Positions 1 through 64,000 of a DNA stretch of 64,000 nucleotides are shown piece by piece. The notes beneath the pieces are model-generated. The model ran no database searches. It saw only the letters and a program-made list of their open reading frames with translations, and had not been told where the DNA came from. Source of the DNA: Hyunsoonleella aquatilis (GTDB taxonomy: Bacteria; Bacteroidota; Bacteroidia; Flavobacteriales; Flavobacteriaceae); NCBI RefSeq assembly GCF_014270105.1, contig NZ_JACNMF010000004.1:1-64000 (forward strand). Reading direction: 5' to 3'. The translations under genes and the position numbers were made by a program. The stretch's first letter is position 1; each line of letters opens with the position of its first letter.

Positions 1-1380
1 GGTGGAACCGAAACCATCGCCATCAAAATCAACGTAATACAATTGCGGGGTATTCACGGATGCATCCGTGTCGTCACAGTCCGTATTATTGTCCGCATAG
101 CCTGCCGGTGCTGTCGAGGAACAGATAAACTCCTCGGCGGTGGAACCGAAACCATCGCCGTCAAAATCAACGTAGTACAATTGCGGGGTGTTAACTGACG
201 CGTCCGTGTCGTCACAGTCCGTATTATTGTCCGCGTAGCCCGCCGGTACGGTCGAGGAACAGATGAACTCCTCGGCTGTGGAACCGAAACCGTCACCATC
301 AAAATCAACATAATACAATTGTGGCGTATTCACGGATGCGTCATTGTCGTCACAGTCCGTATTGTTGTCAGCATAGCCTGCCGGTGCTGTCGAGGAACAA
401 ATAAACTCCTCGGCGGTGGAACCGAAACCATCGCCATCAAAATCAACGTAATACAATTGCGGGGTATTCACGGATGCATCCGTGTCGTCACAGTCCGTAT
501 TATTGTCCGCATAGCCTGCCGGTGCTGTCGAGGAACAAATAAACTCCTCGGCGGTGGAACCGAAACCATCGCCGTCAAAATCAACGTAATACAATTGCGG
601 GGTGTTAACTGACGCGTCCGTGTCGTCACAGTCCGTATTATTGTCCGCGTAGCCCGCCGGTACGTTCGAGGAACAGATAAACTCCTCGGCGGTGGAACCG
701 AAACCGTCACCATCAAAATCAACGTAGTACAATTGCGGGGTATTCACGGATGCGTCCGTGTCGTCACAGTCCGTATTATTGTCCGCGTAGCCCGCCGGTG
801 CGGTCGAGGAACAGATAAACTCCTCGGCCGTGGAACCGAAACCGTCACCATCAAAATCAACGTAGTACAACTGTGGGGTATTCACGGATGCATCCGTGTC
901 GTCACAGTCCGTATTGTTATCGGCATAGCCCGCTGGTGGCGTTGAGGAACAGATAAACTCTTCCGCAGTGGAGCCGTAGCCGTCACCGTCAAAATCAACG
1001 TAATACAATTGTGGCGTATTCACGGATGCGTCCGTGTCGTTACAGTCCGTATTATTGTCAGCATAGCCCGCCGGTGCGGTCGAGGAACAGATGAACTCCT
1101 CGGCTGTGGAACCGAAACCGTCGCCGTCGAAGTCTACATAGTACAGTTGCTCGGTGTTGACCGAAGCATCAGTATCGTTACAGTCCGTGTTGTTATCGGC
1201 ATAGCCCGCTGGTGGCGTTGAGGAACAGATAAACTCTTCCGCAGTGGAGCCGTAGCCGTCACCGTCAAAATCAACGTAATACAATTGTGGCGTATTCACG
1301 GATGCGTCCGTGTCATCGCAGTCGGACGAATCAGCAACAAAGCCAGAAGGCTGATCACAATCCTCTATACTGTTGTTAGG
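1..1380 (-). repeat. Tandem 138-bp repeat array (46-residue MopE-type Asp-rich unit)
   Basis: About ten in-frame copies of a 138-bp unit lie at the 3' side of the giant gene and continue past the window edge. Phase marks (the GSTAEEFICSS segment) recur at about 1, 139, 277, 415, 553, 691, 829, 967, 1105 and 1243. Each unit reads YYVDFDGDGYGS, then a short segment with PAGYADNNTDC, then DDTDASVNT. This matches the MopE-type putative metal-binding motif (DxDGDGxG and DCDD). Several copies are nearly identical at DNA level, so copy number could change by recombination. Confidence 0.9.
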
Positions 1381-4300
1381 GTCGCCATAGGAATCACCGT
1401 CAGTATCAGCATACCAGGTCATTAAAGGTCTTACTCTTAATTCAAAGAATTCAAAAGGTCTACACAGTGGATCCGTTAGGTCTGGGTCATCTTCATCCAG
1501 AATGGCATATACATAATAGGTACCCGGTCCAATCCCATCTAATTCAACTTTTGCTCTTAATGGAGAAAGGATTGGTGTTATTGGAGTTCCTAATACGGTA
1601 CCACCTGTATAAGGATCAGTTGTTGGGTTGGTAAACAAACGGAACTCCACATCCACAACATCCGAATCTATAAAGAACGAATTAAACGGGTCTTGTTGAC
1701 CCTCACAATAAGTGAATATATTCGTTGGCGAGCCCAACCCTGTAAATTGAGGACAGATAAAACAATCTATGACCTCTATATCATCAGTAGCTAGGTTGGT
1801 ACATCCATTTGAATCCTCATAAGTATATGTTATATTATGTGTGCCCTCTCCTGCCGCGACTGGGTCAAAACTATAGGTCTCCCCATTACCATCATCCGTC
1901 ACACCTGCCCCTGAATACGTACCTCCCATCGGTGAGCCACCACCAAGGCTAACCTGTACGCCATCAGTTAAACAAAGGTCTGCTGGTGCTGTAAAGCTTA
2001 CAAACGGTAAAGCATTCTCAATAACAGTGAATTCAGAGGATGTAGCACTACATCCACTAACAGCATCTGTTACAGTAACCGAATAGACTCCTGCTAAAGC
2101 TCCCGAAATTGTCTGTGTGGTCTGACCTCCAGGAGACCAGAGATAGGATCCAAATCCTGCACCTGCGTCTAGGGTTACGCCTCCAGCACCTTCGCAATAT
2201 TCGCTTGACCCAGAAATCTCAACAATTGGCGGTACAGGGAATGTATAAGTGAACGTATTTTCAGGTGTGGCGGGAGACATTGAGCCTAGCTCATTGCCAG
2301 CACAATCCTTAAGTACAGCATATAATGTGATACCTCCATTTGTTTTGAATAGATCCGTTACAGTTTCCCCAAAATCAATGGTCCACTGTTGCAATACGTC
2401 ATCGTATGTAACAAGTGCTCCTAATGCGGTAAAGTCAGCCTCGTTGCCTCCATAAGGATCCGATGCGCTTGCATAAACGGTAAACTCCGGAATGGTTCCT
2501 TCCAGACTATGGTCCACCTCCAATGAATACAAGTTTGCATCCGAGGCATCAACCGTCCAAATAAAGTTGTTGTCCGCTAGACAATTAATCCCTGTATTTG
2601 GAGTTACGGCCTCCAGAAGCGGAGCTTCATTGTCGTTATCAAATGTATAGACAAAGGTATTTTCAGGTGTAGTTGGAGACATTGAGCCCAACTCATTGCC
2701 CGCACAATCTTTAAGCACCGCATACAATGTAATACCACCATTTGCTATAAACAGATCGGTAACAGTTTCCCCAAAATCAATAGTCCACTGTTGCAATACC
2801 TCATCATAAGTTACAAGTGCTCCTAATGCGGTGAAGTCAGCCTCGTTTCCTCCGTAAGGATCCGATGAGCTCGCATAAACCGTAAACTCTGGAAGGGTTC
2901 CCTCCAGACTATGGTCTATCTCAAGCGAATACAAGTTTGCATCCGAAGCATCAACTGTCCAGACAAAGGAATTGCCCAACAGGCAATATGCACCTGTATC
3001 TGGGGTTACCGCCTCAAGAACCGGAGCCTCATTATCGTTATCAAATGTATAAGCAAAGGTATTTTCCGGCGTAGTTGGAGACATTGAGCCCAACTCATTA
3101 CCTGCACAATCTTTAAGTACAGCATACAATGTAATGCCTCCATTAGCAATAAACAGATCGGTTACGGTTTCACCAAAATCAATGGTCCACTGTTGCAATA
3201 CGTCGTCGTAAGTAACGACTGCTCCTAAAGCAGTAAAATCGGCTTCGTTGCCTCCGTAAGGATCCGATGCGCTCGCATAAACTGTGAACTCAGGCACCGT
3301 ACCTTCCAGACTGTGGTCTACCTCTAGTGAGAACAGATTTTCGTCCGAAGCATCAACCGTCCAAACAAAGGAATTGCCCAAAAGGCAATATGCACCTGTA
3401 TCCGGGGTTACTGACTCCAAAATAGGAGCCTCGCTATCACTATCGATGACGTCAAAACTATCGGAAGTGGCACTACAACCAAAATCATTAGTGACCGTTA
3501 CTGTGTAAGAGCCCTCTAGTGCCGAAATGGTTTGCGTAGTCTCTCCCCCGGGTGACCATAGATAAGAAGCAAAACCAGGGCCTGCATCAAGGGTGACACC
3601 TGCTTCAATACAATAATCGGTGGGGCCTGAAATGACTGGTGCTGGAAGCGGGTTTACCGTTATTGTAACTTCTGCCGTATTTTCACAACCATTAGCATCA
3701 GTGCCTATTACCGTATAAGTGGTAGTTTCTGTTGGCACAAAGGCTTGCCCATCCGTCACGTTATTATCCCAAATATAACTTATAGCACCATCACTTGTCA
3801 AGGTTACACTTTCACCTTCACAGATTTCGGTAGCCGAGGCAGTCGCTGTTATGGTTGGAGAGTCAAATACTTCAATTTCATCATTGACAAAATTGAAACA
3901 ACTAGTTCCAAAATATTGCATTTTAAAATCTCTTTGAACCCTAAACCCTGAGGGCAAACTTATATTCGTTAAAGCTGTTCCATCATATTTGTAAGGAGAA
4001 CCATAAATTCCACCCAATCCGTTTTCCAATATTACAATTAGGTCATTTTCAACAACCGCCATATCGTAGTTATTTGCCATTCTGAAACCAGAGGGTAAGG
4101 TAATTGATGAAAATGCAGAACCGTCGTATTTATAAAGCGCCCCATAAATTCCATTACTACCATCTTCCAATACCACAAAAAGTTCTCCGTTGTCTTGTTC
4201 AGAAGGATAATAGTCACCCATTCTCATACCACTGGGCAAAGTGATCTGAGTGAATGATGTGCCATCATATTTATAAAGTGCTCCATAAATTCCATTACTC

Positions 4301-7300
4301 CCATCTTCTAATACAACAAATAGCTCTCCACCAAAAACTTCCATTTCATGATCCCTGGGCGCCATTCTCAACCCGGATGGCAACATTATCTCGGTGAATG
4401 ACGAACCATTATACTTATATAATGCTCCATATATTCCGTTTGACCCATCCTCTAACACAAGAAACAACTCATTATTAAATATCTGACTATTATATTTCAC
4501 GAAACGACTTCCTCCTCCATTTTTTAAACTTCCAGGTAATGGAATCTGTGTAAATGTGGAACCATCATATTTATAAAAATAGTCTCCAGAATTATCTTCT
4601 AGTACCATATAAAATTCTCCATTGTACATTTCAAAGTCAAAATAACGGGATACTCTAAGGCCGACAGGTAATGTGACCTGAGTAAAAGCCGTTCCATCGA
4701 ACTTAAATAATACCCCATTACTGCTGGAATTTCTTAGTACAACATAAAGTTCATTATTAAAAACTTTGATATCTGTATGCTCCTCCATAATATAGTCGCT
4801 AGGTAGTGCAACTTGGGTAATATAATTATCGCTATATTTAAATAGTGCGTTAGATATACCAGAGGATGTATTTCTTAGCACCAAATACAGAGAGTTTCCA
4901 ATTGTATAGCTTATCGAAGCTGTTCCCGCCCCCGCAACTGCAGGATCAAAAGTATAGGTCATACCATTACCATCATCAGTTACACCTGGCCCTGAATAGA
5001 CTCCACCAGTTGGCAAACCACCACCTAATCCAGTTAGTAAATCCGCATTAATACAAATATCATCAGGCGCAGTGAAAGTAACTACTGGTAAAGGATTAAC
5101 CTGTACTGTTATTGAAACAAGGTTCGAGGAACAAGTACCACCTGCCACTTCTCTAACATAGTATGTGGTGTCAGCGGTTAACGCTGGAGTGACAAAACTT
5201 GTGCCAGTTGAAATCAAAGCAGTCCCACCAGAGTCGCTATACCAACTAGTGGTCCCTCCAGTGTTTGTTGCCATGAGTGATGCTGTATCTCCGTCACAAA
5301 TTGTAGTTTCTCCCGAAATAATTGGATCATCGAGTACTGCAAAAATATTAATATCCGTATCGTCACAATCTGAATTATCAGCAACAAAGCCCAACGGTTG
5401 GATACAGCTCAAGGTACTGCTGTTAGGGTCCCCATAGGAATCCCCATCAGTATCCGCATACCAAACGCTTTGACCAGTTACTGAATCATCGTTATCGTCT
5501 ATAAGGCCATCACAGTCGTTGTCGATGCCGTCGCAGACCTCCTGTGCCACTGGGTTTACTGAAGCATTCGTATCGTCACAGTCCGTATTGTCTAAAACAT
5601 AGCCCGCAGGCAAGGAACAGGCTTCCATGCTGGTGTTCGGGTCACCATAGCTATCCCCGTCGGCATCCGCGTAATAGGTCGTGGTAACGCCCTCGTCTAT
5701 ATTCCCGTCACAGTTGTTATCGATGCCGTCGCAGATCTCCGTTGCACTTGGGTTGATGCTCGCGTCCGTATCATTACAATCTGAATTGTCACTTGTAGCA
5801 TTGGTTAGTGTCGGTACACATGCTACCTCACTTGTATTTGGATCGCCATACCCATCACCGTCCACATCGGCATACCAGACGGTGGTAGGATTAATCAATG
5901 GGTCGTTATCATTACAATCGCCATCACAAATTGTGAAGCCATCACCGTCCTGATCAGCAGGTGGACTTACCGTTACGTTAGCCGTGCATGTAGTTTCATT
6001 ACCAGCGTCATCCTTAACTGTTAGTGTTACAGGAGCTATTGTACCCGAATCGTTACAATCAAAAGCATTAATATCAATCGTAATTAACTGTATGCCACAA
6101 TTATCCGATGATCCGTTATCGATATCTTCAGGAGTAATCGTTGCCTCGCCATTGGCATCCAACTGTACCGCGATATCTTGACACGACGCCAAAGGTGCTT
6201 CGTCATCTTCAACTGTAATGGATTGAGTACAAGATACAGTGTTTCCGACTGCATCTGTAACCGTCCATTCGACTAAAGTTTCACCTAGATTGAATGTGGC
6301 ACCGTTTAAGGTCGAAGTAGATGTATAATCATTTACAGTAGTAGCCCCATCGCAATTGTCTGTACCTATAATATCATAGGAATCATCAAAAATAGTGGCA
6401 GAACACTGCCCAGAATCCACTGAAAGCATAACAGGACTTCCACAATTAATTGTTGGAGGTGTTACATCGGCAATAACCACATTTTGGGTTTGGGTGGCTG
6501 TATTGCCATTTCCATCATCATAAGTCCAAGTTACAACCGTTGTTCCTTGGCTAGTAATCGGTAAATCAGCATCATGTGTTATAGTAATTATTTCTCCGCA
6601 ATTGCCTGTAGCAGTAGGAGGGGTCAAAGCCGTTACCTCACACTCTGATTCGACATCAGGTAATTGAGCCAAATCAAGTATGATTTCAGGAGCAGAGTTC
6701 ACTTTAATTAAGCCAGATATTGGAATTGCTCCTGTTGCTCCTCCAGCGAAGTTTACTTTATTTGTTAATGTATTCGTGGTTAAATCTAACTCGAACAAAT
6801 TCCCCATGCTACTTGTCCCACCGGACAAGGTCATACCCAATATTGTTCTATTGTCTATAGCTACTAAATTACCTCTGGGTGATTCACCATTAATTCCATT
6901 AAAATCGATAAGCTTGCCTATTGCGGAAACCCCATCATATACATAAATCACCCCCTTATTATTTGCGCCTCCAAGAAGATTCGTTCCATAAAACTTGCCG
7001 TTTGGTGCCTGAATTAAGTCACCCCATGGGTCAGATCCCGTATTTGTTCCATCAAAATCAGCTTTTTTCGTAAAACCCGACATGGGGTCAAATTCAAAAA
7101 TAGTTCCTTTATTATTCAGTCCTCCTCCTTGAGTTGTTCCATAAAACTTACCATTATTTGCTTTTATAAGACTACCTCTTGGATAAGCACCATTTGTACC
7201 TGTAAAATCGATTAATTTTGTATAACTATTATTATTCGTATCAAAACGGAACAAAACTCCCATACCTTGCGAACCTCCATTAAAAGCAAGGCCTAACAAA

Positions 7301-10300
7301 ACCCCATTTCTGTAGTGAACAAAATTACCAAAGGGTAATTCTCCATTCAGACCACCAAAATCGAATAACTTTGTAAGGATATTTGTTACCGGATCGTAAA
7401 CAAATATTACCCCTTTATTTAAGTTTCCTCCACCTCGCGTCGTCCCATATATTTTCCCATCTGCCAGTTGTATTAAACTGCCATTCGCATTACTTCCATT
7501 TGTACCATCAAAATCTATCTTTTTAGTAAAAAGATGACTTATTGGATCAAATTCAAACAATGTTCCAAGATTATTTGCTCCTCCTGCATCTGTTGTTCCA
7601 TATAATTTACCATTGGAGGCTGGAAGCAAATCTTCTTGCGGATTAAACCCATTATTATTAGCCGAATCAAAATAGTAGTGATGCGTTAAGATTTCAGTTT
7701 CTATATCATATTCAAATATCCCCCCAGCATTGGCTGTAATTCCGCCACTTCTCGTCATTCCCCATAAATTAAAAGAAGGACCAATCACCACATTTTGCGT
7801 TTGGGTAGCAGTATATCCGTTACCAGCATCATAAGTCCAAGTTACCACAGTGGTGCCCTGTGTGGTGATAGGCAAGGTTGCATCATGGCTTCCCGTTACT
7901 GAATTTCCACATTCTCCAGTAGCCGTCGGAGGTGTCAAAGACGTCACCTCACACTCCGCCGTAATATCCGGCAAATTAGCTACATCAGGAATTGGGGTTG
8001 TATTATTGGTATTGGGTGGATTTACTGTATGCATCCCTTCCGTTAAACAGCCATCGCTTGCCGTAACGCTCCAATTGTACGTACCTGCCCCAATACTTGG
8101 GAAAATTCCTGTGGTATTGGATACTCCATTATAGGTATATACAAACGGTGCCGGATTACTGGCATCGGCCGTGGCACTCATCGCAAGTACGGAACCGGGA
8201 TTGACACATTTTGGATCGGCCTTACTGAAACGTGAGCTTACCGATGTCCTAAATTCTGAATTCGGTGGCGTATTGGCATTATCATAAAAAGTAGCCAAAG
8301 GTTGATTGGTTCCAGCTACTTCAAAAGCAAACCATGCTTGAAAATCCCCTTGGGCTTTAACATCCATTACTGGGAAACTGGAAGGCACGGTGTTCATACT
8401 AATATCACTAGCGAATACGGTATTGGCCACCGTATTTCCTAATGCACCAGGTGCTAACGGACTTGCGCCAGTAGCTCCCAAAGGCTGTAATTGCATGCGG
8501 AATTGGGTATTGACCGACTGTTGTGGAAATCCGGGTGTGGTCCAAGTCATTGGTGCCGTAGATGTCCAAACCGCAATACCCGTTGCAGGGTTATAATTGG
8601 TAAACTGCATAAATCCAGTTTCTGGTTGGCTGGAATGTCTTGGGTTTTTGATTTCGAAGAAATTCCACCATAGGCCTCCATACGTTGAAGGATCCATATT
8701 GGAGAATTGCCAAATCATACCTCCGGGATCGCTTACGCCCGTACCAATGGCATTAAAGTCGAAATCCGTACCATTGATAAAATCCGTGCTAAAATCCAAG
8801 GACATCACTGGGCCAATCCCAACCTCGGTAGTGACTGATACATCAACTACCGCAGGGTTTTGGTTATCCGGTGTGGAGGGATTACAATCATTATCCACCC
8901 CGTCACAATTGATTTCTCGAGAACCCGGAAAAACCGTATCATCAGTATCATCACAATCACCTGCACAAGTAGTAAAACCATCTTGATCCATATCAAAGCC
9001 TTCATCAATACTGCCATTGCCGTCGCAATTATTGTCGATCCCATCACATACTTCTTGAGCTCCTGGATATACATTGTCCAATGAATCATCACAATCCGAA
9101 TTATTATCACTTGTGCCTGGTAGTTGAAAACAGCTTAGTACTCCCGCATCATTGGCATCACCAAAGCCATCACCATCATTGTCCACGTACCACAGTTGTC
9201 CGCCAGATTCATCTATACTACCGTCACAATTGTTGTCTACTCCATCGCAGACTTCAGCCGCTCCCGGATTAATTGCCGCATCATTATCATCACAATCGCC
9301 ATCACAAACTGTGTAGCCATCCCCATCCATATCTGGCGGGTTGCTGTTGACGCCAACCGTAAACTCAAAGCTTTCTTCACAGGAATTGTTATTAGCTTCG
9401 CGTACTGTGACGGTATATGTGCCTGCCATCACATTAACAGGCAATACAAAAGGATTACTCGTTGGCGTCCCCAAAGGGAACCAGTCGGGGCCTCCTAAGT
9501 TGCCTTCGATTGCCACCGGTGCTCCATAAAAGGTGATTTCAATTTGAGCACCACCATCTTCAGTGTCGGCACAAGTGGCATTCGTAGTGGTAACACTAAC
9601 CCCGATCAACTCACAAGTATTATCATCAATTTGCCCGTTACAATCATTATCCAGTCCATCGCTTACCTCCTGAGCTCCAGGGTATACGTTTGCGTTAGTA
9701 TCATCGCAATCACCATCGCATATTTTATACCCATCGCCATCGGCGTCGGCAGGCTCAACTACTGTAACGCTGGCTGTTGCTGTAGATTGATTGCCGTTAA
9801 CATCTGTTACAGTTAATACTACAGGAATACCATTAATAATATTTGGTGCGTCCGAAGCCCAATCAGTGGCTTCGTCCATATTAGTTAAAGTTCCATTATT
9901 TGCGTTATCTGATTTATCATTAGCAACAGTACTTGTTCCCTCATTGAAATCAAAATAAGCTACCAAACCTAATTCGTCCCCAACAAGCGACTTATTCATG
10001 AATTCGTTTATCTGCGAATCAGACCTATTTACATTCCAAACCCTAACTTCATCTATTTTCCCGTTAAAGTATCCATCATAAAGACTACTAAAACGTCCAA
10101 TAAACAGACCTTCATTTCCAGTTACAGGTGTTCCTGAAGTAATCGTGGTACCAACAGAAATACCATCTACAAATAACTCAAGTGTATTTGTTATAGAATA
10201 ATACACCCCAGCTAAATGATGCCATTGTCCATCATTTATTGATACAGTTCCTTCAACATGTTTCCCGGTTCCTGCGGCCTCATCATAACGGATGTGCGGT

Positions 10301-13300
10301 TTACCGTTGTTTAATAAAAGGCTATAGTTTTGTCCACCATTTACTGGCTTCGTTATAATACGCGCATATGGACTACTTTGAGTTGTGCTTATCCAAGCTT
10401 CCACGGTAAATGAATTTAAAGTAGTACTTACATTATGTGGTGCAACAACATAATCATCCGCCCCATCAAAATCTAAGGCATAATTATTTTCACCCGTATC
10501 TATATCATTACAATCAAACGAAGATTTATCTAAAATCAAGGAAGCCACACCACAATTATCTGTACTACCGTTATCAATGCTTTGAGGCGTTATGTTGGCT
10601 TGCCCACTCGCATCAAGGGTAACGCCGATGTTTTGAACACTGACAATTGGATTTTCGGTATCCTCAACCGTCACCGTTTGCGTACAAGTATTGGTATTTC
10701 CGTTAGCATCTGTGGCTGTCCAAATGATGTCGGTATCACCCACGGGATAGGTTCCTGAAGCATCACAAGTTCCTGTTATATCATTGGTGACAGTAATACC
10801 ATTAAATCCAGCTACAAAATTAGATTCGCAACCTACAAGTGCAAAATTATTCAGGGTTCCATCCGCACCATTAACTGAAGCATCTGATATAATTGTTTCT
10901 GTTGAATTATCCTGAAGCGCTGTACCTTCATTAAAATTATAATAAGCAATCAAACCTGGTTGAACTGTAATTTCATTATTCATTTGGGCTTGAATACCCT
11001 CTTGAGATCTTGAATAATCCCATACCCTAAATTCGTCCAGTTTACCATCATAAAAAGCAGTTTGGGAAGGCGCAATACCCATCATCATGGTTGACAGATT
11101 GAATACGCTCGGGGTTCCAAAAATTGTAGAAGCGGCCTCTACCCCATTCAAATATATTTTTGAATACATAGACCCATTGCTCGTAATTGCTATATGATTC
11201 CAACCTGAACTTAAAGGCACGTTCGTCCTTATACTGCCACTAAATCCAACGTTTAAACTTATGGTTTCCCCAGTAAAACTACTAGAGAAATTATTTGCTA
11301 TTATGTAATTAGCATTGGAGTTATTAAAGGACGATATCAACATGGTTTGCGTATTTCCATCAATAGGAATATCAGTATGCATCCAAAACTCTATAGTGTT
11401 TGCCATACCAGTAGGAGACATAGTTACTGAGTCATCCACACCATCAAAATCAAGCGCGTTGCCATAATTGCAATTATCTGTTACAATAGGTGGATTAATG
11501 GTTAGAGTAGCCTCACAAGCCCCAGAATCAGCATCGGCCATCACGGGATCACAAGTTAAGCTTGGCGCCGTAGTATCATCAATAATTACATTTTGGGTTT
11601 GGGTAGCACCCCCGCCATAATCCCAAGTGACCACGGTTGTGCCTTGTGTGGCAATAGGAAAGGCAACATCTGGTGTTGCGGTAATGGTGCCACTGTTAGC
11701 CGTTGGGGCGGTTGGGGTAGACTCGCATTGTGCTGTGATGTCTGGTAGGGTAGCTTGGTCTGGGGTGATTGGTATGGTGTTATTAAAATATAATTTTGAA
11801 ACCCCAGTAAAACCATTATTATATCCTGTTATTAAGACATCCTGATCATTATCCCCATCTATATCAGCAAAGGCAATTGAACTACTTTGAACACCTTCGA
11901 AAGGGGTGCCAATAATCTCTGTAAATACCCCAGAACCATTATTGGTATATAATTTTGAAATTCCACCAGAACCATTATTTCCTGTTATTAAGATATCCTG
12001 ATCATTATCCCCATCTATATCAGCAAAAGCTACTGAACTTCTATAAACAACTTCAAAAGGGGTGCCAACAACCTCAGAAAATACCCCAAAACCATTATTG
12101 GTATATAATTTTGAAATTCGGGAGCCCGAGCCGTTTAAGCCCGTTAATAAAATATCTTGGTCGTTATCGCCATCTACATCTGCAAAAGCTATAGAACCTT
12201 GATGTACGGCATCAAATGGCGTACCCGTAACCCCAGTATAAACTCCTGAACCATTATTGGTATATAATATTGAAATTCCACGTGAAACAATACCAGTATA
12301 TCCTGTAATTAGGACATCTTGGTCGTTATCGCCATCTATATCTGCAAAAGCTACTGAACTAAATTGAACATCAACAAAAGGGGTGCCAACAACCTCAGAA
12401 AATACCCCAAAACCATTATTGGTATATAATTTTGAAATTCGGGAGCCCGAGCCGTTTAAGCCCGTTAACAAAATATCTTGATCGTTATCGCCATCTATAT
12501 CGGCAAAAGCTATAGAACTGTCTTGTACAGCATCAAATGGTGTACCCGTAACCTCGGTATAAACTCCTGAACCATTATTGGTATATAATTTTGAAATTCT
12601 ACCTGAACCAATACCAGCATATCCTGTAATTAGGACATCTTGGTCATTATCCCCATCGACATCAGCAAAAGCTACCGAACTAGCATAAACACTTTCAAAA
12701 GGGGTGCCAACAACCTCTGTAAATACCCCAGAACCATTATTAGCATATAATTTTGAAACACCAGTCGAACCATTATACCCTGTTATTAAGACATCCTGAT
12801 CATTATCCCCATCAATATCAGCAAATGCGATAGAGCCGTTATTAACATCTTCAAACAAAAATTCACTTGCTACTACATAACCACCAGCCCCATCATTAAT
12901 ATATAAAGTTGTTATATATTGGTTAGCGCTATCCCTACCTGAAATCAATACATCTAAATCGTTATCATCATCTATATCAGCAAATGCTATGGCCGTACTT
13001 TGTGTTGCTACAAATGGGGTGCTAACTACTTCGGTATAGACTCCAGAGCCATTATTTGCGTATAGTTTTGTTATATATTGGTTTGATACGCCGTAGCCGT
13101 TTATGACAACATCTTGGTCGTTATCGCCATCTATATCTGCGAAGACTGTTAGGCCACCAACAAGCCCTTCAAAGGGTGTGCCTACAACTTCTGTAAAGCT
13201 CCCCGAGCCATTATTGGTGTATAATTTTGAAATTCGGGAACTTGAACTGTTTATGCCTGTTAACAAAATATCTTGATCGTTATCGCCATCTACATCTGCA

Positions 13301-14079
13301 AAAGCTATAGAACTGTCTTGTACAGCATCAAATGGTGTGCCCGTCACCTCGGTATAAACTCCTGAACCATTATTGGTATATAATTTTGAAGTCGGTTGAT
13401 TTGAACTATTTATACCGGTAATAAAAACATCTTGGTCTGTATCGCCATCTATATCGGCAAAGGCTAATTCTCCATTTCTAACGCTATCAAAGGATGCAGT
13501 GACTTCTGTAAAGCCTCCAGAGCCATCATTGGTATATAATGTTGTAACGCGTTGGTCTGAGTTATCATTACCCATTATTAAAACATCTTGGTCTGAGTCT
13601 GCATCGACATCTGCAAAAGCAATGGAAGCGCTTTGAACATTTGCAAATGGGGTACCAACTACTTCTGTAAACCCGCCTGACCCGTCATTCACATATAGTT
13701 TTGTGCTTCCTAGCCCAGAACTATTCAAACCAGATATCAATACATCTTGATCTGAGTCTCCATCCACATCTGCAAAGGCTACATCGCTATTTTGCACACC
13801 TTCAAAAGGGGTTCCCCCAACAAGCGTATAGCCCCCAGAACCATCATTAATATGTAATTCTGCAATGCGCGTACCCGTACTGTTTACCCCGGTTACCAAT
13901 ACGTCTAGATCGTTATCCCCATCAACATCCGCAAATGCGATAGAACCGTTATAAACGTCATGGAAATTTTCCTGTACCGATGGTAAAACTTCCTCAAAAG
14001 CAATTTGGGCGTTTAAAGAAATAACAGAAAATAAAAAAACTAGAAGAGTCGTGAGATGCTTAAGGTAATGATCCCTCAT
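1..14079 (-). CDS. Giant multi-repeat secreted surface protein (C-terminal end outside window)
   Basis: One open frame runs from the ATG at 14079 to the left edge (about 4,693 residues). I checked the frame at about a dozen positions and the translation reads continuously. The N-terminus is a signal peptide (residues 1-25, ending near SLNAQ). Approximate order: 14 FG-GAP/VCBS-type repeats (25-770), HYR-like (770-850), LamG-like (870-1070), HYR (1070-1190), LamG-like (1195-1410), MopE-type Asp-rich and Ig-like segments (1430-1735), an unassigned block (1740-1950), PKD/HYR-like (1955-2095), seven GloVer-type repeats (2100-2465), HYR (2470-2695), MopE-type and Ig/PKD-like (2710-3050), seven LPSG repeats (3055-3390), Ig-like, three 134-residue repeats (3545-3945), PKD-like, and a 46-residue MopE-type array (4230 onward). 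Such proteins are usually exported and displayed on the cell, often by the type IX system, but the C-terminal sorting domain that would show this is not in view. Adhesion or surface-layer function is inference. The repeat-rich 3' part looks more GC-rich than neighbouring genes. Confidence 0.9.
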   Translation of the reverse strand, partial: MRDHYLKHLTTLLVFLFSVISLNAQIAFEEVLPSVQENFHDVYNGSIAFADVDGDNDLDVLVTGVNSTGTRIAELHINDGSGGYTLVGGTPFEGVQNSDVAFADVDGDSDQDVLISGLNSSGLGSTKLYVNDGSGGFTEVVGTPFANVQSASIAFADVDADSDQDVLIMGNDNSDQRVTTLYTNDGSGGFTEVTASFDSVRNGELAFADIDGDTDQDVFITGINSSNQPTSKLYTNNGSGVYTEVTGTPFDAVQDSSIAFADVDGDNDQDILLTGINSSSSRISKLYTNNGSGSFTEVVGTPFEGLVGGLTVFADIDGDNDQDVVINGYGVSNQYITKLYANNGSGVYTEVVSTPFVATQSTAIAFADIDDDNDLDVLISGRDSANQYITTLYINDGAGGYVVASEFLFEDVNNGSIAFADIDGDNDQDVLITGYNGSTGVSKLYANNGSGVFTEVVGTPFESVYASSVAFADVDGDNDQDVLITGYAGIGSGRISKLYTNNGSGVYTEVTGTPFDAVQDSSIAFADIDGDNDQDILLTGLNGSGSRISKLYTNNGFGVFSEVVGTPFVDVQFSSVAFADIDGDNDQDVLITGYTGIVSRGISILYTNNGSGVYTGVTGTPFDAVHQGSIAFADVDGDNDQDILLTGLNGSGSRISKLYTNNGFGVFSEVVGTPFEVVYRSSVAFADIDGDNDQDILITGNNGSGGISKLYTNNGSGVFTEIIGTPFEGVQSSSIAFADIDGDNDQDVLITGYNNGFTGVSKLYFNNTIPITPDQATLPDITAQCESTPTAPTANSGTITATPDVAFPIATQGTTVVTWDYGGGATQTQNVIIDDTTAPSLTCDPVMADADSGACEATLTINPPIVTDNCNYGNALDFDGVDDSVTMSPTGMANTIEFWMHTDIPIDGNTQTMLISSFNNSNANYIIANNFSSSFTGETISLNVGFSGSIRTNVPLSSGWNHIAITSNGSMYSKIYLNGVEAASTIFGTPSVFNLSTMMMGIAPSQTAFYDGKLDEFRVWDYSRSQEGIQAQMNNEITVQPGLIAYYNFNEGTALQDNSTETIISDASVNGADGTLNNFALVGCESNFVAGFNGITVTNDITGTCDASGTYPVGDTDIIWTATDANGNTNTCTQTVTVEDTENPIVSVQNIGVTLDASGQANITPQSIDNGSTDNCGVASLILDKSSFDCNDIDTGENNYALDFDGADDYVVAPHNVSTTLNSFTVEAWISTTQSSPYARIITKPVNGGQNYSLLLNNGKPHIRYDEAAGTGKHVEGTVSINDGQWHHLAGVYYSITNTLELFVDGISVGTTITSGTPVTGNEGLFIGRFSSLYDGYFNGKIDEVRVWNVNRSDSQINEFMNKSLVGDELGLVAYFDFNEGTSTVANDKSDNANNGTLTNMDEATDWASDAPNIINGIPVVLTVTDVNGNQSTATASVTVVEPADADGDGYKICDGDCDDTNANVYPGAQEVSDGLDNDCNGQIDDNTCELIGVSVTTTNATCADTEDGGAQIEITFYGAPVAIEGNLGGPDWFPLGTPTSNPFVLPVNVMAGTYTVTVREANNNSCEESFEFTVGVNSNPPDMDGDGYTVCDGDCDDNDAAINPGAAEVCDGVDNNCDGSIDESGGQLWYVDNDGDGFGDANDAGVLSCFQLPGTSDNNSDCDDSLDNVYPGAQEVCDGIDNNCDGNGSIDEGFDMDQDGFTTCAGDCDDTDDTVFPGSREINCDGVDNDCNPSTPDNQNPAVVDVSVTTEVGIGPVMSLDFSTDFINGTDFDFNAIGTGVSDPGGMIWQFSNMDPSTYGGLWWNFFEIKNPRHSSQPETGFMQFTNYNPATGIAVWTSTAPMTWTTPGFPQQSVNTQFRMQLQPLGATGASPLAPGALGNTVANTVFASDISMNTVPSSFPVMDVKAQGDFQAWFAFEVAGTNQPLATFYDNANTPPNSEFRTSVSSRFSKADPKCVNPGSVLAMSATADASNPAPFVYTYNGVSNTTGIFPSIGAGTYNWSVTASDGCLTEGMHTVNPPNTNNTTPIPDVANLPDITAECEVTSLTPPTATGECGNSVTGSHDATLPITTQGTTVVTWTYDAGNGYTATQTQNVVIGPSFNLWGMTRSGGITANAGGIFEYDIETEILTHHYYFDSANNNGFNPQEDLLPASNGKLYGTTDAGGANNLGTLFEFDPISHLFTKKIDFDGTNGSNANGSLIQLADGKIYGTTRGGGNLNKGVIFVYDPVTNILTKLFDFGGLNGELPFGNFVHYRNGVLLGLAFNGGSQGMGVLFRFDTNNNSYTKLIDFTGTNGAYPRGSLIKANNGKFYGTTQGGGLNNKGTIFEFDPMSGFTKKADFDGTNTGSDPWGDLIQAPNGKFYGTNLLGGANNKGVIYVYDGVSAIGKLIDFNGINGESPRGNLVAIDNRTILGMTLSGGTSSMGNLFELDLTTNTLTNKVNFAGGATGAIPISGLIKVNSAPEIILDLAQLPDVESECEVTALTPPTATGNCGEIITITHDADLPITSQGTTVVTWTYDDGNGNTATQTQNVVIADVTPPTINCGSPVMLSVDSGQCSATIFDDSYDIIGTDNCDGATTVNDYTSTSTLNGATFNLGETLVEWTVTDAVGNTVSCTQSITVEDDEAPLASCQDIAVQLDANGEATITPEDIDNGSSDNCGIQLITIDINAFDCNDSGTIAPVTLTVKDDAGNETTCTANVTVSPPADQDGDGFTICDGDCNDNDPLINPTTVWYADVDGDGYGDPNTSEVACVPTLTNATSDNSDCNDTDASINPSATEICDGIDNNCDGNIDEGVTTTYYADADGDSYGDPNTSMEACSLPAGYVLDNTDCDDTNASVNPVAQEVCDGIDNDCDGLIDDNDDSVTGQSVWYADTDGDSYGDPNSSTLSCIQPLGFVADNSDCDDTDINIFAVLDDPIISGETTICDGDTASLMATNTGGTTSWYSDSGGTALISTGTSFVTPALTADTTYYVREVAGGTCSSNLVSITVQVNPLPVVTFTAPDDICINADLLTGLGGGLPTGGVYSGPGVTDDGNGMTYTFDPAVAGAGTASISYTIGNSLYLVLRNTSSGISNALFKYSDNYITQVALPSDYIMEEHTDIKVFNNELYVVLRNSSSNGVLFKFDGTAFTQVTLPVGLRVSRYFDFEMYNGEFYMVLEDNSGDYFYKYDGSTFTQIPLPGSLKNGGGSRFVKYNSQIFNNELFLVLEDGSNGIYGALYKYNGSSFTEIMLPSGLRMAPRDHEMEVFGGELFVVLEDGSNGIYGALYKYDGTSFTQITLPSGMRMGDYYPSEQDNGELFVVLEDGSNGIYGALYKYDGSAFSSITLPSGFRMANNYDMAVVENDLIVILENGLGGIYGSPYKYDGTALTNISLPSGFRVQRDFKMQYFGTSCFNFVNDEIEVFDSPTITATASATEICEGESVTLTSDGAISYIWDNNVTDGQAFVPTETTTYTVIGTDANGCENTAEVTITVNPLPAPVISGPTDYCIEAGVTLDAGPGFASYLWSPGGETTQTISALEGSYTVTVTNDFGCSATSDSFDVIDSDSEAPILESVTPDTGAYCLLGNSFVWTVDASDENLFSLEVDHSLEGTVPEFTVYASASDPYGGNEADFTALGAVVTYDDVLQQWTIDFGETVTDLFIANGGITLYAVLKDCAGNELGSMSPTTPENTFAYTFDNDNEAPVLEAVTPDTGAYCLLGNSFVWTVDASDANLYSLEIDHSLEGTLPEFTVYASSSDPYGGNEADFTALGALVTYDEVLQQWTIDFGETVTDLFIANGGITLYAVLKDCAGNELGSMSPTTPENTFVYTFDNDNEAPLLEAVTPNTGINCLADNNFIWTVDASDANLYSLEVDHSLEGTIPEFTVYASASDPYGGNEADFTALGALVTYDDVLQQWTIDFGETVTDLFKTNGGITLYAVLKDCAGNELGSMSPATPENTFTYTFPVPPIVEISGSSEYCEGAGGVTLDAGAGFGSYLWSPGGQTTQTISGALAGVYSVTVTDAVSGCSATSSEFTVIENALPFVSFTAPADLCLTDGVQVSLGGGSPMGGTYSGAGVTDDGNGETYSFDPVAAGEGTHNITYTYEDSNGCTNLATDDIEVIDCFICPQFTGLGSPTNIFTYCEGQQDPFNSFFIDSDVVDVEFRLFTNPTTDPYTGGTVLGTPITPILSPLRAKVELDGIGPGTYYVYAILDEDDPDLTDPLCRPFEFFELRVRPLMTWYADTDGDSYGDPNNSIEDCDQPSGFVADSSDCDDTDASVNTPQLYYVDFDGDGYGSTAEEFICSSTPPAGYADNNTDCNDTDASVNTEQLYYVDFDGDGFGSTAEEFICSSTAPAGYADNNTDCNDTDASVNTPQLYYVDFDGDGYGSTAEEFICSSTPPAGYADNNTDCDDTDASVNTPQLYYVDFDGDGFGSTAEEFICSSTAPAGYADNNTDCDDTDASVNTPQLYYVDFDGDGFGSTAEEFICSSNVPAGYADNNTDCDDTDASVNTPQLYYVDFDGDGFGSTAEEFICSSTAPAGYADNNTDCDDTDASVNTPQLYYVDFDGDGFGSTAEEFICSSTAPAGYADNNTDCDDNDASVNTPQLYYVDFDGDGFGSTAEEFICSSTVPAGYADNNTDCDDTDASVNTPQLYYVDFDGDGFGSTAEEFICSSTAPAGYADNNTDCDDTDASVNTPQLYYVDFDGDGFGST
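2240..3440 (-). repeat. Three tandem 402-bp repeats (134-residue unit)
   Basis: Three nearly identical in-frame blocks are marked by the sequence gtccactgttgcaata at about 2381, 2783 and 3185, a period of 402 bp. Each reads EAPxLExVTPxTG, then a VWTVDASD segment, a SLEGTxPEFTVYAS segment and an AVLKDCAGNELGSM segment. I do not recognise the family; Ig-like or adhesin beta-sandwich folds are plausible. The high DNA identity suggests recent amplification. Confidence 0.85.
3900..4920 (-). repeat. Seven tandem ~45-residue repeats with KYDG...LPSG core
   Basis: Seven in-frame units are spaced about 130-145 bp apart. Each has a core of LFVVLEDGSNGIYGALYKYD followed by a T/S-rich strand and ITLPSGxRM. 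The pattern resembles a beta-propeller or Kelch-like repeat, and seven copies would suit one propeller. The family is not one I recognise. Confidence 0.75.
6690..7770 (-). repeat. Seven GloVer-type (TIGR03803-like) repeats
   Basis: Seven in-frame units follow the pattern KfYGTTxGGGxNNKGTIFEFD, each followed by a KxxDFxGxNGxxPxGxL segment. This matches the GloVer repeat seen in Bacteroidota and Verrucomicrobia surface proteins. The assignment is by motif recall only. Confidence 0.75.
11770..14000 (-). repeat. Fourteen FG-GAP/VCBS-type repeats
   Basis: Fourteen in-frame units average about 160 bp. Each carries an SIAFADIDGDNDQDVLITG core followed by a KLYTNNGSGxFTEV strand. The DxDGDxDxD loop is the calcium-binding type of integrin-like FG-GAP repeats, and 14 units would make two seven-bladed propellers. 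Units 9-13 are very close at DNA level. Confidence 0.88.
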
Positions 14080-14238
14080 AATGTTTGGTTTTGGTTAATA
14101 GCAATTAGCAATACCATAAAATAGCATTGCACCATACCCATAAGGGCGGGATTTGGTAGACGTGGGTGGTGCTATTAATTCAAAACAAGAGGTCCTAAAA
14201 AGGGTACTGTTAAAGCTAGTGCCTTTTGTTGGTTTGTG

Positions 14239-14260
14239 AAATACCCAGTTTTGGGTATTT
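14239..14260. promoter_or_regulatory. Operator-like palindrome upstream of giant gene
   Basis: A 9-bp inverted repeat, AAATACCCA/TGGGTATTT with a 4-nt centre (GTTT), is followed by a T-run. It lies about 160 bp upstream of the giant gene start. A nearly identical element lies at 15788-15807 upstream of the PAS-LuxR gene, which suggests a shared regulator. With its T-run it could also act as an intrinsic terminator on the plus strand. Confidence 0.45.
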
Positions 14261-14284
14261 TTTCTGGTTAACTTGGGTGTTTTA

Positions 14285-14310
14285 GATCCTGAAACAAGTT
14301 CAGAATGACA
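14285..14310. repeat. Dispersed flavobacterial repeat (tcctgaaacaagttca type)
   Basis: The sequence tcctgaaacaagttcagaat followed by gaca forms a short imperfect inverted repeat (ctgaa/ttcag). This element type is familiar from intergenic DNA of flavobacteria and often yields spurious small protein calls. A related copy with a different hairpin lies at 14797-14824. Confidence 0.55.
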
Positions 14311-14550
14311 AACTTTCTTTTTTCCCTCAATAAAAAGGCCCGACGCCATAGTTTTACTTTGTCAGGCCATTTTTGACTTTCGAATAATTACAATTAATAG
14401 CATGGTAAAGTTGCCATTTTATGTGTTTTCTTGCAATACTTATTGTGAGTACTAGGACTGTGTTTTCGTTTAATGACGGGGTTTTTGGGATGTCTGTGAC
14501 TGGTTTTAGATGTATGGTTTAATAATGAGGTTGAATGGTAGCCCCCACCC

Positions 14551-14590
14551 GGAATTGCCTCCTGCAATTCCGACCTCCCCTAAGGGGAGG
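14551..14590. repeat. Cluster of intergenic inverted repeats
   Basis: Two adjacent hairpins: ggaattgc/gcaattcc (14551-14571) and cctcccctaaggggagg (14574-14590). Further cctccc and ggaggg elements follow up to about 14660. They resemble dispersed Bacteroidota intergenic repeats; a similar cluster lies at 48463-48546. Confidence 0.5.
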
Positions 14591-14796
14591 TATGGTAAAA
14601 ACCTTAAAAACACCTCCCTAGCCCGATAACTATCGTGACTCCTTATTCGGAGGGAATGGTTTTGTTTTGATTAATTACCTGAAGTTTTAAGTCGAGAGCT
14701 TTTTACTAAATTGTATTTGAGGCGTTCAATTTGGTTTAGAATGAACCAAAATTGAAAAAAGGCCAAACTTAAATGATTATGGAGATCCTTAAACAA

Positions 14797-14824
14797 TCCC
14801 GAAAGCTTTCGGGACAGGATGACA
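14797..14824. repeat. Dispersed repeat with cccgaaagctttcggg hairpin
   Basis: The perfect palindrome cccgaaagctttcggg is followed by acaggatgaca. The 3' tail resembles that of the element at 14285-14310. Confidence 0.5.
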
Positions 14825-14895
14825 TAACTCTAAAAGTGTTTCCGAATATTCGCTATAAATTATTTTGTAGACTGTTCTTAACCATTGGTCATAAA

Positions 14896-15666
14896 TTACA
14901 TATTACTGGCTTTTAGGATGCCAATCAATTCCCCAGTGGAACTGACATTTAGCTTTTTTAAGATATTGCGCCTGTGGGTATTGACTGTATTTGGGCTGAT
15001 GCCCAATTGTTGACCAATGGTCTTGCTGGTGGCCTGCTGTTGCACCAGGGTGAGTATTTCCTGCTCCCGATCACTGAGTTGCTCCCACCATAATTTCTGT
15101 TTAAAGTGATTAAACCCGACTGTTTTTAAATGGTTTTGATCCGTGCTGTAGGACATAGATGCGGTTACTCTGTAGTCCTCCATCACAGGTAACACTGTAA
15201 ATTGTATCAATACTACTGCGGCAGATGGGCCTTCCTGGAGCATTAAAGGCGTAATGTTTTGAAACAGGTTAATATACTTTTGGGTCGCGTCCTCTATCCT
15301 TAAATTCCATGTATAACTAATGCTTGGGGCGCTTATCATCTTGGTATTGGCAAGATGGTAGGTCTGCATTTCTTTTAAAGCGATGTGCCAGTGTTCCAAA
15401 TCCTCAGGATGTACATGACTTAAAATTTGATCAAAGTTGAAATAGCCTGTCTCGCCTTTTTCCAAACCCAAAAGACCTACCATCTCAGGATTCAAAAATT
15501 TAAAATCTAATTCTTTAGGAGTGAGTAATCCATAAAATGTAGATGCGCCGTTTAACCCTTCCAGACCATTAAGCGTTTTTTCCAGTTGGGATTCAGAACA
15601 GGGTCTACCGCCGGCATCCAGTATGGACTGCAACAGAACTTTTATGTTGTCAAAAGATACCCCCAT
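14896..15666 (-). CDS. PAS-LuxR transcriptional regulator
   Basis: 256 residues from the ATG at 15666. A PAS-like region (about residues 35-165, with an HVHPEDLEHW motif) precedes a LuxR-type helix-turn-helix (about 190-250, LSDREQEILTLVQQ to SPNTVNTHRRNILKKL). The frame is open to a GTG at 15705, but that codon lies inside a terminator-like hairpin, and the ATG start gives the same length as the two plus-strand paralogues (256 and 257). There is no response-regulator receiver domain, so the PAS-like domain probably senses a ligand or partner. It sits between the giant surface gene and its divergent paralogues. I infer control of the giant gene or the neighbouring peptide locus; this is not shown. 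Confidence 0.85.
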   Translation of the reverse strand: MGVSFDNIKVLLQSILDAGGRPCSESQLEKTLNGLEGLNGASTFYGLLTPKELDFKFLNPEMVGLLGLEKGETGYFNFDQILSHVHPEDLEHWHIALKEMQTYHLANTKMISAPSISYTWNLRIEDATQKYINLFQNITPLMLQEGPSAAVVLIQFTVLPVMEDYRVTASMSYSTDQNHLKTVGFNHFKQKLWWEQLSDREQEILTLVQQQATSKTIGQQLGISPNTVNTHRRNILKKLNVSSTGELIGILKASNM

Positions 15667-15685
15667 TTTTGTTTTGGCTAGAAGC

Positions 15686-15725
15686 AAAAAAGTGCCTGTG
15701 TCCACAAAAGACCACAGACACTTTT
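15686..15725 (-). terminator. Terminator-like hairpin in the leader of the minus PAS-LuxR gene
   Basis: Arms 15688-15700 and 15713-15725 pair over 12 of 13 positions, with a 12-nt loop. On the minus strand the hairpin is followed at once by a T-run (complement of 15686-15691) and then, about 20 nt later, by the ATG. Transcription from the upstream region would have to pass this structure, as in an attenuator. Confidence 0.5.
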
Positions 15726-15787
15726 GAATTCTCCCTAAGAACTAATTAATAACTTTGGTAAAACTAGTGGATAGCCTTATATCAGTC

Positions 15788-15807
15788 AATACCCAATTCT
15801 AGGTATT
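15788..15807. promoter_or_regulatory. Operator-like palindrome upstream of PAS-LuxR gene
   Basis: AATACCCA and TAGGTATT flank a 4-nt centre, with one mismatch in the stem. The element and its trailing T-run match the palindrome at 14239-14260 at 21 of 24 positions. It lies about 120 bp upstream of the ATG at 15666. Confidence 0.45.
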
Positions 15808-15941
15808 TTTTGAAGTTTTTTGGGAAAATGGCATTAAGTAGTCCTCAAAAACAAGGTGAAATGCTGAGAAATTGCAAAAAGAAGCTTCTATAAATGTGTA
15901 AGAAAGTAAAAATTTCTATGTAAGGCCTCCAAAAATTGTCA

Positions 15942-15961
15942 ATGTCATTTTTTTTTGACAT
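15942..15961. promoter_or_regulatory. Inverted repeat upstream of the plus-strand regulator pair
   Basis: ATGTCA (15942-15947) and TGACAT (15956-15961) are separated by a run of eight T. The element lies about 120 bp upstream of the start at 16083. It is a possible binding site for the paralogous regulators, but this is only a pattern. Confidence 0.25.
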
Positions 15962-16082
15962 CTTTAACAATAATGTGATTCAAACTTTACCCTTTGGGCT
16001 AGAAAACACTGTAAACTCAAGTGGCTTCAGTCTAAAATAAAAAGTAAAAATCACCTGATTAATAGCTATTTACTCTCGAAGG

Positions 16083-16853
16083 ATGAATGAAAATGCGCGT
16101 AAGGTAACCCGCGTTTGGGAAACTGAGAACAAGATTTTAAACCCTAACAAAAAAGAAGTTCTTCTCGATGTTGTTGACCAAGTGGCCTCTCTATTTTCGG
16201 CCGGTCCTTTTTACTACTATATCATTAATTTTGAAGATGTTACCATGGACTATGTGCATGATGGCATTGTAGACGTATTGGGCGTTCAACCCGAGGAATT
16301 TAGTGTCGATAAACTTTTTAAAATTATGCACCCTGATGATTTGGAGGTGATGCATAAAAAGGAGGGTATTGCCACACATTTTTTATTTAACGACATTCCA
16401 GTGGAAAACATCCCGGATTACAAGGTGGTGTATTTGATGCGCCTAAGGCATACCAGCGGTGTTTATAAAACCATATTGCACCAGACCAAAGTGCTGGTGA
16501 TGTCCCACGACGGTAAAATTCAGAAAGTGCTGGGCATACATACAGATGTTAGCCATTTAAATACGCCTTTTGACAATAAGGTGTCTTTTATAAGCCAAAA
16601 ATACCCGTCGGTACACTTTAAATATTCGAAAGGGAACTATGTACTACGGGAGCATTATTCAACGGATTATACAAAACGTGAAATTGAAATATTGAAACTG
16701 CTAAGCCAAGGTAAAACGGCACAGCACATCAGCGAACAATTATCCATTTCGCTTTTAACGGTGAATACCCATAAACGGAATATCCTAAGAAAATCAGGAG
16801 CCATCAATACCAGTCAGCTTGTTGCGAAAGCCATTCGGGAGGGCATTATCTAA
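16083..16853 (+). CDS. PAS-LuxR transcriptional regulator
   Basis: 256 residues. A PAS-type domain (about 35-160: FYYYIINFEDVTMDYV, IMHPDDLEVMHKKEG, ending near GIHTDVSHL) is followed by a LuxR helix-turn-helix (about 195-250: TKREIEILKLLSQG to LLTVNTHKRNILRKSG). It is closely related to the next gene, which begins 7 nt downstream, so the two are probably cotranscribed and arose by tandem duplication. The PAS domain ends in a PAC-like segment (YKTILHQTKVLVMSHDGKIQ). No receiver domain or transmembrane segment is visible, so sensing is probably cytoplasmic. Target genes are not shown by sequence; the giant surface gene and the peptide locus are candidates by proximity. Confidence 0.88.
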   Translation: MNENARKVTRVWETENKILNPNKKEVLLDVVDQVASLFSAGPFYYYIINFEDVTMDYVHDGIVDVLGVQPEEFSVDKLFKIMHPDDLEVMHKKEGIATHFLFNDIPVENIPDYKVVYLMRLRHTSGVYKTILHQTKVLVMSHDGKIQKVLGIHTDVSHLNTPFDNKVSFISQKYPSVHFKYSKGNYVLREHYSTDYTKREIEILKLLSQGKTAQHISEQLSISLLTVNTHKRNILRKSGAINTSQLVAKAIREGII

Positions 16854-16860
16854 ATGATTT

Positions 16861-17634
16861 ATGAGAAAGGCACATATTAAGAAGGTATTTGATGTTTGGG
16901 GTGCGGTTATGCAGAATATTGAGCCAGCAGACTCAAAATTGGTATTGGAAATTGTTGATAGCATTGCGTCGTTGTTTGCTACTGGAAATTTTTATTATTA
17001 TGTACTAAATTTTGCGACTTATAATATTGATTATGTTAGTGAGGGTACCCAGACCGTACTCGGTATTCCTCCAAATCAATTTACACTGGAAAAAATCTTT
17101 ACTCTTTTTCATCCAGAGGATTTAGCCGATTTACATAGGAAAGAACGGGCTTCCGTCAATTTTAAGATGAGAAAAATTGATGTAAAAGAAATTACTAAGT
17201 ATAAAACGGTATATATATTTCGGTTTATGACTGCAGATGGTGCATATAAAACCATTCTTCACCAGTCCAAGGCGATAAATGTTTCTAAAAATGGTAAGGT
17301 GCAACAGGTCATTGGCGTACATACTGATGTAACCCATCTAGATTTGCCCATTGACCATAAAGTTTCATTTATAGGGGATAGATTACCGAATTACCATTAT
17401 AACGAAGCCAATGATAGTTTTGACTTAATAGAAGAGAACAAAATACCTTTTACCAAGAGAGAACTAGGAATATTGAAAGCCATCGTAAAAGGAAATTCTA
17501 CATACAGCATAGCCTCTCAGCTTAATATTTCTACGAACACGATTCATACGCACAAGAAAAATATCTTAAAAAAATCAGGGTGCAAAAATACTTCAGAAGT
17601 CATTGCTAAATGCCTTAGGGAAGGGATTATTTAA
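16861..17634 (+). CDS. PAS-LuxR transcriptional regulator (tandem paralogue)
   Basis: 257 residues with the same layout as the gene before it: a PAS-type domain (FYYYVLNFATYNIDYV, LFHPEDLADLHRKE, VIGVHTDVTHLDLP) and a LuxR helix-turn-helix (TKRELGILKAIVKG to TNTIHTHKKNILKKSG). Conserved segments line up residue for residue with the upstream paralogue, so recent duplication is likely, though DNA identity is clearly reduced. The start at 16861 is preferred because the ATG at 16854 lies in another frame and stops quickly. Its 3' end overlaps the convergent hydrolase gene by 8 nt. Confidence 0.88.
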   Translation: MRKAHIKKVFDVWGAVMQNIEPADSKLVLEIVDSIASLFATGNFYYYVLNFATYNIDYVSEGTQTVLGIPPNQFTLEKIFTLFHPEDLADLHRKERASVNFKMRKIDVKEITKYKTVYIFRFMTADGAYKTILHQSKAINVSKNGKVQQVIGVHTDVTHLDLPIDHKVSFIGDRLPNYHYNEANDSFDLIEENKIPFTKRELGILKAIVKGNSTYSIASQLNISTNTIHTHKKNILKKSGCKNTSEVIAKCLREGII

Positions 17635-18406
17635 ACACCTCATTAGCTATTCTAATAAGCGTTGCCTCAAACTGAAGGGGCCGCTCTAAACTCGGGTAAT
17701 GCCCGCAATCGCTAAATTCAATCAATTCACAATGTCCAGCTGAAGCCTTCACCACCTCATTCAAATAGTCTCCATTTACCGTAGGATCCTGCGCCCCGGC
17801 AATGATGTATTTTGATACTGGTAAACCTGTAAATATTTCATATTCATTTAAAAGTCTTCCATTGGCCACATCAACACCTAAAGCTGTCCTCACTTTTGGA
17901 TGGGCATTTTTAAAATCAGTAAATATTACAGGAGCTTTATCTTCATCAAATACCGCTACATTGGCCGCCTCCTGAATCTCATTATCTGGCGGGTTTTCTG
18001 TGAAAAAGGTTTGCAAGGCAGGCTCTGGTAAAAAGGCTTCTTCAAAATTTAACGGCTTTTTTAATGGGGGCGTTCCAAAAACCACCAAGCCCAAAAGCTT
18101 GTCAGCAATACGGGGCGCCAGTTCAATAGCAATATGTCCTCCCAAAGAATTACCCACCAATACAATGTCGTCATCAATACTTTGAATAAGGTCGGATAGC
18201 TGGTCTAAGTAAGACCCCATAAAGAAATTCTCTTCTCTATTATATCCATTTAAACTACTTCCATGTCCCGGTAAATCGACGGCCAACATGGAGTGCCTGA
18301 TGTTTTTTGAATTTAAAATATGCTGAAAAACCTTAGAAGAGGACGAGTTGCCATGAATAAAAATAATTGTGCCGTCCCTCTCCCCTTGGATAAAAGTATG
18401 CTTCAT
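17627..18406 (-). CDS. Alpha/beta hydrolase
   Basis: 259 residues. Classical alpha/beta hydrolase signatures are present: an oxyanion-hole segment FIHGNSSSSKVF (residues 16-27), nucleophile elbow VGNSLGG with Ser87, a likely acid in AGAQDPTVN (about 209) and a His in DCGHYPSLERP (about 238). There is no signal peptide, so it is cytoplasmic. The substrate is unknown. It lies 105 bp downstream of the TonB receptor gene on the same strand, so it could be the last gene of the peptide-locus minus arm and act as an editing or tailoring hydrolase. It could equally be an independent esterase or epoxide-hydrolase-like enzyme. Confidence 0.82.
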   Translation of the reverse strand: MKHTFIQGERDGTIIFIHGNSSSSKVFQHILNSKNIRHSMLAVDLPGHGSSLNGYNREENFFMGSYLDQLSDLIQSIDDDIVLVGNSLGGHIAIELAPRIADKLLGLVVFGTPPLKKPLNFEEAFLPEPALQTFFTENPPDNEIQEAANVAVFDEDKAPVIFTDFKNAHPKVRTALGVDVANGRLLNEYEIFTGLPVSKYIIAGAQDPTVNGDYLNEVVKASAGHCELIEFSDCGHYPSLERPLQFEATLIRIANEVFK

Positions 18407-18511
18407 TGAAATAATTTTTTTTAGAAATATACCGAATATTCCGGTTAAATCTTTGATTTTATTTTAATGAAGCATACTCAATTTATAGATATTCTTAAAA
18501 CATCCTGAAAG

Positions 18512-20785
18512 TTAGAATCTTACAGATACCTTCCCTCTCAAAAAGAAAGGCGCACCGGGTGTAAAATGGATTTCCTCCACCGAATCTGCCTCTCCCATCA
18601 ATCTACTTTCGGTGGCAAACTGGGTTTCGTTCCAATCCACATCAAACAAGTTCTCTACAATTAATCCGAATGTCCAATTCTTGCACGAATAGTTAATATT
18701 AAAATCCGTTACAAAGTAGCCCTCAGCCACAATTGAATTATCCTCATTTGCCGGACGGTCTTTGATATAGCGGTAATTGATGCTTCCGGAGAATTTGCCC
18801 AACTCCTTAAAACTAAAGCCACCTGCAGAAGTTAAATCCGGCGCAAGTGGTATATAATCTTGCCCATCCGGTTCTTCGGTGCTTCTAGCATGTGCGTAGT
18901 TAACATCGGTATTAAAATAAAGCCAATCTGCAATTTGATATCTTAAACCAAAATCGATACCCAGTCGTCTTGTTTTCCCACTGGGCTCTACGATACCGGC
19001 ATCCCCAACATAAACAAATTCCTGCTCTAACCACAAGGACCAAAATGCCGCATTAACTACTAACTTACTCGTTGGCTTCCATACCGTCCCTAAATCCACA
19101 CTGAAAGCTGAGGGCAGAGTTTCAATGTCCGTAATTGTCAAATCTGGATTTTGGGTTTGAATCTCTTCTCTTGTAGCTACAACTAAACGACTATCGTTTG
19201 AATGGTAGCCCAAACCAGTTTTAGCAAACAATTGTAGTTTTTCATTAGGAGAATAAATAGCGTTAAACTTTGGGCTGACTATGACATCATTTTCACTTCT
19301 GGAGTCATAAGTTGGCATTAACAAGTTTTCATATCCGAAATTAAAATAATCTACGCGAACTCCGGGGTTCAATGTCCACTTATTGCATTTATAATTTAGG
19401 TCAGCAAATGCAAAACCATTGGCTTCGTCCACATTGCCATAAGCTAATCGTTCCAAAAGCTCTTGCCTATTCCTAGTTCGTGACAATTGGTTGTCGTTTA
19501 CATCATCATAACGAAAACCTACTCCAACACGATACTTCAATTGTTTTTCGTGATCGGCCAAATGAAAAGACTTTTCGTAAACACTTTTAGCCCCAATAAT
19601 GGTTCTATCTTCGTATTGGCGAATTTGATCTCCATTTACAGGATCCTCCAAAAGAAAGGTAAAATTTGAAAACAATTCAAAATCATATTGGGATACATAG
19701 GCGGAGGATGTCAAACTTGTATGTTCATCAAAATGTTTGATATGGTTCATCCAAATGTTGGTCCTACTCGTATTACCACCCTCGGTATCATCGATAGCTC
19801 CAAACCGACCAATTAATCCAGAATCAACCGCGCGTTGCGGAATCTGTCCCGAGGCATCCCACTTACTTTGAAAGTGTGACAATGACAGGTTGAATTCCTG
19901 ATCCTTAAAGTTGTTGTAATTGTAACGCCCCATGATGTTCAAACGGTTAAAATTTTGTGGCGAATCGAATACTCCGTCCGTTAGGTTCAACTCACTTGCT
20001 ACATAGGCATTGCTATTTTCGCCGTCCCAAATTTTAAGCATGCTCATGGCACGAACCGTATTGAATTGGCCAGCTTCAACTGAAATCACATTTTTATCGA
20101 TTTTCTTTTTGGTAACAATATCCACATAGCCTGCGGTATTGAAATTCCCCTTATCAGCATAATAGGAACCCTTTCCAAAATCTAAATTTTCAATGGTTTC
20201 GGGAATGATAAAGTGCATATCGGCATACCCTTGTCCATGCGCGTGGGATACCATGTTTACCGGCATACCGTCCACATCAATCGCAATATCAGTACCGTGA
20301 TCAATATCAAATCCCCTGAGGAAAATCTGCTCGGCTTTACCGCCACCAGCATGCTGACCGATAAACAATCCCGGGATTTTACGAAGGATTTCCTGAGAGG
20401 TTTTTACGGGAGTTGTTTTTAAATCCACATTCACAAAACTACTCAGCACATTTACTTTGGAAACAATCAGCACTTGGTCTAAAGATGCTGAAGATATTTC
20501 AAGAATTATGTTTATGGTACTATCCAAATGCGACTCGTCTATGGTGAGTTCGTAATTTTCAAATCCCAGTTGATAGAAATAAACAACATCTCCTACCGAG
20601 ATGTCGTCGAGTTCAAAATAACCGGAAACATTGGTATAGGTATAAGCCCCCGTATTTTTATTGTAAACCCCGACACCTTGAAGGGGCTTTTCGTTTTCTG
20701 CTGAAATTACCGTGCCGTTAAGCTCGTGGGCGTAAGTACATAATCCCACGGCAAGCAAGAGTACTGTTAGTATATTTTTTAACAT
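18512..20785 (-). CDS. TonB-dependent outer-membrane receptor
   Basis: 757 residues. A signal peptide (1-19) is followed by a carboxypeptidase-regulatory-like domain (about 20-105), a plug (about 110-235, with SQEILRKIPGLFIGQHAGGG and a VNMVSHAHGQGYADMHF segment) and a beta-barrel ending in the terminal Phe typical of outer-membrane proteins. The family imports metal chelates, cofactors or oligomers using TonB energy. The plug has a His-containing HAHGQGYADMHF stretch, which would fit metal or metal-complex binding, but I cannot assign a ligand. It lies downstream of the NRPS and His-rich genes on the same strand, with a 131-bp gap. This suggests it recaptures the locus product or its metal complex. 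Confidence 0.9.
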   Translation of the reverse strand: MLKNILTVLLLAVGLCTYAHELNGTVISAENEKPLQGVGVYNKNTGAYTYTNVSGYFELDDISVGDVVYFYQLGFENYELTIDESHLDSTINIILEISSASLDQVLIVSKVNVLSSFVNVDLKTTPVKTSQEILRKIPGLFIGQHAGGGKAEQIFLRGFDIDHGTDIAIDVDGMPVNMVSHAHGQGYADMHFIIPETIENLDFGKGSYYADKGNFNTAGYVDIVTKKKIDKNVISVEAGQFNTVRAMSMLKIWDGENSNAYVASELNLTDGVFDSPQNFNRLNIMGRYNYNNFKDQEFNLSLSHFQSKWDASGQIPQRAVDSGLIGRFGAIDDTEGGNTSRTNIWMNHIKHFDEHTSLTSSAYVSQYDFELFSNFTFLLEDPVNGDQIRQYEDRTIIGAKSVYEKSFHLADHEKQLKYRVGVGFRYDDVNDNQLSRTRNRQELLERLAYGNVDEANGFAFADLNYKCNKWTLNPGVRVDYFNFGYENLLMPTYDSRSENDVIVSPKFNAIYSPNEKLQLFAKTGLGYHSNDSRLVVATREEIQTQNPDLTITDIETLPSAFSVDLGTVWKPTSKLVVNAAFWSLWLEQEFVYVGDAGIVEPSGKTRRLGIDFGLRYQIADWLYFNTDVNYAHARSTEEPDGQDYIPLAPDLTSAGGFSFKELGKFSGSINYRYIKDRPANEDNSIVAEGYFVTDFNINYSCKNWTFGLIVENLFDVDWNETQFATESRLMGEADSVEEIHFTPGAPFFLRGKVSVRF

Positions 20786-20916
20786 AGCATTGGTTATTAA
20801 TTTCTTTTGAAAGGACTAAAATCATCCTCCCAAAAGAGTTGGTTTATAAAATTTTTTTTGAATTGATAGCATCGAGATTGTTGCGTAATTTTCATTTTTA
20901 CACAACATTTTTCTTA

Positions 20917-21381
20917 TCAAGTAAATTGAGGGGGTTGGAATTTTCCGTCTGGGTATCCATTTCGGATATGCTGAAGTTTGACAAAAAATTGATGCCTAAT
21001 GTGTTGGGCCGAAAAAAATGATTGCCTTTTATACGTCAGATTTGTCCGTATATGCTTGTCTATTTTTTGGAATACTATTTTGGGCTCATCCTTATCGTTA
21101 TCGGTATCAGAGGCTTTCAATATTTTTTGAATCGTTTCCAAAAAAGTATGCTGATGGGCTTCGTCATTCTTTAGTTTATGATTGGTGTGGCCCGCATGAT
21201 TTGTGCGCTCAGCACTTGTATGCGACATAACATTTTCGGGCATTTCCAACTGATGCACTAAAATATGTAACACCTTGTTCACTTCACTATGAGACGGCCC
21301 AAACACATAGCACATGCTCATCGCAATGGCAACAATCTTTATGGCGAACGGCTTTAAGCCTTTTTGGGCGGTGCTATTCAT
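20917..21381 (-). CDS. Small His-rich exported or membrane-anchored protein
   Basis: 154 residues. An N-terminal hydrophobic segment (about 13-30, IKIVAIAMSMCYVFG) could be a signal peptide or anchor. A His-rich stretch follows (about 38-80) with the pattern HxxxHxxHxxH...HQH. I do not recognise a named family. Its start overlaps the end of the synthetase gene upstream by 8 nt, so the two are translationally coupled, and the TonB receptor follows. The His cluster suggests binding of a transition metal in the periplasm; this is inference. The gene order supports a metal-related role for the whole arm. Confidence 0.7.
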   Translation of the reverse strand: MNSTAQKGLKPFAIKIVAIAMSMCYVFGPSHSEVNKVLHILVHQLEMPENVMSHTSAERTNHAGHTNHKLKNDEAHQHTFLETIQKILKASDTDNDKDEPKIVFQKIDKHIRTNLTYKRQSFFSAQHIRHQFFVKLQHIRNGYPDGKFQPPQFT

Positions 21382-24300
21382 TTAACAGTTCCATGATGGT
21401 TTTTTCTATATTTTGGGAATAGGCCTCAATGGTGGGGTAATTAAAAACGTCGGTAACTGGCACCTCCAATTCCAGCATGGCCTTTAGCCTAGAGGTGATG
21501 GAAATGGCATTGAGGGAATTGCCCCCAATTCTAAAGAAATTTTCGTTTACGCCGATGTTTTCAATTTCCAAAACTTCTTTCCAGACTCCATGTACCAATT
21601 CCTCAATTTCATTTTTAGGCAATGCTTTTTCTTGTCGCTTATCTTGTTTACGTAAATTTATCGTTGGCAGTTTTTTTCTGTCCACTTTTCCACTTGACAG
21701 AAACTCAAATTGATCCAAATGCATGTAAAATTGAGGAACCATGTAAAGGGGCAATCGCTGGCCAAGTGCTTCTGCTATTTTTGTATCCTCAAGAGTATCA
21801 CCAAGGTAATAGGCCAGCAAGTTTTCATTTGCATCAACCATAACCACAGCTTGAGAAATGGCCTCTATCTTTTCCAGATTCTTTTCTATTTCCCCCAGCT
21901 CAATACGCAGGCCCCGCAATTTAATCTGGTTATCTATCCTGCCATGATATTCTATCACGCCATCCGGCCTATAGCGTGCCAAATCTCCTGTTTTATACAT
22001 TTTTGCACGGGGGTCATCAGAAAAAACATCGTCGATAAACCTTTCTTCTGTAAGCTCTTTTCTATTCAAATAGCCTTTAGCTACTTGAATGCCAGCAATA
22101 TGCAATTCTCCCATTGCGCCAATTGGCAAAGGGTTTAGGTTTTTATCTAAAATATGGAGTTGCGTATTGGAAACTGGAGTGCCTATAGGAATGCCCGCAT
22201 GAAGCGTTTCCCGCTTGCAATGCCAATAGGAAACCTCAACCGAAGCCTCCGTTGGCCCGTAAAGGTTATATATTTCAACATTTAATTTTTCATACGTCCG
22301 TTCTACGACCGAAACCGACAGCGCTTCCCCGCTACAAAATACAGTTTTTAAGCTTGTACAATTTTCGGCACCTCCAGCTTGAACAAACACGTTTAACATG
22401 GAAGGCACAAAGTGAATGACCGAAATATTGTTTTGCCTTATGGTATTTTGAAGATGTTCAGGATTGGTGTGCCCATCAGGGATTTCAACCACTAACTTGG
22501 CTCCAGTTTGCAACGGCCAAAATAGCTCAGGCAAAGACACGTCAAAAGTAATTGGTGTTTTTTGAATCAAAGTATCGCTTTGATCAATAGACTGATAATC
22601 CTGCATCCAATTCAAGCGGTTACAGATACCCTTATGGTGGCACATGACGCCTTTGGGCTCACCTGTACTCCCGGAGGTATAAATAACGTAAGCCAAATCG
22701 TCTGGAAGACTGTCAACATCAACTGAAGATGTGCTTAGCGAAGATATTTCATCATTAATTTCTGCCACATCATAACCCTCAACATCATTTAAAACCGCAC
22801 TATCTATATGGCCGTGGTTATAAAATAAAATTTTGGCCTTGGCATCTTTAAGAATGAATTTCAGTCGCTCTGAAGGTGTGGAAATATCAAGTGGCAAATA
22901 CGCAGCACCAGCCTTTAAAATCCCGTAAATACATACCATCATTTCAATAGACCTCTCAAGGCTGATAGCGACAATATCACCTCTTTTGATGCCTTTTTGA
23001 ATTAAAAATTGAGCTACTTGATTGGACTTTTCATCCAAGGATCTATAGGACAGGGTTTCCTTCTTAAAAACCAGTGCCACGTTATCTGGAGTTTTTTGAA
23101 CTTGGTTTTTGAATTTTGAAAGTAACGTTTCTCCCTCAGGATAATCTACAGTTGTATTATTCCAAGATTTTATTTTTGAGATCTCTGTATCCGTGATCAA
23201 ACTGACGGTATCGATGTTTTGACCAGAATCCTCAACAATGGCGTCCAACATTTTAAGAAAATGCTGAGGCACCAATTCCTGCCCATTACTATCAAACTGA
23301 TTGGTATTCAAATCAAAATACAACTGCAATTGGTCTGTATTATCAAAATCATGAACGTGCAAACGCAAATGGTGTCTGGGATCATGATGTCCAGTGTGTA
23401 CCCAATTGGTTTTTACCCCAGCGCCGTTAAAGCTTGGATTTTTATTATTGATATAATTGAAAAACACATTAAAACTGCGGCTTAAATCTGCTGTGGATAC
23501 ACTGCCTTGGGCATGTTTAATAAAGCTATTGCTTTCCAATTGTACCTTTTTAAACAGGGACATAAACGTTTCGTCCTCTTCTATTTCCACAAGCAAGGGG
23601 AAGGTTTCTATAAAAAGTCCGACGGTATTTTTCAGGACTTTGGTCCCTCTATTGTTAATGGGGGATCCTATGGTTAACCTGTTCTGCCCCGAAACACGGT
23701 AAACATAAGCGTAAAGTACCGTCAGGAAAATATTATACAATGTTAGATCCAACGTCCATCCTCTTATGCCTTTCTGGTTTGCCAAGGCATTGATTTTACG
23801 GGTACGGGCCTCACCGAGGCTGACAGAAACCCGTTTTGATGGCGTATCCAAATGGGAAGTTTTATAATAGTACAAAGACGGTGTTTCTGGGAAATCCTTT
23901 AATTTTTCAACCCAAAAACCAGCATATTTTTGGTGATGTTCTCCTGCCTTGCCTTCATTGCTATTGAGTACATATTCCTGAAAAGAGGGCATTGCTTCAG
24001 CATCTTTCAGTTCGTTTTGCAATGCTTTGGCGTAACACTCCGACATTTTAGTAAAAACGAGCGAAGTGCTCCATCCATCAGAAATTAAATGGTGCTGATT
24101 GAGGTACCAAATATAGCGGGCATCGGACATTTTAATGAGCACGGTATCGAAGGCACATTTCTCTAAATTGAACATTTTCACAGACCGTTCTTTTACCCAT
24201 GTTTCATATGTTGCCTTAGGGTCTGTTTCTTTTGATAAATCCTTGAAATCCAGTTCATAATCTACCTCAGTTAAAAATTCCTGAACGGGCGCATCATCTT

Positions 24301-24496
24301 TATATTTGAATACAGACCGAAGCACATCACAAGTTTCCACCACTTTTTGAAAAGCCTCCTTAAAGTGGGGCAAAGAAATTTCATCTTGAATCTCATAGGT
24401 CATCACCATATTGTAAAGCGGTAGCCCGGGATTAAGTTCCTGGCCTATCCACAATAGCTTTTGGCTTGGCGTTAATGGTGAATAATTCCTATGCAT
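21374..24496 (-). CDS. NRPS module, condensation-adenylation-carrier (C-A-PCP)
   Basis: 1,040 residues. The condensation domain (about 5-430) has an intact HHLISDG motif (H135, H136, D140). The adenylation domain (about 440-945) has IYTSGSTGEPKG, NLYGPTEAS, YKTGDLAR and GRIDNQIKLRG. The carrier domain (about 960-1035) carries the pantetheine Ser994 in GGNSL. There is no thioesterase or epimerase. By hand alignment to EntF, the specificity residues read D-V-P-H-F-S-L-V-E-K (first D is D652). This resembles serine codes (D-V-W-H-F-S-L-V-D-K) but has Pro where Trp is usual, so serine or a serine-like residue is a weak prediction. The stand-alone carrier gene is 14 nt upstream, and the next gene overlaps its 3' end by 8 nt. 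Confidence 0.93.
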   Translation of the reverse strand: MHRNYSPLTPSQKLLWIGQELNPGLPLYNMVMTYEIQDEISLPHFKEAFQKVVETCDVLRSVFKYKDDAPVQEFLTEVDYELDFKDLSKETDPKATYETWVKERSVKMFNLEKCAFDTVLIKMSDARYIWYLNQHHLISDGWSTSLVFTKMSECYAKALQNELKDAEAMPSFQEYVLNSNEGKAGEHHQKYAGFWVEKLKDFPETPSLYYYKTSHLDTPSKRVSVSLGEARTRKINALANQKGIRGWTLDLTLYNIFLTVLYAYVYRVSGQNRLTIGSPINNRGTKVLKNTVGLFIETFPLLVEIEEDETFMSLFKKVQLESNSFIKHAQGSVSTADLSRSFNVFFNYINNKNPSFNGAGVKTNWVHTGHHDPRHHLRLHVHDFDNTDQLQLYFDLNTNQFDSNGQELVPQHFLKMLDAIVEDSGQNIDTVSLITDTEISKIKSWNNTTVDYPEGETLLSKFKNQVQKTPDNVALVFKKETLSYRSLDEKSNQVAQFLIQKGIKRGDIVAISLERSIEMMVCIYGILKAGAAYLPLDISTPSERLKFILKDAKAKILFYNHGHIDSAVLNDVEGYDVAEINDEISSLSTSSVDVDSLPDDLAYVIYTSGSTGEPKGVMCHHKGICNRLNWMQDYQSIDQSDTLIQKTPITFDVSLPELFWPLQTGAKLVVEIPDGHTNPEHLQNTIRQNNISVIHFVPSMLNVFVQAGGAENCTSLKTVFCSGEALSVSVVERTYEKLNVEIYNLYGPTEASVEVSYWHCKRETLHAGIPIGTPVSNTQLHILDKNLNPLPIGAMGELHIAGIQVAKGYLNRKELTEERFIDDVFSDDPRAKMYKTGDLARYRPDGVIEYHGRIDNQIKLRGLRIELGEIEKNLEKIEAISQAVVMVDANENLLAYYLGDTLEDTKIAEALGQRLPLYMVPQFYMHLDQFEFLSSGKVDRKKLPTINLRKQDKRQEKALPKNEIEELVHGVWKEVLEIENIGVNENFFRIGGNSLNAISITSRLKAMLELEVPVTDVFNYPTIEAYSQNIEKTIMELLNE

Positions 24497-24510
24497 TTAG
24501 TTTCAAATTT

Positions 24511-24753
24511 TTAAACTTTTTTGCTTGAAATAAAATTGCTGATATCTTCAACAGTCATAAAATTTTCGATTATCATTTCTTCCGGATCAACCTTAATTTC
24601 AAATGTTTCTTCTACATAGGCAATCAACCTTACCATGGCCATGGAATCTAAAATACCACTGCCCAGCAGGTCGTCAGTGGCATCCAATCCGTCTTCAATA
24701 TATTCATTGGCAAGTTCCTTCTCTATATATTTTATGATCGTTTGTTCCATCAT
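24511..24753 (-). CDS. Stand-alone peptidyl/aminoacyl carrier protein
   Basis: 80 residues with a carrier-protein fold signature. The phosphopantetheine attachment site is Ser37 in GSGILDSMAMVRL, followed by an EETFEIKVDPEEM helix. The DSM context and the acidic helix after it recall PltL/RedO-type prolyl carrier proteins. Its start overlaps the end of the adenylation gene (ATGA), so the pair is translationally coupled, as expected for a cognate enzyme and carrier. It must be activated by a phosphopantetheinyl transferase, probably the Sfp-type enzyme at 36374-37096. It probably feeds an aminoacyl group to the C domain of the adjacent C-A-PCP protein. Confidence 0.88.
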   Translation of the reverse strand: MMEQTIIKYIEKELANEYIEDGLDATDDLLGSGILDSMAMVRLIAYVEETFEIKVDPEEMIIENFMTVEDISNFISSKKV

Positions 24754-26312
24754 ATATTGGCAATCATTTTTTCTATTTCTTTTCTATTTATCTTTCCCGA
24801 ACTGGTTCTTGGAAAGGACTTCAATATCAACACCTCACCAGGAACGGCATAAACTGGCAGGTGTTTTTTACAGTGCGATTTCAGGTCTGCGCCTGTTACA
24901 TTAAACCTTTCGTCCACCAAAACGGTGGCAACAAGCTCTTTTTCACCGCTGGCATCTATAAAAATAACAGCCACTTCAATAACGGCATCATGCCTTGCCA
25001 ATGTGTTTTCTATTTCGTCAATCTCAATACGAAAGCCTCTAAATTTAATCTGTCTGTCCTTTCTTCCTAAAAACAGGATTTCGCCTTTCTCGTTCAGTTT
25101 TACCAAATCTCCAGTTCTGTAATATCTGTGCTCAAACCCGGGGGCAATTTCTTCTATATAAAATGAGGCCTCGGTAAGTGCTATATTGTTCCAATAGCCT
25201 TTCATTACTGTGGCCGACCTTATTACAAGAAGCCCCTCCTCTCCTTTGTCAACCTCGTTATCCACTTCATCTAAAATTTTATATTCCGTATTTTTCCAAG
25301 TGAAACCTATCGGAATTGGCTCATCACCTTCGGGAGGTTCGGACAAATTATAGTAGGTGCATTGGTTGGTTTCCGTAGGCCCGTAAATATTGCTAAACTG
25401 CGCCTGAGGCCAGTGTTGCATTAAAGTGCGAAGTTGTTTCGTTGCAAAAACCTCCCCAGCAAACAATACCCAGCGCAAACTTGAGAAATCCTTGTTTTGG
25501 ATACCTCCTTTGTGCAACAATTCAATCAAAAGCAACGGCACGGAATACCAAATGGTCACTTTTTCCTTTACCGTCATATCTGCTAAACTCATTGGAAACT
25601 TTAAATGGGCATCGGAAATAATGACGGTTGTGGCTCCCCCCAATGGTGCGGCGCAGTATCCTAAAATGGACACATCAAAATGCAATGGCGCAGAGTTTGC
25701 TACAACATCATCCGATTTAAAATCGTATAAATCCACCACCAATTTTGAAAACGCCAGCCCGCTATCATGGGTATGCATAATACCTTTCGGTACACCGGTA
25801 CTTCCTGAAGTATATAGAATATAGGCCAGATCCTCGGCTAAAATGTTGACTGGGACGCGTTTTTCCAAAGACTGCTTGAAAAGGGTTTCCCAACTTATGG
25901 CTTTTATTGCATCTATTTCAGATACGCCTATGATGGATTCCAAACCAATATCTGCCTCCAAAAGCTTTTTGATTTTCTTGGCCTGCTTTGGAGTGGTCAC
26001 CAAATGTTTTATCCCACAGTCGTTTACCAAAAACTTTATGCGTTCGTTGGGTACAAATGGGTCAATTGGCACATAGGCCGCCCCAGATTTTAAAATACCG
26101 TAAATGGCGATTGAAGTTTCCAAACAGCGGTGCATAAAAATGCCAACGCGGTCGCCCTTCTTAATGCCTAGGTTTGCTAAATGTTGGGCAAGTTGGCTGG
26201 TTTTAATATCTAAATCCCTATAAGTTATGGATTCATTTAGATATCTAAACGCCACCTTTGAAGGGAATTCTTTTGCAGAATTCTCTACGATTTGGACCAA
26301 ATTATAAATCAA
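24750..26312 (-). CDS. Stand-alone amino-acid adenylation enzyme (prolyl-PCP ligase-like)
   Basis: 520 residues, a complete adenylation domain without condensation or carrier domains: YTSGSTGVPKG, NIYGPTETN, YYRTGDLVKL, GRKDRQIKFRGFR and the C-terminal TSSGKINRK lysine. Hand-read specificity residues are about D-V-G-Y-L-A-I-Q-C-K (D213 first). These share the Y, L, A and C positions with PltF/RedM-type L-proline activators (D-L-L-Y-L-A-L-V-C-K), so proline is the best guess, with low certainty. In pyrrole pathways such enzymes work with an acyl-CoA-dehydrogenase-like oxidase, and none is present here. It could also load the adenylation-less module of the large synthetase in trans. It is the first gene of the minus arm. 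Confidence 0.85.
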   Translation of the reverse strand: MIYNLVQIVENSAKEFPSKVAFRYLNESITYRDLDIKTSQLAQHLANLGIKKGDRVGIFMHRCLETSIAIYGILKSGAAYVPIDPFVPNERIKFLVNDCGIKHLVTTPKQAKKIKKLLEADIGLESIIGVSEIDAIKAISWETLFKQSLEKRVPVNILAEDLAYILYTSGSTGVPKGIMHTHDSGLAFSKLVVDLYDFKSDDVVANSAPLHFDVSILGYCAAPLGGATTVIISDAHLKFPMSLADMTVKEKVTIWYSVPLLLIELLHKGGIQNKDFSSLRWVLFAGEVFATKQLRTLMQHWPQAQFSNIYGPTETNQCTYYNLSEPPEGDEPIPIGFTWKNTEYKILDEVDNEVDKGEEGLLVIRSATVMKGYWNNIALTEASFYIEEIAPGFEHRYYRTGDLVKLNEKGEILFLGRKDRQIKFRGFRIEIDEIENTLARHDAVIEVAVIFIDASGEKELVATVLVDERFNVTGADLKSHCKKHLPVYAVPGEVLILKSFPRTSSGKINRKEIEKMIANI

Positions 26313-26326
26313 TTTCTCTTCTTTTA

Positions 26327-26371
26327 TTAGGCCTTAAAACCTAATAGTTTAGCAATATTCTCAATGTCCAT
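26327..26371 (-). other. Possible 14-residue leader peptide frame
   Basis: An ATG at 26371 opens a frame encoding MDIENIAKLLGFKA, stopping with TAA at 26327, 15 nt before the adenylation gene start. An AGGCCT-containing sequence occurs on both sides. It could be a translated leader, a gene remnant or chance. Confidence 0.2.
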
Positions 26372-26637
26372 CAGGCCTTAAAGCTATAATTTCTTTTAGA
26401 AAAGATACACATTTCGTTTTATTTTGATTCAATTAACTTCAATAATTATTATTGAGCAAAAACAATCGTTGGGAAACTTTTTAAATCGATTAAGTTTGAT
26501 TTTTTTAGCATTTACCCCTACAATACTTACAATTGCCCTCCAATTTCACACTTTAACGAATAAACTGAACATCATATATCAAATATTGATTGTTTTCATC
26601 TTTTTATTAATATTATTGAAAAAAAATCACTAAAACT

Positions 26638-26687
26638 GATTTCACCCTATTAATTTCTTTCCTGGGAATCAAAATAAAGGTGAAATC
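26638..26687. promoter_or_regulatory. Inverted repeat before the plus arm (GATTTCACC...GGTGAAATC)
   Basis: GATTTCACC (26638-26646) and GGTGAAATC (26679-26687) are perfect 9-bp arms 32 nt apart, ending 15 nt before the HupE-like start codon. The element could form an mRNA stem that affects initiation, or bind a dimeric regulator. Confidence 0.35.
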
Positions 26688-26702
26688 GACAAAAAGAAAA
26701 AT

Positions 26703-27917
26703 ATGAAAACCCTGCTAACCAAGACTCTTGTTGCCTTATTTTTACTATTATCCGCTACTGCTTTTGCGCATTTGCCTAATCAAAGTTACCTCTATTTAAG
26801 GATTTATGAAGATAAGGGTATTGAAGGCCGTTATGAAATAAATGTTAGGGAGCTAAACGATATTTTCAATTTAAACCTGCCCAAAAATGCAACGCCTGAG
26901 GACGTTGAGCCCTACGCCGCTCAAATTCAAGCGTACATTCTTCAAAATGCGGGGTTTAGTTCTGATTTTGGGAAGCATGATATCAATTTTACCGAAATAG
27001 GAGACATTTGGATCAGCACTGGTAATTTTATGCAATTTTATTTTAACCTCAGCAATATGAAGACCCTTCCGGAGGATTTGACTATCTACTATAATATTGC
27101 CTTTGAGGAGGACGATGAGCACAAAGGGTTTGTTGTAGTGGAATACAATTGGAAAGCGGGCGTGATAAACGAAGAAGCCAACATCGTTATGGATTTTGGT
27201 CCGGACGATACCGAAGGCGTGCTAGACTTGAGCGATTCGCACACCATGACAGGGTTTATTGCCATGATAAAACAAGGTATTTGGCACATTTGGATTGGCA
27301 TTGACCACATCCTCTTTTTATTGGCGCTAATTTTACCCGCCGTAGTTCGGAGAAAAGACAACACAATTTTCGGGTGGGAACCCGTAATGACCTTTAAATC
27401 GGCATTTATTTACATCATAAAAGTAGTATCGTTTTTTACTATTGCCCATACTATCACGCTTACTTTGGCCTCGTTGCAATTGGTTAACCTGCCGTCCCGT
27501 TTGGTAGAATCAATTATTGCATTTTCCATTGCATTGGCCGCATACCATAATATCAAACCAATATTTAAGATGAAGGATTGGGTTATTGCCTTTATTTTTG
27601 GGCTGTTCCACGGGTTTGGGTTTGCAACGGTTTTAGGCGATTTAGGGTTATCCAATGAATTTTTAACGCTCTCGCTTTTAGGGTTTAATATTGGCGTTGA
27701 AATAGGACAGTTGATTATTATCGCCATTATTTTTCCCATATTGTATTTTATCAGAAAGCTTAAACTGTATCCAAAATTTATCTTTTATACCTCCATAATA
27801 TTGATTGTGGTGTCATTGCTTTGGTGCTATGAACGCGTGTTTGACGACAATCTGATGTTTGACGATTACATAAGAATATACGGTTTTAAATTTGCGCAGT
27901 GGCTTGGTTTAAAATAA
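26703..27917 (+). CDS. HupE/UreJ-like membrane protein (putative metal permease)
   Basis: 404 residues. A signal peptide (1-22, ending TAFA) leads to a soluble domain of about 180 residues, then about six to seven membrane segments. Family signatures are IWHIWIGIDHILFLLALILP (about 197-216) and GLFHGFGFATVLGDLG (about 301-316), with His and Asp residues in the membrane. HupE/UreJ proteins are linked to nickel, cobalt or other metal uptake, so metal transport at the inner membrane is likely, but the metal is unknown. It is the first gene of the plus arm, 49 nt before the large synthetase. Together with the TonB receptor and His-rich protein of the other arm, it gives the locus a metal-handling flavour. 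Confidence 0.85.
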   Translation: MKTLLTKTLVALFLLLSATAFAHLPNQSYLYLRIYEDKGIEGRYEINVRELNDIFNLNLPKNATPEDVEPYAAQIQAYILQNAGFSSDFGKHDINFTEIGDIWISTGNFMQFYFNLSNMKTLPEDLTIYYNIAFEEDDEHKGFVVVEYNWKAGVINEEANIVMDFGPDDTEGVLDLSDSHTMTGFIAMIKQGIWHIWIGIDHILFLLALILPAVVRRKDNTIFGWEPVMTFKSAFIYIIKVVSFFTIAHTITLTLASLQLVNLPSRLVESIIAFSIALAAYHNIKPIFKMKDWVIAFIFGLFHGFGFATVLGDLGLSNEFLTLSLLGFNIGVEIGQLIIIAIIFPILYFIRKLKLYPKFIFYTSIILIVVSLLWCYERVFDDNLMFDDYIRIYGFKFAQWLGLK

Positions 27918-27966
27918 TTACATAACTTAACGGAAAAATTTCTTTTAGAGAATTTCAAAAAAAGTT

Positions 27967-30900
27967 GTGAAAAAGGACATTAAACCCATGTCTTTACTGG
28001 AAAAATGGAAAAGTAAAGACAAAAAGCCGTCGGCTTCTAATACCATTGAAAAGGCGCCACCAGATGCCAAAATCCCACTCTCCTATGGGCAGAAAAGACT
28101 GTGGTTCCTACAGCAGATGTATCCCGAAAATGTGTTCTATAATCTATCGGAATACTTCACTTTTGAGGGGGATTTGAATGTAGATGCCCTAAAGCACAGT
28201 TTAAAAACTTTTTTTGAAAAGCACCAGGTTTTTAGGTCCTATTATGAGGTTGATGAGAATGGAAAACCCATACTTAAAATTGACGATGCCATCAATTTCA
28301 ATATTCTTGAGGAAGATTTCAGCAGTCATCCCGAAACCGAAAAGGAATTAAAGGCTAAACAATTTATGGATAGGCAGGCGGACCATAGTTTCAGCCTGTC
28401 CGTCGCACCACTATTTAAGGCTTCATTATTTAAGTTTACTGAAACCAAACACATCCTTCTTTTAACCTTTCATCATATTATTTCGGATCAGTGGTCGATG
28501 AATATTTTAAGGGAAGAACTAGCGGAATACTACAACCACTTTATTAAAGGTGAAACGATACAAATTGAGGCCAATGCCATTGATTTTAGCGATTACGCCT
28601 TTTGGCAAAATAAACATCAAACCTTTGATAAACAGCTTTCATATTGGAGGAAGAAATTATCCGGCAACATTCGGGTTTTAGATTTACCTACTGATTTTAA
28701 ACGCCCCGTAACGCCGTCATACCATGGCACCGAACTTACCCTGAATTTTGATGAAAATTTTTCAGGTCGAATTTTAGAATTGGCAAAAAATATGGGCACA
28801 ACCCCCTTTGTACTTTTTTTATCGGCCTACTATCTCTTGTTGCATAATTTTTCGAAACAGGAAGACATTATAGTGGGCACCCCGGTGGCCAACAGAAACC
28901 AAAAGCAGTTGGAATCTATTTTTGGGCTGTTTATTGATACGATGGTTTTAAGAACTTCGATTAAAAAAGAGTTCACCGTTTCCCAATTTATTGAAGAAGT
29001 AAAAACTGTTTTTACGGAAGGGCTGGCCAACAAAGATGTACCTTTTGATATGCTGGTCAAGAAAATGCAGATAGAACGTTCCCTTTCTGTCAATCCGTTG
29101 TTTCAGACCATGTTTGTGTACATCCCAAAATCTGAATTGCCTTCCTTTGGAAACGAGGTAACCCTCACCGAAAATAAAGATTATATTGCCGAGGTTTCAA
29201 AATTTGACCTCACCCTTTTTATCCACGAGGACCATGGTAAAATAGTATCAACTTTTGAATACGCCACCGATCTTTTCGAAGCAAACACCATCCAGAGATT
29301 TCAAGATTATTTACAGCATACTCTACATTTTATTGTAGAAAATCCTAACGGGCACATTGAAGATATTCCAGGTTTGTCCGAAGCGGATGAAAAAGTTTTG
29401 CACTTAAATAACTCCCCCAAAGCACATCCTTTTGAAAGCTACAATGCCATCCATCATATTATTGAAGATATTGCTAAAAAGCACCCAAAAAATACAGCAG
29501 TTTCTTTTGAAAATCAATCTATTTCATACGATGAATTAAACCATAAATCTACAGTTCTTGCCACAGAACTCCTCAAAACAAACTCCAATGAAAATACCAT
29601 TGTAGGGCTTTGTGTTGAACGCTCTTTGGACATGATTATCGGGATGCTTGCCATATTAAAAGCGGGACGTGCCTATCTGCCCATTGACCCCGATTATCCC
29701 TCCCAGCGTATCGCTTTCATATTAAAGGATTCAAAGGTGAAACAAGTTATTACGCAAACGCCTCTCCTAAAACTATTTGAACAATTTGAGGGTACATCCT
29801 TTTTAATTGACAAAATCAATCTTAACAAATCGGTTGAAACCGAAACGTTTCCTAAAGTGAATGGTGACGCCCTTGCTTATGTAATTTACACTTCCGGAAG
29901 TACTGGACAGCCCAAAGGGGTGCCCATTACCCATAAAAACATTATCAATTCCACTGGTGGCAGGCTAAATTTTTACGACCACCATCCTTCGGCATTTTTG
30001 TTGATGTCGTCCATTTCTTTTGACAGCTCCAAAGCAGGTATTTTTTGGACGCTCTGTACGGGAGGCCACTTGGTTCTTACAAAAAAACGCATGGAGCAGG
30101 ACATTGAAAAAATTGCGGAAACTATTGAACGGCATAATGTTTCGTATACCTTGATGCTCCCCTCCTTGTACAATGTAATTTTGGAAAATGCGGATACATC
30201 AGAATTAAAATCCCTTAACTCAGTGGTTGTGGCGGGTGAGGCCTGTTCCATTTCGCTTTGCGAAAACCATTTTAAAACATTACCTGAGGCCAACCTGTAT
30301 AACGAGTATGGCCCCACGGAAGCATCGGTTTGGTGCATTGCACACAAAATTACACCGGTGGATTTAATGAAGGAGCAAGTACCGATAGGTAAGCCAGTAG
30401 CAAATTCCCAAATACATATTTTGGACGGCGATCTTAAAAAAGTACCCTTTGGTGTTGCCGGCGAGATTTACATTGGAGGGCCTGGGCTTAGCCAAGGCTA
30501 TATCAATCGAGTAGATTTAACAAACAAAGTTTTCATCCAAAATCCATTCATTCCAGAAGAAAAGCTTTATAAAACTGGAGATTTAGGGAAGTACCGAAAT
30601 GACGGCACTATTGATTTTCTTGGTCGCGCCGACCAGCAAATCAAAATTAGAGGCTTTAGGGTTGAACTGGACGACATTGAAAACACCATCAACAACAGCG
30701 GTTTGGTAAAACAAGCTGTGGTTGTAGTAAAACAAGAAACTGGCAAGCCAAAACGGCTGGTGGCCTTTATCGTGCCGAAGTCAAGCTATGATGAAAATTT
30801 GTTAAAGCAGTATCTGAAAAATGCCTTACCGGATTATATGATTCCCCATAGTTTTGCCGAAATTGATCAAATTCCCCTGTTGCCCAACGGGAAAGTTGAC

Positions 30901-33900
30901 AAAACAAAATTGGGTGCGTTAAACATCACCACTAGGGAAAATTCCGAAAACAATAACGAGGGACCCAAAAACGAGCTGGAGCGACAATTATTGGATATTT
31001 GGAAATCCATCCTTGGTATTGACAAGTTAGGTACAAAAGACAATTTTTTCGAAGTTGGCGGGGACTCGATTTTGAGCATTCAAATCATTGCCATGGCCCG
31101 TAAAATGGGGATTGCTATTGCCCCCAACCAATTATTTGAACATCAAACTATTTCTGAACTGGCCATGTTCGTATCGCGGGAAGATGACAAGAATCTCAAC
31201 AAGGAAGATATGGTTATGGGAGACATCCCCCTTAGCCCAATTCAACATTGGTTTTTTGATAGCCACAAATTGGCCCCGGAGTATTGGAACCAAGGGTTTA
31301 AATTCCAGAGTTTACCGCAAAATGTAGGTGAGGAACGATTACAAGTAATAACCCAAAAGATTATCAAAACTCATGATGCCCTGCGCTTAAGTTTTTACCA
31401 AAAGCACGAACAATGGCAGGCTAAAGTTTTGGCTCCCGAAGCGGTGAAAGCTTTTGAAATAATTGATGTTTCAAGGCCTTCAAACGAAAATATTGATATC
31501 GAAATTGAAAAAGGCCTAAAACTAATTCAGGAAAATATCCAGCTTTCGGAAGGCGGGCTGTTTAAATGTATTTTCGTCAAGCACATCGAAAGTTCAAAAA
31601 ACAGCATCATTCTGCTCGCCCATCATTTGGTCATTGATTTCGTGTCGTGGCAAATCATCATAAATGCGTATTCCGAAGCATTTGAAAATGACGATTTGAA
31701 ATGGTTTGAAAACAAAACCGCTTCCATAAAGTCGTGGACAGATCATTTAAAGGAACAGGCTAATTCTGGTAGTTTTTTAAACGAATTACCGTATTGGAAA
31801 GCCCAAACCCAAACGTCAAATATATTCTCTAATTTATCGGAAAACAAACTACCAGTGCATCAAAAGGATGTTAGCAGTATCGACTTCAACATTGATAAAG
31901 GGCTAACACAAAACCTTATGGAACTGGCAAACAAAGCTTTTAATACAAAAACGGATGAGTTACTGCTGACGGCACTGGTTGATACTTTGGCACGTTACGG
32001 CAAAACCGACAGCCTCACCTTGGCATTGGAACGTCATGGGCGGGAAGCAACTGACGCCTCTATGGATTTATCAAATACTGTAGGTTGGTTTACATCGTTT
32101 TTCCCAAAGCGTTTAGATTTGGATTTGAATGGCGACATTGGTTCTAAAATTATGACAGTTAAGGAGCAGATGCGAAGTATTCCAAAAGGCGGAATGGGTT
32201 ATGGCATTTTGAAGTTTTTGACCACCCATTTAAAATCATCCGACTATCCCGAGATTGTTTTCAATTTTTTGGGCAGACAGAATACTGGAGAAACCGACAT
32301 AAAATTCATTTCAAAAAACACCATTCATCCGCTTAGCGAAAGATACTATGTTTTGGAAATCAATGCACTGGTTAAAGATGGGGTTTTAGAAATGGCATGG
32401 AATTATGCCGATCAAATCATTGAAAAAGAAACAATAACCAGTTTGATTGCTAATTTTGACCAAAACTTGAAGCTGATTATTGCCTATTGTTTGGATAGCA
32501 AAACCAGGTTTACACCATCAGACTTCCCGGAAATTGAAGCGACACAAGACGAACTGGACCATTTGTTCAATAGCGAAAACGCAAAGCTTCCTAACCAAAA
32601 TATAAAAACAATATATCCTTTGAACGTTATGCAACAAGGCATACTGTTCCACACCTTAACCTCGGAATACGACCAAGGTTTCCTTAATGTACAATGTACG
32701 ATTGACGGAAAACTAGATGCTGAAATTTTCAAAAAAGCTTGGGGGTTAACAGCAAATCGGCATTCCATTTTAAGATCCTCGGTACATTGGGACAATCTGA
32801 GAAACCCTCTGCTAATTGTTAATACGTCGACAAAAATCAAATTGGACTCTGTCGATTGGCTTAATATAGACGAAACTATACATAACGATAAACTCGCTGA
32901 ACTCAAAAACGACAATAGAACTAAGGGCATAAATTTCAATGAACACCCATTATCCCAAGTACAACTGATTAAAACTAAAACCGATTCGCATATCCTTTTA
33001 TGGTGTTGCCATCATTTACTATTAGATGGTTGGTCAACCAGCATCATTCTTAAGGACCTTTTCTCAATTTACGATTCAGTTCTAAGAAATACTCCGCCGG
33101 ACCTCCCTGCAATTCCTGGTCATGCTTCTTACTTAAATTGGCAAAAACGCATCCCAATCGCAGATGCCAAGAAGTTTTGGAAGCGCACTTTTGAGGGATT
33201 CAATTCCCCTTTTCTGTTCAACCCGAACCAATACGGCATTCAAAATCTGCAAGAACAGAATCTTGCTTTGTCTAAAGAAGTCTCAAAAACTGCCCACGAC
33301 TTAGCCAAATCTTATAAAATTACATTAAACACACTATTTCAGGGGATATGGTCGCTCATCATTTCTAAATTTTCTGGACAGAATGACATTACTTTTGGCA
33401 ATACTGTTTCCGGACGTTCAGGAGATTTCCCAAATATAAATTTGATGGCCGGAATGTTTACCAATGTGTTACCATTTAGAATTGTTGTGCAGGATAAAAG
33501 CAAGATAAGACAATGGTTCCAAGCTCTACAAAAAAATCAACTTGAATCTAGAACGTTTGAACATTTTTCCCTGCCGGAAATTTCAGAATGGATCGAGACC
33601 GAACGTACCAATTTGTTTGACAGCCTCTTCCTTTTTGAGAATTATCCTTGGGAAGACCTCAACATTGGAAACCTTAGCATCCATAGTTCCCAGAGTGGAA
33701 TTACCAGTACCTACCCTGTCACCTTGGCCATTACTACAGGGAAAAAAATCAGAGTTTATTTGATGACAACACCACAATTTGTTTCAGTAGATAACTGTGA
33801 ATGGATGCTTCGTCAATTCCAAAAAATCATTTCCGTTTTAGGTGAAGACGATCCAATTGACTTGGGAAGTCTATTGAACAAAATAGAATCCGCACCAGAT

Positions 33901-34971
33901 GAGAATGCAAGTGTTGTTTTGGAAACACCCCAAGAAACCCACTCTATTGTATCCCCCAAGAATAAAACTGAATTGGAACTGCTGAAGATATGGGAAGCTT
34001 TATTGTCCCAAGAAAATATTGGAACCGCGCATAACTTTTTCCAAATTGGAGGTACATCGCTGATGGCTATTAAAATGTTTACTTTAATTGAAAAACGATT
34101 AGGCTTGCGGATACCTCCAATAACCTTGTTAAAGCATCCCACAATTGCCTCCTTGAGTGATCATATATTAAGAAAGGATGAGAGTCAAGGGTGGAAATAT
34201 GTAGTGCCCATAAAATCCGGAGGCGACAAATCCCCATTGTTTTGTATTCATGGTGGAGGTGGTTTTGTTTTTTTCTTCAACCCCATTGCTCATGGCCTTG
34301 AAAAAGACCGGCCAGTCTATGCTATTCAACCCTCAGGCTCAAATAGCAATACAAATTTGCACCAAAGCATCGAAGAAATGGCACGGGATTATGCCAAGGA
34401 AATAAAAGACATTCAACCAAAAGGACCTTACCACTTATTAGTATATTGTTTTAGTCCAGCAGTAGGTATTGAAATCGCCCGAGAGTTTGAGCAGTCCGGC
34501 GATACGGTTCATCTAATAGTGATAGACAGTATAATCAAACAAGAAGATTTTACGGACCCAACACGGATAAAAATGCGTGTTTCCGGATTTTTGAATCGTT
34601 TGGCCAGCAATCCGTTAAATGCACTTAAATTGATGATTTCAAATAATTACGAGCGCTTTTTGGAATCTTCCGTAATTAAACTGTTTGGTTCTCAAACCAA
34701 AAAGGATTTAGAAAAGATAAAGCAGAATTTAATCCGTATTTACAAACAGTATAGTTGGGGCAGCCCTCATACGGGAAAAACCACGCTTATCCTTACCGAA
34801 AAACCAGACAAGAATTTGAATCCCACTTATATCAAAGCCTGGAAAAGCATCACCACTAATGAAGTTGACGTTCTTTATACAGATGGTCAGCACCATCAAT
34901 TGTTTGAAGCCCCTTATGCAGGTAAATTAGCGACGCAAATTGAAAAGGCCATTAATGATTATAGCACGTAA
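27967..34971 (+). CDS. Large NRPS, C-A-PCP-E-C-PCP-TE
   Basis: 2,334 residues from GTG at 27967; ATG at 27988 is an alternative start. Domains: C1 (about 38-460, HHIISDQ, H169/H170/D174); A (about 485-985, YTSGSTGQPKG, specificity residues about D-S-A-L-V-A-E-V-W-K, first D686, substrate not predicted); PCP1 (Ser1034 in GGDSI); epimerase E (about 1090-1520, HHLVIDFVSW from H1219, ERHGRE, NTVGWFTSFFP); C2 (about 1540-1960, YPLNVMQQGILFHTL, HHLLLDG at 1682-1688, of D-donor type); PCP2 (Ser2031 in GGTSL); thioesterase (about 2085-2334). PCP2 has no adenylation domain, so it needs loading in trans. The thioesterase elbow reads VYCFSPAV, with Cys2161 where Ser is usual; HGGGG and H2309 are present. 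It is cotranscribed with the glycosyltransferase and phosphopantetheinyl transferase. Confidence 0.93.
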   Translation: MKKDIKPMSLLEKWKSKDKKPSASNTIEKAPPDAKIPLSYGQKRLWFLQQMYPENVFYNLSEYFTFEGDLNVDALKHSLKTFFEKHQVFRSYYEVDENGKPILKIDDAINFNILEEDFSSHPETEKELKAKQFMDRQADHSFSLSVAPLFKASLFKFTETKHILLLTFHHIISDQWSMNILREELAEYYNHFIKGETIQIEANAIDFSDYAFWQNKHQTFDKQLSYWRKKLSGNIRVLDLPTDFKRPVTPSYHGTELTLNFDENFSGRILELAKNMGTTPFVLFLSAYYLLLHNFSKQEDIIVGTPVANRNQKQLESIFGLFIDTMVLRTSIKKEFTVSQFIEEVKTVFTEGLANKDVPFDMLVKKMQIERSLSVNPLFQTMFVYIPKSELPSFGNEVTLTENKDYIAEVSKFDLTLFIHEDHGKIVSTFEYATDLFEANTIQRFQDYLQHTLHFIVENPNGHIEDIPGLSEADEKVLHLNNSPKAHPFESYNAIHHIIEDIAKKHPKNTAVSFENQSISYDELNHKSTVLATELLKTNSNENTIVGLCVERSLDMIIGMLAILKAGRAYLPIDPDYPSQRIAFILKDSKVKQVITQTPLLKLFEQFEGTSFLIDKINLNKSVETETFPKVNGDALAYVIYTSGSTGQPKGVPITHKNIINSTGGRLNFYDHHPSAFLLMSSISFDSSKAGIFWTLCTGGHLVLTKKRMEQDIEKIAETIERHNVSYTLMLPSLYNVILENADTSELKSLNSVVVAGEACSISLCENHFKTLPEANLYNEYGPTEASVWCIAHKITPVDLMKEQVPIGKPVANSQIHILDGDLKKVPFGVAGEIYIGGPGLSQGYINRVDLTNKVFIQNPFIPEEKLYKTGDLGKYRNDGTIDFLGRADQQIKIRGFRVELDDIENTINNSGLVKQAVVVVKQETGKPKRLVAFIVPKSSYDENLLKQYLKNALPDYMIPHSFAEIDQIPLLPNGKVDKTKLGALNITTRENSENNNEGPKNELERQLLDIWKSILGIDKLGTKDNFFEVGGDSILSIQIIAMARKMGIAIAPNQLFEHQTISELAMFVSREDDKNLNKEDMVMGDIPLSPIQHWFFDSHKLAPEYWNQGFKFQSLPQNVGEERLQVITQKIIKTHDALRLSFYQKHEQWQAKVLAPEAVKAFEIIDVSRPSNENIDIEIEKGLKLIQENIQLSEGGLFKCIFVKHIESSKNSIILLAHHLVIDFVSWQIIINAYSEAFENDDLKWFENKTASIKSWTDHLKEQANSGSFLNELPYWKAQTQTSNIFSNLSENKLPVHQKDVSSIDFNIDKGLTQNLMELANKAFNTKTDELLLTALVDTLARYGKTDSLTLALERHGREATDASMDLSNTVGWFTSFFPKRLDLDLNGDIGSKIMTVKEQMRSIPKGGMGYGILKFLTTHLKSSDYPEIVFNFLGRQNTGETDIKFISKNTIHPLSERYYVLEINALVKDGVLEMAWNYADQIIEKETITSLIANFDQNLKLIIAYCLDSKTRFTPSDFPEIEATQDELDHLFNSENAKLPNQNIKTIYPLNVMQQGILFHTLTSEYDQGFLNVQCTIDGKLDAEIFKKAWGLTANRHSILRSSVHWDNLRNPLLIVNTSTKIKLDSVDWLNIDETIHNDKLAELKNDNRTKGINFNEHPLSQVQLIKTKTDSHILLWCCHHLLLDGWSTSIILKDLFSIYDSVLRNTPPDLPAIPGHASYLNWQKRIPIADAKKFWKRTFEGFNSPFLFNPNQYGIQNLQEQNLALSKEVSKTAHDLAKSYKITLNTLFQGIWSLIISKFSGQNDITFGNTVSGRSGDFPNINLMAGMFTNVLPFRIVVQDKSKIRQWFQALQKNQLESRTFEHFSLPEISEWIETERTNLFDSLFLFENYPWEDLNIGNLSIHSSQSGITSTYPVTLAITTGKKIRVYLMTTPQFVSVDNCEWMLRQFQKIISVLGEDDPIDLGSLLNKIESAPDENASVVLETPQETHSIVSPKNKTELELLKIWEALLSQENIGTAHNFFQIGGTSLMAIKMFTLIEKRLGLRIPPITLLKHPTIASLSDHILRKDESQGWKYVVPIKSGGDKSPLFCIHGGGGFVFFFNPIAHGLEKDRPVYAIQPSGSNSNTNLHQSIEEMARDYAKEIKDIQPKGPYHLLVYCFSPAVGIEIAREFEQSGDTVHLIVIDSIIKQEDFTDPTRIKMRVSGFLNRLASNPLNALKLMISNNYERFLESSVIKLFGSQTKKDLEKIKQNLIRIYKQYSWGSPHTGKTTLILTEKPDKNLNPTYIKAWKSITTNEVDVLYTDGQHHQLFEAPYAGKLATQIEKAINDYST

Positions 34972-35009
34972 GAGCGCTTTAAAAAGGTTAAAAATTCAAC
35001 AACCAAAGT

Positions 35010-36362
35010 ATGGCCCACATTGCACTTATAATAACAGGTTTAACAGGAAGACTGTATTCAAGCTTTGAAATGGCCACGCGGTTAGAAAAAGAGGGACACA
35101 AAATTACATACCTGTGTCCCATGGATGTTAAGGAAAAGGTAAAAAGTATTGGTTTTGATTATGTTCAACTCCCTGAAATCAACTATAATTTTGAGGCTAA
35201 AAATCAAAAGAACGAACCCCAAACAAACTGGACGAAACGTTTAAAAAATCATTTAAAACATTACTCCAGCCATTACACCAAAGGCAAGGAAATTCTTGGA
35301 TTAGACGTTTATAATAGTATCCTTAATAATCTAAACCCAAACCACATTATTATAGATGCAGAATTGCATGATATCATTTTTGCCTCTTTGAATTTGGACA
35401 CTAAAATTACGTTGTTCACGGCTTGGTTCAACAATGAAATGAGAGCAGATTTGAAGCTCCCCCCAATCCGAACCAGTACTATCCCAGGAAAAGGGATCAA
35501 AGGTAGTTGGCTCGGCATCTTATTATCTTGGACTTTTGTAAAATTAAAAGTTAGAGCAAGGATTATTGTAAACAAATTAAAGTTTAGAGACTACAGGCGA
35601 TGGACGCTTAAAACCTACGCCTTGAAACAAGGAATGCCTCCTGAAAATATCATTTTAAGCAACTTGCCAGATCTTTTCGCCTATACCAATATCCCAACCA
35701 TTTCCATGTCTGTTGCCGAAATGGATTTCCCTCACGACCCACCAAATCATTTCAAATATATTGGCCCGATGGTTTATGAGCAAAGGGAATTGAAGTTTGA
35801 TAAGAATGTGGCAAAAATGATTGAAAGCGTTGTCAAAATAAAATCAGAATCGGAAAAAAAATTGATTTACTTTTCAGCGAGTAGCTTTATTAATCCAGAA
35901 ATGGACTATATCAACAGAGTTATTAAAGCCGTTAACAACAGAAGAGATTGGTTAATGATAGTGAGCCTGGGAGGAAAATTGAATCCCAGTGAATTTGCAT
36001 CCGTGGCTACTGAAAACGTATATATTCTCAGCTGGGCACCTCAACTGCAAGTTTTAAATCAAGCCGATTGTTGCATAACCCATTGTGGCGCAAATAGTTT
36101 GAATGAGTGCATTTATTTTGGAGTACCAATGTTGGCCTACTCAGGGAAATACTTTGAACAAAGCGGTAATGCGGCAAGAATTCATTTTCATAAGTTGGGT
36201 ATTATGGGCGATAAGGATAAGGATAGCCCAAAAATAATTGAAAAGAACTTGGAAAGGGTTTTGGACGATCCTACTTTTAAAAATAATGCCACTCACTATA
36301 AGAAAATTTGCAAAGACTACAAAGAAAGAAGATTGTCTACCATTCTTAAAATAGAAGTTTAA
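35010..36362 (+). CDS. GT1-family (UGT/MGT-like) glycosyltransferase
   Basis: 450 residues. The N-terminal half begins with a glycosyltransferase-B-fold strand (HIALIITGLTGRLYSSFEMA). The C-terminal half carries the GT1 nucleotide-sugar signature: SWAPQLQVLNQADCCITHCG, then NSLNECIYFGVPMLAYSG and the FEQSGNAARI segment. There is no signal peptide or clear membrane span. Such enzymes transfer a sugar from a nucleotide donor to a small-molecule acceptor such as a macrolide or peptide natural product. It lies 38 nt after the large synthetase and 11 nt before the phosphopantetheinyl transferase. I infer that it glycosylates the peptide, for tailoring or self-protection. Sugar and acceptor are unknown. 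Confidence 0.88.
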   Translation: MAHIALIITGLTGRLYSSFEMATRLEKEGHKITYLCPMDVKEKVKSIGFDYVQLPEINYNFEAKNQKNEPQTNWTKRLKNHLKHYSSHYTKGKEILGLDVYNSILNNLNPNHIIIDAELHDIIFASLNLDTKITLFTAWFNNEMRADLKLPPIRTSTIPGKGIKGSWLGILLSWTFVKLKVRARIIVNKLKFRDYRRWTLKTYALKQGMPPENIILSNLPDLFAYTNIPTISMSVAEMDFPHDPPNHFKYIGPMVYEQRELKFDKNVAKMIESVVKIKSESEKKLIYFSASSFINPEMDYINRVIKAVNNRRDWLMIVSLGGKLNPSEFASVATENVYILSWAPQLQVLNQADCCITHCGANSLNECIYFGVPMLAYSGKYFEQSGNAARIHFHKLGIMGDKDKDSPKIIEKNLERVLDDPTFKNNATHYKKICKDYKERRLSTILKIEV

Positions 36363-36373
36363 TTTTATAAAAA

Positions 36374-37096
36374 ATGGATAGCTCCAAAATAAATATTCTT
36401 GAGATTTCTAACGGAAACTGTCATGTTTGGATGGTGAATTTTAATGAAATGAAATCGAATATTTCTCTTTTTTCGAATCATTTATCGGATGATGAAAAAC
36501 TGAGAGCCTCAAAATTCCACTTCAAAAAGGATGAGGAACGCTTTATTGTATTCAGAGGCATTTTGCGTTTCATTTCGGGAAAATATTTAAACTTAAAGCC
36601 TGAAGCAGTTACTTTTAAATATGGCGAATTTGGAAAACCGGAATTTGCACTGAAGGCGGACCTTAAATTTAATATCTCACATTCCAAAAATATGGCCGTG
36701 ATGGGTTTTGTAAATAATTTTGATATTGGCATCGATATTGAATTTATGAAGTCGGATTTCCATGTGATGGATATCGCCGATAATTACTTTTCAAAACGTG
36801 AAATTGAGGACCTGCACCACTTTCCGGATTCCTTGCAAACTGAGGGGTTTTATAGATGTTGGACCAGAAAAGAGGCCTTTATAAAAGCAAAATCCAAGGG
36901 GCTCTCATTTCCCTTGGATGCTTTTTCGATCTCTATCGATTCGGACAATGAAGCCGAATTATATGAAACTTTATGGGACGCCAATGAAAAAGACTTATGG
37001 CACATCTCCCCTTTTGAAACCGCGAAGAACTATAAGGCCGCGTTGGCGATAAAAGGCAACATTGAAAAGGTAGATTACTTCGATTTCAAACTGTAA
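36374..37096 (+). CDS. Sfp-type 4'-phosphopantetheinyl transferase
   Basis: 240 residues. Sfp-family signatures: GEFGKPEF...FNISHSKN (about 87-107), the Mg-binding GIDIEFM (about 117-123), and FYRCWTRKEAFIKAKSKGLS (about 156-175). It transfers the phosphopantetheine arm of coenzyme A to the carrier Ser residues. The Sfp class serves secondary-metabolite carriers, and its place as the last gene of the plus arm means it probably activates Ser37, Ser994, Ser1034 and Ser2031 of the three carrier-bearing proteins. A bidirectional terminator follows. Confidence 0.93.
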   Translation: MDSSKINILEISNGNCHVWMVNFNEMKSNISLFSNHLSDDEKLRASKFHFKKDEERFIVFRGILRFISGKYLNLKPEAVTFKYGEFGKPEFALKADLKFNISHSKNMAVMGFVNNFDIGIDIEFMKSDFHVMDIADNYFSKREIEDLHHFPDSLQTEGFYRCWTRKEAFIKAKSKGLSFPLDAFSISIDSDNEAELYETLWDANEKDLWHISPFETAKNYKAALAIKGNIEKVDYFDFKL

Positions 37097-37102
37097 TAAA
37101 AA

Positions 37103-37133
37103 AAAGCATCCACAATGTCATTGTGGATGCTTT
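37103..37133. terminator. Bidirectional intrinsic terminator
   Basis: A perfect 14-bp stem (37103-37116 with 37120-37133: AAAGCATCCACAAT and its complement) has a 3-nt loop, with A-rich and T-rich flanks. It lies between the convergent phosphopantetheinyl transferase and GT35 genes and can serve both. Confidence 0.85.
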
Positions 37134-37156
37134 AATTTGTTTTTGAGACATTCCTG

Positions 37157-38815
37157 TTAAAACAATTTCTTATAATAATCGTCAGCCATTCTTTGTGTGG
37201 TGAACTCTGGTATAACATCGTCCATGGCTGTAAACACAATGTCCTGCCACTTCTCTGGATTATCATAGAAGGTTGGAATCACTTTTTGCTCTAAAATTTC
37301 ATAAAGATTATTGGTGTCCATTTTATCTTGATCCCAAATTGGTAAATTGTGATCTAAAGTCGGTAATACAAAACAATTATCGCCGTCCTTTACAAATTCA
37401 GGAATCCATCCATCGTTTGTCGATACATTTACCGAGCCGTTCATAGCTGCCGTCATCCCACTGGTTCCAGAGGCTTCACGCGTGATCCTTGGCGTATTCA
37501 ACCATACGTCAGAACCGCATTTCAGCTTTCTCGACAATTCTATTTCATACCCCACCAAAACTGCCAAATTGCGCTCCATTTTAGAATGGTACACCAAATG
37601 ATTAAACACACTAATCGCATCATAATCAAACGGGTAGGGTTTTCCTGCCCAGATAATTTGTACAGGGTATTTTTCGTTGTGGATCAATCTTTTAAATCGC
37701 TCAAAATCATGCAACAACAAATCTGCTCTTTTATAGGCAGCGAAACGTCTGGCCCAAACAAAGGTTAGCACATTTGGGTTAAATGTCTTTCCTGTTTGAT
37801 GATATACTTCCTGACATAGTTCACTTTTCAATTCGAACTTTCGGAATTTATAACCGCCAGCATCCCTATGTTCCCAAGCATTTTTTATACTTTCGTCCTG
37901 CCAAAATTTTTGATTTTGCGCATTGGTAATGGGAATGATTTCACTGGTTCCGTAATAATCCTTCCACATATCGTTGGCCACTACGGCGTGAAGTTTCGAA
38001 ACAGCATTGGCCTTTTTAGCCATTCTTAAAGCGGAAACCGTGTAGTTTATCATGCCGCCGTTTACCATTTCACGCTGAAGCTCTTCATCAGAAAGGGTAC
38101 GTCCAAAAAAGCCACATCTGTTTAAGTGACGTGCCTCCCGCTCTTCATTTCCTGCTTTTTCCGGTGTATGAGTGGTAAATACCATTTGATCTTTAGTTAC
38201 GCCCCTATCTCTCAAATAATAAAAGGCTGGCAACGCATGCCCTTCATTTAAATGATAGGTATCTGAACCACCCAAAGCCTGGACCACTTTCGCGCCCCCG
38301 ATACCCAAAACAATACTTTGGGATACGCGTGTTACTGGGTTTCTATCGTATAAATGATTTGTTATGGTTCTTGATAAATGATCATTTCCGTCCACATCCG
38401 TTGTTAAAAAATACATCGGTACAGTGCCGAAAATTTCAGGTTTTAAAACATAAGCCCTTACTTTTACATGTGGATTGTCGTGCAACTTCACTTCAACCTC
38501 AATTCCGGTATCTTCTAAAAACTCAAAATGTTTCTCGTTAAATTCTGTACGCAAGCTATGGTCATCATTTCTGACTTGGTCGTAATATCCATACTTCCAA
38601 AGCATCCCAATTCCAATCATATTCTGCTTCAATTCATAACCGGAGCGCATATGAGAACCAGCCAAAAAGCCCAACCCCCCGGAATAGATATTGAATGCCT
38701 GATCGATACCAAATTCCATACTGAAATAAGCTACACGCTTTTTATAGTCATCTGCGGACTCGTAAGGATGATACCATTTACTATATATATGTTCTGTCAT
38801 TGTTAATTGTTCCAT
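37157..38815 (-). CDS. GT35 alpha-glucan phosphorylase homologue (short form; PLP Lys replaced)
   Basis: 552 residues, clearly shorter than the ~800-850 of classical glycogen phosphorylases, and like the compact alpha-glucan phosphorylase family. Seen: YFSMEFGIDQAFNIYSGGLG (about 30-49), LNEGHALPAF, FTTHTPEKAGNE, WARRFAAYKRADLL, and EASGTSGMTAAMNGSV. In the family the last motif reads EASGTSGMK, and that Lys binds pyridoxal phosphate; here position 455 is Thr. Either the enzyme does not use the cofactor in the usual way, or this is a lineage variant with another activity. Role in storage-glucan breakdown is inferred from family only. No other glycogen gene is adjacent. An internal ATG at 38800 is an alternative start. 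Confidence 0.82.
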   Translation of the reverse strand: MEQLTMTEHIYSKWYHPYESADDYKKRVAYFSMEFGIDQAFNIYSGGLGFLAGSHMRSGYELKQNMIGIGMLWKYGYYDQVRNDDHSLRTEFNEKHFEFLEDTGIEVEVKLHDNPHVKVRAYVLKPEIFGTVPMYFLTTDVDGNDHLSRTITNHLYDRNPVTRVSQSIVLGIGGAKVVQALGGSDTYHLNEGHALPAFYYLRDRGVTKDQMVFTTHTPEKAGNEEREARHLNRCGFFGRTLSDEELQREMVNGGMINYTVSALRMAKKANAVSKLHAVVANDMWKDYYGTSEIIPITNAQNQKFWQDESIKNAWEHRDAGGYKFRKFELKSELCQEVYHQTGKTFNPNVLTFVWARRFAAYKRADLLLHDFERFKRLIHNEKYPVQIIWAGKPYPFDYDAISVFNHLVYHSKMERNLAVLVGYEIELSRKLKCGSDVWLNTPRITREASGTSGMTAAMNGSVNVSTNDGWIPEFVKDGDNCFVLPTLDHNLPIWDQDKMDTNNLYEILEQKVIPTFYDNPEKWQDIVFTAMDDVIPEFTTQRMADDYYKKLF

Positions 38816-38902
38816 TTAATTCCTTTTTAAAGTTGATTAATCTCATAGCAGATATGCAATATAAGATACTAGAAGTGAATTATCTAGATCAAAAAGCCGA
38901 AA

Positions 38903-41900
38903 TTATATTGAACTTTTTAACGGTTTATCAACAGTGCGTTCCCTCCTGTAATAGGCCGTTATTGAAACAATTATAACCACCCCAACCAAAACATATATAA
39001 AAGTTGGGATAGGCAAAGGATCACCAGCCGCATAACTATGCAATCCTGAGAGGTAATAATTTACCCCGAAAGATGTCATAATAATAGAACCAAATGCAAA
39101 TACGCTCGCCGTATTCAAAATATAACTGCTTTTTAGACCGGGAATAAGCCGAAGATGCAATACAATAGCGTACACAATAATACTGATTAAAGCCCAAGTT
39201 TCTTTGGGATCCCAAGCCCAATAGCGTCCCCAAGACTCATTGGCCCAAATACCTCCTAAAAATGTTCCCACTGCTAATACAAATAGACCTATGGTCATTG
39301 ATATTTCGTTGATATAAGTCAGTTCCTTTATCCTGATTTCGATTTCTTGTTTCGATTTTTCGGTTTTGAAAATCATCAGCAAAAGCGCCATAAAACCTAA
39401 TACAGCAGAAAGTGCCAAAGGGGCATAACTGCTTACAATGGTAGCCACATGGATTTTTAACCAAAAGGATTTTAATACAGGCATTAAGTTGGTGATTTCA
39501 GGGCTGAGCCAATCCAAATAACTAACAAATAGCAAAGCTCCGGAAAACAAAGTGGACAACGGCAGTGCAAAGTCTGATTTCCTAAAGGTTAGAAAGCCGC
39601 ATAGCAATAATACCCAAGAGACAAATACGAGCATTTCGTAACCATTGCTCCATGGAGCATGTCCTGAGACGTACCATCTTAAAATAATATTTCCACCAAA
39701 TATTATGAAACCTACCAATGTAAAAAGTATGATAGAGTTCCAGAAAAAATCTATAACTCTATTTTTAGTGAAAATTTTGGTTATTGCCAAAATCAACAGT
39801 ATTGCCCCCAAGGTGAAAAATACTTGAAACAGCCAAAAATTTAAGTTAAGTTGATTGTACCACAATTCTGCCTCAATACGCTTTCTACTGGGAATAATGT
39901 CCTTACCCAAAACATTTTGAAACGTTTTAATATAACCCAATTTTTCGCTGGCCTCAATCCAATTGCGCTCGTTGATATCCTTAAAATATGTCGGAATGAT
40001 TTGCTTCGCAAATTCACCGTCTTCAAAAGGAAAATCTTCAAAATGATGGGTTTGACTGTGCCATTTGTTGTTGTCATCATTGCCATTTGGAAATACCTTT
40101 AAATAATTCCCAGCGAAGACATTATAAAGAATATTAAATCGTTCATCAACCTTCAAAACTTCTTTGTCAAATTCACTGCGCTCAGCCGGTTTCTTTTGAT
40201 TGGCCTTTTCCACAACTTCGTCTAAAATGTACTGTCCGTTGTTACCCAATAAATTGGTAAACGACACTAAACCATCTTCACTGATTTTTAGCCCCTCAAA
40301 AAGTTCGCCTCCCTTCTTTTTATCCACTTTTATCAGCGGTACATATTGCCAGATATTGGATGCGGACTGCATGGCCAAAAAGGCTTGGTTGGCACTCAAC
40401 TTGACTGCTTTCCCATTTTCAGTAAACTTGAAATACGGTTTTCTGGAAAGCTTTCTCAAAAACTCCGAAGCCAAGGTATTCATTGGCTTAACCCGCCCGT
40501 CTAAATCCTGAACCATAAGCCTTCCAAATAAATCGGCGTGTTGTGCATCCACTTCCAATTGTTTAACAAGCTCAAGGTTGATTTCTGGTGTTTTGCTTTG
40601 AGAAAGAGCTACATTGAAAATGGAAAATAGCACAATAATCAGTGTAGCACTTTTTTGTTTCAAATGTTTCAAATTTTTATTGACCAAAGTGAATCGGGAA
40701 GATTTTCCAAAGAGGGTGAAAAACATACCAATCATCATCAAAAAATAACCAATATAAGTGATATTTGTACCCAAGGCATCATGGTTAACGGCTAGAACCG
40801 TACCCTTTTCATCGGTATCGTAACTGGCCTGAAAAAAGCGATACCCCTTATAATCCAGCACATTATTCATAAAAATACGGTGATCGATTTCTGTACCATT
40901 ATCTATCACTTTTACCTCACTGGCATAAGATGATGGACTTGTGGACCCCGGATAACGCTCCAATTGAAAATCATTTAAATGAATAGAAAATGGAGTTATG
41001 ATAGGTTCGGCTCCATAGGAAAGCGATACTTTTATATTATCAAAATCAATGGGATGTTGGGTAGGTAAAAAGCCTTCTCGATACAACAGTGTGCTTTGTT
41101 TGCTATCCTCCCCTACTTGAACATTTATGATCAAGGCATCATCCTTCTGCTCGTCATTATCCTTTGGCTTTTCAGATCCACTAGCCAAAGTGATTTTTCC
41201 TCTTGGATGATAGGACAAAGGGACAAAAGAAGCATCGCCATCACGATATAAGGTTCTTAAATTCATCGGTTGTACACTGTCTTTTTTCAATGTTGAAGCC
41301 GTTTCCGTAGCCATCACAAAAGCGCTTAAATCTCTTGGCGATAAAATTTTAAATGTGCCATTTTCCTCAATAATATTGATGACATCCTTTTCATCAACCT
41401 GGAATCCTATTTTATGTTGATGCTCTCCAATGGACTCAATCTCGCCTTTTTCTAAAAATACAGTCTCTCTGCCATTTCCGGCAGAAACTACCATTTGGAG
41501 CATTGGTTTCCCATTCTTAGCATCATCCTGGATTTCCGGAATAGCATCTGCCACAAATTCCTCGTAAGAGATGGTGATTGGTATCCCATTGAAATCACTT
41601 TCAATATTAAAATCATTATCACTTACAGGTGAAAAATCGATCCGCTTTTTAATCGTTTTTACGGCTTCACCTTTTGAAATATGAACATGCAAATAATTAT
41701 TGTCCGAAATAATAACGTTTGAAGCATTTCCCTCACGGATACGCATAATACCGCCGTAAGACACATATCGAGTAATTCCTGCACCAATTAAAATGATGAT
41801 GAAAGCTAGGTGAAATAGCAATAGTGCCCACTTTTCCCATCGCCAAAGCTTGTACTTGTATATACTCATGATGAATGATACTCCCAAGCCGAGCATTACC

Positions 41901-42055
41901 AGTTCAAACCACCAGCTATCGTAAATGAGTTTCCAAGCCGTAGCTGTCCCGTAATCATTTTCAATAAAGGTGGCTGTGGCCATTGAGACTGCAAAAACAA
42001 ATAGAAAAACAACTGCCAAAATCGGAGAAGCAAAAAGACGATAAAATTTATTCAC
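38903..42055 (-). CDS. ccsBA: CcsBA-type cytochrome c biogenesis protein (ResB-ResC fusion)
   Basis: 1,050 residues. The N-terminal half is ResB/CcsB-like, with membrane spans near 8-30, 45-65 and 75-100, a large extracytoplasmic domain to about 430, and a further span. A linker domain (about 490-730) leads to a CcsA-like polytopic part with the haem-handling WWD motif WGRYWAWDPKETWALIS (about 955-971) and His residues flanking it. CcsBA exports haem and ligates it to CxxCH motifs of cytochromes c. It lies downstream of nrfA on the same strand, so it probably matures the multi-haem NrfH and NrfA, whose operon it shares. Fused CcsBA of this size is usual in Bacteroidota and Epsilonproteobacteria. 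Confidence 0.9.
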   Translation of the reverse strand: MNKFYRLFASPILAVVFLFVFAVSMATATFIENDYGTATAWKLIYDSWWFELVMLGLGVSFIMSIYKYKLWRWEKWALLLFHLAFIIILIGAGITRYVSYGGIMRIREGNASNVIISDNNYLHVHISKGEAVKTIKKRIDFSPVSDNDFNIESDFNGIPITISYEEFVADAIPEIQDDAKNGKPMLQMVVSAGNGRETVFLEKGEIESIGEHQHKIGFQVDEKDVINIIEENGTFKILSPRDLSAFVMATETASTLKKDSVQPMNLRTLYRDGDASFVPLSYHPRGKITLASGSEKPKDNDEQKDDALIINVQVGEDSKQSTLLYREGFLPTQHPIDFDNIKVSLSYGAEPIITPFSIHLNDFQLERYPGSTSPSSYASEVKVIDNGTEIDHRIFMNNVLDYKGYRFFQASYDTDEKGTVLAVNHDALGTNITYIGYFLMMIGMFFTLFGKSSRFTLVNKNLKHLKQKSATLIIVLFSIFNVALSQSKTPEINLELVKQLEVDAQHADLFGRLMVQDLDGRVKPMNTLASEFLRKLSRKPYFKFTENGKAVKLSANQAFLAMQSASNIWQYVPLIKVDKKKGGELFEGLKISEDGLVSFTNLLGNNGQYILDEVVEKANQKKPAERSEFDKEVLKVDERFNILYNVFAGNYLKVFPNGNDDNNKWHSQTHHFEDFPFEDGEFAKQIIPTYFKDINERNWIEASEKLGYIKTFQNVLGKDIIPSRKRIEAELWYNQLNLNFWLFQVFFTLGAILLILAITKIFTKNRVIDFFWNSIILFTLVGFIIFGGNIILRWYVSGHAPWSNGYEMLVFVSWVLLLCGFLTFRKSDFALPLSTLFSGALLFVSYLDWLSPEITNLMPVLKSFWLKIHVATIVSSYAPLALSAVLGFMALLLMIFKTEKSKQEIEIRIKELTYINEISMTIGLFVLAVGTFLGGIWANESWGRYWAWDPKETWALISIIVYAIVLHLRLIPGLKSSYILNTASVFAFGSIIMTSFGVNYYLSGLHSYAAGDPLPIPTFIYVLVGVVIIVSITAYYRRERTVDKPLKSSI

Positions 42056-42080
42056 TTTAGATGATATGAAGTATGAAACA

Positions 42081-42116
42081 AAAGATACCTTACTAAAAGT
42101 TCAATAAGGTATCTTT
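42081..42116 (-). promoter_or_regulatory. Stem-loop between nrfA and ccsBA
   Basis: A perfect 12-bp stem (AAAGATACCTTA with its complement, 42081-42092 and 42105-42116) has a 12-nt loop, lying in the 81-bp gap between the two genes. On the minus strand it is followed by TTTG rather than a long T-run, so it may be a weak terminator, an RNA-processing site or a stabiliser that sets the nrfA to ccsBA expression ratio. Confidence 0.5.
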
Positions 42117-42136
42117 ATGTTGAATGTATTAAAATA

Positions 42137-43636
42137 CTATTTTGCTACTGAAGACAGAGTGTTTATAGGCATTTTATCTTCCCTTGCTTTAGCTTCCTCA
42201 AGCCATTTTGGCAATAGGTTTTTTTTGAATTCCTCTTTCTCCTTATTAAGTTTTTCCATGTCCAAACCAATATATTCCTGGGCCTTATCTTTTGTGGAAA
42301 TATCAGGCATTTCAATCGGTTGGTTATGCCCTAAATCCGCTAATAAACGCGCCAATTTAACACGCGCTTCCTGAGCAATTACGAGTCCGCTTCCCAGTAT
42401 CCTTCCGACCTCAACAGGTGAATGGAAAGAAGCTCCATGGGCTGCGGCCGCGTAATCCCAACGCCATTGTCCATGGCGGATATCGGTTAAAATGGGTTTC
42501 ATTTGTTCCTCCGATGCCCCCAATTCCCAGCACTTTTTAGCTTCCAAATGTGCTTTGACCAAGAGTCCTTCCAATTTCAATCTGTTCTCGGTTGCTTTTC
42601 GCTGTCTTTCATACACATTAGCAATCAATTTATTGGATTCCTGTCTATGACAAACTTGACAAGCATTGGAGGTATTATTTAAAGGTGATTGAATATGATG
42701 ATCGGTAAATTTCTGTCCGCCCTCACTTTTATAAGGCATATGGCAATCTGCACAGGAAACGCCCCTATCTGCGTGCACCCCAGTGGTAAAAGTTTCGTAT
42801 CCGGGGTGTTGCGCTTTTAACATGGGAGCTTTACTGAGTTTATGTGTCCAATCCGCAAACTCCATATCGTCATAGTATTTTTCCATGTCTTCAACCGTGG
42901 TACCATTTTTCCATGGGAACACTAAATATGGGGTACCTTCTTTTCCAGGTAAATTTTTGTTGAAATAGTATTCCACATGACATTGCGCACACACCAAGGA
43001 ACGCATTTCGTTATGCGTGGCCTGATTGATATCTTTTCCCATGGCGTCGAAGGCCTCGACCAAAGCAGGTCTTGAGATTTGAAGTTTCATAGTTTTTGGA
43101 TTGTGGCAGTCAGCACATCCAATTGGATTGACAACCTCAGCACCTTTATCCGCCCATTTGCCACTGTAAAACTCTGCTATCCCAATTTCATTCATCAACC
43201 TTGGTACGTCGGGGCTTTTACAGGTCCAGCATGTTGCAGGCATTGGGCCATCACCCTTTCCTTTTGGACCACCGGTTCTAAGACTGTTATGAATATCCTC
43301 AACCGCATAGGCATGCCCCCTACCTTGATTATAATCTTTGGAGAAGCCGTATCCCGCAAACAAGATGACCAAATTAGGATCTTCTTCCAAAACATCCCTC
43401 ATATGTGATCCACCTTGGAATGATGCAAAAGAGGTATCTGAAGTTTGTAAAAAAGACTGGTATTCCTGCGGAAAATTTTCGCCCCAAACTGCATTTCTTG
43501 GTTCGTTTTCTGCAATGCTGACCTTTGGCGTGTACTTATATTTGGCTTCCGACTTTCTGTTTACAATACTTGAAGCCAATAGCCCCAGTAGAAAGACCAC
43601 GATAAGGGTAACGATAAATAATACTTTGTTTTTCAT
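42137..43636 (-). CDS. nrfA: Ammonia-forming cytochrome c nitrite reductase
   Basis: 499 residues. An N-terminal hydrophobic segment (about 4-24) serves as signal or anchor. Five haem motifs are present: CWTCK (the Lys-ligated catalytic haem, typical of NrfA), then CADCH, CAQCH, CADCH and CQVCH. NrfA reduces nitrite to ammonium with six electrons on the outer face of the inner membrane. NrfH is 13 nt upstream and supplies electrons from menaquinol; the men genes lie a few kb away. CcsBA downstream is its haem-insertion system. Length and motif order match the family. Confidence 0.97.
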   Translation of the reverse strand: MKNKVLFIVTLIVVFLLGLLASSIVNRKSEAKYKYTPKVSIAENEPRNAVWGENFPQEYQSFLQTSDTSFASFQGGSHMRDVLEEDPNLVILFAGYGFSKDYNQGRGHAYAVEDIHNSLRTGGPKGKGDGPMPATCWTCKSPDVPRLMNEIGIAEFYSGKWADKGAEVVNPIGCADCHNPKTMKLQISRPALVEAFDAMGKDINQATHNEMRSLVCAQCHVEYYFNKNLPGKEGTPYLVFPWKNGTTVEDMEKYYDDMEFADWTHKLSKAPMLKAQHPGYETFTTGVHADRGVSCADCHMPYKSEGGQKFTDHHIQSPLNNTSNACQVCHRQESNKLIANVYERQRKATENRLKLEGLLVKAHLEAKKCWELGASEEQMKPILTDIRHGQWRWDYAAAAHGASFHSPVEVGRILGSGLVIAQEARVKLARLLADLGHNQPIEMPDISTKDKAQEYIGLDMEKLNKEKEEFKKNLLPKWLEEAKAREDKMPINTLSSVAK

Positions 43637-43649
43637 GCGGTTTGCGTTT

Positions 43650-44252
43650 TTAGTCTTCTTGTTCTATCTGTTCTTCCATCCATTTTGGAATGACGAGTTC
43701 TTGCTGATCGGTGGGCAGGGGCGCCACATTATATTTTATAGTACTTAAGCCATGTACAGTGCCATGGGGCACGTTGACATGGCAACTCCAACACTGACGA
43801 CCTGTTCTATTCTCCCTATGGTCGTCAATATAACTATCATATTTCGTCTGGGTAACTTGTTGCACATGGCAACGGATACAATTGCTTTGCACCACTTCCT
43901 GCGATGCTTCCTTCATTTCGATGACATCAGGCTCCATGCGAGCGGTGAATACTGAAGCATGGTACAAACCGTCCTTAGCCTTAAAATAGTATTTGTTGAA
44001 AACATTGTTATGAGGCACATGGCAGTCATTACAATTGGCATATTCCCTGTGTGAACTATGCATCCAGCTATTGTACATTGGGGTCATGACATGACAATTA
44101 ACACAAGCCTGAGGATTGTCTGACATATAGGAAATCACCCTAGATTCCTTCGCCATAAATAGACCTAAACCAATAACAACAGCCATGAAGAATATGGCTG
44201 TTTTACGCCACCGTGTAGTCGTTGGCGGCAGTATTTTTTCTTTTACTTTCAA
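43650..44252 (-). CDS. nrfH: NrfH tetrahaem cytochrome c (NapC/NirT family)
   Basis: 200 residues. A single membrane anchor (about 17-36, IFFMAVVIGLGLFM) precedes four CxxCH motifs: CVNCH, CNDCH, CIRCH and CWSCH. It is the quinol dehydrogenase that passes electrons from menaquinol to NrfA. The gene heads the nrfHA-ccsBA operon. An FNR-like palindrome lies about 90 bp upstream of the start. Confidence 0.95.
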   Translation of the reverse strand: MKVKEKILPPTTTRWRKTAIFFMAVVIGLGLFMAKESRVISYMSDNPQACVNCHVMTPMYNSWMHSSHREYANCNDCHVPHNNVFNKYYFKAKDGLYHASVFTARMEPDVIEMKEASQEVVQSNCIRCHVQQVTQTKYDSYIDDHRENRTGRQCWSCHVNVPHGTVHGLSTIKYNVAPLPTDQQELVIPKWMEEQIEQED

Positions 44253-44310
44253 TTTAGTTCGGCTAGTGTTTAAATTTAACCAATTAGTTTGTTATTCCAA
44301 ACTTTTGTCA

Positions 44311-44325
44311 AAAGTAAAAGTCGAT
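44311..44325. promoter_or_regulatory. Perfect palindrome upstream of nrfH (ACTTTTG-T-CAAAAGT)
   Basis: A 7-bp inverted repeat around a single T, 59-73 bp upstream of the nrfH start. It may be an operator. It also contains a TTTG element that could serve as a Bacteroidota -33 box. Function not shown. Confidence 0.35.
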
Positions 44326-44339
44326 TTATTCTGAAAACA

Positions 44340-44351
44340 TGATAAATATCA
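44340..44351. promoter_or_regulatory. FNR/CRP-like site upstream of nrfH
   Basis: TGATAAATATCA has half-sites TGAT and ATCA with a 4-bp spacer, the core of FNR-family operators, about 90 bp upstream of nrfH. It suggests anaerobic or nitrosative control by a Crp/Fnr regulator, which is not encoded in the window. Confidence 0.4.
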
Positions 44352-44510
44352 GGTAAAAAAGATTTTTTTGTCCTTTTTTATGCCGATAACCTTATTCCAG
44401 ACGAATTCGATCCTCTAAATGAAGTCAAATAAAGTATATTGAAAATGCCTTAAGGTTATACTTTATAATTTAGAGATCGAAAAGAAAACTTTATTGCATA
44501 AAGAATGCTT

Positions 44511-44801
44511 CTACTTTTCCTTATAACTTATGCGTTCGCGAATACCACCACCAGCCCGATGGATTATGACGTCAGCATCATAGCGTTTTGCCAAGGTTTT
44601 AGCTTTTCTTATGGCCGTACTTTGCTTTCTGTGTTTTGAAGTAATTCGCTTGTTACCTTCCCTTCTAACAGCCCATCCTTCTTCATAAGGCACTACATGT
44701 TGGTGCCAAGTGCGTTTGCGAGTTTGCCTGTGTCCAAGAACTTTAAGTATTGCCTCTACTAATTCTTGAATAATATCCAATATTTTGTTTTCCTTAGACA
44801 T
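44511..44801 (-). CDS. DUF2188-domain protein
   Basis: 96 residues from the ATG at 44801. The frame is open to 44843, but that start would overlap the end of mnmE and adds a segment unlike the family. A short helical N-terminus (IIQELVEAILKVLG) leads to a DUF2188 domain (about 30-95: HVVPYEEGWAVRREGNKR, then STAIRKAKTLAKRYDADVII and HRAGGGIRE). DUF2188 proteins are small and uncharacterised. The gene follows mnmE by 16 nt and may be cotranscribed. Confidence 0.75.
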   Translation of the reverse strand: MSKENKILDIIQELVEAILKVLGHRQTRKRTWHQHVVPYEEGWAVRREGNKRITSKHRKQSTAIRKAKTLAKRYDADVIIHRAGGGIRERISYKEK

Positions 44802-44817
44802 AAATGAGTTCTTGCAG

Positions 44818-46215
44818 TTACTTCCCGATACAGAAATTAGCAAAAATATTACCTAGCAAATCTTCATTGGTTATCTCACCAGTAATCTCACCAAAATGGT
44901 ATAAAGCCTGCCGGATATCGATAGCCAATAAATCTCCTGATAGGCCAGTTTCCAAACCATGTTGTACCTTTTGGATTTCTTCAAAAGCCTTCAAAAGAGC
45001 ATCGTAATGGCGGGTATTTGTTACTATGGTTTCATCGTTTCGAAGGGCACCCGTATTCACGAAATTGGTCAAAGCGATCTTTAAATCTTCCACTCCTTTC
45101 TTGGTTTTGGCCGAAATAAGTTTGATATCGTCAATACTGACTTTAAGTACGTTCAGTTCTTTTTCGGAAATAGCATCGATTTTGTTGGCTATGACAACCA
45201 AAGGCTTTTGAGGATGTTTATTCTTTATTTTTTCAATTTCGACCGCAATACTTTCTACAGAAGATTTTTGGGCGAAAATAGATTCGGCATCAAAAAGATA
45301 AATCACTACCTGCGCTTGCTCAATCTTTTCAAAGGTCTTTTTTATTCCAATGCTTTCCACAACGTCTTTGGTATTCCGAATACCTGCCGTATCAATAAAC
45401 CGGAAACCTATGCCACCGATAGTAATTTCATCTTCAATCGTATCGCGTGTGGTTCCTGCAATATCTGAAACGATGGCTCTTTCTTCATTTAATAAAGCAT
45501 TCAACAATGTAGATTTACCCACATTTGGCTCCCCTACTATGGCAACGGGTATTCCATTTTTTATCACATTACCAACTGCGAACGAATCTATCAATCGCTT
45601 TAAAACAAATGTGATGCGCTCAATTAAATCCTTAAATTGCGTTCTGTCAGCAAACTCCACATCCTCTTCGGCAAAATCCAATTCCAATTCAATGAGAGAA
45701 GCAAAATTCAAAAGTTCTTCTCGAAGTTTTGCTATCTCAGAAGAAAAACCACCTCGCATTTGTTGCATGGCGATTTGATGCGAAGCTTCATTATCACTTG
45801 CAATTAAATCTGCTACAGCTTCAGCTTGACTCAAATCCAACTTTCCATTTAAAAATGCTCGCAATGTAAACTCTCCAGCATTCGCCATTCGACAGCCCTT
45901 CCGCAAAAACAACTGTATGATTTCCTGCTGGATATAATTTGACCCATGGCAGGATATTTCGACCACATCCTCACCTGTGTAAGAGTTCGGGTTTTTAAAA
46001 ACAGATACTAAGACTTCATCCATCGTTTTGGTTTCATCTATAATATGACCTAAATGAATAGTATGCGTTTTTTGCTTGCCCAACAATTTACCCGAAACTG
46101 ATTTAAATTGTTTTTCGGCCAATTTAATAGCATCCTTTCCTGATAAACGGATTATTGCAATGGCTCCAGCACCAGATGGAGTAGCCAATGCGACTATAGT
46201 GTCGTTTATTATCAT
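44818..46215 (-). CDS. mnmE: tRNA uridine-5-carboxymethylaminomethyl modification GTPase
   Basis: 465 residues. An N-terminal tetrahydrofolate-binding domain (IVALATPSGAGAIAIIRLSG), a G domain with GEPNVGKSTL (P-loop, about 226-235), DIAGTTRD (switch I), DTAG and NKID, and the C-terminal FCIGK motif with the catalytic Cys. With MnmG it makes the cmnm5/nm5 group at wobble U34 of tRNAs. Complete and of normal length. Confidence 0.97.
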   Translation of the reverse strand: MIINDTIVALATPSGAGAIAIIRLSGKDAIKLAEKQFKSVSGKLLGKQKTHTIHLGHIIDETKTMDEVLVSVFKNPNSYTGEDVVEISCHGSNYIQQEIIQLFLRKGCRMANAGEFTLRAFLNGKLDLSQAEAVADLIASDNEASHQIAMQQMRGGFSSEIAKLREELLNFASLIELELDFAEEDVEFADRTQFKDLIERITFVLKRLIDSFAVGNVIKNGIPVAIVGEPNVGKSTLLNALLNEERAIVSDIAGTTRDTIEDEITIGGIGFRFIDTAGIRNTKDVVESIGIKKTFEKIEQAQVVIYLFDAESIFAQKSSVESIAVEIEKIKNKHPQKPLVVIANKIDAISEKELNVLKVSIDDIKLISAKTKKGVEDLKIALTNFVNTGALRNDETIVTNTRHYDALLKAFEEIQKVQHGLETGLSGDLLAIDIRQALYHFGEITGEITNEDLLGNIFANFCIGK

Positions 46216-46642
46216 ACGGCAAAAATAAGAATTTAGAACGCTAGGAAAACATGTGCTTCAAAACAATACTTTTCAGTCAGACCTATTCACTTGCTTATTA
46301 TCCTATTCAAAGAGATTGGTATATTAAGACTAAAAAATCTAGTACATCAATTCGTTATACTGATACTATTTTAAGACGTTCAAAATTTTAAACCATTTTG
46401 ATTCGCTGTTCATTTGGAAAATTGCAATTCCAATTTTATTGTATGGAGAAACCCACAAGAAGCTGACATACAATGAATTAATTTGTTTTTTTAAATAACT
46501 ATTTTATATTTGACTGCTATTAATTCAATGACTCTCTCAATTCCTGTGACTTACATGTTTTTTATGTGTCTGAATTAGAGACATCTAAATAGTTTTAAGT
46601 ATAGTTTAACAGTTTAAAACTACGGGGGTAACGTTTTAACTT
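46216..46642. other. Intergenic region without recognised features
   Basis: A 427-bp AT-rich gap between divergent mnmE and the small plus-strand gene. It should hold both promoters. I see no gene, RNA or convincing repeat in it. Confidence 0.5.
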
Positions 46643-47059
46643 ATGACAATTATTGATTCTGACTTCGCTGGCCAAATTTTAAAATTTGTGCAAAATAGAT
46701 GGTCCAACATCTTCTTTTTAAAACAAATAGCCATTATTGAAATTAACGAAGGTATCCTTTTGAATATGGAGAACCTTGATATTATTCGAAAAGAACTCGT
46801 TTCTTATTATGGAAATGCTAAGCCTTTTGGAATTATTATGAATCGGGTGAATCCATATGAAGTTGACAATACCGGTGTCTTTTTATTGAAAGAAAAAACG
46901 GAAAATCTAGTGGTATCTGCTACGGTACATCATACTTTGGAGAGCAACTCTAGGGGTGATTTTAACTGTGCTGGACATTTGGTCTTCAACAATCTGTTCG
47001 ATGCCCTAAACCAGATCCATCACAATGTTACCGTATGCGAGGAACTTTACTTAAACTAA
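46643..47059 (+). CDS. Hypothetical protein, 138 residues
   Basis: Not assigned to a family. It has alternating beta-strand and helix pattern (FFLKQIAIIEINEGILLNME, KPFGIIMNRVNPYEVDNTGV) and could be a small STAS-like or signalling fold, as seen in uncharacterised Bacteroidota proteins of this size. No signal peptide and no membrane span. It stands alone on its strand, and its 3' end overlaps the convergent S1-domain gene by 9 nt. Coding is supported by a frame without interruptions and normal composition. Confidence 0.65.
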   Translation: MTIIDSDFAGQILKFVQNRWSNIFFLKQIAIIEINEGILLNMENLDIIRKELVSYYGNAKPFGIIMNRVNPYEVDNTGVFLLKEKTENLVVSATVHHTLESNSRGDFNCAGHLVFNNLFDALNQIHHNVTVCEELYLN

Positions 47060-47878
47060 GTAAATTCCATCTCCTTTAATTTCTATTTGACGCTGTTTGT
47101 ATAAACTTCCAACGGCCTTTTTAAAGCTCTTTTTGCTCATATGAAGCACATTTTTAATATCCTCTGGGCTAGATTTATCGGTTAGATTTATAAAACCGCT
47201 ATTGTCCTCAAGCTCCTTAAGAATACGCTGGGCGTTTGGCTCAATATTTCTATAGCCAACCTTTTCTAATGAAATGTCCAACTTATTCCCAGGCCTTATT
47301 TTTTTAACGACTCCTTTTAACTTGTCTCCCACACTAATGTCCTTAAAAATATTGTCCTTGTAAACGAGACCCAAATGCTTTTTGTTAACTATAACATTCC
47401 AACCAATGTCAGAAGGGTGAGAGGCTATCAAATCTACTTCTTCAAATTGCTCAACCGTCAACTCTTTATTATCCAAAAACCGATTGGTTTTACTTGAAGC
47501 TACCAGTCGATCAGTTTTTTCATCCAAATAACAGTACACCAAGTACCAGCCTCCGGGTTTCATTTTAAATGCCTGTTCCTTGAACGGACAAAACAATTCC
47601 TTCACTAATCCCCAATCTAAAAAAGCTCCAAAATTAGTCACTTGATTACATCGCAACAAAGCAAATTCTCCCTTTTTGATGTGGGGCATATCCGTAGAAG
47701 CCACAAGACGTTCTTCATTGTCCAGATATACAAATACATCAATTTTATCCCAAATTTTGAACTCGGCAGGCACATAGCGATTCGGCAGTAATACCTCCTC
47801 ATCGTTGTCATCAATCAAATAGATGCCATGATCCGTTTCACGAAGTATTTCCAAAGTATTTATTTCCCCTAATTTCAT
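47051..47878 (-). CDS. CvfB-like S1-domain RNA-binding protein
   Basis: 275 residues from ATG 47878. The frame opens at 47926, but that ATG directly follows the T-run of the upstream gene's terminator, so the internal start is preferred. Tandem S1-like beta-barrels (about 1-60, 65-135, 145-210: VPAEFKIWDKIDVFVYLD, FALLRCNQVTNFGAFLDWGL, GDKLKGVVKKIRPGNKLDIS) precede a C-terminal winged-helix-like segment (about 220-275). CvfB family members bind RNA and affect virulence-gene or ribosome-linked expression in Firmicutes; the role here is unknown. Confidence 0.85.
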   Translation of the reverse strand: MKLGEINTLEILRETDHGIYLIDDNDEEVLLPNRYVPAEFKIWDKIDVFVYLDNEERLVASTDMPHIKKGEFALLRCNQVTNFGAFLDWGLVKELFCPFKEQAFKMKPGGWYLVYCYLDEKTDRLVASSKTNRFLDNKELTVEQFEEVDLIASHPSDIGWNVIVNKKHLGLVYKDNIFKDISVGDKLKGVVKKIRPGNKLDISLEKVGYRNIEPNAQRILKELEDNSGFINLTDKSSPEDIKNVLHMSKKSFKKAVGSLYKQRQIEIKGDGIYLV

Positions 47879-47926
47879 AGGTTGCAAAGGTATGATTTTA
47901 GCAATGCGCCCTGCAAAAATGCGCAT

Positions 47927-47954
47927 AAAAAAAGCGCTGCCATGGCAACGCTTT
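47927..47954 (-). terminator. Intrinsic terminator after the DUF2853 gene
   Basis: On the minus strand AAAGCG and CGCTTT arms enclose a second stem (TGCC/GGCA), giving a nearly perfect hairpin, followed by seven T. It lies 23 nt after the end of the DUF2853 gene. Confidence 0.8.
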
Positions 47955-47976
47955 CAAAATATATTAAAACTTTCTA

Positions 47977-48315
47977 TTAATAAACGGACTCTTTTCCAAA
48001 GTGCTTAGTTAACAAGTAATATACCACTGCTCTGTATTTGTTGCGATTAGATTGACCATATTGATCCATCACCTTAGCAATCGCACCATCCAAATCATCA
48101 CCATCGCTCAACCCCAATTTTCCTTTAAGGAAGTTATTCTTAACAGTTTCCAACTCAGATGCGTCCGACCCTGAAACAGTAGATGCATCAGCATTATAAA
48201 TTGATGGCCCACAGCCAATGGTTACTTTGGTCAATAAATCCATATCGGCACTTACGCCACATTTCTCTTTTAAATCTGCAGCATATTTTGCAATAAGCTC
48301 GTCACGTTTACTCAT
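47977..48315 (-). CDS. DUF2853 family protein
   Basis: 112 residues, soluble, with the DUF2853 pattern: MSKRDELIAKYAADLKEKCG, then NNFLKGKLGLSDGDDLDGAI and RNKYRAVVYYLLTKHFGKE. The family is small and uncharacterised, widespread in Bacteroidota and Proteobacteria. Own terminator downstream. Confidence 0.85.
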   Translation of the reverse strand: MSKRDELIAKYAADLKEKCGVSADMDLLTKVTIGCGPSIYNADASTVSGSDASELETVKNNFLKGKLGLSDGDDLDGAIAKVMDQYGQSNRNKYRAVVYYLLTKHFGKESVY

Positions 48316-48652
48316 GATAAAAGTATTTTTTAAGGTTAATAATTATGATTTTTAAAGATAACTATTTTTTAGACACAGGGATTCTCGGCCGGTCACATTA
48401 ACGCTATTTTAACCCGATTTGAGCATACGCCTATAAGATTTAATAAACAGCATTTACCTGACACACCCCTTAATCCCCTCTTGAATAGAGGGGAAACTCA
48501 TACGCAACAGTATCCCTCCTATTCAAGGAGGAAGTAAGGGAGGTGTAAAATCTTTATATCCAATTGAAGCTTGACTTGTTTAAAAAAACAAGGATAGGCT
48601 TAGGTTTCCATTTCTTTAAAAATGAAATTGACCTCATAAAGAAAGTATGCAA
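48316..48652. other. Intergenic region with inverted-repeat cluster
   Basis: A 337-bp gap after menD (minus) and before the DUF2853 start. Apart from the repeat at 48463-48546 I see no gene. Confidence 0.5.
48463..48546. repeat. Dispersed inverted-repeat element
   Basis: Outer arms acaccccttaatcccctc and the matching aagggaggtgt close a segment with two inner hairpins (cccctcttgaatagagggg and cctcctattcaaggagg). This is a dispersed intergenic type familiar in flavobacteria, related to the cluster at 14551-14590. Confidence 0.6.
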
Positions 48653-50413
48653 CTATTTTATGAAATCAAAATAATTCAAAAGCACCTCGTCATTTAGGTT
48701 CTTCGGTGTGAATATCTCCAACAGTTTTGGTTGTTCAGAAGCTTCATAAAATGAATTCAATCGTTCCTCCAGTTCCGATACATTTGAAGCATATCCATAT
48801 TCAAAATTATACATGTTGCACAAATGTTTGGCATTCAAACCATGGGTAGTTTCAAAATAAGTATCGAAATTCTCGGTGTTTTTGTGCCCAGGCAGAATCC
48901 TGAAAATCCCGCCGCCTTGATTATTGATGAGGATAATCCTGAAATTCCTTGGAATATGATTGTTCCAAAGGGCATTACTGTCGTAAAAGAAACTCAAGTC
49001 ACCAGTAATAAAAGTAGTTTGTTTTTCGCTGGCAACGGCGCAACCAATTGCTGTAGAAGTGCTGCCATCAATACCGCTTGTGCCTCGGTTGCAATATATT
49101 TCTAGAGTTTTGTTCAAACTGAACAATTGCGTATAGCGAATGGCCGAACTATTTCCCACTTGCAAAACAGTATTGCTGGGTATAGCTTCCAGAGCCTTGT
49201 TGAAAACCGTGAAATCGCAAAACGGAACTTCATTTAAATACTGTTCGTGCTTTTTTAAGCGGTGGTGTCTTACTTTTTTCCAAGTCGTTTTATAGTCGCT
49301 CTTTTTATAATGGGTGATTTTGGGCAAAAACGACTCAAAAAACAATTGTGGTGTTGTTTCAATGTGTTTGGACAAACTGAAAAATGTATCGTTAGCCTTC
49401 TTTTCATCGATATGCCAATGTTCTTTCGGCCTGTATTTTCGCAATAGTGCTTTTATTTTTTTTGAAACAATCAAACCACCAAAAGTCAACAAGATATCCG
49501 GTTGCAATGCCTTTTGCTCTTCTTCTGAAAGAGGTGCGATAATTTGATCAATGCTCGGAAAGAAACCCTTGTGGTGCAAATTAGAAGTGGTTTCTGTAAA
49601 CACGATGACACTTTCGTCCTTCGAAATTTCCTCGAGCCATTGCCTATCGATAGTATTGGGATCATTAGTCCCGACCAAAATCATTTTTTTTGATACTGCC
49701 ATCCATTCCTCAAAGCAATCTCGGAGCATGTGTTCATCAACAGCATTATCAGGTTTAGCCATTTCTACAACTTCTGGAGAAACCGAAAGTGCATCCACTG
49801 TTTCATAAAGGGGTTCGTCAAATGGAATATTCACATGAACGGGCCCTTTCTTTAATTTGGCAAAATTGATAGCCTTATTTAGCTCAATTTCATTGTGTTC
49901 TTGGATATCCTTTTGCAAGCCCAAAAAACGCTCAAACCTGTTTTCCAAGTTTTTCATGATAGGTAAATCCTCATGCACGGGTACGTTTTTCTCATCCTTT
50001 ATGTCCAGTTTCAAATTTGCCGAATACAGTATGTGATTATCGAAAACGTTTCTTTGATTAATAGTCTGTCCGTCTCCAATCCCAATTAAGTGCTTAGGTC
50101 TGTCTGCCGATAAAACCATGAAAGGAATATCGCTGTAATACGCTTCGGCCACGGCCGGATAATAGTTGAGCAACGCACTACCTGAAGTACAGACCACAGC
50201 TATTGGTTCTTTTATTTGTTGAGCAATCCCCAAAGCGAAAAAAGCGGCACAGCGTTCGTCCACAATACTATAGCACTTAAAGAAAGGATCATTAGTAAAA
50301 CCAATAGTCAGCGGTGCGTTTCGGCTACCGGGAGAAATAACTATGTTCTTTATGTTTTTGGCTTTGCACAGGGCAACTACAGTCTGAGCAAGAGGGATTT
50401 TTGGATATGTCAT
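48653..50413 (-). CDS. menD: SEPHCHC synthase (menaquinone biosynthesis)
   Basis: 586 residues. Thiamine-diphosphate enzyme: N-terminal VISPGSRNAPLTIGF (about 24-38), DERCAAFFALG with the cofactor Glu region, and a C-terminal GDLSFFYDSNAL (about 470-481) Mg-binding segment. MenD joins isochorismate and 2-oxoglutarate to give SEPHCHC, the first committed step of menaquinone formation. It is last in a three-gene run (thioesterase, menF, menD). Length fits the family. Confidence 0.95.
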   Translation of the reverse strand: MTYPKIPLAQTVVALCKAKNIKNIVISPGSRNAPLTIGFTNDPFFKCYSIVDERCAAFFALGIAQQIKEPIAVVCTSGSALLNYYPAVAEAYYSDIPFMVLSADRPKHLIGIGDGQTINQRNVFDNHILYSANLKLDIKDEKNVPVHEDLPIMKNLENRFERFLGLQKDIQEHNEIELNKAINFAKLKKGPVHVNIPFDEPLYETVDALSVSPEVVEMAKPDNAVDEHMLRDCFEEWMAVSKKMILVGTNDPNTIDRQWLEEISKDESVIVFTETTSNLHHKGFFPSIDQIIAPLSEEEQKALQPDILLTFGGLIVSKKIKALLRKYRPKEHWHIDEKKANDTFFSLSKHIETTPQLFFESFLPKITHYKKSDYKTTWKKVRHHRLKKHEQYLNEVPFCDFTVFNKALEAIPSNTVLQVGNSSAIRYTQLFSLNKTLEIYCNRGTSGIDGSTSTAIGCAVASEKQTTFITGDLSFFYDSNALWNNHIPRNFRIILINNQGGGIFRILPGHKNTENFDTYFETTHGLNAKHLCNMYNFEYGYASNVSELEERLNSFYEASEQPKLLEIFTPKNLNDEVLLNYFDFIK

Positions 50414-50464
50414 TTAGCTCATAAAAATCTAAATGCTAAAATAACAAATAGCCCTCAAACAACC

Positions 50465-51583
50465 TTACTGCAGGACCTTTTTCATTACCAGGGATTTTGA
50501 AACCGTTTCGGCCCACTCCTTTTCAGGATTAGAACTTTCGGTGATGCCACCACCAACGTAAATCATGGCTTTATCGCCCTGTATTTGCATACATCGAAGA
50601 TTTACGTACAATTGTGTGGATGTCTTATTAAAGGTATAGGCACGGTTTTCAACATTTCGCCTTCCGGTTCTTGGCTTTGATTTGGTTTCAAAATTAAGCT
50701 CACCCAAAAAACCTGTGTAAAACTCGCGATTGTACTTTTCGTTATCGAGAATAAACCGTTGCGCATCAGCTTTAGGCACACCACAAACTGCAGGCGTAGG
50801 ATGCAAGCTTTTCAATACCTCTTTAAAATCCAAAATTTCGGGATTTAAAACACCGTTAATTTGAGTATTTAAATGCAACAGATTACCCGCTCTTACGGTC
50901 TGAGTCTCTGACACTTTTATGTTTTGAATATAAGGTTCAATGTTTTCCAAAATAAAATCGGTAACAAATTGTTGCTCCTCCAATTCCTTGGCTTTCCAAG
51001 TGATATCGGTTGTACCTTCAAAACTTTGGGTTCCAGCCAAGGACATCATGGAAAATTGTCGCCCTTCAATTTTAAGTAAGGTTTCTGGTGTTGCACCCAA
51101 CCATAGGCCTACTTTAGGATGATACCATATATAAACAAATGCAGAGGCATAGCTTGTCAGCAAATTTTTAAAAATCAAAAATGGGTTGGCCTCCTCTAAG
51201 TTAACCTCTTCTTTTCTTGAGAGCACTACTTTTTTAAGGGCTCCTGTTCCAATAACTTTCAACCCTCTTTTTACGAGTCCCAAATGAAATTCCTTTTCTC
51301 GTGAACTAATATTTGATTCAATGGGGAACTCTGTTTTTCCTGAAGCATTTACAAAGTTTGAAATGGAAATAACTTCTGAAATATTCAAAGGCAATATAAC
51401 GGAATCTTCAGCTTCATCAAATGGTGAAAACACAAAACCTTTTTCATCAAATGTTTCAACTTTATAAAGCGCATCATTATTCTGAAGTATGGCTTTCACC
51501 TCGGTTCGGTTGGGCTTTCTATAGGCAACAAAGGGCAACCCTGATTCAAATTGTTGCTTCAAACGGTTAAAAAAATCCTGCAA
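50465..51583 (-). CDS. menF: Isochorismate synthase
   Basis: 372 residues, chorismate-binding family. Signatures: KVVLSRKEEVNL (about 118-129), YHPKVGLWLGATPETLLKIE (about 154-173), GTQSFEG, LHPTPAVCGVPKADAQRFI (about 256-274), and YVGGGITESSNPEKEW near the end. It converts chorismate to isochorismate for menaquinone. It begins 3 nt after the thioesterase gene and is 51 nt before menD. An anthranilate or salicylate role is less likely given menD next to it. Confidence 0.93.
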   Translation of the reverse strand: MQDFFNRLKQQFESGLPFVAYRKPNRTEVKAILQNNDALYKVETFDEKGFVFSPFDEAEDSVILPLNISEVISISNFVNASGKTEFPIESNISSREKEFHLGLVKRGLKVIGTGALKKVVLSRKEEVNLEEANPFLIFKNLLTSYASAFVYIWYHPKVGLWLGATPETLLKIEGRQFSMMSLAGTQSFEGTTDITWKAKELEEQQFVTDFILENIEPYIQNIKVSETQTVRAGNLLHLNTQINGVLNPEILDFKEVLKSLHPTPAVCGVPKADAQRFILDNEKYNREFYTGFLGELNFETKSKPRTGRRNVENRAYTFNKTSTQLYVNLRCMQIQGDKAMIYVGGGITESSNPEKEWAETVSKSLVMKKVLQ

Positions 51584-51586
51584 TTT

Positions 51587-52012
51587 TTATTTTTTTCTTG
51601 GTAATGAAATGGTAGTCAGTTTACAAAGGCACACGAGATTATCAGCCTCGTCGGTAACTTTAATTTCCATCAACTGCGTGGTTCTTCCTTTGTGTATATA
51701 GCTCGCCCTCGCGTAAATATAACCTTCTCTTACCCCCTTTAAATGGTTGGCTGAAATCTCTATGCCACGCACAAACACCTGCTCTAAATCCATTAAAATT
51801 TCGGCTGCAAAACTGCCAATAGTTTCGGCTAAAGCTACAGTAGCCCCACCATGCAACACTCCTTCTGGTTGATGCACTTTTGGCGTAACGGGCATTCGAC
51901 CAATTACAAAATCCTCCCCAAGGTCAACGATATCGATATCCAACAGTTCGATAAGATTGCCCTGCTTCATTTTATTAAATTGCTCGATGATGTCTGCTTT
52001 GGGTAATGGCAT
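51587..52012 (-). CDS. Hotdog-fold thioesterase (PaaI/DHNA-CoA thioesterase-like)
   Basis: 141 residues. Hotdog core with HQPEGVLHGGATVALAETIG (about 47-66), the HGGATVALAE motif of PaaI/MenI-type thioesterases. Placed directly before menF and menD, it is probably the DHNA-CoA thioesterase of menaquinone synthesis. The start is 38 bp from the divergent GNAT start. Confidence 0.85.
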   Translation of the reverse strand: MPLPKADIIEQFNKMKQGNLIELLDIDIVDLGEDFVIGRMPVTPKVHQPEGVLHGGATVALAETIGSFAAEILMDLEQVFVRGIEISANHLKGVREGYIYARASYIHKGRTTQLMEIKVTDEADNLVCLCKLTTISLPRKK

Positions 52013-52050
52013 TGAATTCTTTTTTATTTTTAGGCTTGTAAAAATACGAA

Positions 52051-52632
52051 ATGACCGCTACCCTTGAAAATACCCGTGTAAAATTATCGCCCTTAACCCT
52101 AAACAATTATCATCATTTGATTGAAATTGCCAAGGAACCCAAACTGGTACAATATTCACCCAGCAAAATTGATACTCCTGAGGATTTAAAACTTTACGTA
52201 AAAACTGCATTGGAAGCCCAAAAAAATAAGACCGCTATTCCTTTCATTATTTATGACAAGGAAAAACAGATGTATGCGGGTTGTACACGTTTTGGACTCA
52301 TTAATTGGAACAATAAAGTGCTACATATCGGCTGGACGTGGATGGGCAAAACGTTTCAAGGCACAGGCTTAAACGGGGAAATGAAATTCTTAATGTTGCA
52401 ATATGCTTTTGAAAACCTAAAGTTTGACAAAGTTGAATTTCGTGTGGATGAACGCAACATGCGCTCAAGAAAAGCTGTTGAAAAATTGGGTGCTACCCTT
52501 GAAGGTATTTTGAGAAAAGACACACTAATGTTGGACGGGTTTAAACGAAGTACTTGTTGTTACGGGATATTGAGGGAGGAATGGGACACATTTAAGCATA
52601 CCATTTTTGCGGGGTTTAAGCCGTTTACCTAA
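52051..52632 (+). CDS. GNAT family N-acetyltransferase
   Basis: 193 residues. RimJ/RimL-like acetyltransferase: substrate strand at the N-terminus (LENTRVKLSPLTLNNYHHLI), WTWMGKTFQGTGLNGEMKFL (acetyl-CoA loop, about 98-117), and VEFRVDERNMRSRKAVEKLG (about 130-149). Acceptor unknown. Only 38 bp separates it from the divergent thioesterase gene, so the two promoters must overlap. Confidence 0.9.
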   Translation: MTATLENTRVKLSPLTLNNYHHLIEIAKEPKLVQYSPSKIDTPEDLKLYVKTALEAQKNKTAIPFIIYDKEKQMYAGCTRFGLINWNNKVLHIGWTWMGKTFQGTGLNGEMKFLMLQYAFENLKFDKVEFRVDERNMRSRKAVEKLGATLEGILRKDTLMLDGFKRSTCCYGILREEWDTFKHTIFAGFKPFT

Positions 52633-52735
52633 CACTTTATTTTTTTTGTCTTCCACTTGTGGCATACCTGTATTCCGCAAGAATGGAAAAGTGATTCCCA
52701 TAAACATCTTTTACATTTGTGAAAGATAATTCAAG

Positions 52736-53599
52736 ATGAAACCAAAGCAGGACAACAAATCATTTTATGCCGAGCGCCTTAATGTTATTATTGAGTACAT
52801 CAATAATCATTTGGAAGAAAGGATTGATATTAAAACCTTAGCGGACCTTTCGCATTTTTCGCCGTTTCATTTTCATCGCATAAGCCGGGCACTTTTAGGG
52901 GAGCCTATCGGGAAATATATTTCGCGCATGAGGATTGAAACGGGGGCTAAACTACTGAGATATTCCAATGAACCAGTAGAAAATATTGCTTACAGTGTCG
53001 GTTTTGAAACGCCATCCTCTTTTTCAAAAGCGTTCAAGTCTCATTTGGGCATTTCGCCATCAGAATATCGAAAAAATAAATCATTCTCAATCATTAAATC
53101 GAATATTATGGAAACACCAACACTTAACATCAAAACCCCTAAAATTCAGGAAATTGAAGACAAAAAATGCCTTTATTTAAGGATGCAAGGCGCTTATCAA
53201 AATTTAGATTATGCCGGAGCCTGGGAAAAACTATGGGAACAAGTAAAAGCACAAAAGTTGTTTACCAAAGGGATTCAACATATTGGATTGCCCCATGACG
53301 ACCCCCAAGTTACCGATGAGGACAAAATAAGATATGATGCTTGCCTCATTATTCACAAAGACGCCAAACCGACGGGTGATATTGGGGTAAAAACTTTAAA
53401 AGGTGGCAAGTTTGCGGTATTCCTGTATCAAGGGTCGTACAAATATTTTGCTGAAGTCTATGACCACATTTTCAACGAATGGCTTCTTGATAGTGAACAC
53501 GAATTACGAGACGAACCTGTTAGGGAACGCTACATAAGCCACCCTGACCGCGTTGCCGAGGAAAAGTTGAAAACGGAATTTTATGTTCCCATAAAATAG
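52736..53599 (+). CDS. AraC-family regulator with GyrI-like effector domain
   Basis: 287 residues. Two-helix-turn-helix AraC DNA-binding domain at the N-terminus (about 10-108: IKTLADLSHFSPFHFHRISR, and VGFETPSSFSKAFKSHLGIS), then a GyrI-like domain (about 120-287) with NIKTPKIQEIEDKKCLYLRM and FAVFLYQGSYKYFAEVYDH. The layout is that of MarA/Rob-type regulators with a small-molecule-binding SRPBCC-like domain. Stand-alone gene; targets unknown. Confidence 0.92.
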   Translation: MKPKQDNKSFYAERLNVIIEYINNHLEERIDIKTLADLSHFSPFHFHRISRALLGEPIGKYISRMRIETGAKLLRYSNEPVENIAYSVGFETPSSFSKAFKSHLGISPSEYRKNKSFSIIKSNIMETPTLNIKTPKIQEIEDKKCLYLRMQGAYQNLDYAGAWEKLWEQVKAQKLFTKGIQHIGLPHDDPQVTDEDKIRYDACLIIHKDAKPTGDIGVKTLKGGKFAVFLYQGSYKYFAEVYDHIFNEWLLDSEHELRDEPVRERYISHPDRVAEEKLKTEFYVPIK

Positions 53600-53616
53600 G
53601 AGACACTAAAATCCGG

Positions 53617-54504
53617 CTACTCAAATTTCAATTTATAGGCCATCACCCTATTATGAAAAAAGGTGGGCACTAACAAAGTTTGGGTGGACGGAATATAATC
53701 GATATCCGCCGCATTAATTTTTTTATCCCGAGTATCCAGCAATTGGGTTTTGCTCCAATCTTTTTGATTGATATAAAAAATCTCGCCCTGCCAACTGGAT
53801 ACTATAAAATCTCCATTTTCCAACCGGACTATACCATCACCATGACCAATTTCGGTAGTCAACGTTTTAAATGAATTATCCTTTGGGTTGTAGAATCCAA
53901 AATTATGAGACCTGGAAGCCGCATAGAATATTCCCTCTTCTTGGTAAAGCAAACCGTTCAGTCTTCCTAAACTGTCTTTTGCAATTAGTTTGACGCCATT
54001 CTCAACTTGATAGATGCCGTCACTATTTGAGCCAGAAACATAAACAGCATTATTAGATACTGTGATGTCATTTAATTGTGGTGAGCCATCCACCTTATGC
54101 CGTGCAGTCATTGTCTTTGTGGCAATATCAATTTCTACCACCTCATCAATATCGCTAACATACAATTTACCATTCAAAATCCCCATGCCTTTTGGTCCAC
54201 TAAGCCCTTCGGCCCATTTCAAATCCAAAATCTCTCCTTTTGTATTTAAAGTAGAAATGAAACCATTATTATCCTTTTCCCATGGTGAATTATTCACGTT
54301 GGCTACAAATATAGTTTGTGATGTTTTGTCGTAAAGCACAGCTTCGCAGGTGGTCAACAATGAATCCGTTTGCCATAGTATTTCCAATGAAGGCTTTGGC
54401 TCTACAATTTCCGGAACAAGGTCCACCTTGTCGGCGCCCTTTTTCTTGTTGCAGGACAGTAATAAAGTGAAGGCAAGAATGGTAAACAATAGTAAGCTTC
54501 TCAT
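53617..54504 (-). CDS. SMP-30/gluconolactonase-like beta-propeller lipoprotein
   Basis: 295 residues. A lipoprotein signal with Cys18 (LLLSCNKKKG) is followed by a six-bladed propeller-like repeat pattern (LSGPKGMGILNGKLYVSDID, VEIDIATKTMT, LNGLLYQEEGIFYAASRSHN). It probably sits in the periplasm or outer membrane. Catalytic function is uncertain: many such lipoproteins are binding or scaffold proteins. Converges with the AraC gene, 17 bp apart. Confidence 0.85.
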   Translation of the reverse strand: MRSLLLFTILAFTLLLSCNKKKGADKVDLVPEIVEPKPSLEILWQTDSLLTTCEAVLYDKTSQTIFVANVNNSPWEKDNNGFISTLNTKGEILDLKWAEGLSGPKGMGILNGKLYVSDIDEVVEIDIATKTMTARHKVDGSPQLNDITVSNNAVYVSGSNSDGIYQVENGVKLIAKDSLGRLNGLLYQEEGIFYAASRSHNFGFYNPKDNSFKTLTTEIGHGDGIVRLENGDFIVSSWQGEIFYINQKDWSKTQLLDTRDKKINAADIDYIPSTQTLLVPTFFHNRVMAYKLKFE

Positions 54505-54618
54505 AATTCGGTTTTTAACTTATGGTAAATAAACAAATAATGGGTAACATTTAAATCGAACCGCTGTAAAAAGCTAAAAGTCCCCTAAGATTGCTCAGAA
54601 AACACTGAAAGATAGGAT

Positions 54619-55926
54619 TTATACCCTTTCAATTTTTGCGCCAATGGCACGCAAACGCTCATCGATGTTTTCATAACCACGATCAATCTGCTCAATATTT
54701 TGAATGGTAGATGTACCTTTTGCAGACAATGCTGCAATTAACAACGAAACGCCAGCCCTAATATCTGGTGATGTCATCGTTGTGGCCTTTAATGTCGATT
54801 TAAAATCATGTCCAATTACAGTTGCCCTGTGCGGATCGCATAAAATAATTTTTGCTCCCATATCGATCAATTTATCCACAAAGAACAAACGGCTTTCAAA
54901 CATTTTTTGATGGATCAGCACACTGCCCCGAGCCTGGGTGGCTACCACCAAAATAATACTCAACAAGTCAGGCGTAAATCCGGGCCATGGTGCATCTGCA
55001 ATCGTTAAGATGGAACCATCAATAAAGCTTTGGATTTCATAACCGTTGGTATGCGCTGGAATGTGTATATCATCCCCCTGTTTTTCAACCGTGATGCCCA
55101 GTTTTCTGAATACATTGGGGATGACGCCTAAATCATCCCAACTCACGTTTTTAATGGTAAGCTCACTCTTGGTCATAGCAGCAAGTCCAATCCAACTGCC
55201 TATTTCAATCATATCCGGAAGCATGGTGTGCTCGGTCCCGCCAAGGTTATCCACACCATCAATTACTAGTAAATTAGAACCTACCCCACTAATTTTTGCT
55301 CCCATTCGATTGAGCATTTTGCACAATTGCTGCAGATAGGGTTCGCAGGCGGCGTTGTAAATAGTAGTTTGTCCTTCGGCCAGAACGGCAGCCATAACAA
55401 TGTTTGCAGTTCCTGTAACTGAGGCTTCTTCCAAAAGCATATAAGTGCCTTTTAATTTTTTGGCCTCCACACCATAAAACTGTTCTTCTTTACTGTAGCC
55501 AAATTTTGCACCTAATTTAATAAGTCCCTCAAAATGGGTATCCAAACGACGGCGACCAATTTTATCACCTCCTGGTTTTGGGATATATCCACGGCCAAAA
55601 CGCGCTAACAAAGGCCCAACAATCATTATGGAGCCTCGCAATCCACGACCATCAATTTTAAACTGGTCGGATTCCAAATATTTCAGGTCCAAATCGTCTG
55701 CCTGGAAAGTATATTTGCCGTTTGAGATTTTTTCAACTTTAACGCCAAGCTTTTTCAGCAAACTGATCAGCTTATTAACATCTACAATATCCGGAATGTT
55801 GTTAAGGGTAACTTTTTCTGGCGTGAGCAAAACGGCGCACAAAACCTGTAAGGCTTCATTTTTAGCACCTTGAGGCTGAATGCTTCCCTTTAGCTGGTGG
55901 CCTCCTTCAATTTTGAATGTTCCCAT
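54619..55926 (-). CDS. murA: UDP-N-acetylglucosamine 1-carboxyvinyltransferase
   Basis: 435 residues, EPSP-synthase-like fold. Seen: GGHQLKGSIQPQGAKNEALQ with the Lys-Asn pair (about 8-27), RGSIMIVGPLLARFGRGYIP, PGGDKIGRRRLDTHF, and SPDIRAGVSLLIAAL with the conserved Asp and Arg. It makes enolpyruvyl-UDP-GlcNAc, the first committed step of peptidoglycan. Where E. coli MurA has the active-site Cys115 in GGCAIG, this protein has Asp121, a change known to give natural fosfomycin insensitivity in other bacteria. DUF4290 lies 8 bp upstream. Confidence 0.96.
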   Translation of the reverse strand: MGTFKIEGGHQLKGSIQPQGAKNEALQVLCAVLLTPEKVTLNNIPDIVDVNKLISLLKKLGVKVEKISNGKYTFQADDLDLKYLESDQFKIDGRGLRGSIMIVGPLLARFGRGYIPKPGGDKIGRRRLDTHFEGLIKLGAKFGYSKEEQFYGVEAKKLKGTYMLLEEASVTGTANIVMAAVLAEGQTTIYNAACEPYLQQLCKMLNRMGAKISGVGSNLLVIDGVDNLGGTEHTMLPDMIEIGSWIGLAAMTKSELTIKNVSWDDLGVIPNVFRKLGITVEKQGDDIHIPAHTNGYEIQSFIDGSILTIADAPWPGFTPDLLSIILVVATQARGSVLIHQKMFESRLFFVDKLIDMGAKIILCDPHRATVIGHDFKSTLKATTMTSPDIRAGVSLLIAALSAKGTSTIQNIEQIDRGYENIDERLRAIGAKIERV

Positions 55927-55934
55927 AAATAGAT

Positions 55935-56564
55935 TTAGTGGCGTCTTTTAGAGCGGTTAGACCCTTTTTTCTTTTTGTTGCTATACTTTCCTTTGGAGCG
56001 CATCAAACTGCTGGAATCGGATAGATCCTCTTCAGAATTTCGCAAATCGATTTTACCGTTAGAAAGTTCGTAAAGATGGTCGAAAATTACGCCATCCTCA
56101 ACGGTGTCTTTATTCCAGTTCAAAAAGCATTTTTTCATGTGGTTGGCAATGGTAAATACCAGGGCTTCCTTTAATTCACCATCCTCCCAAGTATTGGCCA
56201 CGTCAATCATCGTTTTGATATTATTACCATAAAAACGATACTTCGGGTGGTTTTGGGGATAATTTAAAGGTTCGGGGCGCTCAGAAAGCACTTCTTTCGA
56301 AGGCTTCGGAAACGGCGAATCCACATCCAATTCAAAATTGGACATGATAAATAACTGATCCCATAATTTATGCTGAAAGTCGGGCACATCCCTTAAGTGG
56401 GGCTGTAAATTTCCCATTACGGAAATGATAGCTTTGGCCAATCGTTCACGTTCCTCTTTACTTTCTTGGCTTTTGGCGTAATTAATCATCTTTTGAAGAT
56501 GACGCCCATATTCGGGAATAATCAAATGCTCCCGCTCGGTATTATATTCTAAATTGTCAATCAC
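55935..56564 (-). CDS. DUF4290 family protein
   Basis: 209 residues. DUF4290 domain (about 5-170: LEYNTEREHLIIPEYGRHLQ, MISFGNLQPHLRDVPDFxHKLW-type segment, NHPKYRFYGNNIKTMI), then a basic Lys/Ser/Arg-rich tail ending RSKRRH. Bacteroidota-specific, of unknown function. It precedes murA by 8 bp, so probably cotranscribed. The tail suggests nucleic-acid or ribosome contact, which is inference. Confidence 0.85.
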   Translation of the reverse strand: MIDNLEYNTEREHLIIPEYGRHLQKMINYAKSQESKEERERLAKAIISVMGNLQPHLRDVPDFQHKLWDQLFIMSNFELDVDSPFPKPSKEVLSERPEPLNYPQNHPKYRFYGNNIKTMIDVANTWEDGELKEALVFTIANHMKKCFLNWNKDTVEDGVIFDHLYELSNGKIDLRNSEEDLSDSSSLMRSKGKYSNKKKKGSNRSKRRH

Positions 56565-56623
56565 AATAAAAGTGTAGTATTAAAATTCAATGAAGTTGTA
56601 TGGGTGCAAAATACGAAAAAAAA

Positions 56624-56917
56624 CTAAAGGCTGATAACCCCTTTGATTTTTTCGGCTACCTCTTTGTACTTGCCAATTACGGCATCCGGATCCTTCATTT
56701 TTACATTGATGGACACGCTGGTATATTTCCCGTTTTTGGACTCCGTTGTAGTAATAACCGCACCCATATTATCAAAAAGTGAACCTACTTTTTTTATTTC
56801 CGAAGTATCTGTCTTCACAATGAATTTATAAAGATATTCACTGGGCCAAAGCGCCGTATCGTACAACTGCGCCCTTAATTTTTTGTAGAATTCATCCTGA
56901 TTTGAAGAGGTGCTCAT
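56624..56917 (-). CDS. DUF493 (YbeD-like) family protein
   Basis: 97 residues with the ferredoxin-like DUF493 pattern: YKFIVKTDTSEIKKVGSLFD, then VITTTESKNGKYTSVSINVK and VIGKYKEVAEKIKGVISL. The family is small and regulatory in character (E. coli YbeD); no specific role known here. Confidence 0.82.
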   Translation of the reverse strand: MSTSSNQDEFYKKLRAQLYDTALWPSEYLYKFIVKTDTSEIKKVGSLFDNMGAVITTTESKNGKYTSVSINVKMKDPDAVIGKYKEVAEKIKGVISL

Positions 56918-57000
56918 AGCCTGCTTTTAAGGCTACAAAAGTACATGAATTTTTTCATTTGAAAATTCATCGAAACCAAATTAAAAAATTATATGGACTA

Positions 57001-57031
57001 GCGTAGCGCCTGCCTGCCGGCAAAGGCAGGG
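57001..57031. repeat. Dispersed repeat with cctgcc...ggcagg hairpin
   Basis: cctgcc (57009-57014) pairs with ggcagg (57025-57030), enclosing the palindrome tgccggca. The GC-rich element stands out in AT-rich DNA and resembles interspersed repeats of Bacteroidota. It lies between DUF493 and the ATPase gene. Confidence 0.5.
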
Positions 57032-57166
57032 TTAATGATGTGAAACTAAATTTTGTACTTTTATATAAGACAAAATTTAGTTTTTTTACAGAAGAAATAT
57101 AACGTTTAGTTTCTATTTTTTTTAAAGCAATTAAATCCCGAATTTTACATTCAAATTTAATTCACT

Positions 57167-57709
57167 TTGAAGGTAAAAAAAGTTGTTATCACCGGTGGCC
57201 CAGGAACTGGAAAATCCTCTATTATCAATGAACTTGAAGCTAGAAACCATATTTGCTTCAAGGAAATTTCGAGGCAAATTACACTTGATGCACAAAAGGA
57301 AGGTGTCGACCAACTTTTTTTGACCAACCCTTTATTGTTCAGCGAGTTGCTTTTAAAAGGGCGGATAAAACAATTTAAGAAGGCCGACCACTTGGAAACT
57401 GAAGTTGTTTTTTTTGACAGGGGCATTCCCGATGTTTTAGCCTATATGAATTTTGTAGGCGATACTTTTCCCAAAGATTTTGTTGATGTCACAAAGCAGT
57501 CCATTTACGATACTGTTTTTATTTTAAAACCATGGAGAGCCATCTATAAAAGTGACAATGAGCGCTATGAAAATTTTGAGCAATCCGAAGAGATTTATAA
57601 GCATTTGCTAAACACCTATTCCATATATAATTATAAACCGATTGATGTCCCTTTTGGAACGGTTGAAGCTAGAACCGACTTCATTTTAAAAACGCTTCAT
57701 TTAAAATGA
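57167..57709 (+). CDS. AAA_28-type P-loop ATPase (TTG start)
   Basis: 180 residues. A P-loop GGPGTGKSSI (about 10-19), a Walker B-like VVFFDRGIPDVLAY (about 80-93) and a RAIYKSDNERYENFEQSEEI segment. This matches small AAA_28 or NadR-kinase-like NTPases. An in-frame stop at 57158-57160 leaves TTG at 57167 as the only plausible start. It ends in a 4-nt ATGA overlap with recQ, so it is coupled. Function unknown; kinase of a small molecule or nucleotide is possible. Confidence 0.85.
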   Translation: MKVKKVVITGGPGTGKSSIINELEARNHICFKEISRQITLDAQKEGVDQLFLTNPLLFSELLLKGRIKQFKKADHLETEVVFFDRGIPDVLAYMNFVGDTFPKDFVDVTKQSIYDTVFILKPWRAIYKSDNERYENFEQSEEIYKHLLNTYSIYNYKPIDVPFGTVEARTDFILKTLHLK

Positions 57710-59613
57710 ACCAGCACCCCATAAATATATTGGAACGTTACTGGAAATTCACTTCTTTTCGTGAAAACCAGGAGGACATTATTAATTCCGTTATTGATGG
57801 CGAAGACGTTTTTGTACTGATGCCAACAGGTGGTGGCAAATCGCTTTGCTTTCAAATTCCAGCTTTGGCTAAAGATGGTGTATGCATTGTGATTTCGCCC
57901 CTTATAGCCTTGATGAAAGACCAAGTGCAAGCTCTAAAGGACAAGGGCATTAAAGCGATTGCCTTAACAAGCGGTATTCCCAAAAATGAAATTGACACAC
58001 TTTTGGATAATTGCATTTACGGAAATTACAAATTTTTGTACCTCTCCCCCGAACGTTTGCAACAAGAGTTGGTCCAGGATAGGATACGACAGATGAACGT
58101 CAATTTAATTGCAGTGGATGAAGCGCATTGTATATCGCAATGGGGCAACGATTTTAGGCCGGCTTATAAAAATATTGTACAACTGAGGCGTTTGCACCCC
58201 TCCGTAAATATGGTAGCACTCACGGCAACGGCAATCCCAAAGGTAGTAGATGACATATCCAAAGAGTTGGATTTTATTAGCCCCAAAATCTTCAAGCAAT
58301 CTTTTGCCAGACCGAATTTAGGCTATATGGTTTTGCACGAAGAGGACAAATATTATCGGTTAATCAGCATTTTAAAGAAATATCAAGAATCGTCCATTGT
58401 ATATGTTAGAAATAGACGATCTACTTTGGAAATAAGTACGATGCTCAATACAAAAGGTATTAGCGCGACTTTCTATCACGGTGGCTTGAATATTGACGAA
58501 AAGAACAGCAATATGAACACCTGGATGCAGAACCAAAAGCAGGTAATGGTGGCAACAAATGCATTTGGGATGGGTATCGACAAGCCAGACGTAAAGACGG
58601 TGATCCATTTAAATTTGCCCGAAAGCATCGAAAGCTATTTTCAGGAAGCAGGGCGTGCCGGTCGAAATGGCGAAACTTCGTTTGCCGTGATGCTAAAAAA
58701 TAATAGTGACGAGCTGACAGTTAAGGGTCAGTTTCTGAAAGTATTACCATCCGTGGATTACATCAAGCAGGTGTATCGTAAACTGTGCAATTACTTTCAA
58801 ATATCTTATGGTGAAGGCGATTACACCACCCATGATTTTGATTTCAATCGGTTTTGCAATACCTATAATTTTGACGGAAGGCTTTGCTATAATGCCCTTT
58901 CCGCACTTGACAGAAATAGTATTATCAACCTTTCCAATCGATTTAAAAACAAGGTTTTAGTTCAGTTTGTATCAAGCAACAATGCCATTTTTCAATATTT
59001 GGAGCATCACAAGGATTTTGAAGTAATAGTAAAATCTATTTTGAGATCCTACGGAGGCATTTTTGACCATGAAATCGATATTCACACCTTAAAAATGGCT
59101 GAAAAAGCTTCTGTTTCCGAGCAAAAAGTGATTCAAACATTACAGCAATTAGCTAGGGACGGCATCATTACCTTGCACCATTCGAAAACCGATGCACAAA
59201 TCACCTTCATCGAGCCGCGTGAAGACGACAAAACCATCAATCGAATTGCGAAAATCATCAAACAGCAAAACAAAATAAAGGAAGAACGCATCAAGGCGAT
59301 GATTAACTATGTCAACAATAATGAGGTGTGCAAAAGTATGCAACTCCTCAATTATTTTGGCGAAAAGGGTTTGAAGCCTTGTGGCTCATGTTCAGTATGT
59401 TCAAAGGGAAAACCAAAATCCTCCACCGTTTCTTCCGACGATTTAAGGCATCAAATTATTAAATTATTGGAATCGGGCGAGCAACCATCACGACGTATTA
59501 CTAAAATTATTGGCTGTACCGACCATCAAACAAAAGAGGCACTAAAATTGCTATTGGAGCATAAAATTATTAGTATAACAAAATCAAACACTTACAAACT
59601 AAGTCATTTATGA
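57706..59613 (+). CDS. recQ: ATP-dependent DNA helicase RecQ
   Basis: 635 residues. Superfamily-2 helicase: MPTGGGKSLCFQIPAL (motif I, about 39-54), VDEAHCISQWGNDFRPAY (DEAH and aromatic loop), ATNAFGMGIDKPDVKTVIHL, EAGRAGRNGE. C-terminal zinc-type cluster CGSCSVCSKG and winged-helix RQC region. Unwinds DNA at stalled forks and recombination intermediates. A final HRDC domain is not evident. Overlaps both neighbours by 4 nt (ATGA), in an ATPase-recQ-fmt operon. Confidence 0.95.
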   Translation: MNQHPINILERYWKFTSFRENQEDIINSVIDGEDVFVLMPTGGGKSLCFQIPALAKDGVCIVISPLIALMKDQVQALKDKGIKAIALTSGIPKNEIDTLLDNCIYGNYKFLYLSPERLQQELVQDRIRQMNVNLIAVDEAHCISQWGNDFRPAYKNIVQLRRLHPSVNMVALTATAIPKVVDDISKELDFISPKIFKQSFARPNLGYMVLHEEDKYYRLISILKKYQESSIVYVRNRRSTLEISTMLNTKGISATFYHGGLNIDEKNSNMNTWMQNQKQVMVATNAFGMGIDKPDVKTVIHLNLPESIESYFQEAGRAGRNGETSFAVMLKNNSDELTVKGQFLKVLPSVDYIKQVYRKLCNYFQISYGEGDYTTHDFDFNRFCNTYNFDGRLCYNALSALDRNSIINLSNRFKNKVLVQFVSSNNAIFQYLEHHKDFEVIVKSILRSYGGIFDHEIDIHTLKMAEKASVSEQKVIQTLQQLARDGIITLHHSKTDAQITFIEPREDDKTINRIAKIIKQQNKIKEERIKAMINYVNNNEVCKSMQLLNYFGEKGLKPCGSCSVCSKGKPKSSTVSSDDLRHQIIKLLESGEQPSRRITKIIGCTDHQTKEALKLLLEHKIISITKSNTYKLSHL

Positions 59614-60557
59614 GGGATTTAAGAATTGTTTTTATGGGTACTCCGGATTTTGCGGTAGCTACGCTGCAAACTTTGGTGGAAGCCACCTGCAACATAGTTG
59701 GAGTTATCACAGCGCCAGACAGACCTGCCGGACGCGGACGAAAACTCAACGAGAGTGCTGTAAAGCAATATGCCAAGGAAGCAGGGTTACACATTTTGCA
59801 ACCCACAAATTTAAAGAGCGACTCTTTTATCGAGGAGTTAAAATCACTTAAGGCCAATCTTCAAATTGTAGTAGCGTTTAGAATGTTGCCCAAAGTAGTA
59901 TGGCAAATGCCTAAATATGGCACCTTTAATCTTCATGCGTCGCTATTACCAAATTACCGGGGGGCAGCGCCTATCAATTGGGCTATTATTAATGGAGAAA
60001 CCAAAACTGGAGTTTCCACCTTTTTTATAGACGAAAAAATTGATACAGGTGAAATGATTCTTCAGAAAGAAGTAGAAATTGAACCCACAGAAAATGCAGG
60101 AAGCCTTCATGATAAATTGATGCATCTTGGAAGTAAGTTGGTTTTAGACACGGTTCAACTCATAGAAAAAGGGGATGTCACTACAACACCCCAACTTGAA
60201 ATCGATGATTTAAAAACGGCTTATAAATTAAATAGGGACAATTGTAAAATTGATTGGACAAATGATATTGATAGCATTTACAATCAAATAAGGGGCCTGA
60301 GCCCCTACCCCGCGGCTTGGTGCGAACTAATCAACGGCGATGACCTTTTAGATATTAAAATTTACGAAGCCTCCAAAACAATGGCACCGCACAATTACGA
60401 CATAGGTTCAATTATTACTTCAAAGCACGGACTGAAAGTGGCAGTGGCCGAGGGCTATGTCGAAATCCAAAAAATTAAGCTTCCCGGAAAGAAATTGATG
60501 GACACAAAATCCTTGTTGAACGGATATCCTGTCGAAAGCAATGCCAAAGTACGCTAA
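59610..60557 (+). CDS. fmt: Methionyl-tRNA formyltransferase
   Basis: 315 residues. RIVFMGTPDFAVATLQTLVE at the N-terminus, folate-binding FNLHASLLPNYRGAAPINWA with catalytic Asn and His (about 109-128), the TGVSTFFIDEKIDTGEMILQ loop, and a C-terminal OB-fold. It formylates initiator Met-tRNA. Complete. Coupled to recQ by a 4-nt overlap. Confidence 0.97.
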   Translation: MRDLRIVFMGTPDFAVATLQTLVEATCNIVGVITAPDRPAGRGRKLNESAVKQYAKEAGLHILQPTNLKSDSFIEELKSLKANLQIVVAFRMLPKVVWQMPKYGTFNLHASLLPNYRGAAPINWAIINGETKTGVSTFFIDEKIDTGEMILQKEVEIEPTENAGSLHDKLMHLGSKLVLDTVQLIEKGDVTTTPQLEIDDLKTAYKLNRDNCKIDWTNDIDSIYNQIRGLSPYPAAWCELINGDDLLDIKIYEASKTMAPHNYDIGSIITSKHGLKVAVAEGYVEIQKIKLPGKKLMDTKSLLNGYPVESNAKVR

Positions 60558-60747
60558 GCCCTTATATTTACTCACATTGTGAAAAATTCGTTAAAATGCA
60601 TATCCTTTATCAACAAATGCTATAAGTTATCAACAAAACCTCGTTTTTCCCTTGCCATTACTTGCATGAATGCATAATCCGTATAAATTTGTAGAGGATT
60701 TAACGAAAAAAGTTTAACCAATTTATTAATATTTTAAAATTTACATT
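60558..60747. promoter_or_regulatory. HU promoter region with two DnaA-box-like 9-mers
   Basis: TTATCAACA occurs at 60607-60615 and 60627-60635, in the same orientation 20 bp apart. Each differs from the DnaA box TTATCCACA at one position. A TGCATGAATGCA inverted repeat follows near 60664. The HU gene starts 113 bp after the second 9-mer. Whether DnaA binds is unknown. Confidence 0.35.
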
Positions 60748-61020
60748 ATGAACAAAACAGATTTAATCGATGCAATGGCAGAACACGCAGGAATCACTAA
60801 AGCAGCTGCTAAAAAGGCTTTAGAGTGCGCACTTATCGAAATAGAAGGTGCATTACAGAAAGGTAACAGAGTTTCTTTAGTTGGTTTTGGTTCTTGGTCA
60901 GTTTCTAAAAGATCTGCAAGAGAAGGAAGAAACCCTCAAACTGGTGAGACTATCAAAATCAAAGCTAAAAACGTGGTTAAGTTTAAGGCTGGATCTGATT
61001 TATCAAGCGCTGTAAACTAA
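60748..61020 (+). CDS. HU family DNA-binding protein
   Basis: 90 residues, the normal HU length. Helical dimerisation part (MNKTDLIDAMAEHAGITKAA), then GNRVSLVGFGSWSVSKRSAR and the DNA-binding arm with RNPQTGETIKI, ending VKFKAGSDLSSAVN. A nucleoid protein that bends DNA. Strong terminator after the stop. Confidence 0.97.
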   Translation: MNKTDLIDAMAEHAGITKAAAKKALECALIEIEGALQKGNRVSLVGFGSWSVSKRSAREGRNPQTGETIKIKAKNVVKFKAGSDLSSAVN

Positions 61021-61049
61021 TTTTTTTACAGAACAAAATAATAGCAAAG

Positions 61050-61078
61050 TGCCTTCCCTAACGGGAAGGCATTTTTTT
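61050..61078 (+). terminator. Intrinsic terminator of the HU gene
   Basis: TGCCTTCCC pairs with GGGAAGGCA around a 4-nt loop (61059-61062), followed by seven T. Confidence 0.9.
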
Positions 61079-61143
61079 ATGCACCATTCAAAAGTTGGAT
61101 AATTCATAAAATAATCTTAGATTTAATTATTAATTCATAGCAC

Positions 61144-61704
61144 ATGACGAGCACTACGCCCAAAAAAGGGGATTTGTTGATAGCTGAACCGGCCATAATT
61201 GGTGATGTATCTTTCAATCGCTCGATTGTATTATTGGCGGACCACAATGCCGATGGTTCGATTGGATTTATCCTCAACAAACCTTTGGACTATACTATCA
61301 GCGATTTGATTCCGGAGGTGGAAGCTTCTTTTAAAGTGTATAATGGCGGGCCGGTGGAGCAGGACAATCTCTACTTTATCCATAAAGTGCCACAGTTAAT
61401 TCCCGATAGTATAGAAATATCTTTAGGAATTTATTGGGGCGGGGATTTTAATAGGGTGGCCGAGCTGATTGCCAACAGCACCATTAATGAAAATGACATA
61501 AAGTTTTTCCTAGGCTATTCGGGTTGGGATGCCAATCAATTGGAAAATGAATTAAAGGCCAGTTCGTGGGTGGTTTCTGAGAATGTTTACGAAAAGAACA
61601 TTATTGAAAAGGACTATGAATCTTTTTGGAAAGAAAAAATGCTCGAACTTGGGGGTGAATACAGTATTTGGTCCAACGCACCCGAAAACCCAAATTACAA
61701 CTAG
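61144..61704 (+). CDS. YqgE/AlgH family protein
   Basis: 186 residues. YqgE/AlgH signatures: GDLLIAEPAIIGDVSFNRSI, LLADHNADGSIGFILNKPLD, NGGPVEQDNLYFIHKVP, FLGYSGWDANQLENELKASS. The family is widespread and of uncertain function. Its TAG stop shares the tetranucleotide CTAG with the stop of the convergent aminotransferase gene. Confidence 0.92.
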   Translation: MTSTTPKKGDLLIAEPAIIGDVSFNRSIVLLADHNADGSIGFILNKPLDYTISDLIPEVEASFKVYNGGPVEQDNLYFIHKVPQLIPDSIEISLGIYWGGDFNRVAELIANSTINENDIKFFLGYSGWDANQLENELKASSWVVSENVYEKNIIEKDYESFWKEKMLELGGEYSIWSNAPENPNYN

Positions 61705-62543
61705 CCCAATCTTATCTTGGTATTTAACTTTTCTAATAGCATTTTAGCAACTTTGTTCTCAAACTGTTTCTTTCTATATTTCGAAATCGGTTGAATACCT
61801 TTAATCACATTGGTTATAAACAGTTCGTCCGCTTTTTGCAGTTCGAACGGAGAAATGGAATCTTCAACAATGTTATATTCACCTAAGCCTTTATCCATAG
61901 CAAGCAATTGGGTCCTTAGTACACCCTTTAAACATCCGTCTGTCAAAGGAGCCGTTTTTATGGTATTGCCTTTTACTAAAAAAACATTGCCGTTAAGTGC
62001 TTCTACAACCATTTTATTAGTATTCAGCAACAAACAATTATCAAGGTCATTTTCATTGGCAAAAATACTACCCACCACGTTAATCGCTTTGTTATTAGTT
62101 TTCAATGTTGAAAGTAAGGTTGGCGCGACATAATAATCCTTAAACAAATCCACCTCATATTTGAAATCGTTAAGAATGAAAACATCATTATCTAAAGGCT
62201 TTGTACTGATATTGAAACCGATCGCATTTTGAAAGGGCAAGTATAACCCACCTTCATTTCTGTGCACAGTTAATTTCACCCGAGAATTATCATTTTCAAG
62301 TCCGTTGGCTTCTAAAGTGGATTGGATTTGAGTTTCCAAAAATTCCATGGTGAAGTTCATAGGAATATCCATTCGCATTATCCGCATGGAGGCCATCAAT
62401 CTAAAATAATGATCTTCCCAAAATAGCAGTTTGCCATTGGCCACTTTTATAGTTTCAAAAAGCGCATCACCGTATGCATATCCCCTATTATTGATGGAAA
62501 TATGTGTAGTATCCTCTAAAATAGTGCCGTTAAAATTTGTCAT
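61701..62543 (-). CDS. Aminotransferase class IV (aminodeoxychorismate lyase or branched-chain type)
   Basis: 280 residues, fold-type IV PLP enzyme: NNRGYAYGDALFETIKVANG (about 18-37), LLSTLKTNNKAINVVGSIFA with the PLP Lys (about 148-156), the VVEALNGNVFLV motif and LTDGCLKGVLRTQLL. The length and R/Y residues fit 4-amino-4-deoxychorismate lyase (pabC) or branched-chain/D-amino-acid aminotransferase; the sequence alone does not decide. An intrinsic terminator directly precedes the ATG. Confidence 0.88.
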   Translation of the reverse strand: MTNFNGTILEDTTHISINNRGYAYGDALFETIKVANGKLLFWEDHYFRLMASMRIMRMDIPMNFTMEFLETQIQSTLEANGLENDNSRVKLTVHRNEGGLYLPFQNAIGFNISTKPLDNDVFILNDFKYEVDLFKDYYVAPTLLSTLKTNNKAINVVGSIFANENDLDNCLLLNTNKMVVEALNGNVFLVKGNTIKTAPLTDGCLKGVLRTQLLAMDKGLGEYNIVEDSISPFELQKADELFITNVIKGIQPISKYRKKQFENKVAKMLLEKLNTKIRLG

Positions 62544-62567
62544 AAAAAATCCCGAAGTAAATTCGGG
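62544..62567 (-). terminator. Terminator-like hairpin abutting the aminotransferase start
   Basis: CCCGAA pairs with TTCGGG around a 5-nt loop. On the minus strand it is followed by a T-run that ends directly at the ATG (62543). It probably ends the START-like transcript and would attenuate the aminotransferase. Confidence 0.6.
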
Positions 62568-62594
62568 ACAAATATAAGGTTATATGGGCTTTTA

Positions 62595-62987
62595 TTATAC
62601 TGAACCTAGAACATGTTTTAGATCCGAAATTTGATTTTCCCACAGCATTTTGGCCTCATCGATTTCATCATCATCAGCAAAATCGGTGACCATTAAAGAT
62701 ACGTCCTTGGTGATTTCATCTACCTGAATTCGTATTTCGAAATAACATTGCAGGTCCTCCTCTTCATCAACCAACCATCTGAACTTTACGCGTTCCCCAC
62801 TTTTTTTGCTCAGCAACTTTGCCTGCTCCTCGCTATCGTCCCAAATAAAGGTAAAAAGCTCTCCTCGGGAGTTAACGTTATCCGAAAACCATTCCTGCAA
62901 ACCAGATGGCGTAGAGATATATTGATACAGTAATTGTGGTGAAGCATGAATAGGAAACTCCAGTTCAAATTTAACTTTGTCGTCCAT
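62595..62987 (-). CDS. START-like/SRPBCC domain protein
   Basis: 130 residues: KVKFELEFPIHASPQLLYQY, ISTPSGLQEWFSDNVNSRGE, FTFIWDDSEEQAKLLSKKSG, a pattern of the AHSA1/START-like superfamily, which binds hydrophobic ligands. Common in Bacteroidota, function unknown. Located upstream of the aminotransferase on the same strand. Confidence 0.85.
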   Translation of the reverse strand: MDDKVKFELEFPIHASPQLLYQYISTPSGLQEWFSDNVNSRGELFTFIWDDSEEQAKLLSKKSGERVKFRWLVDEEEDLQCYFEIRIQVDEITKDVSLMVTDFADDDEIDEAKMLWENQISDLKHVLGSV

Positions 62988-63116
62988 AAATGATAATAAG
63001 ATTTAGCGTTGCTCAATATACATTAATTCATAAGATATCCAATTATTTTTCAAAATATTTTGATTGGGGAATGTTTGCGAACGTAATATTTGTTTTTATA
63101 TTTGCAACCTCAAAAT

Positions 63117-63156
63117 GGCGAGGTAGTCATCCCGATAGCTATCGGGAGGTTAGAGC
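63117..63156 (+). pseudogene. Disrupted copy of the tRNA-Met 5' part
   Basis: 63117-63126 is identical to the first 10 nt of the tRNA at 63174, and 63148-63156 (ggttagagc) matches its D-arm. In between, the tRNA's 7-nt segment is replaced by 21 nt holding the palindrome CCCGATAGCTATCGGG (63131-63146). The flanking direct repeat is aaatggcgaggtag at 63113 and 63170. Confidence 0.6.
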
Positions 63157-63173
63157 CATTTTGGATTACAAAT

Positions 63174-63247
63174 GGCGAGGTAGCTCAGTTGGTTAGAGCG
63201 TCGGATTCATAACCCGGAGGTCTCGAGTTCAAATCTCGATCTCGCTA
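63174..63247 (+). tRNA. tRNA-Met (anticodon CAT)
   Basis: 74 nt. Acceptor GGCGAGG pairs with TCTCGCT (two G-T pairs), D-arm GCTC/GAGC, anticodon loop TTCATAA, T-arm TCGAG/CTCGA with loop TTCAAAT, discriminator A, and no encoded CCA. G1 pairs with T72, unlike the initiator (C1-A72 mismatch), so this is elongator tRNA-Met. A CAT-anticodon tRNA-Ile modified by TilS is an alternative. Confidence 0.93.
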
Positions 63248-63257
63248 CGAAAAAAGT

Positions 63258-63292
63258 AAAAGCTTAATACAATCGTATTGAGCTTTTTTTTT
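63258..63292 (+). terminator. Intrinsic terminator after the tRNA
   Basis: AAAAGCTTAATAC pairs with GTATTGAGCTTTT around AATC, with one G-T pair, followed by a T-run (63284-63292). Confidence 0.85.
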
Positions 63293-63450
63293 GGTTAAAA
63301 CATACCCAGAACAAATTTAACAAGACAAAAATCCTAGCAATAAAATTTAATTTATATTGCATTTCATCGATTTTTTTTGCATTTTATAGATTATTTACTC
63401 AAGAATTCTATATATTCGTGCCTAAATAATTCATTATAATCCCAAATCTG

Positions 63451-64000
63451 ATGAAAAAAATTACTCTCCTAAGTATTCTTTTGCTAACAATAGCACAGAT
63501 AACCCACTCTCAGGAAATTCTTAAAAGAGTTTCTATTTCAAACATTAATTCATCGACCATTGAACAACTTGATGCCCTAGGTATCGATATGACCTGTGGC
63601 GCAATCCTTCATAATCATAATTTAACATTAGAACTGACGGAACACCAGTTGCACCAATTAGAAAACAAAGGTTTGATATATAATGTGTTGATTGACGATA
63701 TGACGAAGTTTTATAGTGAAAGGGCCATTAGAAACTTGCCCCTGGCTACAGCGGAAGTGGAAAGGCAGAAAAGTCTTAAAAGAGGAAAGTTAGCGCTAAA
63801 ACAGAATAACAAACTAACATCTAAGTCTTTAACAATCAATGAGTTGCTTAACAACTTAGGACAGTACGATGAATGCGATGAGATGAATTGGGAAGTTCCT
63901 GACAACTGGAATTTAAATGATTCTGATAGCTATCCAAATGAAACTAATCATTTTGGCGGTTGTCTTACCTATGATATGGTTTTACAGGAGCTGGATGACA
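63451..64000 (+). CDS. Secreted M14-like zinc carboxypeptidase (5' part)
   Basis: The first 183 residues of a gene that runs off the right edge. Signal peptide (about 1-20, ITLLSILLLTIAQITHS), a prodomain-like stretch with repeated LDALGIDMT and HQLHQLENKG segments, and the start of the catalytic region FGGCLTYDMVLQELDD, which matches the substrate-binding start of M14 carboxypeptidases. Active-site His/Glu residues lie outside the window. Probably secreted by the type IX system, but the C-terminal signal is not visible. Confidence 0.75.
   Translation, partial: MKKITLLSILLLTIAQITHSQEILKRVSISNINSSTIEQLDALGIDMTCGAILHNHNLTLELTEHQLHQLENKGLIYNVLIDDMTKFYSERAIRNLPLATAEVERQKSLKRGKLALKQNNKLTSKSLTINELLNNLGQYDECDEMNWEVPDNWNLNDSDSYPNETNHFGGCLTYDMVLQELDD

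Follow-up and report, generated by a model that had tools for sequence, protein, structure and literature searches.

A divergent nonribosomal peptide locus of Hyunsoonleella aquatilis that probably makes and recovers a small metallophore

Introduction

What does a set of nonribosomal peptide synthetase (NRPS) genes make when it is interleaved with a TonB-dependent receptor (TBDR), a histidine-rich protein and a HupE-type permease, and does the product return to the cell with a metal? The question is raised by positions 18512–37096 of the window, the whole 64,000-nucleotide stretch of Hyunsoonleella aquatilis DNA analysed here. With a probability of roughly two in three, we propose that these genes produce a small nonribosomal metallophore and take it up again. 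The peptide, Pro-Ser-(D)-His-X, would be secreted and then recaptured by the receptor, with metal uptake through HupE and with Cu(II) or Ni(II) as the likeliest metal.

Results

Organization of the locus

The minus-strand arm comprises the receptor gene (18512–20785; CarboxypepD_reg, Plug and OMP_b-brl_3 in Pfam), a gene for an exported or membrane-anchored protein of 154 residues, 13 of them histidine (20917–21381), a C-A-PCP synthetase (21374–24496), a stand-alone peptidyl carrier protein (PCP; 24511–24753) and a stand-alone adenylation (A) enzyme with a TTG start (24750–26312). A divergent intergenic region of 390 nt (26313–26702), presumed to hold both promoters, leads to the plus-strand arm, which encodes the HupE/UreJ_2 permease with its anglerase-like N-terminal domain (26703–27917), a 2334-residue synthetase of the order C-A-PCP-E-C-PCP-TE (27967–34971), a GT1 glycosyltransferase (35010–36362) and an Sfp/HetI-type phosphopantetheinyl transferase (PPTase; 36374–37096), the last two recognized by both Pfam and NCBIfam. 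PADLOC yielded no match for the GT1 gene, and neither Pfam nor NCBIfam matched the His-rich protein.

The open reading frames (ORFs) and Pfam domains bear out the gene order, domain content and tight spacing first described for this interval: the genes of the stand-alone A enzyme and PCP overlap by 4 nt and those of the C-A-PCP and His-rich proteins by 8 nt, and the gaps within the arms are 14, 49, 38 and 11 nt, the 131 nt between the receptor and His-rich genes being the sole larger one. This locus accounts for all four condensation-family domains in the genome. In the two multidomain synthetases, the E motif (HHLVIDFVSW), the HHxxxD motifs of the C domains and all three PCP serines are intact. 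Neither Pfam (nine genes) nor NCBIfam (seven genes) finds a classical chelator pathway, a FecCD permease or a periplasmic binding protein in the locus, which counts against a metallophore. The locus is flanked by two LuxR-PAS genes, an alpha/beta hydrolase gene and a glycogen-phosphorylase-like gene, which among 81 loci are recognized in the window only, many relatives' sequence stretches ending too early on the left side to judge.

Predicted peptide

The stand-alone A enzyme looks specific for L-proline, judging by its sequence. Its code, DVLYLAI.., resembles the PltF/RedM code, the best stand-alone enzyme among its PDB matches is 6o6e, an L-proline--[L-prolyl-carrier protein] ligase, and its orthologs stand near a homolog of the prolyl-PCP dehydrogenase. 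L-Pro would be loaded onto the stand-alone PCP, the carrier domains having been activated by the PPTase, as its family suggests. The dehydrogenase homolog is present in 36 of the 81 HupE loci (the window and the best 80 of 288 relatives), and the one tested, from locus L121, is PigA/RedW-like with an E value of 3.7e-119, below the curated cut-off. Because the window locus lacks such a gene, and its own genome holds only acyl-CoA-dehydrogenase-like matches of 29–34% identity, the proline probably stays saturated here.

Serine would be added next by the C-A-PCP protein, whose A code, aligned to EntF, reads DVPHFSLV(E) (last letter by eye) and is Ser-like; the assignment is uncertain, because this code (A2) has P in the window at a position where relatives have W. 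The C-A-PCP protein of many relatives carries a WbuX-like insert of about 342 residues, and such WbuX/WbpG-like PP-loop inserts co-occur with an Asn-like A code in 48 of 48 cases. That match rules out an N-methyltransferase as the identity of the insert, and supersedes a weak match to QueC. Some relatives also encode a guanidinoacetate-methyltransferase-like enzyme.

The A domain of the large NRPS bears the code DSALVAEV(W) (last letter by eye), which indicates histidine, the published His code being DSALIAEVWK (PMC12283262). The corresponding A3 code is DS[ATV]LxAEV in 72 of 73 domains, the remaining one being unreadable at two positions. Once added, the histidine would be epimerized to D-His; the number of modules and the intact E domain support the short peptide with a D-residue put forward in the earlier note. 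The lack of an A domain for the last PCP counts against a metallophore; the C-PCP-TE end would have to add a residue X loaded in trans, perhaps a second Pro, before the product is released by a thioesterase whose nucleophile is Cys. Cysteine occupies the nucleophile position in the window (VYCFSPAVG) and in all 75 loci that were read, the window and 74 relatives. The GT1 enzyme may then glycosylate the peptide, a modification that was also suggested earlier and is plausible for the window, but is optional in the family, as GT relatives occur in 24 of the 81 loci, window included (best 80 of 288 relatives).

The permease and the bound metal

The membrane part of the permease is a HupE/UreJ_2 domain (PF13795, E 1.4e-46, residues 189–352 in Pfam). 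Its mature chain is predicted to begin with histidine, cleavage being placed by eye between AFA and HLPNQS, and this residue is invariant, first in 14 of 14 and then in 81 of 81 loci (six by eye; best 80 of 288 relatives). In the AF2 model (pLDDT 75, pTM 0.54) the N-terminal domain resembles a copper-binding anglerase domain. The top Foldseek match is the zinc protein ZrgA (8ezw, E 8.8e-5; 8f1b), just ahead of 9gce (E 1.1e-4, probability 1.00, TM 0.57 by target length, rmsd 5.7), the copper-bound Ang-1 domain of RbAng-1a (PMC12537917). These matches came from fold comparison alone, the HupE profile having found none when run against PDB sequences. Ang-1 binds Cu(II) with an affinity of 74 nM and Ni(II) with 220 nM (PMC12537917), and the metal of the proposed pathway is probably one of these two. 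The suggestion that a metal might accompany the peptide is thus strengthened by an anglerase-like permease with an invariant N-terminal His, from which we infer metal binding.

Metalloenzymes gave no guide to the choice of metal. The organism's own genome has no match to urease or NiFe hydrogenase, which counts against nickel. Among 149 genomes of the same family, urease exceeds the Pfam cut-off in one (G013, which bears the locus), with three more below it, and NiFe hydrogenase is present in 19, two of them among the 14 genomes with the locus; LarA is found in none of the 149, and the search for Ni-SOD found none either, with an equally silent control that makes it uninformative. Demand for nickel enzymes was dropped as a clue, urease and NiFe hydrogenase showing no association with the locus, and so was demand for copper enzymes, NosZ being present in 9 of 14 genomes with the locus versus 63 of 135 others, no clear enrichment. 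Searching 64 intergenic regions by k-mer returned A-rich leaders, no metalloregulator site and no clear shared operator in the window; an element T[TG]AAC-N16-TCATCGAAAA is present in about a dozen relatives and is not clear in the window.

Zinc (or cobalt) might serve the same pathway, by analogy with zinc capture of the ZrgA type; proteins rich in histidine are good zinc binders, and the flat distribution of nickel and copper enzymes would suit that choice. We consider it unlikely: although ZrgA stands alongside 9gce among the structural matches, the characterized HupE/UreJ-2 Ang-1 domain is stabilized by Cu and Ni and slightly destabilized by Zn (PMC12537917).

Conservation and linkage to the receptor

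In the same-family survey (149 genomes, own included), 14 genomes are counted as having the locus, against 135 others. The divergent block is kept in all 13 other genomes with a close HupE, and none of seven weak-HupE loci, drawn from 115 such genomes, has any other gene of the block; because of this pattern the block appears to be one unit beyond chance. Across the wider set of 81 loci (window included; best 80 of 288 HupE relatives), the NRPS is present in 79, at a median gap of 25 nt from HupE, the PPTase in 67 and, by blastp, a recognizable His-rich homolog in 48. Locus L190 has a different gene, not an NRPS, downstream of HupE, which counts against a metallophore. Conservation in Flavobacteriaceae, Saprospiraceae and other Bacteroidota supports the single functional unit that the earlier note had read from the spacing.

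The receptor, too, is predicted to start with His after cleavage (between CTYA and HELNG), as are 47 of 57 full-length receptors from these loci, window included. It is the only match in its genome at E ≤ 1e-20, and Pfam finds in it Plug, two CarboxypepD_reg models and OMP_b-brl_3, with no match to PF00593. Of 13 stretches from relatives, 8 have an ortholog of 64–88% identity next to the same NRPS, and the other five end too early. In seven Saprospiraceae-type loci (L180, L181, L185, L187, L188, L190 and L191) the receptor gene sits inside the biosynthetic arm, between ACAD and HupE, and in genome G001 the receptor and His-rich genes survive adjoining an NRPS relic; both arrangements favor the recapture of the peptide that had been proposed.

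Do the receptor, His-rich protein and HupE instead form an uptake set of their own, for free or foreign metal complexes, beside an NRPS product that serves another purpose such as antibiotic or signal? When 296 genomes of the phylum Bacteroidota were searched, 44 besides the own genome had a receptor match, and 18 of 20 neighborhoods examined (10–20 kb each) have neither NRPS arm nor relic, one having the locus and one a relic. Some of these NRPS-less neighborhoods contain a His-rich partner (by eye), and HupE relatives of a different clade stand without the NRPS block, as such a set would predict. Yet the close HupE clade has its NRPS in nearly every locus, HupE lies 49 nt upstream of the large NRPS in the window, and the placement of the receptor in the Saprospiraceae-type loci ties it to biosynthesis, so that we regard independent uptake as quite improbable. 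Two of the 20 neighborhoods place the receptor relative near UreD, which we count in favor of a metallophore.

We know of no HupE-type permease that imports iron. An iron siderophore of unusual chemistry is therefore very unlikely, even though a TonB receptor adjoining an NRPS usually signals one, this receptor scores 73.6 bits against the TonB-siderophore model (cut-off 223.5) and the His code can also accept beta-hydroxy-His (PMC12283262), a residue that occurs in siderophores (PMC12971057), since the locus has no catechol, hydroxamate or hydroxylase genes, no FecCD and no periplasmic binding protein.

Discussion

Proposed pathway and its significance

According to the metallophore pathway that we prefer, the finished peptide would be exported and would bind a divalent metal through its N-terminal amine, two amides and the imidazole, in an ATCUN-like N-X-X-His arrangement (ATCUN as defined in PMC10221980). 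An ABC-exporter-like ORF with the LSGGQ/E motif lies directly upstream of HupE in 12 of 13 loci (L180–L182, L184–L193), and the locus of genome G210 is accompanied by a Pfam-confirmed ABC exporter; against the pathway, the window locus contains no exporter, and the motif occurs in none of the ORFs of at least 150 residues kept from the 64-kb window. The metal-peptide complex would re-enter via the TonB-dependent receptor, in the periplasm the metal would pass to the His-rich protein and to HupE's N-terminal His domain, and the membrane part of HupE would move it into the cytoplasm.

More tentatively, and with more doubt than confidence, we suggest that these loci represent a first family of ATCUN-type metallophores made by NRPSs, short peptides of the form Pro/pyrrole-Ser or Asn-(D-)His with His as the third residue, which would bind Cu(II)/Ni(II) and be served by mostly His-starting receptors and an anglerase-HupE; the built-in amidotransferase of relatives might make an Asn amidine or similar extra ligand. 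If the proposed pathway is correct, many marine Flavobacteriaceae and Saprospiraceae would possess a pathway devoted to scavenging a metal other than iron, one that cluster-mining rules built around established chelators could be expected to overlook. HupE/anglerase permeases would gain a partner molecule and a receptor, and bacterial copper or nickel nutrition would be linked to defined peptide chemistry. Its unusual enzymes would include a thioesterase with a conserved Cys and a carrier protein that receives its residue in trans; relatives would add an amidotransferase inside an adenylation domain and the guanidinoacetate-methyltransferase-like enzyme.

Comparison with known systems

As had been supposed, no described product for this gene set is found among the literature matches listed; individual parts have known counterparts. 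In the thioesterases of ObiF1 and of sulfazecin SulM, Cys replaces Ser at the nucleophile position, as here, but nothing at this locus points to formation of a beta-lactone or beta-lactam. The stand-alone A enzyme and PCP are shared with proline loading by PltF/PltL/PltE and by Pig/Red, whose dehydrogenase is missing from the window locus. Staphylopine and pseudopaline are small secreted His-based chelators for Ni, Co, Zn or Cu, staphylopine holding D-His; their synthesis uses nicotianamine-synthase-like and opine dehydrogenase enzymes in place of an NRPS, and Pfam finds neither gene among those of the locus.

With the anglerase-HupE/UreJ-2 proteins (PMC12537917) the permease shares the PF13795 domain, an N-terminal beta-sandwich of similar fold (Foldseek) and a His directly after the signal peptide. 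That study places Ang-1 chiefly in Pseudomonadota, and Ang-2 in Actinomycetota (PMC12537917), whereas the present locus belongs to Bacteroidota; the main text of that study contains neither 'NRPS' nor 'non-ribosomal', and here the permease is linked with both an NRPS and a TonB receptor. With the NRP metallophores delineated for genome mining (PMC12971057), the locus shares the combination of NRPS and TonB-dependent receptor in one cluster, but it lacks any established chelator pathway, FecCD and a periplasmic binding protein. Pfam finds fewer than two of the three marks of that class (PF00593, FecCD and a periplasmic binding protein) among the locus genes, and the main text of PMC12971057 mentions neither 'copper' nor 'nickel'. 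The gene set is conserved and, it appears, undescribed, and we place it as a variant within the NRP metallophores.

Conservation of the locus as one unit

The window locus consists of two divergent arms with 390 nt between them. The minus arm carries the stand-alone adenylation (A) enzyme (24750–26312), a stand-alone PCP (24511–24753), a C-A-PCP protein (21374–24496), a 154-aa exported or anchored His-rich protein (20917–21381) and the TonB-dependent receptor (18512–20785), and the plus arm carries HupE/UreJ_2 (26703–27917), the large C-A-PCP-E-C-PCP-TE NRPS (27967–34971), a GT1 gene (35010–36362) and a PPTase (36374–37096). The 3.93-Mb genome has four condensation-family domains, all of them in this locus.

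Among 149 same-family genomes (148 genera, own genome included), 14, again including our own, encode a close full-length HupE. The other 13 carry the same arms: C-A-PCP, PCP, HupE and NRPS are present in 13/13, the stand-alone A in 11 and, within the fetched stretch, the PPTase in 12; the receptor is found in eight, and the remaining five stretches end before its place. Where only weak HupE relatives occur, none of seven loci examined (of 115 such genomes) holds other genes of the locus. A wider scan of named genomes, taking the best 80 of 288 HupE relatives, gave 81 loci with that of the window, 79 of which contain the NRPS, at a median distance of 25 nt from HupE. Of the two loci that do not, the L186 stretch stops 136 nt past the HupE match, and L190 has a NACHT-like reading frame (by eye) downstream of HupE, with A, acyl-CoA-dehydrogenase-like (ACAD), receptor and exporter-like genes upstream. 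The genes of the window locus are one functional unit, as the earlier note had proposed.

The loci occur in Wocania, Algibacter, Zobellia, Maribacter, Arenibacter, Winogradskyella and Dokdonia, among others, and further ones in Saprospiraceae, Lewinella and Cyclobacteriaceae MAGs. Seven of the loci L180–L193 have the receptor gene flanked by ACAD and HupE, and an ABC-exporter-like ORF (LSGGQ/E motif) is located immediately 5' of HupE in 12 of 13 (L180–L182 and L184–L193). G210, a genome of another family, has genes for C-A-PCP, A, ACAD, HupE, NRPS and PPTase as well as an ABC exporter confirmed by Pfam; about 5 kb past its GT gene it encodes a receptor, next to a His-rich protein.

We note several features around these loci. 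Two tandem PAS-LuxR regulators (16083–17634) adjoin the window locus; no such pair was recognised in the other 80 loci, many of whose flanks end earlier. To the right, past a phosphorylase-like gene, the region 38903–44252 holds nrfHA-like genes for a cytochrome c552 nitrite reductase and a NapC/NirT-type cytochrome, and one for a ResB/cytochrome c assembly fusion. An element seen by eye, T[TG]AAC-N16-TCATCGAAAA, recurs 110–250 nt upstream of HupE (L136, L141, L144, L150, L154, L158, L159, L171, L174 and others); it is possibly an ECF-sigma-type promoter, and it is not clear in the window.

Building blocks and the proposed product

The A-domain codes were read by alignment to E. coli EntF. The stand-alone enzyme of the window has the code DVLYLAI, and its best stand-alone PDB match is the L-prolyl carrier-protein ligase 6o6e. 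A PigA/RedW-like prolyl-PCP dehydrogenase homolog is present in 36/81 loci (family checked on L121, below the curated cut-off). It is absent from the window locus, and its relatives elsewhere in the same genome are only 29–34% identical, so that proline probably stays saturated in the window product. The stand-alone A is missing from L128, L138–L143, L145, L148, L155, L156, L161, L162, L165, L167–L169, L179 and L183; most of these keep the PCP, and the carrier must therefore be loaded by another enzyme.

The A domain of the C-A-PCP protein has a code DL[TS]KIGE[VI] in 52/70 domains, which we take to be Asn-like from the known asparagine code, and is Ser-like, as in EntF, in 10 domains and in the window (DVPHFSLV). 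An amidotransferase domain of the WbuX/WbpG type (~342 aa, with the PP-loop SGGKDS) is inserted in the A domain of 48 of 66 aligned C-A-PCP proteins, for example at L171:3506–7651. In L171, the one protein checked for the family, the match to TIGR03573 has E 2e-36 and falls short of the curated cut-off. The Asn-like code accompanies the insert in 48/48 proteins, against 3/18 of those lacking it; the window protein has no insert. An 1800-aa C-A-PCP version (L167:4077–9479) contains both an Asn-like and a Ser-like A domain, and may be intermediate between these module types.

The A domain of the large NRPS reads DS[ATV]LxAEV over eight positions in 72/73 domains, the remaining one being unreadable at two; the window reads DSALVAEVW, its final W by eye. 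In a published survey, DSALIAEVWK is listed as a histidine code that can accept beta-OH-His (PMC12283262). By motif count, an E domain occurs in 30/81 loci, followed by a C-TE unit in 29; 40 have A-PCP-TE only, four have A-PCP-C-TE without an E motif, L181 is different and six are unreadable. At the thioesterase nucleophile position, where EntF has Ser, the window and all 74 relatives with an aligned domain have Cys. In 21/81 loci the His-module NRPS is split between A and PCP by a gene for a ~263-aa protein (for example L171:14160–14951) resembling guanidinoacetate N-methyltransferase (3orh, E 1.7e-24), with no Pfam match in the one checked (L037).

The most economical product of the window locus would be Pro-Ser-D-His-X, perhaps glycosylated. 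Such a peptide, its third residue a histidine and its N-terminal amine free, would offer an ATCUN donor set, and this set favours Cu(II) and Ni(II) (PMC10221980).

HupE, the receptor and the proposed metal

A histidine directly follows the predicted signal peptide of HupE in all 81 loci (six by eye). The HupE model (pLDDT 75, pTM 0.54) matches the zinc protein ZrgA and 9gce, the copper-bound anglerase domain (Ang-1) of a HupE/UreJ-2 protein, whose affinities are given in PMC12537917 as 74 nM for Cu(II) and 220 nM for Ni(II). Among 20 fetched receptor relatives, two have UreD nearby, by Pfam in each case, as well as a urea transporter (L098 by Pfam, L103 by eye), which hints at nickel. Against this stands a flat co-occurrence for the nickel enzymes urease, hydrogenase and LarA and for the copper enzyme NosZ; the Ni-SOD search carries no information, its control being silent too. 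The class of metal is thus an argued proposal.

Of 57 full-length receptors, 47 also have His as the first residue after the signal peptide; the ten exceptions are L146, L152 and L153 together with seven loci numbered L181 or higher. The window receptor has no second match in its own genome at E ≤ 1e-20. At least one of the 20 receptor relatives adjoins DUF4331; L088 and several similar neighbourhoods have DUF4331 and TPR genes beside an NRPS-less receptor relative (Pfam check on L088 only). Genome G001 keeps the receptor (71%) and the His-rich gene, directly adjoined by a 109-aa frame; its residues 29–99 correspond to the PCP that forms the last 71 residues of the C-A-PCP protein, at 73% to that of Zobellia russellii (L154). 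The rest of the pathway was not found within its 20-kb stretch, nor a close HupE in its genome, a pattern that would be expected of a cell using a neighbour's product.

Relation to known systems

The earlier note knew of no described product with this gene set, and there is none among the matches listed, in a literature that leaves out bioRxiv and the majority of subscription journals. In a survey of Flavobacteriaceae clusters, NRPS make up 7% of BGCs, and a locus of the window type is unnamed in the portion available (PMC7440613). Under the marker rules for NRP metallophores, including the transporter rule quoted in PMC12971057, the window locus would not be called as one: it has no known chelator pathway, FecCD, periplasmic binding protein or PF00593. 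In sequence and modelled fold, its HupE shows the features of the anglerase-HupE group. The reading of the earlier note holds, on a stronger case than it made: the loci appear to represent a widespread and apparently undescribed metallophore family with a histidine core, and the window locus would work like an NRP metallophore system with recapture through a TonB-dependent receptor.
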